A stretch of DNA of 64,000 nt from Oceanicoccus sagamiensis (GTDB lineage Bacteria; Pseudomonadota; Gammaproteobacteria; Pseudomonadales; Dasaniaceae), in contig NZ_CP019343.1 of assembly GCF_002117105.1 (NCBI RefSeq), positions 4,216,001-4,280,000 on the forward strand, given 5' to 3'. A model generated the notes under the pieces. That model worked only from the letters and a program-made list of their open reading frames with translations, was not told where the DNA came from and made no database searches. Numbering within the stretch: the stretch's first letter is position 1; every line of letters begins with the position of its first letter. Below, in pieces: positions 1 through 64,000 of the stretch. A program made the position numbers and the translations under genes.

Positions 1-1131
<1,131 letters not shown>

Positions 1132-1141
1132 GGCGACAACT

Positions 1142-1185
1142 GCTGCTGGTTTATAGCCCTCACTGTAAACCAGCAGCCTATTTTT
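1142..1185 (+). terminator. Rho-independent terminator after fadA
   Basis: A perfect 12-bp stem (gctgctggttta at 1142-1153 with its complement at 1166-1177) and a 12-nt loop are followed by ctattttt. It sits between convergent genes, 10 bases after the fadA stop, and ends the fadA transcript. Confidence 0.85.
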
Positions 1186-1198
1186 ACTGCTCACATTT

Positions 1199-3126
1199 TT
1201 ACTGATCACAAAACCTGGCAAACTGTGCTGCGTTATTGTCAAAACCCTGCTCTGCTGCCAACTCCCAGGCACGCACACACTGTTTAATCGCTGCACACCA
1301 CTGATAACCCGCTGAAGTAATACACCCCTGCCTATCACGATCACCACCGATGCTGGCTTGAGTATTAACAGTCTCCCGCTGATACACAGTTTTACCATCG
1401 TTGATCGTTTCCAATACCTTAATATCAGCAATGGTTAAAGGGTCTACGGTTAATGGATTGGCCGACAGAATCACAAAATCCGCTTGCTTGCCCTCTTCAA
1501 TCGAGCCTTTAATCTTTTCTTCAAAATGTTGATAGGCCGGCCAGAGTGTCATGGCCTTTAAACCTTCATAAGGGGTGACTCGCTGATCAGCCCCCAGAAC
1601 TTCTCCACTGCGAGTAACACGATTAACGGTAGCGGATAATACTCGCATGGAATCCGGTAGCGCGACCGGCGCATCATGATGGGTAGTAAAAATCATACCC
1701 GCATTTAATACATCTTTCGTCGGCGAAATATAGGCAGCGCGCTCAGGCCCCAACACCGAGTTTTTATGCCAGTCCCCCAATAAAAAGTATGCATTGGAAA
1801 TAGCGACGGAATAACCCCTAATGCTTTTAACCGAGGTATCTGGTCCTTGCGCAAGGTCTGGCCATGGATTAATACATGGCGACGATCACCCACACCGTAT
1901 TTTTCTGCTGCCTGTGCCAGAGCGTCGAGGTAGAGGTCTATGGCGGCATCGCCATTGCAGTGGGCCAGGACCTGTCGGTCTTTCGCATAGGCTTCCATAA
2001 TTTCTGCATTGACCTGCTCTGCGGTCATTGCCGGATAGCCAACATAGTCCTTATCTTGCCCTTGGGGAGGGACAAAATAAGGCTCGGTCAGCCAGGCCGT
2101 TTTACCCTGCGGTGAACCATCCAGAGTCATTTTTAATCCGGCAATACGCAGACCATTTTGATAAGCAGGCTGCTGATAACCGCTACCAGAAAAATAGGCC
2201 GAGTTATCAAGGGCAGACTTAGCGCTATAGTCAACATAAAGCGCCACATCGATAGGTAAGTGTTTCTGGCCAGCACGGGTTTCGGCGGTAACTACAGACG
2301 CAGCAAACGCCCGGCCTTCTTGTGCCGTGGTATAACCGAAGCGGGCAAAACTCTGCAGACCCAGGTCAAAAAGTTTTAGGCCGAAATCATCACTAATCGA
2401 CGATTGAAACACTTCTAAAGAGGTAAAAAACGCATTTTCTTCCAGTACACCATTGGGGGTTTTACCATCTTTTTCACAGCGGATAATGCCACCGGGAATG
2501 TCTTTTCTACAGTCGTCAATACCCGCCATAGCCAGAGCCTTGCGATTTAAAACAGCAAAGTGACCGGACTGGTGAATAATTAATACAGGTTTATCTTCAC
2601 TGACCATATCCAGTACAGCAGCCGTGGGAAAGACTTTTTCATCCAACTGTGAATCATCAAAACCAAAACCCACCAACCAACCGGTATTGGCGACAAAGTC
2701 TGCGCCGATATCACTGGCAAGCCAATCAGTCAGACTGTTAATGATTTGAAAAAAACTATTGGCTCGACCATCGGGCTGAGGCAGTAAATTAGCCGAGGCC
2801 GCCTGTAGCCCGGACACCACCACATGGCCATGGGCATCCACCAGACCGGGAATCATTGTCTTGCCTTGTAAATCAATACGGCGGGTGGCGGGAGATATCA
2901 GAGGTTTGGCCCCGCGCATATCTCCCACATAGATGATGCTGCCGTCCTGAATAGCCACAACGGCCGCTTTCGGTTGCTGATCATCTACGGTGATAATCTT
3001 GCCATTATAATAAATAGCATCGGCCATAGCGTTTTTGACATCGGTATTATTATCGGACTGATTACAGCCCGCCATAAAAACCAGAGCCACGAATACCAAG
3101 CGTTTAAACCAAAGTACCAACTGCAT
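1199..3126 (-). pseudogene. Lipoprotein amidohydrolase (amidohydrolase_3/YtcJ-like), split by a frameshift
   Basis: Metal-dependent hydrolase of the YtcJ-like amidohydrolase family; the substrate cannot be told. The upstream part (3126 to about 1779) starts with a lipoprotein signal whose lipobox is MAGC (Cys21), then shows the composite beta-sandwich, the metal-binding GLVDAHGH motif, and later LAHCNGDAAID and VLIHGQ, each with candidate metal histidines. It reads FPMHTFYWG and then leaves frame. The downstream part (1780-1199) continues with DWHKNSVLGPERA and THHDAPV and the C-terminal sandwich. The two join perfectly if the G run at 1774-1778 (five bases, minus-strand sense) has six. The last 60 residues, with several Cys, are unlike the family core. 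Either a genuine lesion or an indel error; I favour error. Confidence 0.8.
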
Positions 3127-3183
3127 TCTTCCCCCCTATTAGCCATCTATCCATAGCGGCCATTTGGGATAGCTCGCCTTGTG

Positions 3184-5556
3184 CTATCGATTTTCGATAC
3201 GGTTATAGTCCAGCAAGCCACCCTCGACAGGGTAGCTATTTAAAAACAGGGAGTGAACACTATCACTAAAGGCCCAGAATTTTCTATCGGTACGGCGGAT
3301 GCCGTATTGACTGCGCAACTGCTTATAATCGGCAGCGCTATCCAACCGGGCCACCGCAGCAACAAACTCCGCTAACTGATCTTCCTGTAATTGATAAAAA
3401 GCATTGGGGTAGGTGCCAATCACTCCCTCTACTACCGACAGGGTTTGCTCTTCTGGAATCATTCGACTTTCTTCACCAAACAGGTGGGAAACATTGCTAT
3501 GAGCGCGATTACGCACCAGAGAAATTAAACGCTGCTGGCCATTATTCAGGCTTAGCTTAATCATCGACTGCTCGGGCAGATAACCCAGCGGCAGGCCTTT
3601 GACGGCTGAGAGTTTCTGCAGTTGTTTCTGGTAGGCATCCGTGATGCGCATTAGCGGTGTGGTATTGATAATATCGCTGGCAATCACCTCTTCACCAAAC
3701 TTTTCCCGAACCATTTCAAAGAATTCTTTTTTGGGATTATTGGACTGAAAGTTAATACCTGAGGTTTCGGTTTCACGGTTATGCAATTCACTAAGATAGA
3801 CTTCAACTTTGGATTCTTCGCCGCGGTACCAAAAATCCAATTCCTGCTCAGCAATATCCACCGGTAATAAGCGTAAAAAGTTATACTCGCCTTCCATTCG
3901 TAAAAAATCCATATAGAGACGCGTTAGCAACTGGTGACCCACATTGCCATAAACATCGAAACCGGCAACCAGCAGATAATGGATACGTTCTAATAAGGGA
4001 TAACCAATAACCCAGGCGGTCTTGGGTGTATCACCCAGTAAACCTTTAGTGACTGTAGAGCTATCAAAATGCCTGAATACAGTTAAAGCTGCATTGCGGT
4101 TGCGGCCGTTGCCATCCCAAAGCATCTCTAAATCCAGGGCACCTTCCTCGGGGAATATTTGTTCAAAGCGTTGTTGCTTGGCTTCGATATAGCGCTTTTC
4201 CATCCGCGAATAGCTCATCCATGAAGTAATCGGCATCATCGCATTACTTTGCTTTTCCGCCGGCATACGCAATTCCATGGCCTCATTAATCAAAAACTCG
4301 GCGGTATCATATTTTGACTCCAGCTCTGGCTCTACAAACAACACCCAGAAATGATCATTGATCACATTCAGGGCAACCTGGCCACGGCAGACCGGGCCTT
4401 TAATAAAGCCCATAATGGTAAACTCCGCCTCATCTAACATAAATTCATAGCGGGACTTAACCGGTAGTGCCTTAAAGGTTAGGAAAGGATTGGAAGCTTC
4501 TTCCGGCTTATAGCTGGGCAAGCTTGCCACAGTATATTGAGGCTCGATAAAGAGCTGGCGCCAACGCATCATCCGCGCCGGATTGAATAAATACGGCATA
4601 TGCTGCTTGGCCAGCACAGTGGTTTTTACCCGCTGTAAACGATAGTAGAACTGGTCTACCTCGGGGTCATCAAAAGGCCTGCGCGATGAGATAATTTCAA
4701 TCGCACTACCGGGAGGGGTTTTGGAGCGTACCAGCTTAAAGAACTCTCGCTGTTCTCCGATTTTTTCAAGATTGCTCTCAAAGTAGATATTGGCTAAAAA
4801 TAAATGCTCGTAAATATAGCGGCTCATTAATTGCTGCTTTAATGATTCACCATTAAAAAATGCTTCCCAATTATCAATCTCCAATTGATTTTCTGTTGGC
4901 TTACGACCAGGGTAACGAGCTTTGGCACCCGTAGCCAGCCATTGATCAATTAATTCTTTTTTCTCCTGTTCTATGGCCGGTAAACCATAGGGCATACCCC
5001 ACAGCGGATAGTTCTTTTCAAAACTATCAAAGTCTTCAATTTTACTACACTGCTGTTTTCTATCGAGGGAAAAATCAAAACTATCGGGAAGAATATCTTG
5101 TTGTGGCAAAGGGTGATTTTCTTTTAGCTGTAACATTCTATACATAACACTGGCCTGGGTATTGGCCTCTGGTGTTTGTGCCCGCTCATTTAATACGGGA
5201 TAGAAGCCTTCCTCACGCCACTGTTGGGTAGTGCCTGCATCGACGGATAACCGACTTAAGTTAGCCGCTAACAAGCGGGTGCCATCATAGACTTTATCGT
5301 TACTGGCTCCGCGGTCAATACTTTCAAAGCTGCTCATCTTCAACTGACAGGGGGCATCGTAACAGCCATGACACACCACACAGCGATTATCTACAATCGG
5401 CTTGATATCACGATAGAACTCCGGGTCGCTATGCCCCTCTTCAACGGTACGCTCAACCACTGCGGGGGCGCCATATCGATCATTAAGCTGCTGGGTAGCT
5501 ACCACAGCACAACCGGTGATAAACAAGACAAGAAGTAGTATATTGAGGCTTTTCAT
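3184..5556 (-). CDS. cti: Fatty acid cis/trans isomerase (periplasmic, c-type haem)
   Basis: Cti converts cis-unsaturated acyl chains of membrane phospholipids directly to trans, stiffening the membrane under solvent or heat stress in Pseudomonas, Vibrio and relatives. At 790 residues it has the family length. The N-terminus is a signal with lipobox ITGC (Cys16), so it may be a lipoprotein. A c-type haem site CVVCH (Cys59, Cys62, His63) lies in the family signature CHGCYDAPC. The remainder is the large Cti domain. It stands alone on the minus strand; the neighbouring amidohydrolase starts 57 bases beyond its stop. The 520-bp gap upstream contains a paired REP element. Confidence 0.93.
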   Translation of the reverse strand: MKSLNILLLVLFITGCAVVATQQLNDRYGAPAVVERTVEEGHSDPEFYRDIKPIVDNRCVVCHGCYDAPCQLKMSSFESIDRGASNDKVYDGTRLLAANLSRLSVDAGTTQQWREEGFYPVLNERAQTPEANTQASVMYRMLQLKENHPLPQQDILPDSFDFSLDRKQQCSKIEDFDSFEKNYPLWGMPYGLPAIEQEKKELIDQWLATGAKARYPGRKPTENQLEIDNWEAFFNGESLKQQLMSRYIYEHLFLANIYFESNLEKIGEQREFFKLVRSKTPPGSAIEIISSRRPFDDPEVDQFYYRLQRVKTTVLAKQHMPYLFNPARMMRWRQLFIEPQYTVASLPSYKPEEASNPFLTFKALPVKSRYEFMLDEAEFTIMGFIKGPVCRGQVALNVINDHFWVLFVEPELESKYDTAEFLINEAMELRMPAEKQSNAMMPITSWMSYSRMEKRYIEAKQQRFEQIFPEEGALDLEMLWDGNGRNRNAALTVFRHFDSSTVTKGLLGDTPKTAWVIGYPLLERIHYLLVAGFDVYGNVGHQLLTRLYMDFLRMEGEYNFLRLLPVDIAEQELDFWYRGEESKVEVYLSELHNRETETSGINFQSNNPKKEFFEMVREKFGEEVIASDIINTTPLMRITDAYQKQLQKLSAVKGLPLGYLPEQSMIKLSLNNGQQRLISLVRNRAHSNVSHLFGEESRMIPEEQTLSVVEGVIGTYPNAFYQLQEDQLAEFVAAVARLDSAADYKQLRSQYGIRRTDRKFWAFSDSVHSLFLNSYPVEGGLLDYNRIENR

Positions 5557-5735
5557 AAACGACCCTTTGGTTTTTACTCTAGCGGGTGAAATCTTATTGT
5601 GCAGATAGTATAAAGGCCAATTCGCAAAAACGATATTGGCCTTTTGATCAATTTTATAAAACCGGGGCTTGTAGAGCGGTTTAAGCCTGATTGAGGTCTT
5701 ATAGTTTTGTATAGACCGGGAACGAGTTTGACTGG

Positions 5736-5806
5736 GTAGGGTGGATTATAATCCACCGATATTGGGTAGCTGATGGCTGGGCTTGGTGGATTGTAATCCA
5801 CCCTAC
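5736..5806. repeat. REP/BIME-like paired palindrome, copy 1
   Basis: Two GTAG-headed palindromes face each other. Arm 1 (5736-5757) is gtagg plus the palindrome ggtggattataatccacc sharing its G; arm 2 (5785-5806) is the inverted copy ending ccctac. The loop between them is 27 bp. It lies in the 520-bp gap between cti and sthA. Confidence 0.9.
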
Positions 5807-5872
5807 GATACTGTTATTGCTGGGCTTTACGCCTTTTTCTTTCAAGAAGCCAGAAAGAATATGTGATCCAAG

Positions 5873-5963
5873 GCAGTGAGGGATCTATTTTCAGTGGCGT
5901 CAAAATACAGGAAGAACGACGGCGAGCTGCTAGAACCGTCACCTGAAAACAGACACCTCACAG
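5873..5963. repeat. Imperfect long inverted repeat
   Basis: The segments at about 5873-5896 (gcagtgagggatctattttc...) and 5940-5963 are imperfect reverse complements (shared cores gtgagg, tct and ttttcag) separated by about 43 bp. Only one copy is visible. It could be a second family of palindromic element or a cruciform-forming remnant. No gene is evident in 5807-6076. Confidence 0.45.
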
Positions 5964-6076
5964 CCGGATGGCTAGCACAAAGCTTGCTAAAACTGATATC
6001 TCGAAAGTATCAGATTTGATCCCCCCACCAGCAGAGAATCAAACCAAACAGACGGAATTTGCCAGACAGCAGTGGT

Positions 6077-7473
6077 TTAGGCCTTGGCCTGACGCTGCCC
6101 AACAATATGTAATGCGGCGACTCGGTAAGCCTCTGCCAACGTGGGGAAGTTAAAGATATTTTCGACAAAGGCATCAACATCCATATTGGATAACAGCCCC
6201 ATTTGACCGATATGAATCAACTCCGTAGCACCCTCGCCTACTATCTGCACACCCAGCAAGGTCTTACCCTTGGGGCAGGCAACCATACGCAGTAGGCCAT
6301 CCTGTAAACCGGATATCTGGCCGCGAGCTATCTCTTCAAACCGGGCTACACCAATAATCGGGTCGCCATATTGCTCAATGGCCTGGCCTTCACTCATACC
6401 CACGGTGGATAATTCCGGGATAGCGTAAATACCCGCCGGGATCATTTCTGTCATTTCACCCAGATCAACACCCAGGGCAGCACAACTGGCACGACGTCCC
6501 TGCTCCATTGAGGCTGAGGCCAGAGATGGCGGGCCGATCACATCGCCCGCCGCATAGATATTCTCAACTTCAGTACGGCAATGACGGTCAACCGGAATAA
6601 TGCCACGGTCATTTAATGACAACCCGGCATTTTCTATATTTAACCCTTTGATATTGGAAACGCGCCCCGCCGCTGATAATAATTTTTCACTGCGGTAGAC
6701 ACTGCCATCTTCCAACTCGGTAATTACCTGAGAAACACCGTCCCAATAAACCCGCTTTACATTGGAATCAGGAATAAAACGCGCCCCTTCAGCCTCAAAG
6801 GCGTGAACAAACTTATCCGTTAGTGCCTGATCCAGAAAACCCAATGGGCGAGGATAACGGTCAATCATAGTCACCCGCACACCCAAGCTGGCAAAAATAG
6901 AGGCATACTCACTGGCAATGACCCCGCCCCCAATACCGTTAGGGTTTGTGGTAAATAAATCATCGACAGAATGGAATCACTATCGTAAACATACTCATGG
7001 TCTACTTCGATATTATCGACCTGGCGCGGTACTGAACCGGTGGCAATCACAAAATAATCTGCCGTCAGGCTTTCACTGCTACCGCCGGGCATATTAACGG
7101 TAATAGTATTTTTATCGACAAAGCTGGCGCGACCGTGAATACGGTCAATCTGATTACGGTTAATTTGTTTATTAATATAGTCATCGTGAGCACTGATCAC
7201 AGAATGCATATTATCAATCAGCGCCGCCATTTCCATATCCGGGCGCAATGAGAAGGAAAATAATTCCGCATGATGGCGCAGGTTGGCAATTCTTAACGCG
7301 TTTTCACGCAAGGTTTTACTGGGGATAGTGCCTCGGTGTACACAGGCGCCGCCCAAGACTTTATCCGATTCAACCATGGCGACTTTTTTATTCGCCTTGG
7401 CCGCTTGCACCGCCGCTTTTTGACCTGCCGGGCCACTACCTATAATAATAATGTCGTAATGCTGTTCACTCAT
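6077..7473 (-). pseudogene. sthA: Soluble pyridine nucleotide transhydrogenase, split by a frameshift
   Basis: Cytosolic FAD enzyme that balances NADPH and NADH. The N-terminal part (7473-6871) shows the FAD fold GSGPAGQKAA and CVHRGTIPSK, in which the second redox Cys of disulfide reductases is Thr, as in SthA and unlike lipoamide dehydrogenase. It then reads DSDSILSMIYLPQTLTVLG and leaves frame. The C-terminal part resumes with GVIASEYASIFASLGVRVT (read by eye in the other frame), then GRVSNIKGLN, the second FAD motif YAAGDVIG and the dimer domain, ending at 6077. One extra G in the run at 6927-6931 restores a protein of about 465 residues, the normal SthA length. All catalytic segments are intact, so an indel error is likelier than gene loss. 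Confidence 0.9.
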
Positions 7474-7537
7474 ACCAAACTCACTTTAAACAATTGTCAG
7501 GGTCTTAATTGTCAGGGGCTTAATTGACGGAATCTTT

Positions 7538-8380
7538 TTACAAAGACAACTCGCTAATGGTGTCGTGAACTGAATCACTCTTCTCTAACAGCTGCTGTAC
7601 ATCATCTGCATAGAGATTAATATCAACAATGGTAGCATCGGCACTTAGCGCCGCCTCGTCGTATTGGCGGTCGGCCGTGGTACAGGCAGCAAAGGTTCTG
7701 GCAGCCTTAACCGTGGCGACAATATCTGCCGAAGCTCCACTACCCTGACCGGCAATCCCCAAAATAGTATCTTTAACCGCCGAGGGTAATAACCAATGGT
7801 CCGCCAGTTCACTACCCACCTGGGCTTGATAGCGCTCCATTAATTGTGCGACCACCTCCTGCTCTATATCCATATCATCATCTTTGGCAATATCGAGCAC
7901 TGTTTGTAACACCACCGGACGGCCGATCTGGAATAACAAACCACATAAAAAAGTCGACTCCACATTGCGACGGCCCTGGCGAGCAATTTCACGGGCCCAG
8001 ACCGCGGTGGCCAATGAGGAAATCCAAATCCCCTTCACCAACTCTTCATAACCTTTGGTATTAAACATCTTGGGCCCCATGGTGGCCGCCATAGCAATCT
8101 CTGACATATTTTGCATACCCAAACGGGCAATCGCCTGTTGCAGGGAGGTCATTTTGGCATTGGGACTGTAAGCGGCAGAATTCGCTATACGCATAACATG
8201 CCCAGCCAATGCCTGATCACTCTGGATTAATTTGGCCAGCTCGGCAGCATCCGAGTTAACGTCATTGACTAAGGACAATACCTGAGTGGTTACCTGCGGC
8301 AACATAGGTAAAGCCAAGGCTTTCATAGCTATACGCTTTTCCAGCTGCTGGCTGATCGTATCGATACTTGCTTGGTCCAT
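7538..8380 (-). CDS. HDOD-domain signalling protein
   Basis: A 280-residue, stand-alone HDOD protein, a degenerate HD-type helical domain that usually lacks metal and phosphodiesterase activity and acts in signalling. The start shows the typical KALALPMLPQV segment and then VNSDAAELAKLIQSDQALAGHVMRIANSA, followed by the QQAIARLGMQ helix and the core around WAREIAR. No GGDEF, EAL or kinase domain is attached. It is transcribed on the same strand as sthA, about 65 bp upstream of it, and they could share a transcript. No target can be inferred. Confidence 0.85.
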   Translation of the reverse strand: MDQASIDTISQQLEKRIAMKALALPMLPQVTTQVLSLVNDVNSDAAELAKLIQSDQALAGHVMRIANSAAYSPNAKMTSLQQAIARLGMQNMSEIAMAATMGPKMFNTKGYEELVKGIWISSLATAVWAREIARQGRRNVESTFLCGLLFQIGRPVVLQTVLDIAKDDDMDIEQEVVAQLMERYQAQVGSELADHWLLPSAVKDTILGIAGQGSGASADIVATVKAARTFAACTTADRQYDEAALSADATIVDINLYADDVQQLLEKSDSVHDTISELSL

Positions 8381-8571
8381 AGACTGCTCACTTAAAAGGG
8401 GGTTGTTAGTCCAATTTGTTCTTTGACTATCAATAGTTTAGATCATCTTTTTAATAACTAAAGGCTAGCTGCATGCTGCAAGGTAGCTAGCATGGACTAT
8501 TTCAGCCAAAACTGTGTAAAAAACAACCTAACAAGAGTTGTCAGGCGCCAATCAGGTCACTAAGGGGGGAA

Positions 8572-8838
8572 TTAACTGCGGTGTCTGCCAGCCGCGGTAT
8601 AAAGCGGAAAATCGCCATTTTGTCGGTTATCCATAGCTGAAGAATGGTTATGGGGGACCGCTATAATCACATTAAGCTCGCTAAGTCGTTCGAGGGAAAG
8701 CTCACAGAAGTCCTGCATATCTTCGTGGGGGTCGGCAATAGCAACAGCCTGGCCGTGTGAATGACTGGCCGGATTGCAGGCTAGCAATAGGCAGGAAATT
8801 AGTAATACCGGGCAAACACTTAGCAGTTTATCCATCAC
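8572..8838 (-). CDS. Small putative lipoprotein, uncharacterised
   Basis: An 88-residue product with an N-terminal hydrophobic segment ending in a lipobox-like LLAC (Cys21 or so) followed by NPASHSHG, so it is probably exported and lipidated. The mature part is short, His- and Asp-rich near its start (SHSHG, DPHEDMQDF) and shows no family I recognise. The His clusters might bind metal, which is speculation. It lies alone between the HDOD gene and the divergent truC, with about 180-190 bp of unassigned sequence on both sides. Confidence 0.5.
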   Translation of the reverse strand: MMDKLLSVCPVLLISCLLLACNPASHSHGQAVAIADPHEDMQDFCELSLERLSELNVIIAVPHNHSSAMDNRQNGDFPLYTAAGRHRS

Positions 8839-9018
8839 TCACCATCCTTTGACAGGCCAACCTCTTGTTAGCCTTCTGATACCCTTTAGCTCACATGACC
8901 TCATAGCTCGATTGATTCATTGACAAGGGGACCAGCCAATAGCTTAATCAACTACTTGTGCAATGGATAGAATTATTAAGCTCTAATCAAAATGTATAAT
9001 AGTTAAATTAATTATAAG

Positions 9019-9786
9019 ATGGGTTACTTAAGAGCCCCTCAGGCAGCAGCAACTGTGAATAGCTTAGCGATCATTTATCAGGACCCCTATCTAGTGGCCA
9101 TCAACAAGCCCAGTGGGCTATTGGTACACCGCAGTAAAATTGACCGCCATGAGACTCGCTTTGCCCTGCAGATGCTGCGGGACCAGTTGGGGCAACATGT
9201 TTTCCCCGTTCACCGCCTGGATAAACCTACATCCGGGGTGTTGTTGTTTGCACTATCCAGCGAAATTGCCCGCCAAGTATCCCAGGCTTTTGCCAACAAC
9301 CAGGTCAGCAAAAGCTATCTTGCCATTGTCAGGGGCTGGTGTGCGGAGCAAGGCACAATTGATTACGCCTTGAAAGAGCAGCTGGACAAAATGACCGATA
9401 AACTTAGCCGCAGCGATAAGCCAGCCCAAACGGCAGTCACGCACTTTAAGCGCTTGGCCACAGTGGAATTACCCTTCGCCGTCGACAAATACCCACAAAG
9501 CCGCTACTCCTTGGTGGAGGCAAAACCCATCACCGGTAGAAAGCACCAGCTGCGCCGACACTTTAAGCATATTGCCCACCCCATTATCGGTGATGCCAAA
9601 CACGGCAAAGGCAGCCACAATCGCTTTTTTCAAAGCCAGTTTGATTGCCACCGTTTGTTATTAGCCTGCACATCCCTTAGCATTCCACACCCAATCAGTG
9701 GGGAGATGGTCAAGCTTGATGCACCACTGGCTACTGATTTTCAATCAGTCATTGCGCAACTGGGCTGGTCTTCGCCTATAAACTAA
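9019..9786 (+). CDS. truC: tRNA pseudouridine(65) synthase TruC
   Basis: Makes pseudouridine at position 65 in the T-stem of tRNAs. It has the RluA-family fold without an S4 domain. The catalytic Asp is in HRLDKPTSGVLL, with INKPSGLLVHRS upstream and PITGRKHQLRRH downstream; the last two are closely TruC-like rather than RluA- or RluD-like. At 255 residues it matches the family. The annotated ATG gives about 15 residues before the conserved LAIIYQDPYLVA, so a later GTG at 9055 is an alternative start. Confidence 0.92.
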   Translation: MGYLRAPQAAATVNSLAIIYQDPYLVAINKPSGLLVHRSKIDRHETRFALQMLRDQLGQHVFPVHRLDKPTSGVLLFALSSEIARQVSQAFANNQVSKSYLAIVRGWCAEQGTIDYALKEQLDKMTDKLSRSDKPAQTAVTHFKRLATVELPFAVDKYPQSRYSLVEAKPITGRKHQLRRHFKHIAHPIIGDAKHGKGSHNRFFQSQFDCHRLLLACTSLSIPHPISGEMVKLDAPLATDFQSVIAQLGWSSPIN

Positions 9787-9864
9787 TAACACTAAGCACA
9801 GCAGAACTGAAAAATAGTAGAACTGGTATAGTACAACTGACAATAAAACGAATAAGGGGAAACA

Positions 9865-10263
9865 ATGAAATTAGCGCGAGGTTTTTTAATTTTCAACGGT
9901 CTGATTTTTGGTAGCTACGGCATCCAGTGTCTGCTTGACCCCGCCGTAGTCTCTGAACTGACGGGTATGCAGCTCAGCACTAATACTGCGATTATCGAAG
10001 TTCGGGCTATGTATGGCGGCTTGCAACTCACCATGGGCCTCTACTTGTTGTACTGCGCGATGCAAATAGTGCGTGTCTCACAGGGTTTATTGGTGGCGAT
10101 TTTTATTTTTGCAGGCATGGCTGGAGCTCGGTCTTTTGGCTTGGCGATTGACGGTGGCGATAGTGGCTATAATATTGCGGCCACGGCCTACGAATCTATT
10201 TGCGGTGTGATTGCCGTATTCTTACTGCAAAAAAGCCATCAAACCACCACCGCGGGCACATAG
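9865..10263 (+). CDS. DUF4345-type small integral membrane protein
   Basis: A 132-residue protein with about four hydrophobic helices (roughly residues 5-25, 45-68, 72-92 and 105-122) and the conserved EVRAMYGGLQLTMGLYLLYCA stretch (listed in part) typical of DUF4345 proteins; function unknown. An AGGGGAAA ribosome-binding site lies 6 bases before the ATG. Its 3' end overlaps the convergent thioesterase gene by 25 bp. It follows truC by 78 bp and may be co-transcribed with it. Confidence 0.75.
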   Translation: MKLARGFLIFNGLIFGSYGIQCLLDPAVVSELTGMQLSTNTAIIEVRAMYGGLQLTMGLYLLYCAMQIVRVSQGLLVAIFIFAGMAGARSFGLAIDGGDSGYNIAATAYESICGVIAVFLLQKSHQTTTAGT

Positions 10264-10682
10264 GTTTCAATAAAGGCGGCTGGCATTCTCGAGGGCTTAT
10301 TGGTCGACAGATTGATGCATACCAGCTGCCAACTGCCACGAAACAAGCACTGCCCGGTGCTGTTATTGATCATCTGGAAGCTACGCTGCATGGTTAAGCG
10401 GCCATCACAGCCGGTTAACCAGGTAGCCACACTGATGTTATCGCCAACAAAACTCGGGGCCAAATAATGGTAGTTGGCTTCGTGAATAGCCATAGCGATT
10501 TTCATTTCACGGTAGTCCTTGCCCGTTAGGCCCAACTCGGTGGAGTGTGCCCAGGCAGCCTGCTCACACCAGTCGTTATAGATACGGTTATTGGTATGAC
10601 CAAGCTCGTCGATATGCTGATCATCAACCGCTACGGTGATGATAAAAGGTTGTGGGTAGTCCCAATGAGTTGCCATTATCAA
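10239..10682 (-). CDS. Acyl-CoA thioesterase, YbgC/4HBT-like hotdog fold
   Basis: A 147-residue single-domain hotdog protein. The segment DDQHIDELGHTNNRIYNDWCEQA matches the 4-hydroxybenzoyl-CoA thioesterase signature in which an Asp/His-Asn block precedes the long helix (key residues H, D, E, L, G, H, N, N). It probably hydrolyses a cytosolic acyl-CoA of unknown chain. The next gene upstream on this strand is the truncated haemoglobin, 17 bp away, so both are likely in one transcript. Confidence 0.82.
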   Translation of the reverse strand: MIMATHWDYPQPFIITVAVDDQHIDELGHTNNRIYNDWCEQAAWAHSTELGLTGKDYREMKIAMAIHEANYHYLAPSFVGDNISVATWLTGCDGRLTMQRSFQMINNSTGQCLFRGSWQLVCINLSTNKPSRMPAAFIETYVPAVVV

Positions 10683-10699
10683 TACCCTTGTTCTGCCTT

Positions 10700-11080
10700 T
10701 TAATTGCCAACCGTGCTGACGGCCTTTTCCATATTGCTAGCAATTTGCGCTGCCACGGCTTTTGCCCGCTCAGCATAACTACCAGCAAAACGCTTATCAA
10801 CGGTCTCGGTAAATAAGTTTAACCAGCGCTTAAAGTCCTGAGCTGTTAAGGGGCGTTTGGCATGCACCGCACGATGAATATTCATGGTATGGCGCTGGTA
10901 ATCGCGACTGCCTAGTAACAGTTTTTCCCAGTAGCTGCGGATCAGTGGCAAATGTTTGGCCAGATCGATTGCTGCTACATCGAGAAAAATAGGGGCTAAC
11001 TGACGGTCTTTTAGCATATCGGCGTAAAAGGCATCGACAAAGGTTTTAATCTGTTGGGGGGAATCCAGGTCTGGTTTCAT
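10700..11080 (-). CDS. Group III truncated haemoglobin
   Basis: A 126-residue globin of the trHbP class. It starts at the B-helix region TFVDAFYADMLKDRQLAPIF, carries the YWEKLLLGSRDYQRHTMNIHRAVH segment, which includes the likely proximal His (HRAVHAKRPLTAQDF), and then the FKRWLNLFTETVD helix. The family binds haem and handles O2, NO or peroxide; the physiological ligand is not known here. It lies 23 bp downstream of der and shares its strand, but no functional link with Der is known. Confidence 0.88.
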   Translation of the reverse strand: MKPDLDSPQQIKTFVDAFYADMLKDRQLAPIFLDVAAIDLAKHLPLIRSYWEKLLLGSRDYQRHTMNIHRAVHAKRPLTAQDFKRWLNLFTETVDKRFAGSYAERAKAVAAQIASNMEKAVSTVGN

Positions 11081-11103
11081 CAGCTCGGCAACCTGAATAA
11101 AGA

Positions 11104-12516
11104 CTATTTTTTGCGCTTTTGGGTGATACGTTTACCCGCCTGATTTTTAACCCTGGCTTTACGCTCCTGCTGACGCTTGCTGGTGTTTTCACGCTTTTCT
11201 GCAAAGGGGTTTTCACTGCCTTTAAATTCTATGCGTATCGGCGTACCAATTAAGTCCAGCTCACGGCGAAACACTTTTTCCAAATAACGACGGTAGGCAC
11301 TGGGCACTTTGGCGGTCTGATTACCGTGAATAATAATAATCGGCGGATTGGAGCCACCGGCATGGGCATAACGTAATTTAATACGACGACCATTAATCAT
11401 GGGGGGCTGGTGGTCAAATACCGCGCCCTCTAGAATTTGAGTCAGCTTATTGGTTTGCAGGCTCTTCATCGAGGATTGGTAAGCGCTATCTACCGACTCA
11501 TACAGATGACCAACACCGGTACCATGCAATGCTGAGATAAAGTGAATTTCTGCAAAATCAATAAACTGTAAACGGCGTTCCAATTCGCTTTTTACCCACT
11601 CTTTATGGTCGGCATCGAGGCCATCCCATTTATTCAGTGCGATAACCAGAGCGCGACCGGCATCGATGGCCTGACCCAGTAAGTGCAGGTCCTGATCGAC
11701 CAAACCTTCCTGAGCATCCATCACCAATACCACAACATTGGCATCATCAATCGCTTTTAGAGCTTTAACAATGGAGAATTTTTCTACCGCTTCTTTAACA
11801 TTTTTACGACGGCGTACACCAGCAGTATCAATCAGAGTATAAGCTTCACCTTCACGCTCATAATCAATATAGATACTATCGCGGGTGGTACCGGGGTGAT
11901 CGTAAACCACCACACGTTCTTCACCTAACAGGCGATTAACCAGAGTTGATTTGCCGACATTGGGGCGGCCAATAATCGCAATTTTAGTACCGCGTCTTGC
12001 CTCGTCTTCCTCATCAACTTCTGGCTTGGGGAAGTGCTGCATCATATCGTCAACAAGATTGCGCACACCTTTGCCATGGGTGGCAGTCATTGGATAAAGC
12101 TGGGGAATACCTAACTGATAAAAATCAGCCATGGCGACATTGGGATCTACGCCATCAATTTTATTGGCGACATAAAATACCGGTTTATCAGATTGGCGCA
12201 ACCTATGGGCAAGTACTTCATCACCCGCTGTCAGTCCGGCACGGGCATCACACAGAAAAAATACCGCATCGGCCTCATCAACCGCCTGCATGGATTGCTC
12301 GGCCATGGCCGCATCAATCCCTTCTTCTTCACCAGTAATACCGCCGGTATCAATCACAATAAAATGGCGATCGCCAACCGTGGCGTCACCGTATTTTCTA
12401 TCGCGGGTTAAACCGGGCAAGTTGGCTACCAGCGCATCACGGGTTTTGGTCAGGCGGTTAAACAATGTCGATTTACCGACATTGGGACGACCTACCAAAG
12501 CAATTACTGGAACCAT
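11104..12516 (-). CDS. der: Ribosome biogenesis GTPase Der (EngA)
   Basis: Essential double-domain GTPase for 50S subunit assembly. Two G domains are visible: [14 protein letters not shown] near residue 8 with DTGG as G3, and [14 protein letters not shown] near residue 182 with DTAGVRRR as G3. Both have NKxD motifs (ANKIDG, LNKWDG). The C-terminal KH-like domain and a very basic tail ([13 protein letters not shown]) complete 470 residues, the normal length. It is the last gene of the conserved hisS-yfgM-bamB-der run. Confidence 0.98.
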
Positions 12517-12559
12517 AGGGGAATAACCGTGTTAAAACTATTAGGGGTAACTATTGGCC

Positions 12560-13738
12560 TTAAAACCAACCGCTGGATTTTTCTTCCAACTTATAGGTCA
12601 CCAATTTGCCGCCATTGGAATAAACCAACAACATATCATCGACGGTTTGCAGGTCAACCTGAAGACCGTCTGAATCGACTTTGGTACGGGCAGCAATCCG
12701 ACCATCGACCTGGGATAAGGCATGCAGATAGCCCTCAACATCCCCGACGATAACGTAGCTGCTTAGGGTCGCCGAACCGGTAAGCTTACGACGCTCGAGC
12801 ACGGTTTGCGCCCAGCGTGCACCCTGACCATTTTTTTCAAAGGCAGTCACACTGCCATCTTCACCAGCCACATAGATATTACCAAAGCCCAGTGACATGG
12901 CGGCATAGCTAGAGGCATCGTTGGCCCATAGGCGACGACCGGAAGCGGGATCAATAGCCGCAATTTTGCCCTGATAGCTGACCGCATAAATCAAACCATT
13001 GTCTTCCATCAACGGCGCATCGATATCGATAATACGTTGAATTTCGGAATCACCTTTGGCCACAGTAACGCGAGTATTCCAGCGCACGGCACCGGTATCT
13101 AATTCAAAGCTGATCACACGGCCATTGGCAAAGCCGGCAATCACCGAATCGCGGTAGATCAAAGGCGTACTGGTGCCTCGTAGAGTCAGTACTGGCAGGT
13201 TATTTCGGAAAGACCATACCCGCTCACCATCTTCGGCATTAAGGGCCAGCATTTGACCATCAAAGGTTTGTACATAAACCATATTGTCTTTGGCCTGTGG
13301 CGCAGCCAGTACTTCGCCGCCTAACTCCACACGCCATTGTTCGCTTCCGTCGTCTTTATTGAGGGCAACCACTTCACCGGCCGCAGTACCTACAAAAACG
13401 GCGTTATCACTCACACCAACACCACCCACTAACAGTTGGTCTAATTCTGCATCCCAAACCGTTTTACCCTGCTCAAGGGTAATCGCTTCGATAGTGCCTT
13501 CTGCCGAAGCGACATAAATAAGGTCGCCATCCACCACCGGGTTTAAGCGATTAAAAATACCGCCCTGACCATCTCCGATTGAGGTGCTCCAGACTTTGTT
13601 GAATTTTCTTTCTTCTTCAAAATCCAGCAGCGGTGCCGGCCCTTTTTCCTCTTCACCATCGGTTGAACTACAGGCAACGAGACTAAGTGCTATCAGGGAT
13701 AAAACGACACTGCGAATGAGTTGGGCTGGTTGAGCCAT
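12560..13738 (-). CDS. bamB: Outer-membrane assembly lipoprotein BamB
   Basis: Lipoprotein of the BAM complex that inserts beta-barrels into the outer membrane. The signal ends in lipobox LVAC (Cys23). The body consists of repeated eight-blade propeller units of the PQQ type, with recurrent patterns such as GTIEAITLEQGKTVWDAEL, GEVVALNKDDGSEQWRVEL and GQMLALNAEDGERVWSF. At 392 residues the length is normal. It follows yfgM by 3 bp and precedes der, the usual order in gammaproteobacteria. Confidence 0.97.
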   Translation of the reverse strand: MAQPAQLIRSVVLSLIALSLVACSSTDGEEEKGPAPLLDFEEERKFNKVWSTSIGDGQGGIFNRLNPVVDGDLIYVASAEGTIEAITLEQGKTVWDAELDQLLVGGVGVSDNAVFVGTAAGEVVALNKDDGSEQWRVELGGEVLAAPQAKDNMVYVQTFDGQMLALNAEDGERVWSFRNNLPVLTLRGTSTPLIYRDSVIAGFANGRVISFELDTGAVRWNTRVTVAKGDSEIQRIIDIDAPLMEDNGLIYAVSYQGKIAAIDPASGRRLWANDASSYAAMSLGFGNIYVAGEDGSVTAFEKNGQGARWAQTVLERRKLTGSATLSSYVIVGDVEGYLHALSQVDGRIAARTKVDSDGLQVDLQTVDDMLLVYSNGGKLVTYKLEEKSSGWF

Positions 13739-13741
13739 TGC

Positions 13742-14473
13742 TTAAGCTTCCTTATCGGTGCTGTCATTGGCAGCGGGTTCTGCTGCCGCTGGTTGAGCCT
13801 GAGCCGCTGGTGCAGCCTGAGTGGCCAACTGCTGTATTTTCAAAGTTAACAGAGGGTTGCTGGCGGGATTAGTTCCCTGCTGGTCAAGTTCCAGAGCTTT
13901 TTGATAAGCCAAGGCCGCATCGGCGCTATTGCCCTGTGCCACATAAATATCGCCTTTCACTTCTTCATAGGCACTGGCAGAAGTCCCACTATCACCCTGT
14001 AGTTGTGCCAGAGCATCGTCATATTGCTGCTGCGCAGCCAAAACACGGGCTAAGCGCAGCTTGGCCTGTACACTCATCTCTGCAGATGGGCCGCTGGCCA
14101 GTACCCAGCGAAGTTCGGCTTCCGCCGCTGCCAAATCTTCTGCATTAACCGCTAATTTGGCTTTATAGAGGGCGGCAAAGCGAGCATAGGTAGAGCTGGG
14201 AAAATCCGCTTTCAGAGTATCGGCCAGATGGTTGGCGGTGGCGGTCTGTTCAACCGTCACTGTACCGTTTTGACCGTTGGTAGCGGCTAACAGATTCTGG
14301 TAAATCGCAGAGGCGGCATCAACCTCAGCCTGCTGCTGGGTTTGCCAGCCCTGATAGCCAAATACACCGGCTACCGCAATGGCGATGGTCGCCAAGGTCG
14401 ACTTACCATTTTCATTCCACCACTTCTTTAGTGCTTCTACCTGTTCATCTTCGGTTTGATAGCCTTCAGCCAT
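13742..14473 (-). CDS. yfgM: YfgM family tetratricopeptide membrane protein
   Basis: A 243-residue protein of the YfgM/UPF0070 type, an accessory of the SecYEG translocon and periplasmic chaperones in E. coli. It begins with a cytosolic segment (YQTEDEQVEALKKWWNENGK), then one transmembrane helix (about residues 23-43), then a periplasmic TPR-like region rich in Ala and Gln. The tail (PAAQAQPAAAEPAAN) is low-complexity. It is 3 bp from bamB and 57 bp from hisS. Confidence 0.92.
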   Translation of the reverse strand: MAEGYQTEDEQVEALKKWWNENGKSTLATIAIAVAGVFGYQGWQTQQQAEVDAASAIYQNLLAATNGQNGTVTVEQTATANHLADTLKADFPSSTYARFAALYKAKLAVNAEDLAAAEAELRWVLASGPSAEMSVQAKLRLARVLAAQQQYDDALAQLQGDSGTSASAYEEVKGDIYVAQGNSADAALAYQKALELDQQGTNPASNPLLTLKIQQLATQAAPAAQAQPAAAEPAANDSTDKEA

Positions 14474-14530
14474 GATCTACTCTCTTCAATAAGTTATTTG
14501 CTACTGTTCGTTATTATGCGCGGTATTTTA

Positions 14531-15820
14531 TCAGCTCAATCCATTTAATGCTTCTATCAATAACGCTGGCAATTGGTCATTTTTGATGGTTTTCTGCTCA
14601 ATTTCATCCCGTAGCCACTTTACATTGACCACCCCCTCTTGCGCTTCGTTATCACCAACGATTAAGGCAATGGCGGCGCCGCTTTTGTCGGCCTTTTTAA
14701 ATTGGCTTTTAAAGCTGCCACCACCGCAGTGCAATTGCAGTTTCAGAGCCGGGATTTGGCTGCGTAATTGTTCAGCCAGTTGGAAGGCGGCAGTTTGAGC
14801 CTGCTGACCTGCCACTACAAAATAAACATCGGGGTCGGCCGCAATTTCAGCGGGGACTTTATCCAGTTCTTGCAATAATAGGCATAGGCGCTCGACGCCC
14901 ATCGCAAAACCGACTGCTGGAGCAGGCTTACCACCCAGCTGTTCAACCAGGCCATCATAGCGGCCACCAGCACAAACCGTACCCTGTGCACCCAACTTAT
15001 CGGTCACCCACTCAAAAACAGTTTTACTGTAATAATCCAAACCACGGACCAGACGCGGGTTAATGTTATAGCTAACACCGGCGGCATCTAACAACGTTTT
15101 TAAGGTTTCAAAGTGCTCCCGTGAGTCATCATCCAGATAGTCCATCAACGAAGGAGCCTGATCGAGAATAGCCTGAGTTGAGGGGCTTTTGCTATCCAGA
15201 ATACGCAATGGGTTGCTCTCCATCCGGCGCTGGCTATCTTCATCCAAATCGTTAAAGTGCTGCTGTAAAAATTCAACCAGAGCTGTGCGGTAGTTGGCCC
15301 TGGCCTCCAGGCTACCAATGGTATTTAACTCCAGGGTGACATGCTCACGGATACCCAATTGCTCCCAAAGGCGCGCGGTAATCATGATGACCTCCGCATC
15401 AACATCTGCAGTGGCAACACCAAAACTCTCTACGCCGATTTGGTGAAATTGGCGCAGGCGACCTTTTTGCGGGCGCTCATAGCGGAACATGGGGCCGGTA
15501 TACCACAGACGCTGAACTTGCTGATTATCCAGCAAGCCATTTTGCAGACAGGCACGCACACAGCAGGCGGTGCCTTCGGGGCGCAGGGTAAGGCTGTCGT
15601 CGTTGCGATCTTTAAAGGTGTACATTTCCTTTTCGACAATATCGGTCACTTCGCCAATAGAGCGTTTAAAGAGTTCTGTTTGCTCCAGGATCGGGAAACG
15701 AATTTCCTGATAGCCATAGCGGCCCAGTACGCCACTAACGGTTGATTCAAGGTATTGCCACAGGGCAGAATCGGCAGGCAATAGATCGTTCATGCCGCGT
15801 ATAGATTGAATTTTTGCCAA
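14531..15820 (-). CDS. hisS: Histidyl-tRNA synthetase
   Basis: Class II aminoacyl-tRNA synthetase charging tRNA-His. It shows the N-terminal RGMNDLLP motif, motif 2 with [16 protein letters not shown], the histidine-specific [15 protein letters not shown], motif 3 [12 protein letters not shown] and the C-terminal anticodon-binding domain (residues about 330-429). Length 429 is standard. It lies 23 bp downstream of ispG and is likely read in the same transcript. Confidence 0.98.
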
Positions 15821-15843
15821 GGTATTGTCCGTTATCTTCTGGG

Positions 15844-16959
15844 TTAGGATTGTTTTGCAATCACATCTTGTTCGGCCTGCTGTTTGGCCGCGACTTTGTC
15901 CCGAATCATGGTTTCAAGATGATCCACTAAATGTTCTTTTTCGACTTTATGGTCTTTCTCTCCATCGACATAGATCAGGTGTTTGGGCGTACCACCGGTC
16001 AAACCGATATCTGCTTCTTTAGCTTCACCGGGGCCGTTAACGATACAGCCAATCACCGCCACATCTAACGGGGTTGTAATATCTTCTACACGGCTCTCTA
16101 ACTCATTCATGGTTTTAACCACATCAAAGTTTTGCCGCGAGCAGCTGGGACAGGCAATAAAATTAATGCCTTTGGAACGCAGTTTTAAGCTTTTTAAAAT
16201 TTCATAGCCGACTTTAACTTCTTCTACCGGGTCAGCGGCTAACGAAATACGAATGGTATCGCCGATACCATCCATTAATAACATCCCCAGACCTACTGAG
16301 GACTTTACGGTGCCGCCGCGCAAACCACCGGCCTCGGTAATCCCTAAATGCAGTGGTTGGTCAATCTGTTGGGAGATTTTTCGATAAGCGGCTACGGCCA
16401 TAAACACATCGGAGGCTTTAACACTAAGCTTAAAGTCCTGAAAATCAAGACTATCTAAAATATCGATATGGCGCATGGCGGATTCAACCAGAGCATCCGG
16501 CGTTGGTTCGCCATACTTACGCTGTAATTCTTTTTCCAGAGAACCGGCATTAACCCCTATTCTAATGGGAATATTTTTGTCGCGGGCAGAGTCAATAACT
16601 GCACGTACTCTATCTTCGCGACCGATATTGCCCGGGTTAATACGCAGACAATCAACACCGTACTCCGCCACTTTTAACGCAATTTTGTAATCGAAATGAA
16701 TATCGGCCACTAACGGCACATTGACCTGAGCACGGATTTGCTTAAAGGCTTCTGCGGCTTCCATAGTGGGCACTGAGACACGAACAATATCGGCGCAGGC
16801 ATCTTCAAGGCGCTTGATTTGCCCTACCGTTGCAGCCACATCACAGGTATCGGTATTGGTCATGCTCTGTACAGAGATTGGCGCATCACCACCCACGGCC
16901 ACATCCCCCACCATGATCTGGCGGGTTTTTCTTCGTTTAATGGGTGATTCCATCTGCAT
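15844..16959 (-). CDS. ispG: 4-hydroxy-3-methylbut-2-enyl diphosphate synthase (flavodoxin) IspG
   Basis: Fe-S enzyme of the MEP isoprenoid pathway converting MEcPP to HMBPP. The TIM-barrel part begins with [19 protein letters not shown] and includes [15 protein letters not shown] and RINPGNIG. The [4Fe-4S] ligands are in [14 protein letters not shown] and [12 protein letters not shown]. Length 371 is normal. Its clusters would be built by the SUF machinery encoded a few kilobases upstream. Confidence 0.98.
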
Positions 16960-16985
16960 AGCGTTTTAAACCCTGGCTCTGTTAA

Positions 16986-17879
16986 CTACTCACCTACGAA
17001 TAGGCGGGCTGAATCTTTTTTGCGGTTAACCACAACAGCTACTGGCTCGCCGTTATAGGTCATAGTGACACCCGGTGCATAACCCAGTAAGACATTAAAG
17101 GGGGGTTCACCCGTCAGTTCAAGGCTGCTACCGGCTCTGCGTAAATCGGCGAAAATCATGGTATCACTGCCATCTTTAACTTCTACCCAGCAATCCTCGC
17201 TAAAAGTCAGATTTAGGGCAGACTCTGCGACCTGCGATTCTTCAGCCGCCACGTCTGCCACGGGTACTGGCTCGGTAACTTCTACTGGTTCAACGTCTAC
17301 TTCTGCCTCTACTTGTGCCTCTACTTCTAATGGAGCAACTGCAACGGCCAGCTCAGCCGTCTCATCGGCTACGGGCTCTACTAAAGATGGCTGCTCAGTT
17401 TGATCGACAATAGCAATATTTTTATCGACCACCACTTCAGGGGTTTCGGTAACCGTTACGGTCTCTTCTTCACCACCGGAGCCCAACAGCCACAGCAAGC
17501 CAATCACCACAACCGTTGCTGCCAAACTCCAATACTGCACGCTACGACCTTTATGCGGCCGCTGGATATGCGCTCGTGGCTTGGCGGTCGGAATGGGGGT
17601 TACGTTATCAGGGCGGCTGTCTATATAAGCCTTAATCAACGGCTCAGGGTCCAACTCTAACAGGGTTGCATAGGACTTGAGATAGCCCTTGCAAAAAATC
17701 TCGCCATTAAACTGATGGTAGTCGTTAGCTTCCAGGGCTTCAATTTGACGCGGCAGCAGGTGTAATTGCTCTGCCACCTGTCTTGTGGTTAAACCTCGCT
17801 GCTCTCTGGCGTTGGTCAACATATTACCGGGGCCAGGAGTGAGAAGTTCGTCGATCATATCTGCTACTTGATCACTCAT
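16986..17879 (-). CDS. rodZ: Cell-shape protein RodZ-like (HTH + DUF4115)
   Basis: Bitopic membrane protein that links MreB to the elongation machinery. It has an N-terminal helix-turn-helix of the Xre type (about residues 17-80, REQRGLTTRQVAEQL), a basic juxtamembrane stretch, one transmembrane helix at about 115-134, an acidic Val/Glu/Pro-rich linker (140-215) and a C-terminal DUF4115 domain beginning around LTFSEDCWVEVKDGSD. Its start overlaps the end of pilF by 8 bp, indicating translational coupling. Confidence 0.92.
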   Translation of the reverse strand: MSDQVADMIDELLTPGPGNMLTNAREQRGLTTRQVAEQLHLLPRQIEALEANDYHQFNGEIFCKGYLKSYATLLELDPEPLIKAYIDSRPDNVTPIPTAKPRAHIQRPHKGRSVQYWSLAATVVVIGLLWLLGSGGEEETVTVTETPEVVVDKNIAIVDQTEQPSLVEPVADETAELAVAVAPLEVEAQVEAEVDVEPVEVTEPVPVADVAAEESQVAESALNLTFSEDCWVEVKDGSDTMIFADLRRAGSSLELTGEPPFNVLLGYAPGVTMTYNGEPVAVVVNRKKDSARLFVGE

Positions 17880-18687
17880 TGATAAACTGTTCCCTGTATT
17901 CCAAATACTCTTTAGAGGTGGGGTATAAATTCTTTAACGCCAGGGAATAGCTGGAGAGAGAGTCATTATCACCAAATTTATCCGCTAGCCGAATACCTAA
18001 CCATAGTGCTTGCGCTGGCTGCTGCTTAACTTGCGAGCGATAGGCGTCGTAGTAGCTTTGGGATTTAGGAAACTGCTCCAGACGGTAGTAGACATCAGCC
18101 AGTTGATATAGCAGCGGCACATTTCTTCGTGCCATTAAGTGAGCGCGGTAAAATGCCTGTTCGGCTTCCTGTATTTTATCTAACTGCATATAGGCGCGGC
18201 CCAAATTAATATAGGCCCCTGAGCGCTTATCATACAGGGTATCGGCAACAACCATTTCCAGCTGCTCGGCAGCCTCTTCATAGCGGCGTTGCTGGTAGAG
18301 AAAAGCCGCATAGTTATTTCTAACGCGAGAAAAGTCAGAATCCAGTTTGATGGATTTTTTATAGTTTTCTTCAGCAAATTCAAATTCACCGGTATTTTGG
18401 AAAACCAGGGCCATGGCTTCGTAAACTTCAGCAGAGCTATCGTCAATTTCAATAGCGGTTCTCAGGTGACGCTTTGCCGCTTCCCAGTTACCACTGCGAA
18501 TATAGTTTCTTGCCAGTGACACGGAGTATTCCAGCGCTTTCTCTTTATCGGCCTTGGTACCCACACCACCACGTTCGGTAGTAACGCAACCGCTAAAAAC
18601 CATCGTTATTAGCAAAAGCGGTAATAACCTGCGTGCTATTGTTAAAACCATTAAAACCTTCCTGTTATTCTCTAGGTTAGCGAACAT
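17872..18687 (-). CDS. pilF: Type IV pilus biogenesis lipoprotein PilF/PilW
   Basis: Outer-membrane pilotin lipoprotein that brings PilQ secretin subunits to the outer membrane. It has several TPR units (for example [20 protein letters not shown] and [12 protein letters not shown]). A lipoprotein signal is evident: [14 protein letters not shown]. The longest frame starts at 18687 and would overlap the end of rlmN; the internal ATG at 18651, giving [10 protein letters not shown], makes a better signal peptide. The position between rlmN and rodZ is the usual one. Confidence 0.92.
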
Positions 18688-19834
18688 TCAATACTTGAGT
18701 ATCAGTATAGTTTGCCTTGTGTCTTTCGCTACGTTTGGTGCGGTCGGCGACCTGCCCGACTAATTGCCCGCAAGCGGCATCGATATCATCGCCACGGGTA
18801 CTGCGGACGGTGGTTACAATATCGGAGTCACTGAGTATCTGCCAAAAACGACTCACGGCATTTTTGCTGGGGCGACGATAGTCCGATAAAGAAAAAGGAT
18901 TAAACGGAATCAGGTTTATTTTACAGGGAAAATCTTTTAATAAGGCCACTAGTTCACGGGCCTGAGCCGGGCTGTCATTAACACCGGCAATCAAGGTGTA
19001 CTCTACCGTAGTAACACGGTGAGTATCCGATTGCTTGTCCCAATAGCGGTTACAGGCGGCCAATAATTCGGCAATCGGGTAACGTTTGTTGATAGGGACT
19101 AATTCATTACGTAATTCATCGTTGGGCGCATGCAATGAGATCGCCAGAGAAACCTGCGACACATCGCCCAATTTATCCAACGCAGGCACAACACCTGAAG
19201 TACTCAAGGTCACCCGACGCTTGGAAATACCATAACCAAAGTCATCGAGCATCACACTCATGGCATCGACAACATTATCAAAATTCAGCAGCGGCTCACC
19301 CATTCCCATCATCACCACATTGGTCACCACGTTTTTATCCGTGGAGGGAAAGGCATCATAGGATTTAATCGCCAACCAGATTTGGCCAACGATTTCAGCG
19401 GCAGTCAGGTCGCGCTGGAAACCCTGTTTACCGGTAGAACAAAAACTGCAATCCAGACTGCAACCTACCTGAGAAGACACACATAAGGTGCCGCGGTCGC
19501 CATCGGGTATCAGTACGGTTTCAACCAAACTGCCTCCGGTAACACGCACAGCCCATTTACGGGTGCCATCCTTGGAGGTTTTTTCGGTAACCACTTCGGG
19601 CGGACGAACTTCGGCAAGCTCTTTTAAGCGCTCACGCAGGGCTTTGCTGACATTAGTCATCTCATCAAAGTTATCAACACCGGCATGGTGAATCCACTTT
19701 AATACCTGCTTGGCACGGAACGGTTTTTCGCCAATTGAGACAAAAAATGCTTCCATCTTTTCACGCGAAAGCCCCAACAGATTGGTTTTCTCTGTTGGGG
19801 CTTTTGGGTTAACTTGCTTTACAGCATCAGTCAT
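18677..19834 (-). CDS. rlmN: Dual-specificity rRNA/tRNA adenine C2-methyltransferase RlmN
   Basis: Radical SAM enzyme methylating C2 of A2503 in 23S rRNA and A37 in some tRNAs. The cluster motif is [14 protein letters not shown]. The methyl-carrier cysteine of the C-terminal region is in [13 protein letters not shown]. The segment MGMGEPLLN binds SAM. Length is 385, with a slightly long N-terminal leader ([18 protein letters not shown]) before the conserved [14 protein letters not shown]. The gene depends on Fe-S supply from the SUF operon. Confidence 0.97.
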
Positions 19835-19862
19835 TTAGCGTTGTCCGCTTAAAGTGTGTGGC

Positions 19863-20291
19863 TTAGCCGCGGTCGCAAATATCGCTGGCAGCGAAAAAGT
19901 AAGCGATTTCGCGTGCCGCTGATTCTGGCGCGTCAGAGCCGTGTACGGCGTTAGCATCGATAGACTCAGCGAAGTCAGCACGAATAGTACCGGCGTCGGC
20001 TTCCTGTGGGTTCGTTGCACCCATCAGTTCGCGGTTTTTAGCAATCGCGTTTTCGCCTTCAAGCACCTGAACCATCACTGGGCCAGAAGTCATAAATTCG
20101 ATCAGCGCTGGGAAGAAAGGACGACCCTTGTGCTCAGCGTAAAAGCCTTCAGCGCGCTCACGACTCAAACGAACCATTTTAGAAGCAACGATGCTTAAAC
20201 CATTCTTTTCAAAGCGGCTGTAGATTTCACCGATCACGTTTTTGGCAACTGCATCAGGTTTTACGATAGAAAAAGTACGTTCAATAGCCAT
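19863..20291 (-). CDS. ndk: Nucleoside diphosphate kinase
   Basis: Transfers the gamma phosphate from ATP to nucleoside diphosphates through a phosphohistidine. The active His is in [23 protein letters not shown] is the N-terminal signature. The frame is open upstream to 20309, but the ATG at 20291 is chosen: it gives the conserved [13 protein letters not shown] start, has GGAG 6 bases upstream, and leaves a normal length of 142 residues. It heads the ndk-rlmN-pilF-rodZ run, separated from the SUF operon by a terminator. Confidence 0.97.
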
Positions 20292-20342
20292 GTAGGACTC
20301 CGTAGTCATGGTGGCATGCCAGCCTGGTGGCGGACATTAATA

Positions 20343-20368
20343 AGAAGAAAATCAGGCTTAGGCCTGAT
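20343..20368 (-). terminator. Rho-independent terminator of the SUF operon
   Basis: The hairpin atcaggc-ttag-gcctgat at 20351-20368 is followed on the minus strand by tttcttctt (20350-20342). It is placed after sufE and before ndk and would stop the iscR-suf transcript. Confidence 0.65.
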
Positions 20369-20444
20369 ACCAAAATTTTGAAGCGCAAATTATACGCGGG
20401 TTTTAGGGAAAATAGTATAAATAATCCACACTTAGCGTGATTTT

Positions 20445-20513
20445 GTAGGGTGAATTATAATCCACCAAATAGCGATGCAGCGGTTGTGGAAGGTGGATTG
20501 TAATCCACCCTAC
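20445..20513. repeat. REP/BIME-like paired palindrome, copy 2
   Basis: Arm 1 (20445-20466) is gtagggtgaattataatccacc with one change breaking its palindrome; arm 2 (20492-20513) is the inverted copy. The complement of ccctac in arm 2 supplies the TAG stop codon of sufE (20510-20512). Confidence 0.9.
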
Positions 20514-20920
20514 AAGGCAGCCTTGGCTATGGCCTGAATCCTGGCCACTATCGCCTTGAGGCCATTACCTCTGGTAGGGCTTAAATGGCGCTCTAAATCC
20601 AGCTGTTGGAAGTAGGCATCCATATCAAAAGCGGTGATATCAGCGGCGCTTTTGCCGTTATAGGCCGCCATCACCAACGCCAGCAGGCCCCGGACAATAT
20701 GGGCATCGCTATCGACGGTAAAGCTCAGCACAGCATCAGCGGGCTGCACATCCAACCAGACATTGCTCTGGCAGCCTTTTACCAGTCTTTCCGGGGTCCT
20801 CAGCGCCTCATCCATCGCCGGCAAATCCTTACCGAGGTCGATAATATACTTATAACGCTCCTCCCAATCGTCAAAAAAGGCCAGATCGTCAAGGATTTCA
20901 TCGGTGGTTGCCAGGCTCAT
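20510..20920 (-). CDS. sufE: Sulfur acceptor protein SufE
   Basis: Takes persulfide sulfur from SufS and passes it to the SufBCD scaffold. The 136-residue SufE fold is evident, with the acceptor Cys50 in RLVKGCQSNVWL. The C-terminal helix reads HLSPTRGNGLKAIVARI, characteristic of the family. It is the last gene of the suf run; its stop codon lies inside a REP-like repeat. A gap of 50 bp separates it from sufT. Confidence 0.96.
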   Translation of the reverse strand: MSLATTDEILDDLAFFDDWEERYKYIIDLGKDLPAMDEALRTPERLVKGCQSNVWLDVQPADAVLSFTVDSDAHIVRGLLALVMAAYNGKSAADITAFDMDAYFQQLDLERHLSPTRGNGLKAIVARIQAIAKAAL

Positions 20921-20970
20921 AGGGTTCGTTCACTGCTTGCTTGTGGGAGGCGCATTTTGGAGAAATCTGC

Positions 20971-21504
20971 TTAGAAAAACAATCCCGCTTCCAGCTGGGC
21001 TTCTTCGCTCATCATTTCTCGGGACCAGGGAGGATCAAAAACCAGCTCGACTTTAACGGTTTTGACATTGGGAACCTTGGCAGTGCGATACTCTACATCG
21101 CTGACCAGTACCGGACCCATGCCGCAACCGGGGGCGGTTAAGGTCATACTAATACCCACTTCCCCACTATCCTGATTAATATGAACGCTATAAATCAGCC
21201 CCAGAGAAACCAGACTGATAGGGATCTCAGGATCAAAAATACTATCTAAGGCTTCCCAGACCTGATCTTCGCTAATTTGGCCACTGCCATCATCGGCAAA
21301 CTCTAATACGTCAGCTTCCTGACCAATCGCATCGGCATCGGTGCCATCAATACGCAGCATATTACCCTGGAAGGTCACGGTGTAATTACCGCCCAAATCC
21401 TGATTGATAGTAACGAACTGCCCTTTTGGGATAATTGCCGGCTCACCAGAGGGGACACGGCGGGCGGGACAGTCACGATGAGTGACTACCATAGATTGCT
21501 GCAT
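20971..21504 (-). CDS. sufT: Fe-S assembly protein SufT (MIP18/DUF59 family)
   Basis: Accessory factor for maturation of Fe-S proteins, found in SUF operons. The protein has an N-terminal extension with RDCPARRVPSGEP and GGNYTVTFQGNMLRIDGTDADA, then the DUF59 domain (DPEIPISLVSLGLIY), and the conserved TLTAPGCGMGP with the single Cys of this family. Length 177 fits SufT rather than the short DUF59 proteins. It is flanked by sufA and sufE. Confidence 0.93.
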   Translation of the reverse strand: MQQSMVVTHRDCPARRVPSGEPAIIPKGQFVTINQDLGGNYTVTFQGNMLRIDGTDADAIGQEADVLEFADDGSGQISEDQVWEALDSIFDPEIPISLVSLGLIYSVHINQDSGEVGISMTLTAPGCGMGPVLVSDVEYRTAKVPNVKTVKVELVFDPPWSREMMSEEAQLEAGLFF

Positions 21505-21530
21505 GGTTAGACTCTTTACTTGATAGAGGG

Positions 21531-21887
21531 TTAGGCGATGCTAAAGCTTTCGCCACAGCCACACTCAGCCACAACGTTAGGATTATTAAATTTCACCACA
21601 CTGTTTACGCCTTCATTGACGTAATCAATTTCGGTACCGCGCAAAATGGTAACGGCATCGGGAGCTACTGCCAAAGTGACTTTATCATTGGGGTGTAAAA
21701 CAACATCATCGGGCTCACTGGCATCAACCAGGTCGAGCACATAGGCATAGCCGGTACAGCCACTTTCTTTAGTGCTTAAACGCACTAGTTTGTCCCCTGC
21801 ACCATCCAGAGCCCGCTCAAAATGACGTAAGGCGGTTTCTGTCATAGTAACGGCCTCTGCATTCGGGTCAAAATTTGTGACTGACAT
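21531..21887 (-). CDS. sufA: A-type Fe-S carrier SufA/IscA-like
   Basis: HesB/IscA-family carrier that takes [2Fe-2S] or [4Fe-4S] clusters to targets. The three cluster cysteines are present in ESGCTGYAYVLD and the C-terminal CGCGESF. Length 118 is typical. Called sufA from its position in the suf operon; an ErpA- or IscA-type assignment cannot be excluded by sequence reading alone. Confidence 0.92.
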   Translation of the reverse strand: MSVTNFDPNAEAVTMTETALRHFERALDGAGDKLVRLSTKESGCTGYAYVLDLVDASEPDDVVLHPNDKVTLAVAPDAVTILRGTEIDYVNEGVNSVVKFNNPNVVAECGCGESFSIA

Positions 21888-21940
21888 AACTTCTCCTACT
21901 ACCTGCTTATACTAAACCAATACCGCTGCACATCATGCCC

Positions 21941-21992
21941 GTGAAGGCGGAACCTGGAGATCGATGGATTCCCACCTTCGCGAGAATGACGA
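21941..21992. repeat. Degenerate gaaggcgg/attcccgccttcgcg-type palindromic repeat
   Basis: The sequence cccgtgaaggcgg (21938-21950) and ggattcccaccttcgcgagaatgac (21965-21989) form an imperfect inverted pair. It resembles the widespread bacterial gaatgac/ccttcgcg repeat. Only one copy is seen, between sufA and sufS. Confidence 0.5.
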
Positions 21993-22004
21993 TAACGCTT
22001 AGGC

Positions 22005-23249
22005 TTAGCCCAGCATGGTTTTCACTTTGTTTAAGGCTGCAAATAAAGCATCCACTTCATCCAGCGTATTATAAATTGAGAAGGATGCACGAGCTGTGCC
22101 CGGTACACCCAAACGGCCCATCAGTGGCTCTGCACAGTGATGACCGGTACGAATCGCCACGCCCTGCCGGTCTAATAGAAAACCAATATCGGCGGGATGA
22201 CCTTCATCCATCACAAAACTGAGCACTCCCACTTTATTGGGGGCAGTACCGACAATAGTCAAGCCATCAAAGGCTTCGGCTTGCCGGGTAGCGCTTTCTA
22301 GCAGCGCAGCTTCGTGGGTTTGCACTGCGTCCATATCTAATTCAGAAAACCAGCGAATAGCTTCGGCCATACCGATGGCACCAGAGATATTCGGTGTGCC
22401 TGCCTCCATTCTATAAGGCAAAACATTCCACGCTGCATCCTGATAACTAACCTCGGAAATCATCTCTCCGCCAGTTTGCCAAACAGGCCATTCGGTCAGT
22501 AAGGCTTCTTTACCCCAAAGCACACCAATACCAGTAGGGCCAAATAACTTATGGGCAGAGAAGACATAAAAATCACAACCCAATACCTGCACATCAACAG
22601 GCTCGTGGGCAATACCTTGTGCACCGTCAATCAAAACCCATGCATCTACCGCTTTCGCCTGTGCGGTTAAATCGGCAATAGGGTTTAATGTGCCCAATGC
22701 ATTAGAAACATGGGGAAAGGCTACCAGCTTGGTACGTGTATTTAATAAGGCAGAAAATTGCTCAAGGTCCAGCTCGCCGGTATCTTTAATCGGCACAACA
22801 ACCAGTTTGGCACCCGAGCGTTTACAGGCTTGTTGCCAAGTGACTAAATTAGCGTGGTGCTCCATCTCGGTGACCAGCACTTCATCATCAGCCGTAAGCA
22901 ACTGCGCTAAACCGTTAGCCACCACATTGATTGATTCCGTGGTACCACTGGTCCAAATAACTTCATTGCGAGAATAAGCATTAATAAACTCCGCAACGGT
23001 ATCACGGGCACCTTCATAACGACGGGTTGCTTCATCAGCTAACTGGTGAGCACCGCGGTGAACATTGGAGTTACAGGTACTGTAATAATCTACCAGCGCA
23101 TCAATGACACACTGAGGCTTTTGCGTAGTCGCCGCATTATCCAAATAGACCAAGGGCTTGCCATCTATCTCACGAGATAAAATAGGAAACTGCTGACGGA
23201 TAGCCTCCACATCAAAAGCCGATTCCGCTTGTTTGGCTAGACTGCTCAT
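22005..23249 (-). CDS. sufS: Cysteine desulfurase SufS
   Basis: PLP enzyme (group II) that mobilises sulfur from cysteine for SUF. The PLP lysine is in FYVFSAHKLFGPTGIG, and the active Cys372 is in TGHHCAEPLMGR, the group II context. The frame stays open to 23300, but the ATG at 23249 overlaps the sufD stop as TAATG, giving 414 residues and a usual start (MSSLAKQAESAFDVEAIR). Coupling with sufD is implied. Confidence 0.97.
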   Translation of the reverse strand: MSSLAKQAESAFDVEAIRQQFPILSREIDGKPLVYLDNAATTQKPQCVIDALVDYYSTCNSNVHRGAHQLADEATRRYEGARDTVAEFINAYSRNEVIWTSGTTESINVVANGLAQLLTADDEVLVTEMEHHANLVTWQQACKRSGAKLVVVPIKDTGELDLEQFSALLNTRTKLVAFPHVSNALGTLNPIADLTAQAKAVDAWVLIDGAQGIAHEPVDVQVLGCDFYVFSAHKLFGPTGIGVLWGKEALLTEWPVWQTGGEMISEVSYQDAAWNVLPYRMEAGTPNISGAIGMAEAIRWFSELDMDAVQTHEAALLESATRQAEAFDGLTIVGTAPNKVGVLSFVMDEGHPADIGFLLDRQGVAIRTGHHCAEPLMGRLGVPGTARASFSIYNTLDEVDALFAALNKVKTMLG

Positions 23250-24502
23250 TACTTCACTTCCATATTGGCAAAACGTTGACGCAATTGTGGACGCAACCAT
23301 TCCGCCAACACCTGATTAGGCATTTGATCGACTAATTCATTAATAAATCCAAAGCTCAACATAATTTGAGCCTGGGCTTTGCTAACACCACGGGACTGTA
23401 AATAGTACAGCGCGCCTTTATCAATCTCGGCAATGGTGGCACCGTGGGCGCAACGGACATCATCGGCGTAAATTTCCAATTCTGGTTTGGTATTGATTTC
23501 TGCATCCCGGGACATTAGCAAGTTACGGTTGTTCAATTCCGCCAGGGTTTTTTGTGCATCGCGATGTATATGGATACGACCATTAAACACAGCGCGAGAA
23601 TGATCCGCCACGATACCCCGAACATTTTCCTCCGTCGTACCGTTAGGGACCATATGTTCGATAGTGCTATGTAAATCAAATAGCTCATTACCATCTAATA
23701 AGTAAATAGCATTAAGCTTGGCAAAGGCATGTTCGCCAGTGTGATTAACATCCACATCAAGACGAGATAATTCACTACCAAAACCTACCAGCGTACTATT
23801 TAACTGAGCCTTAGTGGCCAGGTTGAAGTGGCTGCCGCCAACGCTTAATGCGGCACCGGTTTGCAATGCAAAACGGTAATGCTCAAGGGAGGCCGACTCA
23901 CCTAAAGTATATTCTGCAAAACCGGTATTAAAACTTTTTTGCTCACCTGAGAAATCTTCCACAACGGTCAGCGAAGATTGATCAGCAATACGCACCAGAA
24001 CTCGATTATGTGCTTCGCAGCCTTTACTAACACGGTGAACAATTCTGACTACTGGTTCAATGCTAACGCCTTCAGCCACATCAATAATCACACCCGCTGT
24101 AGCCAGTACATCATTCACCAAACCAAATAAATGCCTGGCAGGCTTGGCCGCGGTAAAGGTTTCAGCCGCCCATTGCTGTGTTTCTGCTGCGGCGTCTGCC
24201 AGAGACACAATACTTAAACCTTCCGGTAGCTGCGATAAGTCAGATTGCAACACACCATCGGTAAAAACCAGCTCAATACTATTAAGACCTTCTATCGTTT
24301 CAGCAACCACTAACTCACTATTGGCCGCAGTCGCAAATTCGGCATCCGCCAATACATGCACCGGGGTATATTTCCAGGCTTCTGTTTTGCGGCTTGGCCA
24401 CTGCGCTTCGCGTAATAGGGCCAGCGAGGCCTGACGCTGCGGTGACAACCAATCGCTTATCTGCTCAGCTCGGCTAACGGCTTTGCCTAACCACTCACTC
24501 AT
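23249..24502 (-). CDS. sufD: Fe-S scaffold subunit SufD
   Basis: Beta-helical partner of SufB in the SufBC2D scaffold. The C-terminal region carries ADDVRCAHGATIAEID with the conserved Cys/His pair, then SFGFINELVDQMP. Residues 200-350 contain the beta-helix (LDVDVNHTGEHAFAKLNAIYLL and so on). Length 417 is normal. Its start overlaps sufC by 4 bp and its stop overlaps sufS. Confidence 0.96.
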   Translation of the reverse strand: MSEWLGKAVSRAEQISDWLSPQRQASLALLREAQWPSRKTEAWKYTPVHVLADAEFATAANSELVVAETIEGLNSIELVFTDGVLQSDLSQLPEGLSIVSLADAAAETQQWAAETFTAAKPARHLFGLVNDVLATAGVIIDVAEGVSIEPVVRIVHRVSKGCEAHNRVLVRIADQSSLTVVEDFSGEQKSFNTGFAEYTLGESASLEHYRFALQTGAALSVGGSHFNLATKAQLNSTLVGFGSELSRLDVDVNHTGEHAFAKLNAIYLLDGNELFDLHSTIEHMVPNGTTEENVRGIVADHSRAVFNGRIHIHRDAQKTLAELNNRNLLMSRDAEINTKPELEIYADDVRCAHGATIAEIDKGALYYLQSRGVSKAQAQIMLSFGFINELVDQMPNQVLAEWLRPQLRQRFANMEVK

Positions 24503-25257
24503 GCAGACTGCTCCCGTTGCTCAGTCAACCAGGTATAGCCCTGCTCTTCTAACTCAAGCGCCAAAGAGGCATCGCCACTTTTAACAATTTTGCCATCGGA
24601 TAAAACATGGACAAAATCCGGTTTAATATAATCGAGTAAGCGCTGGTAGTGCGTTACAACAATAAAGCTGCGATCTGGTGAGCGCTGGCTATTAACACCT
24701 TCTGCTACCACTTGCAGGGCATCGATATCCAAACCGGAATCCGATTCATCCAGGATGCATAGCTTGGGCTTTAATAGCAGCATTTGCATAATTTCATTGC
24801 GCTTTTTCTCGCCACCGGAGAAACCTTCATTAACACCACGCTTTAAAAACTCCGCGGGCAAATGGACTTGTTTACAGGCTTCGCGGGCCATTTTTAGAAA
24901 ATCTTTGGAGCTAACCGCTTCTTCACCGCGGGCTTCGCGCTGGGCATCTACAGCGGCCTTTAAAAACTCCAGATTGCTAACACCGGGGATTTCAACCGGG
25001 TACTGAAAGGCCAAAAACAAACCCTCACGGGCGCGCTCTTCCGCTTCCATCTCTAGTAATTCAACACCATCCAGTGTTACTGAGCCTTCGTTGACTTCAT
25101 AGCCTTCACGGCCAGACATCACATAACCCATGGTACTTTTACCGGCACCATTGGGGCCCATAATTGCGTGAACTTCACCAGGCTTAACATCCAGATCAAG
25201 ACCCTTAAGGATCTGTTTTTCTTCTACACTGGCTTGTAAATTTTTAATTGATAACAT
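24499..25257 (-). CDS. sufC: SUF ATPase SufC
   Basis: ABC-type ATPase of the SufBC2D scaffold, cytosolic and not a transporter. Walker A is GPNGAGKST, the signature is FSGGEKKRNE, Walker B is LCILDESDSGLD. Length 252 is normal. The 4-bp overlap with sufD and 3-bp gap from sufB show one tightly packed transcript. Confidence 0.98.
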   Translation of the reverse strand: MLSIKNLQASVEEKQILKGLDLDVKPGEVHAIMGPNGAGKSTMGYVMSGREGYEVNEGSVTLDGVELLEMEAEERAREGLFLAFQYPVEIPGVSNLEFLKAAVDAQREARGEEAVSSKDFLKMAREACKQVHLPAEFLKRGVNEGFSGGEKKRNEIMQMLLLKPKLCILDESDSGLDIDALQVVAEGVNSQRSPDRSFIVVTHYQRLLDYIKPDFVHVLSDGKIVKSGDASLALELEEQGYTWLTEQREQSA

Positions 25258-25260
25258 GTT

Positions 25261-26697
25261 TTATCCTACTGAACCTTCCAGGCTTATTTCTAAAAGCTTG
25301 CCCGCTTCTACGGCAAACTCCATGGGTAATTCTTTAAACACTTCTTTGCAAAAACCATTAACAATCATGGACACCGCTTTTTCTGGGTCCAGGCCGCGCT
25401 GCTGGCATAAAAACATTTGATCGTCTGAGACTTTTGAGGTGGTGGCTTCGTGCTCCACTATGGCAGAAGGGTTTTTGCTTTCTACATAGGGGAAGGTATG
25501 GGCGCCACATTGATCGCCAATTAATAACGAATCGCACTGGGTAAAATTACGCGCACCATCGGCACGAGGCCCCATACGGACCAGGCCGCGGTAGCTATTA
25601 TTACTCCGCCCTGCCGATATCCCTTTGGAGATAATGGTGGATTTGGTGTTTTTACCCATATGAATCATTTTGGTGCCAGTATCCGCTTGCTGCATACCGC
25701 GGGTTAATGCCACGGAATAAAACTCACCGATACTGTTATCACCCCGTAAAATACAGCTGGGGTATTTCCAGGTAACGGCAGAGCCGGTTTCAACCTGGGT
25801 CCAGGACACTTTGGCACTGGTATGACACACCGCACGCTTGGTAACAAAGTTATAGATACCGCCCTTGCCGTTTTCATCACCCGGGTACCAGTTTTGTACG
25901 GTGGAGTATTTAATTTCTGCGTTATCTAAAGCAACCAACTCAACGACCGCTGCGTGTAATTGATTTTCATCACGCTGCGGCGCTGTACAACCTTCAAGAT
26001 AACTTACATGACTGCCTTCATCGGCAATAATTAAGGTACGCTCAAATTGCCCCGTGTTCATTTCATTAATACGGAAGTAAGTGGATAACTCCATTGGGCA
26101 GCGAACACCTTTGGGGATATAGACAAAGGAGCCGTCGGTAAAGACCGCACAGTTTAATGCTGCATAATAATTGTCGCGCTGAGGCACCACACTACCGAGA
26201 TACTTTTGTACTAACTCAGGGTATTCCTGAATCGCTTCAGAGATTGGGCAAAAGATAACACCGGACTCGGCGAGTTTTTCACGGAAGGTGGTTACTACAG
26301 AAACGGAATCGAATACAGCATCAACTGCTACACCCGCCAGCATTTGCTGCTCTAATAATGGGATACCTAATTTGTCATAGGTTGCCAATAATTCAGGATC
26401 AACTTCATCCAAAGACTTTGGCTTATCCGCCATACTTTTAGGGGCTGAATAGTAAGAAATATCCTGAAAATTAATTTCCGGATAGTGAACATGGGCCCAT
26501 TCTGGTTCTTCCATTTCTTGCCAAAGGGCAAAGGCTTTTAGACGCCATTCAAGCATCCACTCCGGTTCATTTTTCATGGCCGATATACGACGAATAACAT
26601 CCTCGTCTAATCCGGGTTCAAATGTTTCAGACTCGATATCGGACACAAAACCGGCTTCGTATTCCCGGCTGATGGCCTGATTAATTTGTTCTGTCAT
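25261..26697 (-). CDS. sufB: Fe-S scaffold subunit SufB
   Basis: Main assembly subunit of the SUF system. The protein shows [49 protein letters not shown] and [23 protein letters not shown], including the conserved cysteine clusters. Length 478 is within the family range. It lies 32 bp downstream of iscS. Together with sufC and sufD it replaces IscU/HscBA of a canonical isc operon at this chromosomal position. Confidence 0.98.
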
Positions 26698-26729
26698 GGC
26701 TAAACTCTCAAAAACTTATCGTTATACGC

Positions 26730-27887
26730 TCAGGCCGATTGAGCCTGTTGTAGCTGCGTATAAATAGTACGAATATGAGCCACTGCTGCACTCACATTCT
26801 CTTCTGTGGTGAAACGGCCTAGTGAAAACCGAATCGAGCTATGGGCGTCTTCATTACTCACCCCCATGGCTGTTAATACATAGGATGGTTCCATACTGGC
26901 CGAGGTACAGGCCGAACCGGTTGATACCGCCAACTCTCTGAGTGATAACAATAAGGTTTCACCCTCGACGCCGCTAAAGCAGACATTTAAGTGTCCGGGG
27001 CTGACCTGTTCTGTACTGCCGTTTCTTTTGACACCCGGTAAATCGGCAATACCTGACCAAAGCAGGTTGCGTAAACGCTCTATTCTTGGCGCTTCTTCTG
27101 CCAAACACTCGGCCGCCAATCTGGAAGCCTCGCCCATACCCACAATTTGATGGGTAGGTAAAGTGCCTGAACGCATACCCCGCTCATGCCCACCACCATG
27201 CATTTGCTGGTTAAGTTGAGGCTGGACCGGGCGACGCACATACAGCGCACCAATACCTTTAGGGCCGTAAAATTTGTGCGCACACAAACTCATTAAATCC
27301 ACCTGCAAAGCTTTAGTATCCACCGGCACTTTGCCGGCAGCTTGTGCCGCATCAACATGTAAAAGCACATGATTGTCACGGCAAATTCTGCCAATCTCCG
27401 CAATCGGGTTGATGGCACCGGTTTCGTTATTGATCTGCATAATGCTAACGAGTTTGGTGTCTTCGGTTAGCGCCTGCTTAACTTGCTCTGCACTGATCAC
27501 GCCATCAGCGTCGGGCGCCAGCCAGGTCACTTTTACGCCTTTTTGCTCTAGCCATTTAGCGGGATCGATTACCGCTTTGTGTTCAATAGTTGAGGTAATT
27601 AAATGGCCTTGGTAGTTCTCGGCTTCAAATACACCTTTTAAAGCAAGATTGTTGGATTCTGTTGCGCCACTGGTCCAGGCAATTTCTCTGGGGTCGCTGT
27701 GAATTAAGTCCGCAACATGACGCCTTGCTTTTTCAACCTGTTCTTCTGCCTGCCAGCCGTAGATATGCGACCGGGAGGCAGGGTTAGCAAAAATACCCTC
27801 GCGGGTTAAACAACCGGCCATTGCTTCTGCCACACTCGGATCAACCGGCGTGGTCGCGGCATAATCAAGATAGATGGGCAGTGGCAT
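26730..27887 (-). CDS. iscS: IscS/NifS-type cysteine desulfurase (group I)
   Basis: PLP-dependent desulfurase with the group I active loop STGSACTSASMEPSYVL (Cys327) and PLP lysine in SLCAHKFYGPKGIGAL. N-terminal motif YLDYAATTPVDP. At 385 residues it is about 20 shorter than E. coli IscS, mostly at the C-terminus. It sits between iscR and sufB with 17 and 32 bp gaps. With sufS in the same operon, the cell has two different desulfurases under IscR; IscS may also serve tRNA thiolation. Confidence 0.95.
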   Translation of the reverse strand: MPLPIYLDYAATTPVDPSVAEAMAGCLTREGIFANPASRSHIYGWQAEEQVEKARRHVADLIHSDPREIAWTSGATESNNLALKGVFEAENYQGHLITSTIEHKAVIDPAKWLEQKGVKVTWLAPDADGVISAEQVKQALTEDTKLVSIMQINNETGAINPIAEIGRICRDNHVLLHVDAAQAAGKVPVDTKALQVDLMSLCAHKFYGPKGIGALYVRRPVQPQLNQQMHGGGHERGMRSGTLPTHQIVGMGEASRLAAECLAEEAPRIERLRNLLWSGIADLPGVKRNGSTEQVSPGHLNVCFSGVEGETLLLSLRELAVSTGSACTSASMEPSYVLTAMGVSNEDAHSSIRFSLGRFTTEENVSAAVAHIRTIYTQLQQAQSA

Positions 27888-27904
27888 AGCTAATCTCTAA
27901 ACAG

Positions 27905-28384
27905 TTAAACAACGGATGATAATGGAATGGTTTCAGTGCCTTCCTGGTCGCGACTTTCCTGACGGGCAGCAACATCCTGCACATCGCGGCGAGCCACTAA
28001 ACTGGCAAGACTGATACCACTTAAAAAACTATGAATCTGGTCACTGAGGTCACACCATAAGTGATGTGTCAGGCATTTTTCACCATCCTGACAATCACCC
28101 GCACCACCGCAACCGGTCGCATCGATGCTTTCATTAACAGCATCCACTATCTGGGCGACAAATATTGTCTCACTGACCCGACTCAACAAATAACCGCCAC
28201 CGGGACCACGCACACTGGTGACTAAATCATTGCGGCGTAATTTGGCAAAGAGCTGCTCTAAGTAGGACAGGGATATGCCCTGACGGTTAGAAATATCCGC
28301 CAGACTGATGGGGCCAGCATTGGAATGAATCGCTAAATCCAGCATTGCAGTAACTGCATATCGACCTTTGGTTGTAAGTCGCAT
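27905..28384 (-). CDS. iscR: Fe-S cluster regulator IscR
   Basis: Rrf2-family winged-helix repressor that senses Fe-S status. Begins [18 protein letters not shown]; the cluster ligands appear in [19 protein letters not shown] (three Cys spaced as in IscR plus the His). Length 159 is typical. It is the first gene of the iscS-sufBCDS-sufA-sufT-sufE run and would be autoregulated through the two operator-like sites directly upstream. Confidence 0.97.
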
Positions 28385-28424
28385 AATAGAAATCCGTTAG
28401 GTTAATGGATGCCGCAATAGTGCA

Positions 28425-28449
28425 ATAACCAACTAATTTAGTCAACTAT
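28425..28449 (-). promoter_or_regulatory. IscR Type 1 operator, site A, overlapping the iscR promoter
   Basis: On the minus strand the 25 bases begin atagttgactaaattagt and end ggttat, agreeing with the published E. coli Type 1 consensus (ATASYYGACTRWWWYAGTCRRSTAT) at 23 of 25 positions by my count. A TTGACT within it can act as a -35 element. The iscR ATG lies 41 bp downstream, so [2Fe-2S]-IscR repression of the operon is predicted. Confidence 0.8.
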
Positions 28450-28474
28450 AAAACCAACTGGTTTACTAGGTTTT
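28450..28474 (-). promoter_or_regulatory. Second, weaker IscR Type 1-like site
   Basis: Directly abutting site A, the minus-strand sequence includes cctagtaaaccagttggttt. Its right half-site (agttggtttt) resembles that of site A, while the left half is poor. Two tandem sites match the arrangement at the E. coli iscR promoter. Weaker match, hence lower confidence. Confidence 0.45.
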
Positions 28475-28550
28475 ACCTGAGAGGGATTGTGCACGGGGCA
28501 ATAACCACACAGCGCGTGGGATTATACAGAAATCCTCTTATTCTACAAAC

Positions 28551-28612
28551 GCAGGGTGGATTAAAATCCACCATTAAGCATGCTGGTTTTGGTGGATTTT
28601 AATCCACCCTAC
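28551..28612. repeat. REP/BIME-like paired palindrome, copy 3
   Basis: Arm 1 (28551-28572) reads gcagggtggattaaaatccacc, its GTAG head changed to GCAG; arm 2 (28591-28612) is ggtggattttaatccaccctac. Arm 2 supplies the TAG stop codon of trmJ (28609-28611). The element sits between the trmJ 3' end and the iscR regulatory region. Confidence 0.9.
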
Positions 28613-29388
28613 TGCTTATTTTTTGCCTTGTTTACCCATTGCTGGGTTGAGGTCAGGATGCCACGCATCATCTGTACTTCAAGGTCATCCATACGAGTGC
28701 GGCTATAGAGGCGACGCAGGCGAGTCATTAGCTGCTTGGGGGCCTCGGGGTTTAGGAATTCCATATCAATCAGGGTTTCTTCGAGGTGGGTATAGAGACG
28801 TTCGACCTCATCAACTCGGGCAAAACGGGTATCCCATTCCTGCATTTCATCGTCACTAAGCTCGCCTTCTAGCTGGCGCATACGCAGCTCGTAGGTAACG
28901 ACCTGAACCGCCATCCCGAGATTCAGGGAGGTGTAGTCTTCGCTAGCGGGGATATTAACGTGTAAATGACAGGCTTGTAGCTCTTCATTGGTTAAACCGC
29001 GGTCTTCACGGCCAAATACCAGAGCTACCGGGTGCTGTGATAACTCAGGATACACCTTATCGGCACAGACCCTGGGGTTAACCAGTGGCCAGGGAATACG
29101 GCGACCACGGGCACTGGTACCGACGACCAAACCACAATCCGCCACAGCCTCTTCCAGCGTCTCAACGACGGTGGCATTCTCCAGTAAGTCCACCGCACTG
29201 GCGGCGCGCCAACCGGCACGCTCATGAGGGAAATCCTTGGGCTTAACCAGACATAAGTCCTTTAGCCCCATATTTTTCATCGCGCGGGCAACCGCGCCGA
29301 TATTACCGGGGTGGGAGGTATGTACCAGTACAACACGGGCATTATGGAGTGGATTTGGGGTAGTCACGGCAACCTGCTTTATCATCAT
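28609..29388 (-). CDS. trmJ: tRNA (cytidine/uridine-2'-O-)-methyltransferase TrmJ
   Basis: SPOUT-fold enzyme methylating ribose at position 32 of tRNAs. Motifs seen: NIGAVARAMKNMGL near the N-terminus, ALVFGREDRGLTNEEL, and the knot-forming IPASEDYTSLNLGMAVQVVTYE. Length 259. The stop codon falls in a REP-like repeat. In Pseudomonas trmJ lies next to suhB and iscR in the same arrangement, usually with cysE in between; no cysE is present here. Confidence 0.96.
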   Translation of the reverse strand: MMIKQVAVTTPNPLHNARVVLVHTSHPGNIGAVARAMKNMGLKDLCLVKPKDFPHERAGWRAASAVDLLENATVVETLEEAVADCGLVVGTSARGRRIPWPLVNPRVCADKVYPELSQHPVALVFGREDRGLTNEELQACHLHVNIPASEDYTSLNLGMAVQVVTYELRMRQLEGELSDDEMQEWDTRFARVDEVERLYTHLEETLIDMEFLNPEAPKQLMTRLRRLYSRTRMDDLEVQMMRGILTSTQQWVNKAKNKQ

Positions 29389-29558
29389 CGTTGAAAGGCC
29401 GCGGATTTTATCAGAATTTCAGCGCGGTGATAGAGGGAATCGGCCATCGCAACGTATTTAGTGGCAGATCGCTACAATTGCCGTTTCTCGTTTGCCAACT
29501 GTGCTGCTATAATCCGCCGCCGTAATGCCCTCCGTATCCATTAACTCTAGGTCTGCCC

Positions 29559-30362
29559 ATGGAACCCATGCTAAATATCGCTTTGCGAGCCGCCCGAAGT
29601 GCCGGTGAAATTGTTGCCCGCGCCACCGAACAAATCGATATGCTGGAAGTGAAAGAAAAGAGTGCTAATGATTTTGTCACTGAGGTTGATCAGGCCGCCG
29701 AAAAGGAGGTGATCTATCATCTCTCCAAAGCCCACCCTGACCATGCCTTTTTAGGGGAAGAAGGAGGCCTACAGGGTAATGCCAACAGTGACTATCAATG
29801 GATTATTGACCCTATTGATGGCACCACCAATTTTGTCCGCGGCATCCCCCATTTTGCGATCTCCATTGCCTGCCTGTACAAAGGCCAGATCGAGCATGCC
29901 GTGATCCTTGACCCGATTCGCCGGGAAGAGTTTACCGCCAGCCGTGGTAAAGGCGCGCAGCTGAATGGCCGCCGGATGCGAGTCAGCAGTAACAAGTCTT
30001 TAGACGGCACCTTAATTGGCACTGGTATTCCTTTTAAATCCAGAAGCGAGGCCCATATCCCCGCCTATACCCAAAGCCTTGAAGCGGTGGCCAAACAAAC
30101 CGCCGGTATTCGCCGTGCGGGTGCAGCCTCGCTGGATTTGGCTTATGTGGCAGCGGGCCGTTTGGATGCCTTCTGGGAAATTGGCTTAAATAAGTGGGAT
30201 ATTGCCGCAGGCGTTTTATTGGTGAGAGAATGTGGCGGCTTAGTCTCAGACTTTAATGGCGGCAACGATTTTATGGAGTCGGGTAATATTGTCGCGGGCA
30301 ACCCAAAATGCTTTAAGGCCCTGCTGCAAACCATCCAACCCCACCTAAAACATATTAAATAA
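29559..30362 (+). CDS. suhB: Inositol-1-monophosphatase family protein SuhB
   Basis: Mg-dependent phosphatase and, in E. coli, a factor of ribosomal RNA antitermination. Visible metal-site motifs are FLGEEGG, the family signature DPIDGTTNFVRGIPHF and the C-terminal NKWDIAAGVLLVRECGG. Length 267 is normal. Divergent from trmJ with a 170-bp shared promoter region, the arrangement found in Pseudomonas. Confidence 0.96.
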   Translation: MEPMLNIALRAARSAGEIVARATEQIDMLEVKEKSANDFVTEVDQAAEKEVIYHLSKAHPDHAFLGEEGGLQGNANSDYQWIIDPIDGTTNFVRGIPHFAISIACLYKGQIEHAVILDPIRREEFTASRGKGAQLNGRRMRVSSNKSLDGTLIGTGIPFKSRSEAHIPAYTQSLEAVAKQTAGIRRAGAASLDLAYVAAGRLDAFWEIGLNKWDIAAGVLLVRECGGLVSDFNGGNDFMESGNIVAGNPKCFKALLQTIQPHLKHIK

Positions 30363-30389
30363 ACTGCCCCGCTAACTTTTAGTTATTAA

Positions 30390-30427
30390 AAAGCACTGGA
30401 TGGGATAATTACCCTATCTAGTGCTTG
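30390..30427. terminator. Hairpin after suhB, possible terminator
   Basis: aagcactggatggg (30391-30404) pairs with ccctatctagtgctt (30412-30426) over 14 bp, counting two G-U pairs. The T-run lies on the minus-strand side, so termination of the suhB transcript is uncertain; on the plus strand no U-tract follows. Confidence 0.4.
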
Positions 30428-30491
30428 AACCTTTGGTTGACTCCTTCTATTTTATCCCCTATTGCCTTAATAAATACGGGACCCTTCCTGC

Positions 30492-31523
30492 GTGAAAGCC
30501 TCTCGCTCACAAACTGCATTATACAATACCAAGGTATTGCTTAAGCGACTGATGTCCTCTCAATGCTCCATTGAGGGTAACTTTGTTCACCCCTGTGTGA
30601 TCAAAGGCCAGGAAACGCTGGTTCACGCCCATGACCTGGCGCTACGGGATCCGGCTTTTTATCAACAACTGCTAGAGTATGCGAAGGCCAACCACTATGC
30701 ACTGGTGGCGGATAGACGGACTCAGGATAACCCGGACCAGCAAGGTCGTCGCCGGGCATGGTTGCCGGTTATCGTTTTGTCATTGGGTTTAAATGCTGTA
30801 GCAGCCGCAGAAAAGCCCTCCGCCCATGGCGGTTTTAATAATCAGCAAGGCCAGTCAGTATTAAGCTTATTTCATCCGACGGATCATGATGAAGCGGCCC
30901 ACCTGACAATCGGCGAAACCGCTGACCACTCTTTTGACAATCATTTTGAATATGAGCTTGAGCCCTCTGAAGGCAGTGAAGCCATTGAAAGTATTTTGCT
31001 GGATCACTACCAATCTGCCGCCAATGACCCCAGCCATATCCAAGCCGATCTGGTGCAAATTGCCCGTTACTTAAGCCAATACCCTGAAGCCGTTGCACTG
31101 ATTAGTAGTCTCGCCGATAAGCCCTGGAAATTACGCCACGCCGACGATACCTTCGAAACGGAGGTGCGCGGCAATGCCTTTCAGGTGCAAGCAGTCGACA
31201 TTCGTTTTGATAGCCGTGCAGCGGCTAAGCTGCGCTCTCATCGCAGCTGTGAAACTCAGGCCAATGCCTGTATCGCCTCCCCCGCCGATGCTCTGCTGCA
31301 TGAGTTACTGCATGCCCGCAGCGCGCTACTGGAAACCAAAACCTTTATTGCCCAAGGTGGCATGAGCAGTGTGTTATACCCCTATGCCCATGAATATGAT
31401 GTGATCAAAAAAGAAAATGCATTATATAAAGCAATGAGTATGAAAGACGGTGTGGTCAGGCCACAGCGTCACCGCCATGCTGGGAAACTGGTTGCCAGCT
31501 CCTGCTCATTCTGCATCCAGTAG
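30492..31523 (+). CDS. Putative membrane-anchored zinc metallopeptidase (M91/NleD-like HELLH)
   Basis: A 343-residue protein with no close family I can name securely. It has a hydrophilic N-terminal 85 residues, a basic RRR followed by one hydrophobic helix (about 90-105) ending AAA, an acidic His-rich region (108-160), and a C-terminal domain with HELLH at 270-274 in ADALLHELLHARSALLE and a downstream AHEYDVIKKENALY (His300, Glu301), as expected for a zincin third ligand. The HELLH-plus-E-x-N layout recalls peptidase family M91 (NleD/HopH1 effectors). It uses a GTG start; ATG at 30552 is an alternative. The stop codon lies in a REP repeat. Enzymatic activity is inferred, not shown. Confidence 0.6.
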   Translation: MKASRSQTALYNTKVLLKRLMSSQCSIEGNFVHPCVIKGQETLVHAHDLALRDPAFYQQLLEYAKANHYALVADRRTQDNPDQQGRRRAWLPVIVLSLGLNAVAAAEKPSAHGGFNNQQGQSVLSLFHPTDHDEAAHLTIGETADHSFDNHFEYELEPSEGSEAIESILLDHYQSAANDPSHIQADLVQIARYLSQYPEAVALISSLADKPWKLRHADDTFETEVRGNAFQVQAVDIRFDSRAAAKLRSHRSCETQANACIASPADALLHELLHARSALLETKTFIAQGGMSSVLYPYAHEYDVIKKENALYKAMSMKDGVVRPQRHRHAGKLVASSCSFCIQ

Positions 31524-31577
31524 GGTGGATTATAATCCATCTGACAGGGCTACAAGGTGGATTGCAATCCACCCTAC
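31520..31577. repeat. REP/BIME-like paired palindrome, copy 4
   Basis: Arm 1 (31520-31541) and arm 2 (31556-31577) are separated by only 14 bp. The element bridges two convergent genes: its left TAG (31521-31523) stops the metallopeptidase gene and its right end, read on the minus strand (31574-31576), stops the DUF1289 gene. Confidence 0.92.
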
Positions 31578-31771
31578 AGTAATAAGTGCTTATTAAACTG
31601 CTTAAACCGTTGCTTAACATTGCCCATCACTGCCTGCTTATCCTGCAGCGATAAAACCGACCAATCGGTAATTTCTTGCGCACTGCGGTAGCAGCCTTCA
31701 CAGACATCTTCTTCATTTAATACACACACTGAAATACAAGGTGATTTTACTTCTACTACGTCATCACTCAT
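31574..31771 (-). CDS. DUF1289 small cysteine-rich protein
   Basis: A 65-residue protein with the DUF1289 pattern: PCISVCVLNEEDVCEGCYRS with four Cys, probably a small zinc-binding unit, followed by EITDWSVLSLQDKQAVM. Function unknown. It overlaps the upstream gamma-carbonic anhydrase gene by 4 bp, so they are translationally coupled; its stop codon is in REP copy 4. Confidence 0.88.
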   Translation of the reverse strand: MSDDVVEVKSPCISVCVLNEEDVCEGCYRSAQEITDWSVLSLQDKQAVMGNVKQRFKQFNKHLLL

Positions 31772-32298
31772 GATGTTTGCGATTCCTCTTTTAAACCTTT
31801 ACTAAAACGGCGACCGTTTTCCACATAGTGCTTACCACTCCACTCCAAGCCTGCCTTTTGATCATCGGTGAGTTGTTTTTTAATTTTTGCTGGCGACCCC
31901 ACCACCATAGAGCCATCAGGGATTTCCATATTTTCTGTGACCAGAGCATTGGCACCTATTAAACAATGCTTGCCTATTTTGGCGCCATTTAATACCACGG
32001 CATTAATACCAATCAAGCTATGGTCGCCGATAGAGCAGCCATGCAGCATGGCTTTATGGCCGACGGTAACACCTGTACCAATCGTTATCGGGCAACCTGG
32101 GTCGGTATGCAATACGCTACCCTCTTGAATATTGGTTTCATCACCAATGGTGATTAGCTCATTATCCCCGCGGATAACCACGTTAAACCAAATACTGGCA
32201 TCGTGACCCACACTAACATTGCCAATCACGGTGGCATTATCAGCAACAAATGCATCACCTTTAAAGCTTACCTTTACTCCATCAAGACTGTAGATCAC
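31768..32298 (-). CDS. Gamma-carbonic anhydrase family protein (YrdA-like)
   Basis: Left-handed beta-helix trimer of the gamma-CA/PaaY/YrdA group, a probable zinc enzyme of the cytosol. Hexapeptide repeats run through most of the 176 residues (IGNVSVGHDASIWFNVVIRGD, IGDETNIQEGSVLH), and candidate metal His residues appear in VLHTDPGCP and VGHKAMLHGC. Whether it hydrates CO2 or acts as another hydrolase cannot be told. Confidence 0.92.
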   Translation of the reverse strand: MIYSLDGVKVSFKGDAFVADNATVIGNVSVGHDASIWFNVVIRGDNELITIGDETNIQEGSVLHTDPGCPITIGTGVTVGHKAMLHGCSIGDHSLIGINAVVLNGAKIGKHCLIGANALVTENMEIPDGSMVVGSPAKIKKQLTDDQKAGLEWSGKHYVENGRRFSKGLKEESQTS

Positions 32299-32374
32299 AA
32301 AACACCTCGGTTAAATTCTATCTTGGCTAAATTCTATCTTAACTAAACGCTAAAGAGTGGCGTTAAGCGCAGGA

Positions 32375-32967
32375 TTATACACGCAAGTCGATCTCAAATA
32401 CGGTGGCCATCAAATCAATAATCATCAAAGCCGTCACTCCCATGATGCAGTGCTCCTGATAGTAAAAGTGTGGCACCTGCCTTAAGCCCCCCGATACTCT
32501 TGCTCAATCCACTGTACATTGCTTGCATCACTAAAGAAGCTTAGTGGGACTTTATAAATACAGTCCAACTCATCCTGGTTGGGCGTTAATATATAGTCGG
32601 CCGGTACTATACCCACAAAGGGCGATACCCGAATTCCCGAACGGGTAATACGCTGGTCCAGAGCACCCAGATATTCAACCTGTTGCGGCTTCAGGGCAAC
32701 CTCCTCATGGGCTTCTCTTAGCGCCGTTGCCAGCAAGCTTTTATCAGTTGGGTCTTGTTTGCCTCCGGGAAAAGCCGCCTCCCCCGGATGTAATGACAAA
32801 TGCGCTGCGCGGCGGGTTAAAATAATTTCCGGAATACAGTCCGCAGCCTCTGCATCAGCGGTAATCGCCATCAATACCCCAGCTTCTATATAGTCACCCG
32901 CAATAAGCGCCGGCCTGTTCAAGGCCAGCTTTTGCCGGAGTGTTTTGACACTGTTTTTATCCATCAA
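32375..32967 (-). pseudogene. NUDIX CoA pyrophosphatase, 3' end out of frame
   Basis: Hydrolyses CoA to 4'-phosphopantetheine and 3',5'-ADP. The Nudix box is GGKQDPTDKSLLATALREAHEE (first G to last E, listed in part) with the CoA-pyrophosphatase cue LSLHPGEAAFPGG before it. The uninterrupted frame stops at 32482 after WIEQEYRGA, 161 residues. Beyond it another frame reads VPHFYYQEHCIMGVTALMII and ends at 32375. Adding one G to the six-base run at 32487-32492 fuses them into about 197 residues, the normal size. Probable indel error. It is the third such case in the window. Confidence 0.8.
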
Positions 32968-33239
32968 GCCGCTATACCCTGCCTTTATCTACCGTATTTC
33001 TATGGGAATTAATCACAATTCATACCTTAAGTGATTTCCTGAAAGCATCGATAAGCCTCTATTTTTATTCATCTTTTATAAAAAGACATATTCCAGGCGC
33101 CATTTCCGCCCGCTAACATCAATATACTAGCCTGATAAATACCGTTACTATGCAAGCAAGTCATTATTTATCAACCACGCCAACCACAAAGGACAATGCA
33201 ACGCCGTTACACAATAGGTAATAGCGCTATGAGGCAAGT

Positions 33240-33572
33240 ATGAAACAGGAAATGCCCAACTTCGACACGCTGCTAGAGCTGGCTATTAACGACCCGGAAC
33301 AGCTGGAAGAAATTCGCAATGAACTGGCGTTGACGACGATTAACGCAGCACCTGAAACCATGCGCAAGCGGCTGGAAGGCTTGCAGTTTCAAATTGACTC
33401 CACCCGCCATTTAGCAAAAACACCACTGGCCGCCTGTATCCGCTTATCGGAGATGATGCATAACTCACTGGAAGAACTAAGGCAGGCGGTAAAACGTCCC
33501 ACCCAAACAGCAGCACTGGCCAATCCTGAAAGTAGCATTAACGCTAAAATTCTGGACTTTCCCAGCCCCTAA
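33240..33572 (+). CDS. DUF3135 family protein
   Basis: A 110-residue cytosolic, helical protein matching DUF3135, including RKRLEGLQFQIDSTRHLAKTP and ACIRLSEMMHNSLEELRQAV (listed separately). Function unknown. Its stop overlaps the stop of the convergent NIF3-like gene by 4 bp. About 270 bp upstream hold no recognisable gene. Confidence 0.8.
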   Translation: MKQEMPNFDTLLELAINDPEQLEEIRNELALTTINAAPETMRKRLEGLQFQIDSTRHLAKTPLAACIRLSEMMHNSLEELRQAVKRPTQTAALANPESSINAKILDFPSP

Positions 33573-33883
33573 AAACCCTCTTCGACTCGCCATACATCAT
33601 AAGCCGGTTCTTCATAGGGGTGAGCTGTTTTTAGAGCATTAACCACCGCTTTTATCAGCTTATCGGCACACACCATTTCTACCCGGTATTCCTCAACACT
33701 TTCAAGGGCACCCTGCTCACCAATAAAAGGTTGGCTACCTGGCATTGGCTTAAATTGCCCCCGCCCTAACACCTGCCAACAGCAGCGCTCATAGTCGCCG
33801 ATCGTGCCAGCACCGGCATTAAATACCGCAGCCTTAACGCTTTCAAGGTGCGATTCAGGCACATAAAAACACAGTTTAAACAT
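33569..33883 (-). CDS. Stand-alone NIF3/YqfO-like domain protein
   Basis: A 104-residue protein equal to the inserted domain of YqfO/NIF3 proteins, which many gammaproteobacteria carry alone. It begins MFKLCFYVPESHLE and includes AGAGTIGDYERCCWQ, and ends with the signature TAHPYEEPAYDVW. The function is unknown; the fold resembles PII-like ferredoxin-type proteins. It is near tgt, separated by a REP-like element. Confidence 0.85.
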   Translation of the reverse strand: MFKLCFYVPESHLESVKAAVFNAGAGTIGDYERCCWQVLGRGQFKPMPGSQPFIGEQGALESVEEYRVEMVCADKLIKAVVNALKTAHPYEEPAYDVWRVEEGF

Positions 33884-33894
33884 AAGTCAGCACC

Positions 33895-33960
33895 GTAGGG
33901 TGGATTGCAATCCACCAACCCCCATTGTAAAAAGTTCTGGTGGATTATAATCCACCCTAC
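33895..33960. repeat. REP/BIME-like paired palindrome, copy 5
   Basis: Arm 1 (33895-33916) gtagggtggattgcaatccacc and arm 2 (33939-33960) face each other with a 22-bp loop. The element occupies most of the 89-bp gap between tgt and the NIF3-like gene on the minus strand. Unlike copies 2-4 it provides no stop codon. Confidence 0.92.
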
Positions 33961-33972
33961 AGTGTTGCGGGG

Positions 33973-35130
<1,158 letters not shown>

Positions 35131-36195
35131 TTAATTCTCACTCGTCGTGGTAGAGGGCAATACCAACATGGCATCACCATAACTAAAAAAACGGTACTGC
35201 TGAGTTACGGCTTCTTTATAGGCCGCTAACACATTATCTTGGCCAGCAAAGGCGCTCACCAACATAATTAATGTAGATTCCGGCAAATGAAAGTTAGTCA
35301 CCATGGCATCAACCGATTTAAAGGTATAACCGGGATAAATAAAAATTTCTGAGTCACCACTAAAGGGCTGTAACTCACCACCTTGCGAAGCACTCTCTAA
35401 ACTTCTAACGGAGGTTGTACCAACGGCAATCACTCGCCCACCATTGGCCCGCGTGGTTTTGACCTGCTCACAGACGTCTGCGGAGACTTCGATATATTCG
35501 GCATGCATTTTATGCTCGGTAATATTATCAACCCGAACTGGCTGGAACGTGCCCGCGCCTACATGCAAGGTTACAAAGGTGGTATCTACACCTTTGGCTT
35601 GGCACTGGGCAATAAAGTCCTCGGTAAAATGCAAACCGGCTGTTGGTGCTGCTACTGCCCCCTCTCGCTTACCAAAGACTGTTTGATAACGTTCGCGGTC
35701 ATCCAGTTCATCGGCACGGTCAATATAAGGCGGCAATGGCATATGGCCAATAGCATTCATTACCTCAAGGGCATTGCCTCCTTCAGTAAACAGCAATTCG
35801 AATAGCGCCTCCTGCCTGCCTAACACTTCGACTTTGGCCAAGACCTTATCGCTATCTTGATCCGCCACTAAATGCAGCTCGGCACCGGCCTTGGGTGACT
35901 TACTGGAACGCATATGAGCCAACACACGGTTTTCATCCAACACTCGCTCAACCAGGATCTCGATACGGCCACCGGTGGACTTTTTACCCCACAGGCGCGC
36001 AGGCAGCACCTTGGTGTCATTAAAAACCAGCAAATCCCCCTTATTCAACAGGCTCAGCAAATCAGTAAACTGCTGGTGCTGAATAGCCCCGGCAGCACCA
36101 TCCAGTACCAATAAACGGCTGGCCGTGCGCTCAGCCATGGGGTAACGGGCGATCAGGGAATCGGGTAAATCGAAGTGGAAATCGGATAATTGCAT
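35131..36195 (-). CDS. queA: tRNA preQ1(34) S-adenosylmethionine ribosyltransferase-isomerase QueA
   Basis: Builds epoxyqueuosine on preQ1-tRNA from SAM. Begins [19 protein letters not shown], and includes [26 protein letters not shown] and the late [22 protein letters not shown] block (listed in part). Length 354 is normal. It is immediately upstream of tgt. Confidence 0.97.
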
Positions 36196-36367
36196 GAGGT
36201 TGTATATAGGCTAACTAATCAGCGCGCAAGGGTATCGCAAAACCTCTGGCCAGACCAGAGGAATGGCTTATTTTTGAACAACTTAGAATAAACGGGAAAG
36301 GCTTTGACCTTTATGGCCACATTGCTATAATGCCGCGCTCTAAGTGACCTACCTAGTAAGACTCTGT

Positions 36368-36454
36368 GCCGGAGTGGTGAAATTGGTAGACACGTCGGAT
36401 TCAAAATCCGATGCTAGCAATAGCGTGCCGGTTCAAGTCCGGCCTCCGGTACCA
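36368..36454 (+). tRNA. tRNA-Leu (anticodon CAA)
   Basis: An 87-nt tRNA with encoded CCA. The acceptor stem gccggag pairs with ctccggt (first pair G-U, as in related leucine tRNAs). The D-arm, the anticodon arm (tcgga, loop ttcaaaa, tccga, anticodon CAA), an extended variable arm (class II) and the T-loop gttcaagtc are visible. It is the border between the housekeeping region and the AT-richer accessory stretch, but no integrase or duplicated tRNA end was found. Confidence 0.96.
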
Positions 36455-36718
36455 TTCCCCTCGTAACCCCCTGAAAACCAATATCCCTGACAGCCATCTT
36501 CTGTCGGTCATGACCATGAAGCTATCATCATAGCCCGAGATATTTAACTGGGGTGTCACCCATGAATCAGTAGACATCACATCTTTCAAAGGGAAACAAC
36601 TCAAAGACCGCATAAATCTGCAAAGTCTCAGACTGCCCTCCTCTAGCAATGGCCTCAGCTTACTCTTTTCTGCTCACCAGACCATAACCCCCAAAAAGCA
36701 CATCACTATTGGTTTCCC

Positions 36719-37102
36719 ATGCCTGGACTTTACACCGGAACAAGAATTAATGGGCTATGCCAACTCCACCCCAATAACATTGTGCTTGCAGACATTGCAT
36801 ATAATCAGATTAATGATAAAAAGATCGATCAAAGAGTAAAGCTCGAAGTAGTGAAAGAACCATACCAATACACTCGATGCTACTTGAGTCAGGCTTCATC
36901 TTTCAGCCATATTTTTACAGAACAGCCAGTAAACATTAATGGTTCAGACCCTGCTTTAAAGTACCTGCCAGACCATCAGGATAGTGACATAAAAACTAGC
37001 TTACATGAAAGCAAAGTAACACTAGAAGAACTTAAGCCTACCATTGACCTCCTTAGTCTTAGCATTCATGCATCAGACAGGAACAAGCCTCGGAATGCAT
37101 AA
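36719..37102 (+). CDS. Hypothetical protein, doubtful
   Basis: A 127-codon frame starting ATG with no convincing ribosome-binding site. The product has no signal, membrane helix or recognised domain. Codon use is AT-rich and unlike the genes to the left. The 264 bases before and 148 bases after show nothing recognisable. It could be a real orphan or a remnant in a decaying stretch after the tRNA. Confidence 0.3.
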   Translation: MPGLYTGTRINGLCQLHPNNIVLADIAYNQINDKKIDQRVKLEVVKEPYQYTRCYLSQASSFSHIFTEQPVNINGSDPALKYLPDHQDSDIKTSLHESKVTLEELKPTIDLLSLSIHASDRNKPRNA

Positions 37103-37250
37103 ACTCAAAACAACTTTAAATGAGTGATAAAGGCACTCCTTTTATGATCAAAAAATGATACGATTTACCATCCCTTCTACAAACTTAGTTTGAACAAAGG
37201 GATTTATTTCAATAAAAATAATAATCACATTCTATAGACAGGGAGCATCT

Positions 37251-38045
37251 ATGCCGATCAATAAAAATAATACGCTATTAATAGCATGCAACATCTTTTT
37301 GATGTCTTTTTCAAAATCAGCTATCTCTGAGGGGAATATTTCAGTAATTCCCTTTGTTGAAGCAGGCTATGATCATTACACACTAGAACTATCAGGTGAC
37401 ATTCCTTTACCTGAAGGGGGGTTTGTAAAAGGTAGTAACGAATATGTTTTTGACTTTCCTACTATCAGAGCTGGGCTCGTTGTATCTTCAGAGAAATGGA
37501 GTGGAAATATTTATGTTAGAAAAACCGGCGAAGCAAAAGATATTTTAGATTTTGATGAAGTGCCCGGAGCCCCTATTGTTAACTGGACTGGCGAACGTGA
37601 TGATTCTGGAGCAACTTTAAGTTATAAATTCGACGCTCCATTCTCTATATTTGCAGGTTATCGAGAAGCATCCACAACAGGGACAGGGTCATTTAATTCT
37701 GCATATGATTTTACTAATGACGGGTATTTTTTAGGCCTTGATTACATGATGAGTATTACTGACTCTGGCGGCTTAACATTATCCTATGCTTATACATGGT
37801 TAGATGTTGAACTAAGCCAGAAGGTAGCATTTTTCACTTTACCGAACCTTTTTGGTGATGGAGATGGCATAAAATTGAGTGTTGTATGGAGTGATTTATT
37901 AAGTGAAAGGTGGGGCTACACCATACGCATGGAGTATTTCGACTATGAATTTGACCTTGACCCCAAAAATGATTCAGAAGGTGGCGCCGTAACAATGACC
38001 GAGACTGAGACAATGTATAACCTAGGCTTATTTTATGTCTTTTAA
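37251..38045 (+). CDS. Probable outer-membrane beta-barrel protein, uncharacterised
   Basis: A 264-residue exported protein. It has an N-terminal signal-like region (about 1-28) and then alternating, aromatic-rich strands (VIPFVEAGYDHYTLEL, WSGNIYVRKTG, GYFLGLDYMMSI, LTLSYAYTWLDVEL, WGYTIRMEYFDYEF), ending YNLGLFYVF with a terminal Phe as expected for a substrate of the BAM machinery. A gggagc ribosome-binding site precedes the ATG. The AT content is above that of the flanks. The role is unknown; a passive porin-like or structural function is guesswork. Confidence 0.65.
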   Translation: MPINKNNTLLIACNIFLMSFSKSAISEGNISVIPFVEAGYDHYTLELSGDIPLPEGGFVKGSNEYVFDFPTIRAGLVVSSEKWSGNIYVRKTGEAKDILDFDEVPGAPIVNWTGERDDSGATLSYKFDAPFSIFAGYREASTTGTGSFNSAYDFTNDGYFLGLDYMMSITDSGGLTLSYAYTWLDVELSQKVAFFTLPNLFGDGDGIKLSVVWSDLLSERWGYTIRMEYFDYEFDLDPKNDSEGGAVTMTETETMYNLGLFYVF

Positions 38046-38160
38046 AATGCCACGATACAATGAATCGAACTTATCACTTTCCAGGGTCCGTTAAGTTTCT
38101 ATAGGCCATTACCGGTCAGAAGCTGACATTCCACCTATCTACCCGAACGAGAAGCGAAGC

Positions 38161-38190
38161 GATCAAAGTAAGCCTTGGCTTATTTTGATC
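38161..38190. terminator. Bidirectional terminator-like palindrome
   Basis: gatcaaagtaagcc (38161-38174) and its nearly exact complement ggcttattttgatc (38177-38190) flank a 2-base loop. It lies between the stops of the barrel gene (plus) and the Imm40-type gene (minus), where a shared terminator is expected. Confidence 0.5.
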
Positions 38191-38223
38191 AACTCCGGCC
38201 GAACTCTCAGCATCCACCCATCT

Positions 38224-38553
38224 CTAACCAAAAATAAAAGCAAAATACGTCTCCAATTTATTGGGATGTTCATACTCCACCAAATAATTAAACGTACAAT
38301 CCACCGTCCGCTGCGAAAACTCTTCATCAGACTCACCGCAAAATCGCTCAAAATACCAGCTATCGCCATTGGGCTGTAACTCGCCATCCGATAACTGGTA
38401 CATATCCCCACCAATAATCACTGCCCCTTCCAGCTTGAGTTGATGCAATGCTTTTAGCGCCTGATATTTGCTAAGCGCCCAACTTTTTTCACCAAGCCGG
38501 TTGAGGGGGACACCACAAGACACTATAGCGGTAATTATTGCTTTTTTTGCCAT
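38224..38553 (-). CDS. Imm40-family immunity protein, orphan
   Basis: A 109-residue protein resembling Imm40 immunity proteins of polymorphic toxin systems. Shared features are the early LNRLGEKSWALSKYQALKAL, the IIGGDMYQL block with the GGD-x-Y motif, DSWYFER, and the terminal YLVEYEH...YFAFIF. The ATG at 38553 has aagga about 10 bases upstream and is preferred to the TTG at 38559. No toxin gene, rhs, CDI or T6SS gene is adjacent, so its partner toxin is not in this window. Family call is from memory of the motif pattern. Confidence 0.6.
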   Translation of the reverse strand: MAKKAIITAIVSCGVPLNRLGEKSWALSKYQALKALHQLKLEGAVIIGGDMYQLSDGELQPNGDSWYFERFCGESDEEFSQRTVDCTFNYLVEYEHPNKLETYFAFIFG

Positions 38554-38559
38554 AAACAA

Positions 38560-39262
38560 TCATTCCTTACTTGAATAGATAGACCTTGGACTGAGATAAC
38601 CCTTTGGGGTTAACGCCACGAGACTGCCTCACCAAACAGGGATAACATCAACAGACGGAAAGAGGACTTACTCTATAAGAAATAGATTGGCTTGATATTT
38701 TAAACCTTAAACCCTGCACCCTTTAAAAAACAACAACAGCAAACCTATACTGTTATTTTCCCTGCTACCCTATACAAAAAATATTTAACACCGCACCGAA
38801 AGATACATAATCACTTCATTATTTCCAAGCCTTCTTTGATTATTTTCGGCAGACAGTCTTGTTATTAAAAATAATAAATTAACATTTTTCACAAAAAAAA
38901 TTTACATAAATAACAGCACAATATTTTTGCCTGCCTGCCTCGCTGACACTGACTGTCATACACTTGCCTATATCAGTACCTCGAAAATCTGAGTAGCCAG
39001 ATGCAGATAACAGACCTTCATCGTAACCCCTCCCAATGGCCTACCTACCCAATACGGACTGGGTATGGCCTTATTCTTATCCCCTAACGAACTCACTAAT
39101 CCTTAGCACCTTTTCTTTAAGCCCTTGTAATCCCTGCCTCGGGAGCAACAAACCAACCACAATCGGTAACGGACTATCATTTTATAGCCTGTTTGTTAGA
39201 ATCAGCTCTATTCTCACACTCAGACGGCCTGTTAGAGCGCCCTGTTTATTGCTTATACCGCT
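38560..39262. other. 700-bp intergenic region without recognisable gene
   Basis: AT-rich with several poly-T and poly-A runs (around 38860-38910) and no frame resembling a gene on either strand; a plus-strand frame at 39036-39494 overlaps the tetR-family gene and looks like a shadow. It probably holds the tetR promoter near its right end. Confidence 0.5.
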
Positions 39263-39880
39263 ATGTCGACCATTGTATCTATCAGCAACGCCAACAAATC
39301 CAGAGAGTCTCAAGAGACTCGGCAGAAAATTGTGGCCGCCGTTATTCAACTTATTACTGATGGGGGACTGGAAGCCGCCAGCCCACAACGGATTTCCAAG
39401 CTTGCTGGCGTCTCCCTTGGTGCAGTGCAAAACTTTGGCAACCGCACCCAGTTACTGGATGCGGTTTTTCTGTACGGCCATGAAAAGTACCTGAGCCTGG
39501 TGGATCACGAAGAGCTGCTACAAGGCACTTTGCATGAACGGGTTCAGCTTTATGTCACTATGTCCTGGCAACACTACCAGAGTGATTTGTACTTAGCGGT
39601 ACTCGAAATATTATTAGCTACCCGCAGCAGCCGTGATGCCTCTACTTATTTACAACTGGCACCTGAACTTGGCGAGCATCACCGCGCTCAGGTACGGAAG
39701 ATATTTCCTGAGTGTTCGCTGGATGACCGTAACCTGATGGAGGTGATGAGGTCTACACATCTGTTTTTGACGGGATTGGCTATCGACAAGTTATTAGAGC
39801 CAGACCTACCTAATCTCGGGGGTTACCTGCGAAGGGTTGTCGCTTCTATGAAGGGGATGATCCAGGATCAAGACTCATAA
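39263..39880 (+). CDS. TetR/AcrR family transcriptional regulator
   Basis: A 205-residue regulator. The N-terminal helix-turn-helix reads RQKIVAAVIQLITDGG followed by RISKLAGVSLGAVQNFGNRTQLLDAVF (listed in two parts), typical of TetR. The C-terminal ligand domain is helical with no recognised subclass. No effector gene is adjacent on either strand: the next genes are the small membrane protein at 40039 and the Imm40-type gene. The regulated target is unknown. Confidence 0.88.
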   Translation: MSTIVSISNANKSRESQETRQKIVAAVIQLITDGGLEAASPQRISKLAGVSLGAVQNFGNRTQLLDAVFLYGHEKYLSLVDHEELLQGTLHERVQLYVTMSWQHYQSDLYLAVLEILLATRSSRDASTYLQLAPELGEHHRAQVRKIFPECSLDDRNLMEVMRSTHLFLTGLAIDKLLEPDLPNLGGYLRRVVASMKGMIQDQDS

Positions 39881-40038
39881 AATGGCACTATAGGCTAGTA
39901 ATCTCCCAACAGAAATAGTGGTTAAAGTGCCGAAACAATTTGTTTAGCCCTCTTCACATCCCGAATTATACTTGGCATTATTGCAAGCCGCAGCTGGGAG
40001 TCTATCTTCAGCTTTGCCCAACTAATAACCTATAACTC

Positions 40039-40281
40039 ATGATGGCGGTAAAAATGACAGAAGATGAAAATATTAAGTTTGCCAAATACACTAAAATTGG
40101 ATGGACACTCTACTATCTGGCCGCCTTTGTATTAATCGTTATATTGGTCACTGTAGTCGCTCAGGATAACGAAGAGAGGCTGTTCTATTCTTTAATGACT
40201 GCCGCCTGCTCCTATGTATTCAGACCTACAGAGAAGTTTTTTAATAAACAGGTGATGCGCTTTATCGATACCAAAGAGTAG
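40039..40281 (+). CDS. Small membrane protein, uncharacterised
   Basis: An 80-residue protein with one clear hydrophobic helix (about residues 23-43, LYYLAAFVLIVILVTVVA) and a weaker second segment (FYSLMTAACSYVF). No family recognised. A Rho-independent terminator lies 28 bases after its stop, which supports a real transcript. The ATG at 40039 or at 40054 may be the start. Confidence 0.5.
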   Translation: MMAVKMTEDENIKFAKYTKIGWTLYYLAAFVLIVILVTVVAQDNEERLFYSLMTAACSYVFRPTEKFFNKQVMRFIDTKE

Positions 40282-40308
40282 CTCCCGCCCTGTATTAGCG
40301 TCTGGTTT

Positions 40309-40330
40309 CGGCTCCTTCGGGAGCCGTTTC
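40309..40330 (+). terminator. Rho-independent terminator with UUCG tetraloop
   Basis: The stem cggctcc / ggagccg (40309-40315 with 40320-40326) closes a ttcg tetraloop, followed by tttctgta. It ends the small membrane protein transcript. Confidence 0.75.
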
Positions 40331-40470
40331 TGTATACGACTAGCCGAGTGTCGAAAAGACTTACAGCAAAAACCCCCTTTAAAGCCCGTTTTACAAGAAT
40401 TCCTTTACACTTTTTCCTGTACCACCTTATTCGTAACACTAAAAATCCTTTTAAATCAATAGCTTAAAAT

Positions 40471-40488
40471 TTGGCATATTTTATGCAT
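40471..40488 (+). promoter_or_regulatory. Sigma-54-type (-24/-12) promoter of the PEP-CTERM gene
   Basis: ttGGcatattttatGCat has the GG and GC doublets exactly 10 bases apart, with TTGGCA at the -24 element. The transcript would start about 75 bases before the ATG at 40574. Sigma-54 control by the PrsK/PrsR system is known for PEP-CTERM genes in other bacteria, so the match is functionally sensible. Confidence 0.65.
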
Positions 40489-40573
40489 TCCATTTAACTA
40501 TTGAGCAGCCAAACCTTATCGGCATGGCGAAACACCACCAAGATTACTGAGATATCTAAAAGGAAATTAAGTA

Positions 40574-41254
40574 ATGAGCCAGTTAACTATTACATCATCC
40601 ATCACAGCGACCCTTGCAGGCCTGGTATTAGCAGCATCAGCCAATGCAAACCTGATCGTTAACGGCGGCTTTGAAGAAGCCCCTACAGGTAGCCCCATCG
40701 GTGGCGGCAGCGGCTGGAATTACTATGACGCTGATGATATCAATGGCTGGGATGGCGACAATCTGGAGCTCTGGATTGGTCGTAACCCTGACGCCTATGA
40801 AGGCGATTACCATGCCGAGCTTAATGCCCACGGCCAGAATGGCGAGAACTGGGTGATCTCACAAACGTTTGATACTGTCATTGGCCAAACCTATGATCTG
40901 TTTTTTGCCTACAGTGCAAGACGTGGTGATGCCGATTCCAGCAGCGAAGTGTTTGAAGTGGAAGTCAATGGCACCATAGCTGGCACCACCGATGACTTCT
41001 CTTATACGATTGAAGACCACACTAAAAATACCTGGATTGAGTTCAGCGAAAGCTTTGTTGCAACCAGCACATCTTCAACCCTGTCTTTTGCTTCGATTGT
41101 GCCTTACTCCGCCACCGTCGGTAACTTCCTGGATGCCGTTAGCGTCACCGCTGACACAACTCCAACAGGACAAAGCATTCCAGAGCCTGGCTCATTGGCT
41201 TTATTGGCTCTTGGCCTGGCAGGCTTAAGACTCAGCAGAAAAAAAGCCAAGTAA
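40574..41254 (+). CDS. PEP-CTERM sorting-domain protein
   Basis: A 226-residue secreted protein. It has an N-terminal signal peptide cleaved after about ASANA (25), a beta-sandwich-like region beginning LIVNGGFEEAPTG as in DUF642-type proteins, and a C-terminal PEP-CTERM tail, PEPGSLALLALGLAGLRL plus basic residues (about 203-226), which the exosortase XrtA recognises. The mature protein probably joins the exopolysaccharide or cell surface. An exosortase and EPS locus must lie elsewhere, as none is in this window. An aaagga ribosome-binding site precedes the ATG. Confidence 0.88.
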   Translation: MSQLTITSSITATLAGLVLAASANANLIVNGGFEEAPTGSPIGGGSGWNYYDADDINGWDGDNLELWIGRNPDAYEGDYHAELNAHGQNGENWVISQTFDTVIGQTYDLFFAYSARRGDADSSSEVFEVEVNGTIAGTTDDFSYTIEDHTKNTWIEFSESFVATSTSSTLSFASIVPYSATVGNFLDAVSVTADTTPTGQSIPEPGSLALLALGLAGLRLSRKKAK

Positions 41255-41278
41255 GACCTTAGCTACCCCCAATAGATC

Positions 41279-41318
41279 AAGGCGCTAGCGCGCTATTTAT
41301 TAGCCCGCTAGCCGCCTT
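41279..41318 (+). terminator. Hairpin after the PEP-CTERM gene
   Basis: aaggcgctagcgcgc (41279-41293) pairs imperfectly with gcccgctagccgcctt (41303-41318). No clear T-run follows, so it is a candidate transcript end or processing site rather than a canonical terminator. Confidence 0.4.
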
Positions 41319-41395
41319 AACTCCGTATTGTTCCTTATATAAGTCCCAACCATCGAAAGCTATAATCTACTGACTTAATTATCTGTAGGTTCCCT

Positions 41396-42229
41396 GTGCG
41401 ACCATTCTTAATCTCGGTTATTTTATTGTTATTGGCTCTGCCCACCTCTGCTCAGCCACCAAGTCCTTGTCCGTCTAAAACACACTATTCTTTTGGCATG
41501 GTTCCGGTTGCCGCTGCCAATTTATTCGCTATTTGGTCAGGTAAAATTAATCGGGAGCTGAGCAAACAATCTTGCTATAAATTTGATTTTCACAGCGCTG
41601 CTAATTTTAAACAGTTTATTGATAAGGCCCATAACAAGACCTTTGATATGGTGGCTGTTCCTGCGCATTTAGCCAGTTATTTAATCAACAAAGAAGGCTA
41701 TCAACCGATGGCATTCTTAGTCTGGGAATCCCGCTATTTATATATCACCAAAACAAACTCAAGCTTATTAACACTGCAACAGTTTGACGGTATTACATTG
41801 GCACTACCTGACCCATTAACTGAAACCAGTATTCTTGCTAAAGCTGAGCTAGAGGCTATAAATCAATCAGCCCAGTACCAGCATTACCAAAATTACAATC
41901 AGGTACTGCATGCCCTAATGGAGTCATCGGTGGATGCAGCGGTAATGATTTCTCCGTTTTATAACGGCTATAAAGCCAGGCCGCATTTTAATAACAGCAC
42001 TCAGGTTATCCACTCTGCGGCCTTCCCTTCTCACGGTATGTTATTGGCCACAGAGAATATCGGCAAACAACAGCGTGAAGAGCTATTTAACACACTGGCA
42101 TCACTTGAATCAGGCTCTGGTTTTTTATGGGAGTCGTTTGCACCGATTTCTTCTCTGCAACTTGAAACCTTACATAAAAATCAAGCGCCTTCAGTGGCTA
42201 CCTTAGAACAACTGCTTAGCACTCAATAA
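41396..42229 (+). CDS. PhnD-like periplasmic substrate-binding protein
   Basis: A 277-residue exported protein with a signal peptide ([15 protein letters not shown]) and the fold of phosphate/phosphonate-type binding proteins: [32 protein letters not shown], and the [17 protein letters not shown] stretch. It uses a GTG start. No permease or ATPase gene is adjacent, so it is an orphan: either a component of a transporter encoded elsewhere or an extracytoplasmic sensor. It overlaps the convergent sdaA gene by 14 bp. Confidence 0.75.
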
Positions 42230-43616
42230 TATTTACCGGCACTTCAATCACATTGAGCGCCAAACCTCCCCGGGAGGTCTCTTTGTATTTTTCCTGCATA
42301 TCTTTACCGGTATCACGCATGGTTTTAATCACCTTATCCAATGACACAAAGTGAGAGCCATCGCCACGTAACGCCATTCTAGAGGCATGAATAGCCTTGA
42401 CCGATGCCATTGCATTGCGCTCTATACAGGGTACTTGTACTAAGCCACCTACGGGATCGCAGGTTAAACCAAGGTTGTGCTCCATAGCGATTTCTGCAGC
42501 ATTTTCTACCTGTGCAGGCGTACCACCCAAAACCTCGGTTAGCGCACCCGCAGCCATCGAACAGGCCGAGCCCACCTCTCCCTGACACCCTACCTCTGCA
42601 CCACTGATTGAAGCATTTTTTTTGTAGAGAATGCCGATAGCGGCGGCGGTCAGTAAAAATTGATCGACCCCTTGCTGAGTCGCACCGGGGACAAAGCGTT
42701 GGTAGTAATGCAGCACTGCTGGAATAATACCTGCGGCGCCATTGGTGGGTGCTGTCACCACCCGGCCACCCGCTGCATTTTCTTCATTAACTGCCAGTGC
42801 ATATAAGCTAACCCAATCGATCACTGATAAGGGGTCCGATAAAGCCGCTTCCGGTCTGGTCAGTAATTGCTGGTATAGCTCGCTGGCGCGACGCTTTACT
42901 TTTAAACCACCTGGCAAGATACCCTCGTTATGGATTCCATGATTAACGCACTCTTGCATCACCTGCCATAGTCGTTGCAAGCCCGCTTTTGTTGCCTGCT
43001 CAGGCCGCCAGGCTTGCTCATTGGCTAGCATCACTTCAGAGATGCTCAGTTGCTGCTGTTCGCAATGGGCCAGCAGTTCAGCGCCGGTATTAAATGGATA
43101 GCTTAGCTGCCGCTTATCTTCTTTAAGAGGCTGCTCCGAGGACGCTTTATCATCAATAACAAAGCCGCCGCCTACGGAATAATACGTTTTACTGAGCAGC
43201 ACATTGCCCTGTTTATCGTAAGCCACAAAGCGCATACCATTAGGGTGGTAAGGCAGTGATTCACGGCGATGCAATTGCAGGTCATCGCGGAATGAAAAGG
43301 CAATGCGATGCAGGCCGAGTAAATTCAACATGCCCTCATTGCGAATAGCCATAATGCGCTCTTCGATATTGGCGACAATAACGGTTTCAGGGTCACTGCC
43401 TTCAAGGCCCAGTAAAACAGCCTTTGGGGTGCCGTGGCCGTGACCGGTGGCACCGAGGGAGCCATACATAGAAGCCCGGACACGATTGGTCTCTGTTAAT
43501 ATATTGTCTGCCTGTAACGCCAGAGAAAATGCTTTTGCGGCGCACATCGGCCCTACCGTATGAGAGCTTGATGGACCAATTCCCACTTTAAACAGGTCAA
43601 AGGTGCTGATTGTCAT
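42216..43616 (-). CDS. sdaA: L-serine ammonia-lyase (SdaA/SdaB type, [4Fe-4S])
   Basis: Deaminates L-serine to pyruvate and ammonia. It begins with the beta domain ([21 protein letters not shown]), and the alpha domain includes the Fe-S cysteines in [34 protein letters not shown] and the tail near NIIEC. Length 466 is close to the single-chain enzyme of E. coli. A monocistronic unit; the AraC-type gene upstream is on the same strand 97 bp away. Confidence 0.95.
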
Positions 43617-43712
43617 AGCATAAGCCTATACCAAAGCCAAAAAAACGCCGGGGTAAATAATACCCCAAACGAATTTACAAAATAGACTGGGTGGATGAAA
43701 TAGAAAACCGCA

Positions 43713-44921
43713 TTAGTTACAGGCGGCCAATTTGGGCTTTCTTTGCTTTCTGTTTTTTTTCTTTTTCACTGGCACTTTCATAATGGATTTATCTTCCATA
43801 ATATCGGCCAGCATATTCGACATTTCTTCATAGCTGATTTTTTCATCGGCACCCAATAAAGCTTCATAATGCTGATTTACCTGCCGCCGGTAGGTGGTAG
43901 GCGTTACCCCGGCCCAACGACGAAAAGAACGGGTAAAATCACTGAGCTCAACAAAACCCATTTTCTCTGCAACCTTACTCACCGGCATTTCGGGCTGTCT
44001 TAAATACCCTTTGGCAAGCTCCAGGCAAACCCCAGAACGAATCGCCTGGAAGGTTACCCGCTCCTCACGTAGGCGCTGTGCCAAATTGCGCGGCAGCAGA
44101 TCCAGCTGATCAGCTACCTCTTTGGCTGTCAGTATAGAACAGCCATCACTGTGGGCATCGAATAACATTTTTTGCACTTTGCCCGAGATACTATGATCGC
44201 CCCCTGCCACACCAAACCAGTTTGGAAATTTATAGAGAAAGTGACCACGGGACCACTCTATTTGGCTGCGCACAATGGGCAGCCTTAAATCTTTAAGGCG
44301 AAAGGTGATGCTATCCATGGGCTGGTCAAAATTCACTTGATGCCGAAACATTTCTTCGTAATTAAGCCCTCGCACCGAGGTTTTAGCTGAACAGGACACC
44401 CTGGTAATGGTTGGCTTCCTGCCGATTAACCAGCATAGAAACTTATAGGTCCAGCACATTCTAAACCAGTAGAGTAAGCGACTATCGACACCGGGCGTTA
44501 ATCCGCTAAATTTAAAACTGAGTGTGGCCTCTCGATCCTTTTTATCCAATACCAAATCAAGATGCTCATCGCTGCGTACCGCATTGTAAAAGTTGGCCAT
44601 TTGACGCATAGCAGCGCCCAGGGTTTTCTCATTAATGGCAATACTGCCAGCGATACTATCCATCTCCAGCTTGCCCGGCACCTGTAAAAACCCCAGGTAA
44701 TGATCGTTCATCAGGTTGCGTAAAACCAATATCAACCGCTGCAGCTCTTCACCACTAAGCGGTACTACCGTACTGGTATAGGCTTCAAAAGGGATATCGG
44801 CACTTTCGAGAATATTCTTGGGGTCGTAACCTTTGAGCACAGCGCCCTGCATTAATCCTTCAACATAGCTTTTATCTTCCACCAAATGGTTTTGCTCTTC
44901 CTTGTTCTTGTTAGTGAACAT
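43713..44921 (-). CDS. AraC family transcriptional regulator (OruR-like)
   Basis: A 402-residue regulator with an N-terminal arabinose-binding-type domain (PF12625-like) in the OruR/ArgR class and a C-terminal helix-turn-helix ending in VSKVAEKMGFVELSDFTRSFRRWAGVTP (first V to last P, listed in part). A very basic tail follows (KVPVKKKKNRKQRKPK). The ligand is unknown. It is divergent from nothing close; sdaA lies downstream on the same strand, and could be a target, but this is conjecture. Confidence 0.85.
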   Translation of the reverse strand: MFTNKNKEEQNHLVEDKSYVEGLMQGAVLKGYDPKNILESADIPFEAYTSTVVPLSGEELQRLILVLRNLMNDHYLGFLQVPGKLEMDSIAGSIAINEKTLGAAMRQMANFYNAVRSDEHLDLVLDKKDREATLSFKFSGLTPGVDSRLLYWFRMCWTYKFLCWLIGRKPTITRVSCSAKTSVRGLNYEEMFRHQVNFDQPMDSITFRLKDLRLPIVRSQIEWSRGHFLYKFPNWFGVAGGDHSISGKVQKMLFDAHSDGCSILTAKEVADQLDLLPRNLAQRLREERVTFQAIRSGVCLELAKGYLRQPEMPVSKVAEKMGFVELSDFTRSFRRWAGVTPTTYRRQVNQHYEALLGADEKISYEEMSNMLADIMEDKSIMKVPVKKKKNRKQRKPKLAACN

Positions 44922-45173
44922 ACAAACCTCGCAAATGTGATTGTTTCTCGGTTATGTACACTAAGACACTTTAAAGGACGTTTTCCCCACCTCAAATTAC
45001 AGATTTTTTTAACAAATTTGACATTTTTTTCGGTATGGAGCTCTAAATCTCCTGTATCCAAGATTTTAAAACCGAAGAAATAACAGATTTACTTAGCCGC
45101 TCAGAGGGATTCGGGGGCACAAAAAAGGAAACCAGTGAGAGCAATATAAGCGAGAGAGCGCCAAGAGAGATAA

Positions 45174-45770
45174 TTAGTAGTTATCAGGTACCACGCCGAC
45201 CTTGTCTTTATAGAAGGCCTGGATCGCTTCGAGGTCAGCCTCGATATCGCCAGTGGGGTTAAACACCGGACCAAAACCCAGCGACTTACTGGAACTGTCT
45301 ATATAACCCAGAACCAGAGGTACTTTAGCGGCAACGGCAATATGGTAGAAACCCGTTTTCCAGCGCTGGGTTTTACTGCGGGTGCCCTCAGGCGGGATAA
45401 TTACGCAAAGCTCATCAACACTGCTGTAATAGTCAGACATTTGTTCAACCACATTGTGAGCTTTGCTGCGATCAATAGGAATCCCCCCCAGCCAGACCAT
45501 CAGGCGGCGCACGGGAATGGGGAATAAAGTATGCTTGCCCATCCAGTGGGCATTAAAACCTAATTTGAAAGCCAATAGCACAAACAGAACAAAATCCCAG
45601 TTGCTGGTATGAGGGGCAGCAACCACCACATATTTGGGAATAGTAGGTTTTTCACCGACTGTTCGCCAGCCCACCAATGTTAATAGCAGGACGGATAAAT
45701 AACGACAAAGCGTGCTGATGACCGGGGTCACAAACAAGGTCGATTTTAATTCGGTGATATTGGATGCCAT
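45174..45770 (-). CDS. Lysophospholipid acyltransferase family protein (PlsC-like)
   Basis: A 198-residue glycerolipid acyltransferase. The catalytic HX4D is in APHTSNWDF (His-Thr-Ser-Asn-Trp-Asp), with a glycerophosphate-binding block IPIDRS and the third motif PPEGTRSKTQRWKTGF. A short hydrophobic N-terminal region suggests membrane association. It would acylate a lysophospholipid or related acceptor. A 251-bp gap separates it from the AraC-type gene. Confidence 0.85.
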   Translation of the reverse strand: MASNITELKSTLFVTPVISTLCRYLSVLLLTLVGWRTVGEKPTIPKYVVVAAPHTSNWDFVLFVLLAFKLGFNAHWMGKHTLFPIPVRRLMVWLGGIPIDRSKAHNVVEQMSDYYSSVDELCVIIPPEGTRSKTQRWKTGFYHIAVAAKVPLVLGYIDSSSKSLGFGPVFNPTGDIEADLEAIQAFYKDKVGVVPDNY

Positions 45771-45836
45771 ATAACATCTACAGGATAGCGATAACGCGGT
45801 GATTATAGCAGGCTTTTGCCGGCTATCGGGTGGGCA

Positions 45837-46679
45837 CTAATCATCATAACCGGGCACATCACCTTTGGCGGTGGCTTCTGCTGTGGCGAAGACATCTGAC
45901 ATACTGAGCATGCCGGCATTCCAGGTGGCCATATAGTTCAGACTATCTTGTACCGAGTGATCGCGACTATAGAGCAACATCTCTTTAGTCCCCCGAACAG
46001 CCAAGGGCGATTTGGCGGCAATATTGCTGGCGATTTCGGTAACAGCGGCCAGCATCTGTTCGCGGTCCTGATACACCTGGTTAACCAACCCTAATGATAA
46101 GGCCTCGTCAGCTGCCACGGTGCGGCCGGTGTATGCCAATTCACGCATCTGGCCATCACCAATAATATAGGGCAGTCGCTGCAAGGTACCCACATCCGCG
46201 GTCATACCAATATCAATTTCCTTGATAGAGAAGTAGGCATCGGCAGTGCAATAGCGCATGTCACAGCAGGCAATCATATCAATACCACCGCCAATACAGG
46301 TGTAATGAATAGCGGCCAGCACTGGCTTTCTGCACTGCTCTATCGCACTAAGATTACCCTGCAAACTGAGAATCTTTTGCCGCAACATTTCAGCTCTGCG
46401 GGCAGCCTCGGCAGCATCGGTATTGGCCAAATCGCCAAACATCGCCAAATCAATACCAGCACAAAAGTGCTTGCCTTCACCATAGAGAATCACCACCCGC
46501 ACTTCCGGCTCGCTATCCAGCCATTTAAAACAAACTTCCAGCTCATCCCACATAGCCGCATTCATAGAATTGGCTTTGCCGGGGCGGTTTAAGGCAACTT
46601 TGGCAATATGATTGGTCACGTCAATCGATAGGGTGCTTAGTTCAGGTACTCTCATAGATACACTCATAGATACACTCAT
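45837..46679 (-). CDS. Crotonase-family protein, probable delta(3,5)-delta(2,4)-dienoyl-CoA isomerase
   Basis: A 280-residue enoyl-CoA hydratase/isomerase. The segments HFCAGIDLAMF, YTCIGGGIDMIACCDMRYC and KEIDIGMTADVGTLQRLP agree closely with ECH1-type dienoyl-CoA isomerases of unsaturated fatty acid oxidation, where catalytic acidic residues sit in the last two segments. Preferred start is ATG at 46679, 14 bases after the upstream nitroreductase stop; two further in-frame ATGs follow at 46667 and 46655 as part of a 12-bp tandem repeat. Start choice is uncertain. Confidence 0.86.
   Translation of the reverse strand: MSVSMSVSMRVPELSTLSIDVTNHIAKVALNRPGKANSMNAAMWDELEVCFKWLDSEPEVRVVILYGEGKHFCAGIDLAMFGDLANTDAAEAARRAEMLRQKILSLQGNLSAIEQCRKPVLAAIHYTCIGGGIDMIACCDMRYCTADAYFSIKEIDIGMTADVGTLQRLPYIIGDGQMRELAYTGRTVAADEALSLGLVNQVYQDREQMLAAVTEIASNIAAKSPLAVRGTKEMLLYSRDHSVQDSLNYMATWNAGMLSMSDVFATAEATAKGDVPGYDD
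46644..46679 (-). repeat. 12-bp tandem repeat at a start codon
   Basis: On the minus strand atgagtgtatct occurs twice in a row, then atgagagtacct as a diverged third unit, encoding MSVS-MSVS-MRVP. Each unit carries an in-frame ATG. Copy-number change would add or remove four residues without changing frame. Confidence 0.8.
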
Positions 46680-46693
46680 AAATACCGTTTGTT

Positions 46694-47278
46694 TTATTGG
46701 GCAGGAGCCGTCCAATCCTGACGGAAATCATCAAGGGCTAATTCGCGCAAAGGCTTGTAGTTACCATCGACACTACCCAAATATAAAAAGCCCACGATCT
46801 CTTCGTTAGGCTGTAAACCCAGACCCTGCATCACCGTCGCATCAAAGGCATTACTTCCGGTGCGCCACACACCGGCAAAGCCTTGAGCATGGGCAGCCAG
46901 TAACAGGCCATGGGCAGCGCAGCCGGCGGAAATCACCTGCTCGACTGCCGGCACTTTGGGATGCTCTTTGATGGTGGCAATCACGGTAATAATTAAGGGG
47001 GCTCTTAAGGGCTTGGCAGCCAATTTGTCGATGTCCTCTGGGGTCATCGCAGGCTCACCCGCCTGCTGGCGACGCTGCTGGGTTGCCTTGATAAACAACT
47101 GACCCAACTGATGGCGACCGTCACCACGGATGGTTAAAAAGCGCCAGGGGCGAAGCCAGGCGTGATCCGGCGCTCTAAAGGCAGCTTTGAACATCGCATC
47201 AAGGGCTTCACCTTCAGGGGCTGGCTCACAGAGTTTAGGCGCCGAGTTACGGCTGTGTAGTAATGTTAAAGCATCCAT
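46694..47278 (-). CDS. Nitroreductase family protein (YdjA-like)
   Basis: A 194-residue FMN-dependent oxidoreductase. It starts with ALTLLHSRNSAPKLCEP and the FMN-binding RAPDHAWLRPWRF, then VISAGCAAHGLLLAAHAQGFAGVWRTG (listed in part: GCAAHG, GVWRTG), matching the short YdjA branch. It is likely a dimer. The 14-bp spacing to the dienoyl-CoA isomerase gene suggests cotranscription, with no clear functional link beyond general redox chemistry. Confidence 0.9.
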   Translation of the reverse strand: MDALTLLHSRNSAPKLCEPAPEGEALDAMFKAAFRAPDHAWLRPWRFLTIRGDGRHQLGQLFIKATQQRRQQAGEPAMTPEDIDKLAAKPLRAPLIITVIATIKEHPKVPAVEQVISAGCAAHGLLLAAHAQGFAGVWRTGSNAFDATVMQGLGLQPNEEIVGFLYLGSVDGNYKPLRELALDDFRQDWTAPAQ

Positions 47279-47509
47279 AAAGTGGGTACTGGCTTTGCAG
47301 TTATTTGATGGCGAATAGTAGTGACTATACCCCCCGCAATCAAGGTATTAGGGGCAGCAAATAGGTACATTTCCTCATTGTAGGCCCACTCAGGAGAATT
47401 AAGCTGGGCGGGTTGAGATTCATTGACTAAACTGTGGTAATAGATTGAATTTATTAGATAAGTTGGTCATAGGTTAAGATCACACTCCCGACGGAAGCAA
47501 GAACCCACT

Positions 47510-48760
47510 GTGAAGAAGACTATTGTAAGGCCTGGCCGTACCATCCAGGAAAACGTCAAAACCCCCATGCCGGTTTCAGGGCTTAAGGTGGGCATGTACG
47601 TATGCGAGCTGGACCGGCCCTGGTTGGAGACACCGTTTATTTTGCAGGGTTTTAAAATCACCAGCATAGAAGAAATTGACACCATTGCAGAACACTGTGA
47701 ATTTGTTTATATCGAAGGTAGCGAAGATGCCTGGCTGGACGCGGAAGAACGCAGCGCCGCCACTACCCCTAAAGCCAAAGTCAAAACCTACACCAATAGC
47801 GCCACCAATAAACAGGAGTTTTCCAAGGCCTCTTCTATCCATGAAACAGCCAGAGGCCTGACCCGCTCTTTTATGGATGATGTGCGCCTTGGTCAGGGTA
47901 TTAATATTCAGGAAGTGAAAGCCAGCGTCTCCGATTGCGTATCGAGTATTTTACGCAACCCCGACGCAATGATGTGGATGTCTAAAATCCGCAAAAAAGA
48001 TGAATACACATCTGAGCACTCGCTCAATGTTGGCTTGCTCGCCATTACCTTTGGCCGCCATTTGGGCGCCAGCGAAGAAGATTTAAATAAATTGGGCCTC
48101 GCAGGTATGCTGCATGACGTGGGCAAGATGCGTACCCCTAATGACATTCTGAATAAGGAAGGACAGCTCTCGGCGGAAGAATTCAACGTTATTAAAGACC
48201 ATGCGGTGCACGGGCGCGATATTTTAATGGCCCATAAAAATGTATATCACGGCGCCGTGGATGTTGCCTATAGCCACCATGAAGCTCTCGACGGCACGGG
48301 TTATCCCCGTAAGATTAAAGCCTCCGGTATCACCGACTTTACCCGTATTATTACTCTCTGCGATGTTTACGATGCGATTACCAGTGACCGTATTTATAAG
48401 CAGGGGCGCTCTTCCCTCGATGCTTTGAAAATCATGTACCAAAATAAAGGCACCAAGTTTGACCATAAATTGGTGGGGGAATTTATTAGCTGTATAGGGC
48501 TTTATCCACCGGGCAGTATTGTGGAATTAAAAAATGGTCAGGTAGGTATTGTGATCAGTACCAATTATCGCCATCGCCATTTACCCAAAGTGTTATTGCT
48601 ACGCGATGAAAATAAAATGCCCAAGCCCGAATCCGTACTAGACCTGGAGCGCTATGCCAAATCTCAGGACCAGAGCGTTATGATCAAAACGGTTATACCT
48701 AACGGTTCTCACGGTATTCGTATTGAGAGTTATATCCAGAAGGGTTTGACAATCGATTAG
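47510..48760 (+). CDS. HD-GYP domain cyclic-di-GMP phosphodiesterase with DUF3391
   Basis: A 416-residue signalling enzyme. The N-terminal DUF3391 (about 19-145) begins VSGLKVGMYVCELDRPWLE. The HD-GYP domain shows EHSLNVGLLA, the metal pair in AGMLHDVGKMRTP, and HHEALDGTGYPRKI with the GYP motif intact, then TLCDVYDAITSDR. It should hydrolyse c-di-GMP. It is transcribed alone, about 230 bp downstream of the divergent nitroreductase. Interaction with the nearby PilZ protein is only suggested by location. Confidence 0.94.
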   Translation: MKKTIVRPGRTIQENVKTPMPVSGLKVGMYVCELDRPWLETPFILQGFKITSIEEIDTIAEHCEFVYIEGSEDAWLDAEERSAATTPKAKVKTYTNSATNKQEFSKASSIHETARGLTRSFMDDVRLGQGINIQEVKASVSDCVSSILRNPDAMMWMSKIRKKDEYTSEHSLNVGLLAITFGRHLGASEEDLNKLGLAGMLHDVGKMRTPNDILNKEGQLSAEEFNVIKDHAVHGRDILMAHKNVYHGAVDVAYSHHEALDGTGYPRKIKASGITDFTRIITLCDVYDAITSDRIYKQGRSSLDALKIMYQNKGTKFDHKLVGEFISCIGLYPPGSIVELKNGQVGIVISTNYRHRHLPKVLLLRDENKMPKPESVLDLERYAKSQDQSVMIKTVIPNGSHGIRIESYIQKGLTID

Positions 48761-48763
48761 AGC

Positions 48764-49057
48764 TTATTCCAGGTTTGGGTCTGTCAAACCACCCGCCACA
48801 GCAGCAACCATATCTATCACTTTTTCAAACTTATACTCAAAATAGCTGTATAAAGGAAAACCTTGCAGTTTTTTCTCCAGTACTTGCTCACTTTCAACAT
48901 CAAATACTATCCAGTAATGCCGGTGGTTTTCTGTGACATAAAACTGGCTAATAACACCGCTGGCCATAAGCGATTGAGTGTATTCGTTTTCTGCTTTGCC
49001 CCTCTTCATATACACATCATGGGGAACCGGTTTTAAGGTCATAGTAACGATAAACAT
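48764..49057 (-). CDS. Small muconolactone-isomerase-like protein, uncharacterised
   Basis: A 97-residue protein starting MFIVTMTLKPVPHDVYMKR and reading HYWIVFDVESEQVLEKKLQGFPLYSYFEYK (listed in part), which resembles the ferredoxin-like fold of muconolactone delta-isomerase-type proteins; no function is assigned. The ATG at 49057 is preferred to the longer frame from 49129, which would overlap the methyltransferase by 67 bp. It follows the FkbM gene by 5 bp and is convergent with the HD-GYP gene. Confidence 0.6.
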   Translation of the reverse strand: MFIVTMTLKPVPHDVYMKRGKAENEYTQSLMASGVISQFYVTENHRHYWIVFDVESEQVLEKKLQGFPLYSYFEYKFEKVIDMVAAVAGGLTDPNLE

Positions 49058-49062
49058 AGCGC

Positions 49063-49875
49063 TTATTTTCCCAGTAATATATTCATAAAGCCCTGATCTT
49101 GCGGATTGGTTTCTACCATATCCACCCACTCCCTAAGCTGCTGCTCAGTGCAATCTACTAAGTCATGGCCAATATGATCAATAATTTTTATCGGCAAATC
49201 CAGAGTGCTTAGCATATCAACTAACTGGTGGGCGCTTGAACCCGACTGCCGCAAACCATAGGGCCAGAACTCAATAATCATAGACAGTTTAACGCCACTA
49301 TTTTTTAACAAAGGTAATAAACCGGCAATCACTTCTGACTCTGCTCCCTGAGTATCAATTTTTAATAGATCAATGTGTTGAATCTTTGCCTGTAAATAAT
49401 TGGCGCCGTTAATTAGCCGAATAGACCGTGAGGCTCGCCCCTCCCCCGCGTCATAAATTTGGTGGTCACCAAAATTACTGCAACTTAAAAATAATCTGCC
49501 GTCACTATCCTTAGCTGACAAACCGGCATTGACGGCATCAACATCAGTAAACTGGTTATGCTGGAGATTTTTTTGTAGTAGTTGGTAATTGTCCGGATCA
49601 GGCTCAAAGGCGGCAATAAATCCTGTTCCTGCTAATTGGTCGGCAGCGATGACACTGTAATAACCAATATTGGCACCGACATCAATGACATTAATACCCG
49701 GCTTTAAACGCTCTATAAATAATTGGGTTTCATAGCTTTCCCAAATACCCTGCTCGGCAATCCCTTTGGAAACATGCTGGTCACGTTGATCGTGTACCCA
49801 GAGGCTAACCGTTTGATGAAGGCTGGGGATATTTAAAGGATAAGGAGAGGTCGTACTTTGACTCTGTAAAGTCAC
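49063..49875 (-). CDS. FkbM family SAM-dependent methyltransferase
   Basis: A 270-residue methyltransferase. The SAM-binding motif is INVIDVGANIGYYSVIAADQL (listed in part: IDVGANIGYYS), followed by AFEPDPDNYQLLQKN and the family-specific DLLKIDTQGAESEVIAGLLPLL (listed in part: KIDTQGAE). It should methylate a sugar or small metabolite, possibly of a surface polysaccharide; substrate unknown. No glycosyltransferases are adjacent. A PilZ-domain gene lies upstream. Confidence 0.85.
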   Translation of the reverse strand: MTLQSQSTTSPYPLNIPSLHQTVSLWVHDQRDQHVSKGIAEQGIWESYETQLFIERLKPGINVIDVGANIGYYSVIAADQLAGTGFIAAFEPDPDNYQLLQKNLQHNQFTDVDAVNAGLSAKDSDGRLFLSCSNFGDHQIYDAGEGRASRSIRLINGANYLQAKIQHIDLLKIDTQGAESEVIAGLLPLLKNSGVKLSMIIEFWPYGLRQSGSSAHQLVDMLSTLDLPIKIIDHIGHDLVDCTEQQLREWVDMVETNPQDQGFMNILLGK

Positions 49876-49910
49876 TATTGGCTGTACCTTATGTATGATG
49901 AATAGTCGGC

Positions 49911-50324
49911 TTATGATGAATAGTCAGCGGCGTATTTGGCAATCCATTCAGCGGCGGCCTGATCCCCATCCAGCAGACGCCCTTCTCGCTCGTAAACTAA
50001 ATTTTTATACTGCTCTATTTGGCAGACCTGTTGCACCATGCGCGATTTAAACGCTTCTTCATTATTGGTAAAACGCACACCGACTTCGTAGCTTTCGCCC
50101 TTTTCACGGCACCAGACGACTTCGCCTGAACCCTGGTATACCGGTGATACCGAATCAATCTGGATATCAACGATGGAGCCGACAGCCACTTTACAATCGA
50201 CCTCACAGGAAAGACCGCCCTGACTAACCGTGGTCATACTACAGGCCGGGTTAGCCGTTTGCGGAAGCACGGTGACTTTCACATCGATAGGAATATCTGT
50301 TGGGTGTCGAGCAAATCGTCGCAT
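49911..50324 (-). CDS. PilZ domain c-di-GMP-binding protein
   Basis: A 137-residue protein with the PilZ signature: N-terminal basic RRFARHP (binding arginines), then TVSQGGLSCEVD and YEVGVRFTNNEEAF. The domain fills the first 100 residues; the rest is helical. It likely binds c-di-GMP. It lies about 1.1 kb from the HD-GYP phosphodiesterase, which would set the ligand level, but a link is not shown. Confidence 0.88.
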   Translation of the reverse strand: MRRFARHPTDIPIDVKVTVLPQTANPACSMTTVSQGGLSCEVDCKVAVGSIVDIQIDSVSPVYQGSGEVVWCREKGESYEVGVRFTNNEEAFKSRMVQQVCQIEQYKNLVYEREGRLLDGDQAAAEWIAKYAADYSS

Positions 50325-50444
50325 AACGGCTGCCTACTCCGTTTAACCAAATATCCATTGATAGTGTGCCGATCTCCCTGATCGCCTGATTAACTATGCT
50401 CCAGTATAACGAAATCCACCCCGCTGCAAAGACCAAAATGCGAT

Positions 50445-52307
50445 TTAAAGCAGCTCCGCATAGGGCGATGTGACATCCAACTCAATATCAAACTCGTAGC
50501 CAGGCACTTTGATTTTACTGCTAGAGAAGTCGATATCCTCACCACCCAACACATTGTGATCAAATTTGTAGATCGGTAATGCATCGCCCTTCATAGCAGA
50601 CTCATCGTAGGCCGCAGCCTGCTCCAGAGCAGCTTCATTACGGGTTTTATAGGCGGTCATGGCCTCTTCACCGTATTTATTACTCAGCATGGTTTCAACA
50701 ATATGGGGGGCTATCACCGTCGCTGATGCATTATTTCCACCAAAGCCTTTAGCGTTAAGAATAGCACTATCAATATTGCGAGGGCCGACATCAATATGGG
50801 CACTACCCAGTTGCAGATTGCTTTGGTAAACATCTTCAGCCACATGATCAATGGTGCCAATACCCGGAATTATGCCATCGTTCCAAACACCTAGCGTGGC
50901 CATAATCTGGTCACCCGGCGATGAACCCAAGGAATGACCTACATAGGCTTTAATGGCCGCTACCGGCCAGTTTTCAATACCAAACACCTTGGCGGTTTCA
51001 TTGAGAATATGCGACTCGGACACTCGGTTTTGTGGGGTACTGGTGCCATGGGCCTGAACAAAGGAGCGCTGCCTAACAGACTCATCACCCAGCAAAGCAC
51101 GAGCCGAAGCTACAGCTTTGGCCATGGTGATATAGTTGCCTACGCCAGGGGAAGAAATCGACTTTTTATGGCCATCGGCATTAACAAACACATCCGTTAC
51201 TGCGCCATGAATAGTGGCACCCAACTCCATTGCCAACTCATCATCCATCAGCACAATATATTGCGATGACTCGGCAATGGTAAAGCCACAGTTGCTACTA
51301 AAAGGTCTGGCAGCGCGGCGATGATCCGGGCTGTTTAAACCCAGTTTTGCATCTAACTCTAACAGTGCCTGGTCCGTTGCCAATGCCCCCATCGCGGCAT
51401 AGCCTTCCATTACATCAGATTCAACCGGTGCTTCACTGCTGCCAATAACCACTACCCGTGCAACACCATTTTTGATATCGCTAACAGCGGCGCGCAGGTT
51501 ATAAAGAAAAGAGGCACAAGCACCCACATAGGTGCCGGTATTACCCATACTGCCGAGCACATAGGCATTAATAAAGTCCGCTGACATTTCCGCCAAACCA
51601 AAGGGGCAATGTTTGGAGGTGGTGCGTTTATCGTTATAGCGGGCGCCTAACATACCACCATGGCCGTGCTGGTCCAGCTGCCCCATGGCAGAACCGGCAT
51701 ACACACTGATTTGATCTGGAGAAACATGCTGGCAAACTACATCCCAATCGATACCCATGGATTGCACGGCATCGGACGCGCCATACACAGCCATTTGCAA
51801 ACCACGGGGATGGCTGCGGGCCGGGTATAAACTGCCGGGATCAAAACCACTGGGCAATTGGCCAGCAGCCTGCACTGTAATACCGCGCTTAGTGGGGAAC
51901 ATAAACTCGGTTTCGCCCTGGATATCCACCTTGACCATTTTGTCTTCGATAGCAGTCACCTGCCAATTGTCGGGGATATGCTGGGGTAAATTACGGGCTT
52001 TGGTAATAAAACTGGCGGAATCATCACCGGAGACACTGACGGGCATACGTTTATTAATACGGATACCATCCACCTGAAAGCGTTCATCTTCAATCTTGCG
52101 GATCAGGGTATGGTCACGGATAAACTGTTTTTGCTGCTCAGTACCCTCAAATTCCAGCTTCATTAAACTCGCCAGGCTGCGGTAGGTCTGATCAGCCTTA
52201 TCCTGAGACAAAGCATCCAATATCAAGCGGCGGTAACCGTGGTTAAAAGAACTTCTACCGGCGGTGTTTATCCCGCCATAACCGGTAATTACTGGAATTC
52301 GAGCCAT
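50445..52307 (-). CDS. fabY: Beta-ketoacyl-ACP synthase FabY-like
   Basis: A 620-residue condensing enzyme of the type found in Pseudomonas FabY, which starts fatty acid synthesis by condensing acetyl-CoA with malonyl-ACP. It begins MARIPVITGYGGINTAGRSS, as FabY does, with about 200 N-terminal residues beyond the FabB fold. The triad is present: Cys in GACASFLYN, His in VQAHGTSTPQN and His in YVGHSLGSSPGDQ. The tail reads YEFDIELDVTSPYAELL. The gene faces away from a GlxA-type regulator at 52437, separated by 129 bp. Confidence 0.9.
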   Translation of the reverse strand: MARIPVITGYGGINTAGRSSFNHGYRRLILDALSQDKADQTYRSLASLMKLEFEGTEQQKQFIRDHTLIRKIEDERFQVDGIRINKRMPVSVSGDDSASFITKARNLPQHIPDNWQVTAIEDKMVKVDIQGETEFMFPTKRGITVQAAGQLPSGFDPGSLYPARSHPRGLQMAVYGASDAVQSMGIDWDVVCQHVSPDQISVYAGSAMGQLDQHGHGGMLGARYNDKRTTSKHCPFGLAEMSADFINAYVLGSMGNTGTYVGACASFLYNLRAAVSDIKNGVARVVVIGSSEAPVESDVMEGYAAMGALATDQALLELDAKLGLNSPDHRRAARPFSSNCGFTIAESSQYIVLMDDELAMELGATIHGAVTDVFVNADGHKKSISSPGVGNYITMAKAVASARALLGDESVRQRSFVQAHGTSTPQNRVSESHILNETAKVFGIENWPVAAIKAYVGHSLGSSPGDQIMATLGVWNDGIIPGIGTIDHVAEDVYQSNLQLGSAHIDVGPRNIDSAILNAKGFGGNNASATVIAPHIVETMLSNKYGEEAMTAYKTRNEAALEQAAAYDESAMKGDALPIYKFDHNVLGGEDIDFSSSKIKVPGYEFDIELDVTSPYAELL

Positions 52308-52436
52308 TTTATATCCTGTCTGGGTAATACGTCGTCGTTATAAGTAATGTAGCAATTGCAGAACATTTTACTTGGAAAACGGCTATTAAAATAAAACTAA
52401 AAGGACATATAATAGAGCTTTTACGCCAATCACCGA

Positions 52437-53438
52437 TTGAGGCATCTATCTGTGCAACATATCACCATTCTGGCCCCGCCCACCTGCCTGGCTACCAGTA
52501 TTAGCCTGCCACTGGAAATCCTTAATGCGGCCAATGAGCAGGTACGTACCCGCAACCGTAAACAACCCCGCCTACAGATAGAGATCGTTAGCCAGCAACT
52601 GGGGCCGGTAGTCACCGCCGGTGGCTTAAGTATTGTGGCCACGGCAACACCGGATATGATCGAACAGACAGATCTGGTGATTATCCCCTCGCTATGGCGT
52701 AATCCGGTCAATAATTTGAAAAAACACCGCTGGATTATTCCCTGGTTACAGCGCCAGGCGAAACAGCAAAGTTTAATTTGCGCGGTGGGTACCAGCAGTT
52801 ATTTTCTGGCTGAGGCTGGCTTGTTAGATAATCAACCCGCCACGACCCACTGGTATTACTGTGACCAATTTGCGCAGCGCTACCCACAGGTAGAGCTTAA
52901 GCGTCAATACTTAATTACCCAGGCCGACAGGATCTATTGTGTGGGTAGCGTTAACTCGATTGCCGATTTAATGGTGCACTTTATCCAGCAGCGTTATGGC
53001 CAGGCAATTGCTCGACAAGTTGAAGGCCAATTCTCGCCGGAAATTCGTCGCCCCTTTGCCGACCACGCCTATGCGGAAGAAGCCAGCAGCCCTCATCAGG
53101 ATGAAACCATTATTGAGGCGCAGGAGTGGCTGCAACGGAATTATCGCGACAATATTCACCTGTCAGAATTAGCGGCTACATTAGACCTTAGCCCGCGCAC
53201 ATTTAATCGGCGTTTTAAACAGGCAGTTGGAACTACAGCTAGTGACTATTTGCAAAACCAACGTCTGGATAATGCCCGGGAGCTACTACGTACCAGTAAT
53301 TTGAGCATTCAGGAGGTCGCCTCCGCGTCGGGCTATCAGGACAGCAGTTATTTTTGCGGACGTTTTAAAAAAGCGATGGGGCAAACTCCACTGGCTTACC
53401 GCAAGTCAGTACGGGGAAAATTATTTAAAGTGATTTAA
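52437..53438 (+). CDS. GlxA-like regulator: DJ-1/PfpI domain + AraC helix-turn-helix
   Basis: A 333-residue protein with a DJ-1/PfpI-type N-terminal domain (about 1-190; ICAVGTSSYFLAEAGLLDN with a Cys-like nucleophile elbow AVGTSS lacking the typical Cys) and a C-terminal AraC domain (LSELAATLDLSPRTFNRRFK and SIQEVASASGYQDSSYFCGRFKKAMGQTP). The start is a TTG at 52437 (GTG at 52452 is an alternative). It is divergent from fabY, which may be its target; this is inferred from arrangement only. Confidence 0.85.
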   Translation: MRHLSVQHITILAPPTCLATSISLPLEILNAANEQVRTRNRKQPRLQIEIVSQQLGPVVTAGGLSIVATATPDMIEQTDLVIIPSLWRNPVNNLKKHRWIIPWLQRQAKQQSLICAVGTSSYFLAEAGLLDNQPATTHWYYCDQFAQRYPQVELKRQYLITQADRIYCVGSVNSIADLMVHFIQQRYGQAIARQVEGQFSPEIRRPFADHAYAEEASSPHQDETIIEAQEWLQRNYRDNIHLSELAATLDLSPRTFNRRFKQAVGTTASDYLQNQRLDNARELLRTSNLSIQEVASASGYQDSSYFCGRFKKAMGQTPLAYRKSVRGKLFKVI

Positions 53439-53467
53439 CAAGAGATGTAATACAATCCCCCGAAGCA

Positions 53468-53529
53468 GTAGGGTGGATTAAAATCCACCTTCACAAAACA
53501 CTAATACGGTGGATTACAATCCACCCTAC
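53468..53529. repeat. REP/BIME-like paired palindrome, copy 6
   Basis: Arm 1 (53468-53489) gtagggtggattaaaatccacc and arm 2 (53508-53529) ggtggattacaatccaccctac flank an 18-bp loop. It fills most of the 107-bp gap between the glxA-like gene and the BamA-like barrel gene, both on the plus strand, and might act as a transcript-end structure. Confidence 0.92.
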
Positions 53530-53545
53530 CTGTTAGCGATTATCT

Positions 53546-54847
53546 ATGAGCCTTAAGCTACTTGCTGTTATACCTGTATTGCTGGCATCGACACTTGCCA
53601 GTGCCTATAACCTCAATATCGATATCAACGAACTCAAAGATGACGATGACGACTCAGTAGTCCTGGCCATTCCCTACGCCTTTTACAATGAAAATACCGA
53701 AGTCGCTGCCGCCGTAGCAGTAACCACTTCGGGCGTATACCAACCGCAAACAGCCATGGTGTTCAACGCATTCTATAGCAGCAACGATAGCTCCAGTGTA
53801 TTTTTTGCCTTTGTCGATTATCAGGTACCTTTTCTGGAACGTTTATTTATCGACGGCCAGGTGATGTATGCCAACTGGGGAGAAACGGAAAGTTACCAAG
53901 ATGGCAACCCAGATTTTAATAATGAAAGAGCGGGCAGCAATGACTCCGATAAGAATAATTTTATTCTTGCCGATGGCACCGACCTTCATATGCGTATGTA
54001 TTTAAAATATTTATTACCCATTGGTGATGGCGCCGGCAAACCTATCCATACCTTTGCCACGCAAGGCGGCTTATTGATAGAAGGCTATGAAGCTGGAGGT
54101 AGAGCATGGAACCCGTTGACCTCAGGCAGAACCACAGTGGAATTGGAACCCTTTTATCGCGATCAAAACTTTAACGATGAATTTGATAACGACTATGACA
54201 ATATTACCTCCGGTCTTAAGCTGGCATTAAAATATGATAATACCGATTGGTATATCAACCCTAGTTACGGTAGCAAGCAAACTCTATCCTTTGCCAGAGA
54301 CTGGGGAGCGCAGGACGCGTCGCCAACCTTTTCAGCCGTGCAGTTTTCTTACAGCAAATATATTCCCTTAGCCTTAGGCGATAATATTCGCCAACGAACC
54401 CTGGCACTAAATTTTTGGACATCGGATGTACCCACATGGAATTCATCACATACAGATAATGAGGGTAATGAAGTCTTTCACCGCGCCCCTTTATTTGAAG
54501 GCTCGACCCTGGGTGGTATAGACCGTCAGCGTGGCTTTGGTACCAACCGCTTTCATGACCGAGCGGCGATAAACTATTCAGCCGAATACCGTGTTACACC
54601 TGAGTGGAACCCGGCCCCTGATATCCCCTTGATTAATGTGTTACCTATTCCCTGGTGGCAGTGGATTGGTTTTATAGAGGTTGGACGGGTAGCACCTTCA
54701 TATAGCATGAGCGAACTGCACAGGGATATGAAAGTAACAGTAGGCGCAGGTTTTAGGGTTATGCTATCGGATTTGGTGCTACGGGTAGATGCCGCCGGAT
54801 CAGAGGAAGGCGGCGAGGTGCAGATGTTTTTTGGGCATACTTATTAG
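53546..54847 (+). CDS. BamA-like outer-membrane barrel (surface antigen family, no POTRA)
   Basis: A 433-residue exported protein with signal peptide (SLKLLAVIPVLLASTLASA) and a 16-strand-like barrel. The C-terminal half carries GGIDRQRGFGTNRFHDRAAINYSAEYR (listed in part: RGFGTNRFHD), the RGY/F-type loop 6 motif of the BamA/TamA and Omp85 superfamily. No POTRA domains are present, since the barrel begins within about 40 residues. An acidic stretch KDDDDDS follows the signal. The role is unknown. It could be a lipid-linked or lipase-type Omp85 relative. Confidence 0.72.
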   Translation: MSLKLLAVIPVLLASTLASAYNLNIDINELKDDDDDSVVLAIPYAFYNENTEVAAAVAVTTSGVYQPQTAMVFNAFYSSNDSSSVFFAFVDYQVPFLERLFIDGQVMYANWGETESYQDGNPDFNNERAGSNDSDKNNFILADGTDLHMRMYLKYLLPIGDGAGKPIHTFATQGGLLIEGYEAGGRAWNPLTSGRTTVELEPFYRDQNFNDEFDNDYDNITSGLKLALKYDNTDWYINPSYGSKQTLSFARDWGAQDASPTFSAVQFSYSKYIPLALGDNIRQRTLALNFWTSDVPTWNSSHTDNEGNEVFHRAPLFEGSTLGGIDRQRGFGTNRFHDRAAINYSAEYRVTPEWNPAPDIPLINVLPIPWWQWIGFIEVGRVAPSYSMSELHRDMKVTVGAGFRVMLSDLVLRVDAAGSEEGGEVQMFFGHTY

Positions 54848-54861
54848 GGGCTGCTAACCCC

Positions 54862-55137
54862 TCAGTTAAATAAGACTTCAGGGTTGCGGTCAATAATTCG
54901 CAGTAGAGCCAGGGCTGGGCCTTGTGGTGAGCGCTGCCCCTGCTCCCAATTGCGCAAAGTTTTTACTGAAATATTTAATAGCGCCGCAAATGCATCTTGC
55001 GACAAACCAAGGCGCTCTCTTATCTCGGCCGGGGGCACCGGGTCCTGCAGTTTGTGCGTGCGGAGCTTGCTAAGGTCTGTTTTATGCTCGCGAATAGCTT
55101 TTAACTGTTTCTCAAGATCTATCTCTAAATCAGTCAT
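54862..55137 (-). CDS. HigA2-type helix-turn-helix antitoxin
   Basis: A 91-residue antitoxin with an N-terminal coiled segment (LEIDLEKQLKAIREHK) and a Xre-type DNA-binding domain IRERLGLSQDAFAALLNISVKTLRNWEQG (listed in part: GLSQDAFAALL, TLRNWEQG), closely resembling HigA2. It overlaps the upstream toxin stop by 8 bp, the toxin-first order of higBA loci. Its HTH domain is expected to repress the operon. Confidence 0.88.
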   Translation of the reverse strand: MTDLEIDLEKQLKAIREHKTDLSKLRTHKLQDPVPPAEIRERLGLSQDAFAALLNISVKTLRNWEQGQRSPQGPALALLRIIDRNPEVLFN

Positions 55138-55450
55138 ATTTTATCTCCCGTACGATCTGCTTCAAAACCTCCTTATCCCTAGTGGTCAGGTCTTGTTTTT
55201 TTGATTTTGAATAAACGGTTAACATCCAAATTTCCATGGGTTTACGCCGGTAATAGTAAATAACCCTTAAACCTCCCCGTTTGCCGTACCAGGAAGTAAA
55301 CCACCTGACTTTTCGGATACCACCCGTACCCTGTATCAAATCGCCTGCATCAGGGTTTAACAGTAAATACCATTGCAAAGCAGCATATTCATCATCCGAT
55401 AAATAGCTGGCCACAACATCCGTGAAGTGAGGTATCTCAATAACATCCAT
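55130..55450 (-). CDS. HigB2/RelE-family toxin
   Basis: A 106-residue ribosome-dependent mRNA interferase-type protein. The HigB2 pattern is recognisable: YLSDDEYAALQWYLLLNPDAGDLIQGTGGIRKVRW (listed in part: LNPDAGDLIQGTGG), then GKRGGLRVIYYY and MLTVYSKSKKQDLT. The ATG at 55450 (MDVIEIPHFTD) is chosen over an upstream one at 55480, because the promoter lies between them. Overlaps the antitoxin gene by 8 bp. Confidence 0.88.
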   Translation of the reverse strand: MDVIEIPHFTDVVASYLSDDEYAALQWYLLLNPDAGDLIQGTGGIRKVRWFTSWYGKRGGLRVIYYYRRKPMEIWMLTVYSKSKKQDLTTRDKEVLKQIVREIKYD

Positions 55451-55456
55451 GCGGGC

Positions 55457-55485
55457 ACGATATACCCCAACGGGGTACATGTCAA
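55457..55485 (-). promoter_or_regulatory. higBA-type promoter with embedded palindromic operator
   Basis: Read on the minus strand: TTGACA (55485-55480), 17-bp spacer, then TATCGT (55462-55457). Within the spacer taccccgttggggta (55477-55463) is a palindrome with 6-bp arms and a 3-base centre. An autoregulatory site for the HTH antitoxin is inferred. Transcription would start at or just before the toxin ATG, giving a nearly leaderless mRNA. Confidence 0.6.
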
Positions 55486-55519
55486 GGATTGATCTGTGAG
55501 GGGTGGGAAGGACCGAAGG

Positions 55520-56887
55520 CTAGCTGCGTTTCCAGCCATCACGGGTTAGGCTAATACCCTGCTGTTGCAGTTTATCCCTGATCGCATCGGCGGCAGCATA
55601 ATCTTTATCTTTTCTGGCCTGAGCCATTGCTGCTACGTTCTGATCTATTTCCGCATCTGACATTGCACCTTCAGCCGCTTCAACATAAAACCAGACCTCT
55701 GGATCTTGCTGCAACAAACCCATCAAGCCAGCTACTTTGACAAAGACTGATTTAAGTTGGGCTTGCTCATCACCGCTGGCTGCTTTCATCTTTTTACCTA
55801 AAGCGTGTAGCTCACGGATAGCAATCGGGGTATTTAAATCGTCCAGCAATGCCTGGTAAATATCAGTGCTGGTAATATCCACCGAATCATCGACTGCGAT
55901 ATCTTTCACTGACTGAAGATAGCTGTATAAGTTATCCAATGTTTTCCTGGAGGCATCTAAAGCATCAACACTAAAATTCAATTCAGAGCGGTAATGGGCT
56001 GACAAAATCGTAAAGCGTAATACTTCACCCTGATAGTGATCCAGCAGGTCTTTGACCATCTTAAAGTTGCCCAAAGACTTGGACATCTTCTCACCATCAA
56101 TATTGATATAGGCGTTATGCATCCAGTAACGAACAAACTGCTCGCCGCCGTGGGCGCAGGTGCTTTGGGCAATTTCGTTTTCATGGTGAGGGAATTGTAA
56201 ATCGACACCGCCGCCGTGAATATCAATAGTATTGCCTAAGTGTTTTTCAATCATAGCGGAGCATTCAAGGTGCCAACCAGGGCGACCTCTACCCCAAGGG
56301 CTATCCCAACCGGGTTCTTCTTCTGACGAGGGTTTCCATAATACAAAGTCACCGGCATATTTTTTATAGGCGGCCACTTCAACTCTGGCACCGGCTAACA
56401 TATCTTCTAAGGAACGCTTGGCCAGTTTGCCGTAATCGTCCATGGATTTAACATCAAATAGCACATGACCTTCGGCAGCATAGGCATGACCCTTTTCAAT
56501 CAGGGTTTCTACCATGGCAATCATTTCACCAACATGCTCAGTGGCAAAAGGAATAACATCTGGCTCAAGATTATTTAACTCAGCCATATCGTCAAAATAG
56601 GCCTTGGTATAGCGGCTTGAAATATCGCTAATGGCTTCGTTATTGTCTTTGGCTGCCTGCATTATCTTGTCGTCAATATCGGTGATATTACGGGCATAGA
56701 TAACATTACTATAGAGTGTTTTTAACAAACGATACAAAGTATCAAACACCACGACCGGACGCGCATTACCAATATGCACGCGGTTATAAACCGTAGGGCC
56801 ACAGACATACATCTTTACGGTATCTTCTTCGATGGGGGTAAAGACTTCTTTTTCGCCGCTATAGCTGTTGTAAACTTTTAAGGTCAT
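55520..56887 (-). CDS. cysS: Cysteinyl-tRNA synthetase
   Basis: Class I synthetase. The HIGH-type motif is [11 protein letters not shown], the KMSKS motif is [14 protein letters not shown]. Zinc ligands are in [18 protein letters not shown] and PHHENEIAQ. The C-terminal anticodon region (from about 400) ends [17 protein letters not shown]. Length 455. It lies at the end of the methylmalonyl-CoA gene run, 17 bp downstream of the thioesterase gene, and shares its strand. Confidence 0.98.
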
Positions 56888-56903
56888 GGTGTTGTTCTAC
56901 TAA

Positions 56904-57380
56904 TTAATCAATCAAACCAATAATTGCATACTGGCCATTAAAACGCACTGCTTCTTTGCCCCGGCACCAGATACTGGAACTGACTTTGGCGCGGGCTTTA
57001 CCGCGATTATTAAAGGACTCAAAGAAACTATCCCAGTCAGCATCTTCCGGCTCATAGCAGGTGGCGATAATCACTTCATCGTCCACCGGCGCCAGATAAT
57101 CAATCTCGGCATGACTTACGACCATATTGGGGTTGATGCCCCGCTGGCGACCTTGCAGATAAACCATACCCCAGCAGTTCATTACCGATACACAATAAAG
57201 GCTGCCACCAAAGGCAGTCATCTTGTCATTGATAGAGGGCTCCAAATCAATCGCCAGTGAAAACTTATCACCAGTGTACTCATGCACTCGCATATTCAGG
57301 TATTTGGTAATGGGCAGTGTTTCGGCAAAAAACTCACCAAGCAAAGGGCTTACCTGTTCGGGAGGTAATAAATCAGCCAT
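56904..57380 (-). CDS. Thioesterase of the YiiD C-terminal type
   Basis: A 158-residue hotdog-fold protein matching the YiiD_C putative thioesterase family: YLNMRVHEYTGDKFSLAIDLEPSINDKMTAFGGSLYCVSVMN (listed in part: NDKMTAFGGSLY), then VSHAEIDYLAPVDDEV. It is placed between meaB and cysS with short gaps (12 and 16 bp), and may clear acyl-CoA by-products of this pathway; the substrate is inferred. Confidence 0.78.
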   Translation of the reverse strand: MADLLPPEQVSPLLGEFFAETLPITKYLNMRVHEYTGDKFSLAIDLEPSINDKMTAFGGSLYCVSVMNCWGMVYLQGRQRGINPNMVVSHAEIDYLAPVDDEVIIATCYEPEDADWDSFFESFNNRGKARAKVSSSIWCRGKEAVRFNGQYAIIGLID

Positions 57381-57392
57381 GGATGAAAAACC

Positions 57393-58349
57393 TTATAGTA
57401 AATCGATTAATGTTTTAGCGGCGATAAACGGTGTGGTTTCGCCGTTAACCACTTTTTTATGCAGATCGGGAAGCTGCTGCTTCACATCGGGGTTTTGCTT
57501 GAGTTTTAACTCCAGCATTTCAAATAATAACTTATCCATCCACTCCTGATTCTGGCGGGAGCGTTTTTCATAAAAGGCGTTATTTTTAACAGCATCAATA
57601 TGGTAGTTGGAGATCATGCCCCAAACAGTATCGATATTGTTTTTTTCCTGAGCCGAGCAGGTTAATACCTGCGGTGACCAGAAAGAAGACTGTCTTAATA
57701 GATGCAGCGCATTTTCATAATGGCGCTTGGTTTGTGCGGCGAGGTTCAGGGATTCACCATCGGCTTTATTGACCACTAGCGCATCGGCCAATTCCATAAT
57801 GCCTTTTTTGATACCCTGCAATTCATCACCGGCATTGGGCAGCATTAACACCATAAAGAAATCGACCATACCGGCCACTTCGTATTCGCTTTGCCCTACG
57901 CCAACCGTTTCTACAATAATCACATCGTAGCCTGCCGCTTCACATAGCAACATGGTTTCACGGGTTTTCTGGGCTACACCGCCCAGGGCGCCTTCCGAGG
58001 GAGAGGGTCGAATATAAGCTTCGTTGCGACGGGATAGTTCTTCCATCCGGGTTTTATCACCCAGAATAGAACCACCGGCCAAGGGTGAACTAGGGTCAAC
58101 CGCCAATACGGCAACCTTTTTACCCTGCTCTATGAGGTAAAGCCCGAAAGTTTCAATAAAAGTAGATTTACCAACACCAGGAATACCGGTAATACCAATC
58201 CGAATACTGTTGCCGGTTTTGGGTAAAACCTGTTCGAGGATTTGCTGAGCTTGCGCGCGGTGGTTATCCAGCTTACTCTCGACCAAAGTAATCGCCTTGG
58301 CGAGCGCCCGGCGATTACCCTGTTGTAGTTGGTCGAGATCGATCGTCAT
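57393..58349 (-). CDS. meaB: Methylmalonyl-CoA mutase-associated GTPase MeaB
   Basis: P-loop GTPase that protects and reloads the B12 mutase. Walker A is GITGIPGVGKSTFIE, with the family features AVLAVDPSSPLAGGSILGDKTRM (listed in part: DPSSPLAGGSILG) and IIVETVGVGQSE as the switch region. The NKAD motif is in ALVVNKADGES. Length 318. It abuts the mutase gene (stop of mutase at 58350), which shows translational coupling and a matching role. Confidence 0.95.
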   Translation of the reverse strand: MTIDLDQLQQGNRRALAKAITLVESKLDNHRAQAQQILEQVLPKTGNSIRIGITGIPGVGKSTFIETFGLYLIEQGKKVAVLAVDPSSPLAGGSILGDKTRMEELSRRNEAYIRPSPSEGALGGVAQKTRETMLLCEAAGYDVIIVETVGVGQSEYEVAGMVDFFMVLMLPNAGDELQGIKKGIMELADALVVNKADGESLNLAAQTKRHYENALHLLRQSSFWSPQVLTCSAQEKNNIDTVWGMISNYHIDAVKNNAFYEKRSRQNQEWMDKLLFEMLELKLKQNPDVKQQLPDLHKKVVNGETTPFIAAKTLIDLL

Positions 58350-60503
58350 TTATAGTTTGTACGCCGCATTGATAGAGTCGAGAACATCGCGGGCTGCCAG
58401 AGGAATTTTGGTACCGGGACCAAAGATACCTTTAACGCCTGCGTCATACAGATAATCATAATCCTGTTTAGGAATAACGCCACCGGCAACAACAATAATA
58501 TCGTCAGCGCCCTGCTTTTTCAGTTCTTCAATCAATGAAGGTACTAATGTTTTATGGCCTGCCGCCTGCGAAGAAACACCGACAACGTGAACATCGTTTT
58601 CTACTGCCTGCTTGGCGACTTCTTCCGGGGTTGAGAACATAGGCGATAAATCGATATCAAAACCTACATCGGCAAAAGCGGTAGCAATAACCTTGGCACC
58701 ACGATCGTGACCATCCTGGCCCATTTTACAAACCAGCATACGAGGACGACGACCATGCTTTTCTACAAAGTTGTCGATATCACCGGAAATACCCTGCCAG
58801 TTTTCGTCATCTTGATAAGCGCTACCGTAAACACCTGAGACCGTTTGCGAGTTAGCGTTAAAGCGACCAAATTCACGTTCCATAGCGAATGAAATCTCCC
58901 CGACTGTCGCCCGTAAGCGAGTGGCTTTCACTGCTAAGTCTAGCAGGTTACCGTTACCCGTCACGGCACACTGGTAAATCGCTTCCAGCGCATCTTCAAC
59001 AGCGGCTTCATCACGGTTGCTGCGAATGTCGGCCAAACGTGCAATCTGTGAATCACGTACTGCATTGTTATCGATTTCCAGAATATCAACATCGTCTTCT
59101 TCGTCCAGAGTGTATTTGTTAACACCGACGATAACGTCGTCACCACGGTCGATACGAGCCTGTTTTTTCGCTGCCGATTCTTCGATACGCAGTTTGGGGA
59201 TACCGGTTTCGATAGCCTTGGCCATACCGCCTTTATCTTCTACTTCCTGAATCAGTTCACGGGCTTTATCAGCGATCTCTTTGGTCAGGCTCTCCATCAT
59301 ATAAGAACCGCCCCAGGGATCGACCACTTTAGTAATACCGGTTTCTTCCTGGATAATTAGCTGGGTATTACGGGCAATACGAGAAGAGAACTCTGTAGGC
59401 AGTGCAATCGCTTCATCCAAAGCGTTGGTATGCAAAGACTGAGTACCACCGAAGACTGAAGCCATGGCTTCAATCGTTGTTCTTACAACATTGTTATAAG
59501 GGTCTTGCTCGGTTAGCGACCAACCTGAAGTCTGGCTATGGGTACGTAACATGGAAGACTTAGGGTTAGTGGGATTAAACTCACTAACAATCTCAGCCCA
59601 CAATAAACGCGCCGCGCGCATTTTGGCGATTTCCATATAGAAGTTCATGCCAATGCCCCAGAAGAAGGACAAACGTGGGGCAAACTTATCAATATCTAAA
59701 CCGGAGGCAATCGCTGTGCGGATATATTCTTTACCGTCAGCCAAGGTGTAAGCCAATTCCAAAGCAGCATCAGCACCCGCTTCTTGAATATGGTAACCGG
59801 AGATAGAAATGGTATTAAACTTAGGCATATTTTCAGTGGCATAAGCAATAATGTCACCGATAATTTTCATTGAAGGGGCTGGTGGGTAGATATAAGTATT
59901 ACGCACCATAAATTCTTTCAGGATATCGTTCTGGATAGTACCAGCCAGTTGGTCCTGACTCACGCCCTGCTCTTCGGCTGCAACGACATAGCCCGCCAAT
60001 ACAGGTAGTACCGCGCCGTTCATGGTCATAGAGACTGAAACTTTATCCAGTGGAATACCATCAAATAGGATTTTCATATCCTCAATGGAATCAATTGCTA
60101 CACCCGCTTTACCCACATCACCGGTAACACGAGGATGATCAGAGTCATAACCACGGTGAGTAGCCAAATCGAAAGCAACCGAAACACCCTGACCACCTGC
60201 CGCTAAGGCTTTGCGGTAGAAGGCATTGGACTCTTCAGCAGTAGAGAAACCTGCGTACTGGCGAATGGTCCATGGGCGACCGGCATACATAGTTGCCTGC
60301 GGGCCTCGGATATAAGGCGCAGCACCGGGCATGGTATTGGTGTATTCCAGCCCTTCTATATCTTCGGCGGTGTAAAGGCATTTAACATCAATACCTTCAG
60401 CCGTATTCCAGGTGAGTTCTTCCGGGGCTTTACCCTTCATTTGCTTAGTGGCAATTTCTTTCCACTCTTCAACGCTGGTTTCTTTGGGCTTGTAATCAGA
60501 CAT
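58350..60503 (-). CDS. scpA: Methylmalonyl-CoA mutase, single-chain (ScpA/MutB type)
   Basis: Adenosylcobalamin enzyme interconverting methylmalonyl-CoA and succinyl-CoA. Substrate-domain motifs are [24 protein letters not shown] (listed in part: RGPQATMY) and [20 protein letters not shown]-like text around 100 (seen as [14 protein letters not shown]). The cobalamin site GQDGHDRG has His599, then GGVIP near the end. The frame reaches 60554, but the ATG at 60503 gives [14 protein letters not shown], has aaaggt upstream and 717 residues, typical of the family. Confidence 0.97.
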
Positions 60504-60522
60504 GGTTTTAACCTTTGTAATA

Positions 60523-60933
60523 TTAGTGCTCTTCACCGGGTTGATTGAGTTCAATCAACACACCGTCGCAAGACTTGGGGTGAATAAAAATAACTTTGGA
60601 ATTATGGGCACCATTAGAGGGGCCATCCGATAAAAACTGGTAACCCTTCTCTTTTAAGCGAGCAATATCTTCTTCAATATTGTCGGTGCGGAAACACAGG
60701 TGGTGCATACCACCGCCTTTCTTTTCCAAATATTTAGCAATGGGACCTTCACCACGCAGCGGGTGAACTAACTCAATACTGGTCGGTGGTAGTGGAAAGA
60801 AAGCCGTAGAGGTTTTAGCCGCCTCTACATCTTCAGTACCTTCAAAGGTTAAACCGAAGTCTTCCATAAAACGCTTAATGCTGGCTTCCAAATCGGGAAC
60901 AGCGATAGCTACGTGATCTAATGCAACAATCAT
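60523..60933 (-). CDS. mce: Methylmalonyl-CoA epimerase
   Basis: Vicinal oxygen chelate enzyme that epimerises (S)- to (R)-methylmalonyl-CoA. Metal ligands fit [12 protein letters not shown] (His7), [12 protein letters not shown] and the C-terminal LIELNQP glutamate. Length 136. It is followed by the mutase with a 19-bp gap, and preceded by the biotin-dependent carboxylase at 60944, so it sits in pathway order. Confidence 0.95.
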
Positions 60934-60943
60934 ATTATCTACT

Positions 60944-63784
60944 CTATTTTACGTACTGCAAAAACGAAGCGGTGCTTTTTTGGCGACGCGCTTTAATTTC
61001 TTCAGGGGTTTCAACAATAACAATTTCATCAGGTGTGATTTTAAATAGCGGCTGGCCTTTTTTGATAATCACGCCATCGCCTTCCACTAAAATTTTATCG
61101 ATGGTACCGGAGAATGGTGCATAGACTTTGTTGAACATTTTCATAACTTCAACAATATAGAGTGGATCACCTTCATTAAAGTGTGAGCCAACTTCTACAA
61201 ACGGATCCATACCCGGTGCTTCACGGGGGTATAGCATACCGCCACTGGCTGCAAGAATTTCATCGGACTTGGCTACCGGTGGTGGTACTAACACCTTGGC
61301 CATTTTGTCCTGCAACTCTTCATCGGTCAGTGCATCAGGAATATTGATACTTAGGTCGTCATTAACGGAAAGATCAAAGTAACCGGTTTGCAAAGCGATA
61401 TATGGCAGTACAGAAATAATTTCAGTACCCGCCTGGAAGCCGGCATGGGCTGCCTGCACTTCGCTCCACTGCTCAGCACTAAAACCGTTGGGTGCAGACC
61501 CTGCTACTGCCTGATTCAGGTCAGTAAAGTTATCGGTACCCAGACGCTCATTTAATGTGGCGTAAAAAGAAACAGCCTGTTGCAATAACTCATTGTCGTG
61601 ATCCCAAATCATATTGGCGGCAGGTTTGCCGGCAATATAATCCATATTCAGGTAGTGGTAGAGATCAGCGACTAACTCAATCGGGTTCTTTAACCAGGTA
61701 ATAGTTTCGCCATCAACACTGTAGTTTTTGTGATTAAGACTTAACCAACCGGATAAAATATGCGGCTCAGCAAATAGCATATCCAAGGGACGCAGTAATA
61801 AACCAGCTTTGCGATCAAGGGCATTGATAAAGGCCGCTTTATTGTCGCCAGCATCACTCAGGTATTTGCCACGAATCTGGTTATAGGCAAATTTTAAATC
61901 AATATTATTGGCCACTTCTTTCAGCTGACCTACAGCGGTCAGATAAGGCACGATAAAGCGTGTGCTTGGGCGAGCATTAATATTCTGGCCAATAAACCAG
62001 TTTACCAAGCCGTAGTGGAATTCCAGATTAGTCGCCAGATCTTTACCGCGTAAATTGGTACGACGAATCACTTCCGCCAAACGCTCATAGCTGCTTAGAC
62101 GGGTATCGCCCACGGTTAATAACAGCGCAATATTAGAATCATAAGCACCCGCCAAGTGGTACTTCATAAAGACATCGGTATCAGGGTTATGCATACTGAT
62201 ACCCTGATCATCACGTACTTCACCTTCCGCACAGTTTGACCAGCGTTCGATAATGCCGCCAGCGTGTGGCTGTAAGGCTTGGTTGGTTGCATTTAAACGC
62301 GCTTCAACGGAAGCTGCCTCACGCGGCAAACGAACCGGGGCAGGTAAACGTGTAGTGTGACGTGCTATTAATACCATCACTTCAACCAGTGACTCGGCAA
62401 TAAAGTAGTCGTCCTGATTATCAGGATTGACAAATTTCAGCTTGTAGCAAAGCTCAGTAACACGGTGCTCTACCTGAATACGGGTATTCATTTCCATAAA
62501 GTAATGAGCTTCGCCATCAACGATACACTCAAAGGTACCTACGGAATCCAGCTTAACGGCTTTGCCGAAGACAGAGCCTTCATGCTCCATTTTGGCCAGA
62601 ATTTCCAAATCCTTTTTCAACTGGTCAACTTCCGCTGCATTGCCAGCCGCTTCGGCAGCAGCAATAGCGGTATTTAATTCTTCTTCGGTAACAGACACTT
62701 CTAACAGTTTTTGTTCGTGCATCTGTAATGAACAGTCACGACCGCCCATGGTCATACACCACTCACCGTTACCTACCACCTGAATCTCCTGGTGACGGGT
62801 AGTATCGATATTCATTTCGATCAGAACATTTTTGTTATCGCCAACGCCGTTGGTTTTTAATTCGATCAGACATTCAAGCACCAGGGCCGGTACATTTTCG
62901 GCAGCTTTTTCTACTTGCTCTTCCAGCGTTGCGCCTTCATAGGAGCTGGCAGAGTTCAGAATACGCTGACCTTTACCACCGCCACCAGCAATCGCTTTTA
63001 AACGGAAACGATTATTGGGTTTTTCGGCCAGCATACGCTTGGCTTCAACCTGCAAAGCCAAACCGATATCGGCAGCAACGATAATATCAATACCGGCACT
63101 GTAGGATGCAGCCAGTAAGGCTAACGCTTTTTCTTCATCGTCCTTGCAGCTAGCAAAGTCGACAGTCAGGTTATTGTCTTTGGCGCATTGCTCTAAACCG
63201 TCTTTGCCATATTTGGCAAACAAAGCCAGGCTGGTTGCGTTATTAACACCAGGGGTTACCGACACACCGGTTTCAAGTGCAGTACGTTTTGCCTGATCTT
63301 TCATACCCGCAGAACGCTGGGTAAAGGAACAAGGGCCAATAAAGTTCAGGCCAGCATTTTCCATCGACTCAACCATTTCGGCATCTTCTGACATAAAGCC
63401 ATAGCCAGCAAAGATAGCGTTATAACCATTGCTATGGGCGATATTGATAATTTGCTGAATACGCTCGGCACGCTCTTCTTTGGTAGCACCGGTATAATCA
63501 GGTACGCGGTGGACACGATCAGGGTCGGTAAGCTTACGTAATTCAGGTGCTAATGCATTGGTATAGGTAATGGAGTCTTTTTCAGACAGTAAAATACCGT
63601 AACCATGAATACCCATTTCATCAAACACATCCATCGCTTCTTTACGGATGGGGCCACGGCAGATAATTAAAGGTTTCATATCTTCACAGTTAAAGCTGCG
63701 CACCCACTCTGACTGGGCGTTGATCAGCTTGCGATCGCTATGTATTAATGCATTGTTAAGATAATAATCGTTGCTTGTTTTCAC
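60944..63784 (-). CDS. Large acyl-CoA carboxylase biotin carboxylase subunit with BCCP domain
   Basis: A 946-residue subunit combining a biotin carboxylase (residues about 40-570), a middle region, and a C-terminal biotinyl domain with the biotin lysine at Lys882 in EVMKMFN. ATP-grasp motifs are present: AIAGGGGKGQRI (glycine-rich loop) and MNTRIQVEHRVTELC. The carboxylase carries an Ala/Glu-rich insertion between QMHEQKLLEVSV and GSVFGKAVKL that is not in AccC or PccA. It probably forms propionyl- or acetyl-CoA carboxylase with the adjacent carboxyltransferase. The exact substrate cannot be told. Spacing to the epimerase gene is 10 bp. Confidence 0.9.
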   Translation of the reverse strand: MKTSNDYYLNNALIHSDRKLINAQSEWVRSFNCEDMKPLIICRGPIRKEAMDVFDEMGIHGYGILLSEKDSITYTNALAPELRKLTDPDRVHRVPDYTGATKEERAERIQQIINIAHSNGYNAIFAGYGFMSEDAEMVESMENAGLNFIGPCSFTQRSAGMKDQAKRTALETGVSVTPGVNNATSLALFAKYGKDGLEQCAKDNNLTVDFASCKDDEEKALALLAASYSAGIDIIVAADIGLALQVEAKRMLAEKPNNRFRLKAIAGGGGKGQRILNSASSYEGATLEEQVEKAAENVPALVLECLIELKTNGVGDNKNVLIEMNIDTTRHQEIQVVGNGEWCMTMGGRDCSLQMHEQKLLEVSVTEEELNTAIAAAEAAGNAAEVDQLKKDLEILAKMEHEGSVFGKAVKLDSVGTFECIVDGEAHYFMEMNTRIQVEHRVTELCYKLKFVNPDNQDDYFIAESLVEVMVLIARHTTRLPAPVRLPREAASVEARLNATNQALQPHAGGIIERWSNCAEGEVRDDQGISMHNPDTDVFMKYHLAGAYDSNIALLLTVGDTRLSSYERLAEVIRRTNLRGKDLATNLEFHYGLVNWFIGQNINARPSTRFIVPYLTAVGQLKEVANNIDLKFAYNQIRGKYLSDAGDNKAAFINALDRKAGLLLRPLDMLFAEPHILSGWLSLNHKNYSVDGETITWLKNPIELVADLYHYLNMDYIAGKPAANMIWDHDNELLQQAVSFYATLNERLGTDNFTDLNQAVAGSAPNGFSAEQWSEVQAAHAGFQAGTEIISVLPYIALQTGYFDLSVNDDLSINIPDALTDEELQDKMAKVLVPPPVAKSDEILAASGGMLYPREAPGMDPFVEVGSHFNEGDPLYIVEVMKMFNKVYAPFSGTIDKILVEGDGVIIKKGQPLFKITPDEIVIVETPEEIKARRQKSTASFLQYVK

Positions 63785-63836
63785 GTTGTTAATCCTGTTT
63801 AAAATTCTGTTGGCTTGGCTTTTTTTATACGCTTAA

Positions 63837-64000
63837 TTAAAAGAACTCACGTTGAACAGCATTCAACGGCTCTGCGTTATAGTGTTCCAAATGGAACGCC
63901 ATATTTTCAGCCAATACCTTGCGCAAATCGCTTGGCATAACAATTTGTGAGATAGACCCAAGGCTTAATGCCTCATTCGGGTTCATCAATTCTTTTTCAT
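63837..64000 (-). CDS. Acyl-CoA carboxylase carboxyltransferase subunit, C-terminal fragment
   Basis: The last 54 codons of a gene running off the window: the minus-strand frame reads EALSLGSISQIVMPSDLRKVL then AENMAFHLEHYNAEPLNAVQREFF (listed in part) and stops at 63837. The pattern GSISQIVMPSDLR near the end is typical of the carboxyltransferase (PccB/AccD-like) chains of this system. It lies 52 bp upstream of the biotin carboxylase and would be its partner. Confidence 0.82.
   Translation of the reverse strand, partial: EKELMNPNEALSLGSISQIVMPSDLRKVLAENMAFHLEHYNAEPLNAVQREFF

Follow-up and report, generated by a model that had tools for sequence, protein, structure and literature searches.

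A 64-kb stretch of the Oceanicoccus sagamiensis genome (the window, meaning the whole stretch of DNA that was analysed) contains six short paired palindromes, which raises the question of what these elements are and what has spread them. An earlier note on this DNA had described them as a REP/BIME-like family mobilised by a REP-associated tyrosine transposase (RAYT) encoded outside the window. Our analysis leads to the conclusion, with a probability of roughly 0.9, that all six are REPINs belonging to a single GTAG-REP family that spans the genome, a family most likely spread in trans by a single RAYT. A REPIN is an inverted pair of GTAG-tagged REP hairpins, also called an HH dimer or BIME unit.

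All six elements lie exactly where the earlier note had placed them. REPIN 1 (5736..5806) comprises REP(+) 5736-5757 and REP(-) 5785-5806 with 27 bp between palindromes, and its end-to-end fold as single-stranded DNA has a z of -8.8. REPIN 2 (20445..20513) joins REP(+) 20445-20466, which has one stem mismatch, to REP(-) 20492-20513, and ORF 20510-20920(-) ends at the TAG of its minus-strand head. In REPIN 3 (28551..28612) the REP(+) at 28551-28572 has the head GCAG, while the REP(-) at 28591-28612 supplies, through its TAG, the stop of ORF 28609-29388(-). REPIN 4 (31520..31577) consists of REP(+) 31520-31541, also with one stem mismatch and with a head whose TAG terminates ORF 30492-31523(+), and of REP(-) 31556-31577. 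REPIN 5 (33895..33960; REP(+) 33895-33916, REP(-) 33939-33960) and REPIN 6 (53468..53529; REP(+) 53468-53489, REP(-) 53508-53529) are recognised by sequence match and by single-stranded DNA fold. The GTAG head is present in 11 of the 12 window REPs, with the GCAG at 28551 as the exception, and 10 of the 12 stems are exact to GGTGGATTNNAATCCACC, those at 20449 and 31524 having one mismatch each. A window search with GGTGGATTNNAATCCACC at <=3 mismatches returned 12 sites, all within the six pairs, versus a mean of 0.22 palindromes (maximum 2) in dinucleotide shuffles of the window. The separation of 14-27 bp previously given for the arms is also what we measure between the palindromes of the six pairs. 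In computed folds a lone REP forms, as single-stranded DNA, a 7-bp stem with a 4-nt loop that leaves the GTAG unpaired, and all six whole elements fold end to end (z -4.9 to -9.1).

The family extends throughout the genome. Counting the 22-mer arms genome-wide, as the earlier note had suggested, gives 592 exact copies of GTAGGGTGGATTNNAATCCACC in 4.47 Mb (301 forward and 291 reverse) and 0 copies of its reversed-pattern control. A sister form, GTAGGGTGGAATNNATTCCACC (GGAAT..ATTCC), is present in 37 genome copies. The longer-interior pattern GTAGGGTGGATTN{3,24}AATCCACC has 3 matches in the genome, one of which is the long hairpin GTAGGGTGGATTAGCGGAGCGTAATCCACC, while the others are a REP with one extra centre base and a REP followed by a chance AATCCACC. 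The anatomy of the family was described from the window together with 40 systematically sampled 20-kb stretches (864 kb), and from a larger sample of 80 stretches plus the window (1.664 Mb). In the larger sample 253 of the 262 GTAGGGTGGA heads have the short form, and the rest have an interior 1 base shorter, 1 base longer or 14 nt long (one each) or are without a partner arm (6); any other class that combines GTAGG with an exact 7-bp stem is seen there at most once. The 864-kb sample holds 188 palindromes at <=3 core mismatches, where the reversed core gives 3. A GTAG-like tag (<=1 mismatch) is found on 182 of these 188, and GTAG is exact in 176/187 elements picked at <=1 head mismatch (147/158 after duplicate removal). 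The copies are dispersed across the genome and retain the GTAG end. Pairing follows the BIME plan that had been proposed: among the 182 tagged palindromes of this sample, neighbours <=60 bp apart form 76 pairs with GTAG outside, 21 with GTAG inside and 6 in the same orientation. Spacers of the 76 GTAG-outside pairs are 14-28 bp, with 26-27 bp in 45/76, a figure inflated where near-identical units recur in tandem, as in the arrays near 450 kb (steps of 115 bp) and near 663 kb (steps of 162 bp).

A different outcome was obtained for the middle bases, which the earlier note had thought to vary in complementary pairs and to indicate selection on the palindrome. The only centres seen among 143 of the 158 distinct elements of the 864-kb sample (those with <=1 core mismatch) are AT, AC, GT, AA and GC, and their observed/expected counts (74/73.3, 28/31.1, 18/18.7, 12/9.6 and 11/7.9, respectively) lie near the expectation for independence. 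The two centre positions thus vary independently, complementary centre bases are rejected and the inference of selection drawn from them has no support. Left and right partners share the same centre in 22 of the 76 pairs versus 24.1 expected. The sole frequent double compensatory change in the stem, T-A to A-T at pair 11/16, is carried by 7 of the 158 distinct elements and corresponds to the GGAAT subtype; it may represent one inherited event.

A Y1_Tnp profile search, in a transposase survey of this genome that covered the Y1/RAYT families, located one RAYT gene (G000:C1:1512316-1512834, minus strand, 172 aa). This sole RAYT gene lies outside the window, as the earlier note had anticipated. 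Its product matches NF047646 (REP-associated tyrosine transposase) at E 6.7e-60, far above the cut-off, and E. coli TnpAREP (PDB 4er8) at E 8.8e-45, and carries the motifs DHLH, WE and YIFYNP. The NF047646 search gave three further weak partial matches in the genome, below the cut-off and in 328-aa frames. The gene is framed by the same repeat, with GTAGGGTGGATTATAATCCACC 5 bp beyond the RAYT stop on the 3' side and a REP of the sister GGAAT form 25 bp before the start on the 5' side, and further REP copies are located farther out. The RAYT gene is present in one copy and may have been domesticated.

The association between RAYT and REP is not confined to this genome. We analysed the best 80 of 580 confirmed homologues (45-61% identity, several phyla), which together with the O. 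sagamiensis gene give 81 loci. A GTAG hairpin is located <=150 bp from the RAYT at 69/81 of these loci, on both sides at 56/81 and on neither side at 12/81, while with five control tags a hairpin turned up on at least one side at 3-19/81 loci and on both sides at 0-1/81. The 4-nt stem class is equal on the two sides at 50 of these 56 both-sided loci, which are arranged as plus left and minus right in 30 cases, the reverse in 11 and on the same strand in 15. When REP class is placed on the RAYT tree, the comparison tree used, the 63 loci with a single class (from the best 80 of 580 plus our own) require 17 changes versus 33-44 (mean 38.8) in 200 shuffles. Tree supports come from a quick method and the O. 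sagamiensis RAYT falls in no starred clade; four of the 80 homologues (L086, L093, L095 and L096) have an internal stop as fetched and were excluded from a second tree.

Close relatives provide a view of the family's history. The exact REP is present in only 3 of 57 genomes: 592 copies in O. sagamiensis, 30 in G002 and 28 in G006. The RAYT family search found no match in either relative, this being the evidence for absence in G006 (660 contigs), while for G002 the hldE-like locus was inspected as well. There the two genes that flank the RAYT in O. sagamiensis are adjacent with no RAYT between them, on a contig that ends in the second gene, and the REP-like TAATCCACCC at their junction looks like a REP scar. 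Both flanking genes are also present without a RAYT in G003. On the simplest reading, RAYT and REPs would have been present in the common ancestor of O. sagamiensis and G002, with the RAYT later lost from the G002 lineage and the REPs amplified in our own.

The REPs also have a characteristic placement. Only 6/72 REP sites lie mostly within ORFs, which by simple ORF calls make up 85% of the 864-kb sample, and the 66 non-ORF sites comprise 36 tandem, 23 convergent, 3 divergent and 4 without clear class, random intergenic bases being 57% tandem, 19% convergent and 25% divergent. This location 3' of genes (3 divergent and 23 convergent of 66), along with the strong folding of the whole elements (z -4.9 to -9.1, computed as DNA), would suit repeats that are mainly RNA elements recruited by the host as 3' mRNA stabilisers or bidirectional terminators, with the RAYT as a bystander, but we regard this as very improbable because the sequence is near-uniform even in the unpaired GTAG (176/187, in a set picked at <=1 head mismatch), because near-identical units occur in tandem arrays, because REP class tracks the RAYT tree, our sole comparison, over loci from several phyla, and because the two close relatives without a RAYT match hold 30 and 28 copies versus 592. 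Protection of mRNA 3' ends, ribosome stalling and termination are possible as secondary roles of REPINs; stalling within 15 nt of stops is cited in PMC12306157. In a genome searched for transposases of the Y1/RAYT families, it is scarcely credible that the repeats are ordinary MITEs driven by another transposase, or that the palindromes arose by chance, for although they are short inverted-repeat elements in many copies, a GTAG foot directly before the hairpin and hairpins framing a RAYT fit RAYT substrates, and chance is ruled out by 592 copies against 0 in the control and 12 window sites against 0.22 in shuffled sequence.

We thus favor REPINs spread by the RAYT, a reading based on observed sequence, copy number, pairing, placement, a REP-framed RAYT and class co-inheritance over 63 loci (best 80 of 580 plus our own). 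The genome's RAYT, a TnpAREP-type Y1/HUH single-strand nuclease, would maintain the family and spread it in trans; it would recognise, in single-stranded DNA, the unpaired GTAG foot and the 7-bp stem with its TNNA loop, cut beside the hairpin and move the inverted pair. Copies just 3' of genes would be tolerated, leading to accumulation between convergent and tandem genes. TnpAREP is described as recognising GTAG and hairpin in single-stranded form and as cleaving at CT dinucleotides (PMC8266576). Since the REPs studied here are without the bulge that E. coli TnpAREP requires, the idea that the O. sagamiensis RAYT would likewise recognise bulge-free hairpins is an extrapolation by analogy.

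This difference in the hairpin is at odds with the class of the enzyme. The O. sagamiensis RAYT shares 48% identity with E. coli TnpAREP over 160 residues and 24-33% with three group-3-like proteins, from which it is split with a support of 100; the group-3 label of these three derives from their REPs and length, and two of them are long-branched. By identity, tree and motifs, all sequence-based, we assign the RAYT to group 2 (subclass 2.2). As described in PMC8266576 and PMC6006769, REPs of group 2 RAYTs are in the majority long with a bulge or irregular zone, while those of group 3 are short and generally perfect palindromes. In E. coli, activity was eliminated once the stem was made regular again, so that TnpAREP needs the bulge (PMC8266576). 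The REPs adjoining the O. sagamiensis RAYT are 18-nt perfect palindromes and so are not the long irregular REPs described for this group, although the word majority in PMC6006769 implies that a long or bulged REP is no strict mark of group 2. In our part of the RAYT tree (26 members, support 88; best 80 of 580 plus our own), all 21 other identified REP sets are long and irregular, and 4 more members have no REP within 150 bp. Short perfect REPs with a group 2 RAYT are thus an unusual departure within a known kind. They are not unique, as short perfect REPs are also found at L072, L081, L083, L095, L096, L104, L105 and L111, these roughly eight loci among the best 80 of 580 being assigned partly by eye from their hairpins. 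Because several of those kept in the rooted tree branch near its base, with weak support, the short REPs of O. sagamiensis may be a secondary simplification.

A candidate residue for this difference is K82, which contacts the bulge in E. coli and aligns with Thr in our RAYT. Of the 21 RAYTs in our part of the tree (best 80 of 580) whose REPs are long and irregular, 20 have Lys, Arg or His at this position and L050 has Ser. A simple K82 rule is rejected nonetheless, since RAYTs with short perfect REPs elsewhere stay basic (Arg in L072, L081, L083 and L104; His in L105), the residue is Ser in L111, and Ser or Thr occurs in many RAYTs whose irregular REPs belong to other classes.

A second property of the family is that its tag doubles as a stop codon. 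An ORF of at least 100 aa enters 28 of 220 distinct GTAG heads in the 1.664-Mb sample, and at 25 of these 28 the ORF stops on the tag's own TAG, with 3 in another frame (binomial p 1e-9 versus one third). For comparison, 70 of 8265 other GTAGs have a TAG that ends an ORF of at least 100 aa. Among 124 heads with a nearby same-strand ORF end, 22 sit at distance 0, the next commonest distances having 5 and 4 heads. The window heads that supply stops are 20513, 28612 and 31520, and both stops of a convergent gene pair are supplied by a single REPIN at L156 and L163 and by an array at L229, the repeat in each case occupying the whole gap between the two stops. The frame bias is weak at RAYT loci (TAG 11, AGG 8 and GTA 3 of 181 class-matched heads; best 80 of 580 plus our own), and in 20 stretches of G002 and G006, 2/30 heads end an open frame of at least 70 codons, each time in the TAG frame. 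Frequent use of GTAG termini as TAG stops has already been reported qualitatively (PMC3733652, section 15); what is new here is that the overlap is counted and compared with orthologues.

The orthologue comparison covered 8 of the 25 stop-supplied gene ends. At four gene ends the protein finishes at the same residue as in REP-free orthologues. At 31520 this is so in 2/2 REP-free orthologues (G002 and G003, stop TAA), for the first gene of L156 in 8/8 and for its convergent partner in 1/1 (G002), and for the first gene of L163 in 4/8, with three others 1-2 residues longer and one that differs. The L163 partner is within one residue of two orthologues and the L229 gene within one residue of one. 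The protein that ends at 20513 is two residues shorter than its orthologues in G001, G003 and G005, which lack the element, and the end at 28612 is of variable length, G002 and G006 having a single REP at the same stop and G001, G003 and G005 none. In orthologues the stop codon is TAA or TGA for 31520, for the two genes at L156, for the L163 partner and for L229, but TAG in some orthologues of the first L163 gene (including G002 and G005) and of 20513.

One explanation for these ends is that REPIN gain often replaces the stop and 3' flank of a gene, with the GTAG foot as the new stop. A clean insertion should keep the native stop on one side, and we therefore joined the flanks of the 25 stop-supplying heads and scored a stop within two codons after a 0-3 nt trim. 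A stop appeared for 6/25 heads, 31520 among them, and not for 19/25; re-paired flanks gave 6.3 on average, an uninformative control given that the result depends mostly on the right flank. Where no native stop is found at the join, either deletions after insertion extended up to the stop or replacement occurred at some sites. At 31520 a 1-nt trim gives CAG TAA, so clean insertion with the native TAA downstream is possible there, and this result, along with the TAG stops of the L163 orthologues in G002 and G005, makes replacement less probable. Gap replacement as a general rule also finds no support in gap lengths (ORFs of at least 100 aa). With REPs subtracted, the residual length at 34 convergent sites has a median of 130.5 bp and is not shorter than the 58 bp of 179 gaps that contain no REP (p 0.91). 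When only those REP-free gaps that measure 20 bp or more are considered, the residual is the shorter of the two (p 0.012), and it averages 162 bp, below the 570 bp expected for insertion by gap length; at 54 tandem REP sites the residual is not shorter. Since no general shortening of REP-bearing gaps was found, we consider frequent replacement unlikely. If true, it would imply a stop-codon-directed or replacement mode of the RAYT, or else a very fast deletion ratchet following insertion.

The family resembles several known systems. The RAYTs of Pseudomonas fluorescens SBW25 are group 3-like, and the O. sagamiensis RAYT differs from them in its assignment to group 2. The REPINs of that strain are nevertheless similar inverted REP doublets with a short spacer and a RAYT, and hairpin folding is predicted for them as well (Bertels and Rainey 2011, PMC3116915). 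Members of the GTAG REP superfamily (Di Nocera et al. 2013, PMC3733652) share the unpaired GTAG, short stem-loop, high copy number, HH dimers, tandem clusters, intergenic convergent or unidirectional placement, GTAG that is often a TAG stop, and RAYT flanked by REP. E. coli TnpAREP is alike in its HUH, WE and Tyr motifs and in length (172 aa for ours), but published group 2 REPs, a majority of them according to PMC6006769, are long and contain a bulge or irregular zone, while those described here are 18-nt perfect palindromes (PMC8266576, PMC6006769). A search of the running text of PMC3733652, whose 24 family consensus sequences are given in a figure, found no GGTGG, and the text of the literature searched likewise gave no description of the exact family.

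Two aspects of this family bear on RAYT biology. For the single group 2 enzyme that has been studied, the bulge is considered essential, and the O. sagamiensis RAYT, with its hundreds of minimal, perfect palindromes, is a natural test of that view with a small substrate. Additionally, reuse of GTAG as a stop codon, with protein ends hardly changed, opens a way to study how, and at which sites, REPINs arrive.

The unpaired GTAG foot of the REP palindromes supplies the TAG stop codon of open reading frames at 25 of the 220 heads. Three of these stops lie in the window, at positions 20513 and 28612 on the minus strand and at 31520 on the plus strand, and further examples occur in other stretches of the same genome where REP elements lie between convergent genes (L156:4358/4428, L163:849/911 and L229:8245/8708). 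When eight of the GTAG-terminated reading frames were compared with their orthologues, the protein ends were found to be equal or no more than two residues apart.

In the relative G002 (contig C4, stretch L275) an inverted repeat of the TTCCCGCGCAGGCGGGAA type, unlike the REP, sits in a convergent-gene gap that holds a REPIN in the O. sagamiensis genome. In the same-genus genome G001 (L276) a GTAGGGTGGAACTTGTTCCACC hairpin lies immediately 3' of the TAG stop of a gene, and this hairpin is another REP-like variant, GGAAC; G001 itself lacks exact copies of the REP seen in the window. Additionally, G002 (L187, L188, L189) and a further relative, G006 (L196, L198, L199), carry a 26-bp double-foot REP, GTAGGGTGGATTNNAATCCACCCTAC, which is a lone palindrome with a tag at either end. 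PMC6006769 reports double-foot REPs in subclass 2.4, where they may have arisen by central deletion within an inverted pair.

In O. sagamiensis the single RAYT gene is framed by mixed REP clusters (L031:1225-2000) that contain five copies of the GGAAT form versus two of the GGATT form; exact copies in the whole genome number 37 for the rare GGAAT form versus 592 for the common GGATT form. The junction 3' of the hldE-like gene in G002 (contig C17, L304) has no RAYT but does contain a REP-like TAATCCACCC, which suggests a scar left by loss of the RAYT.
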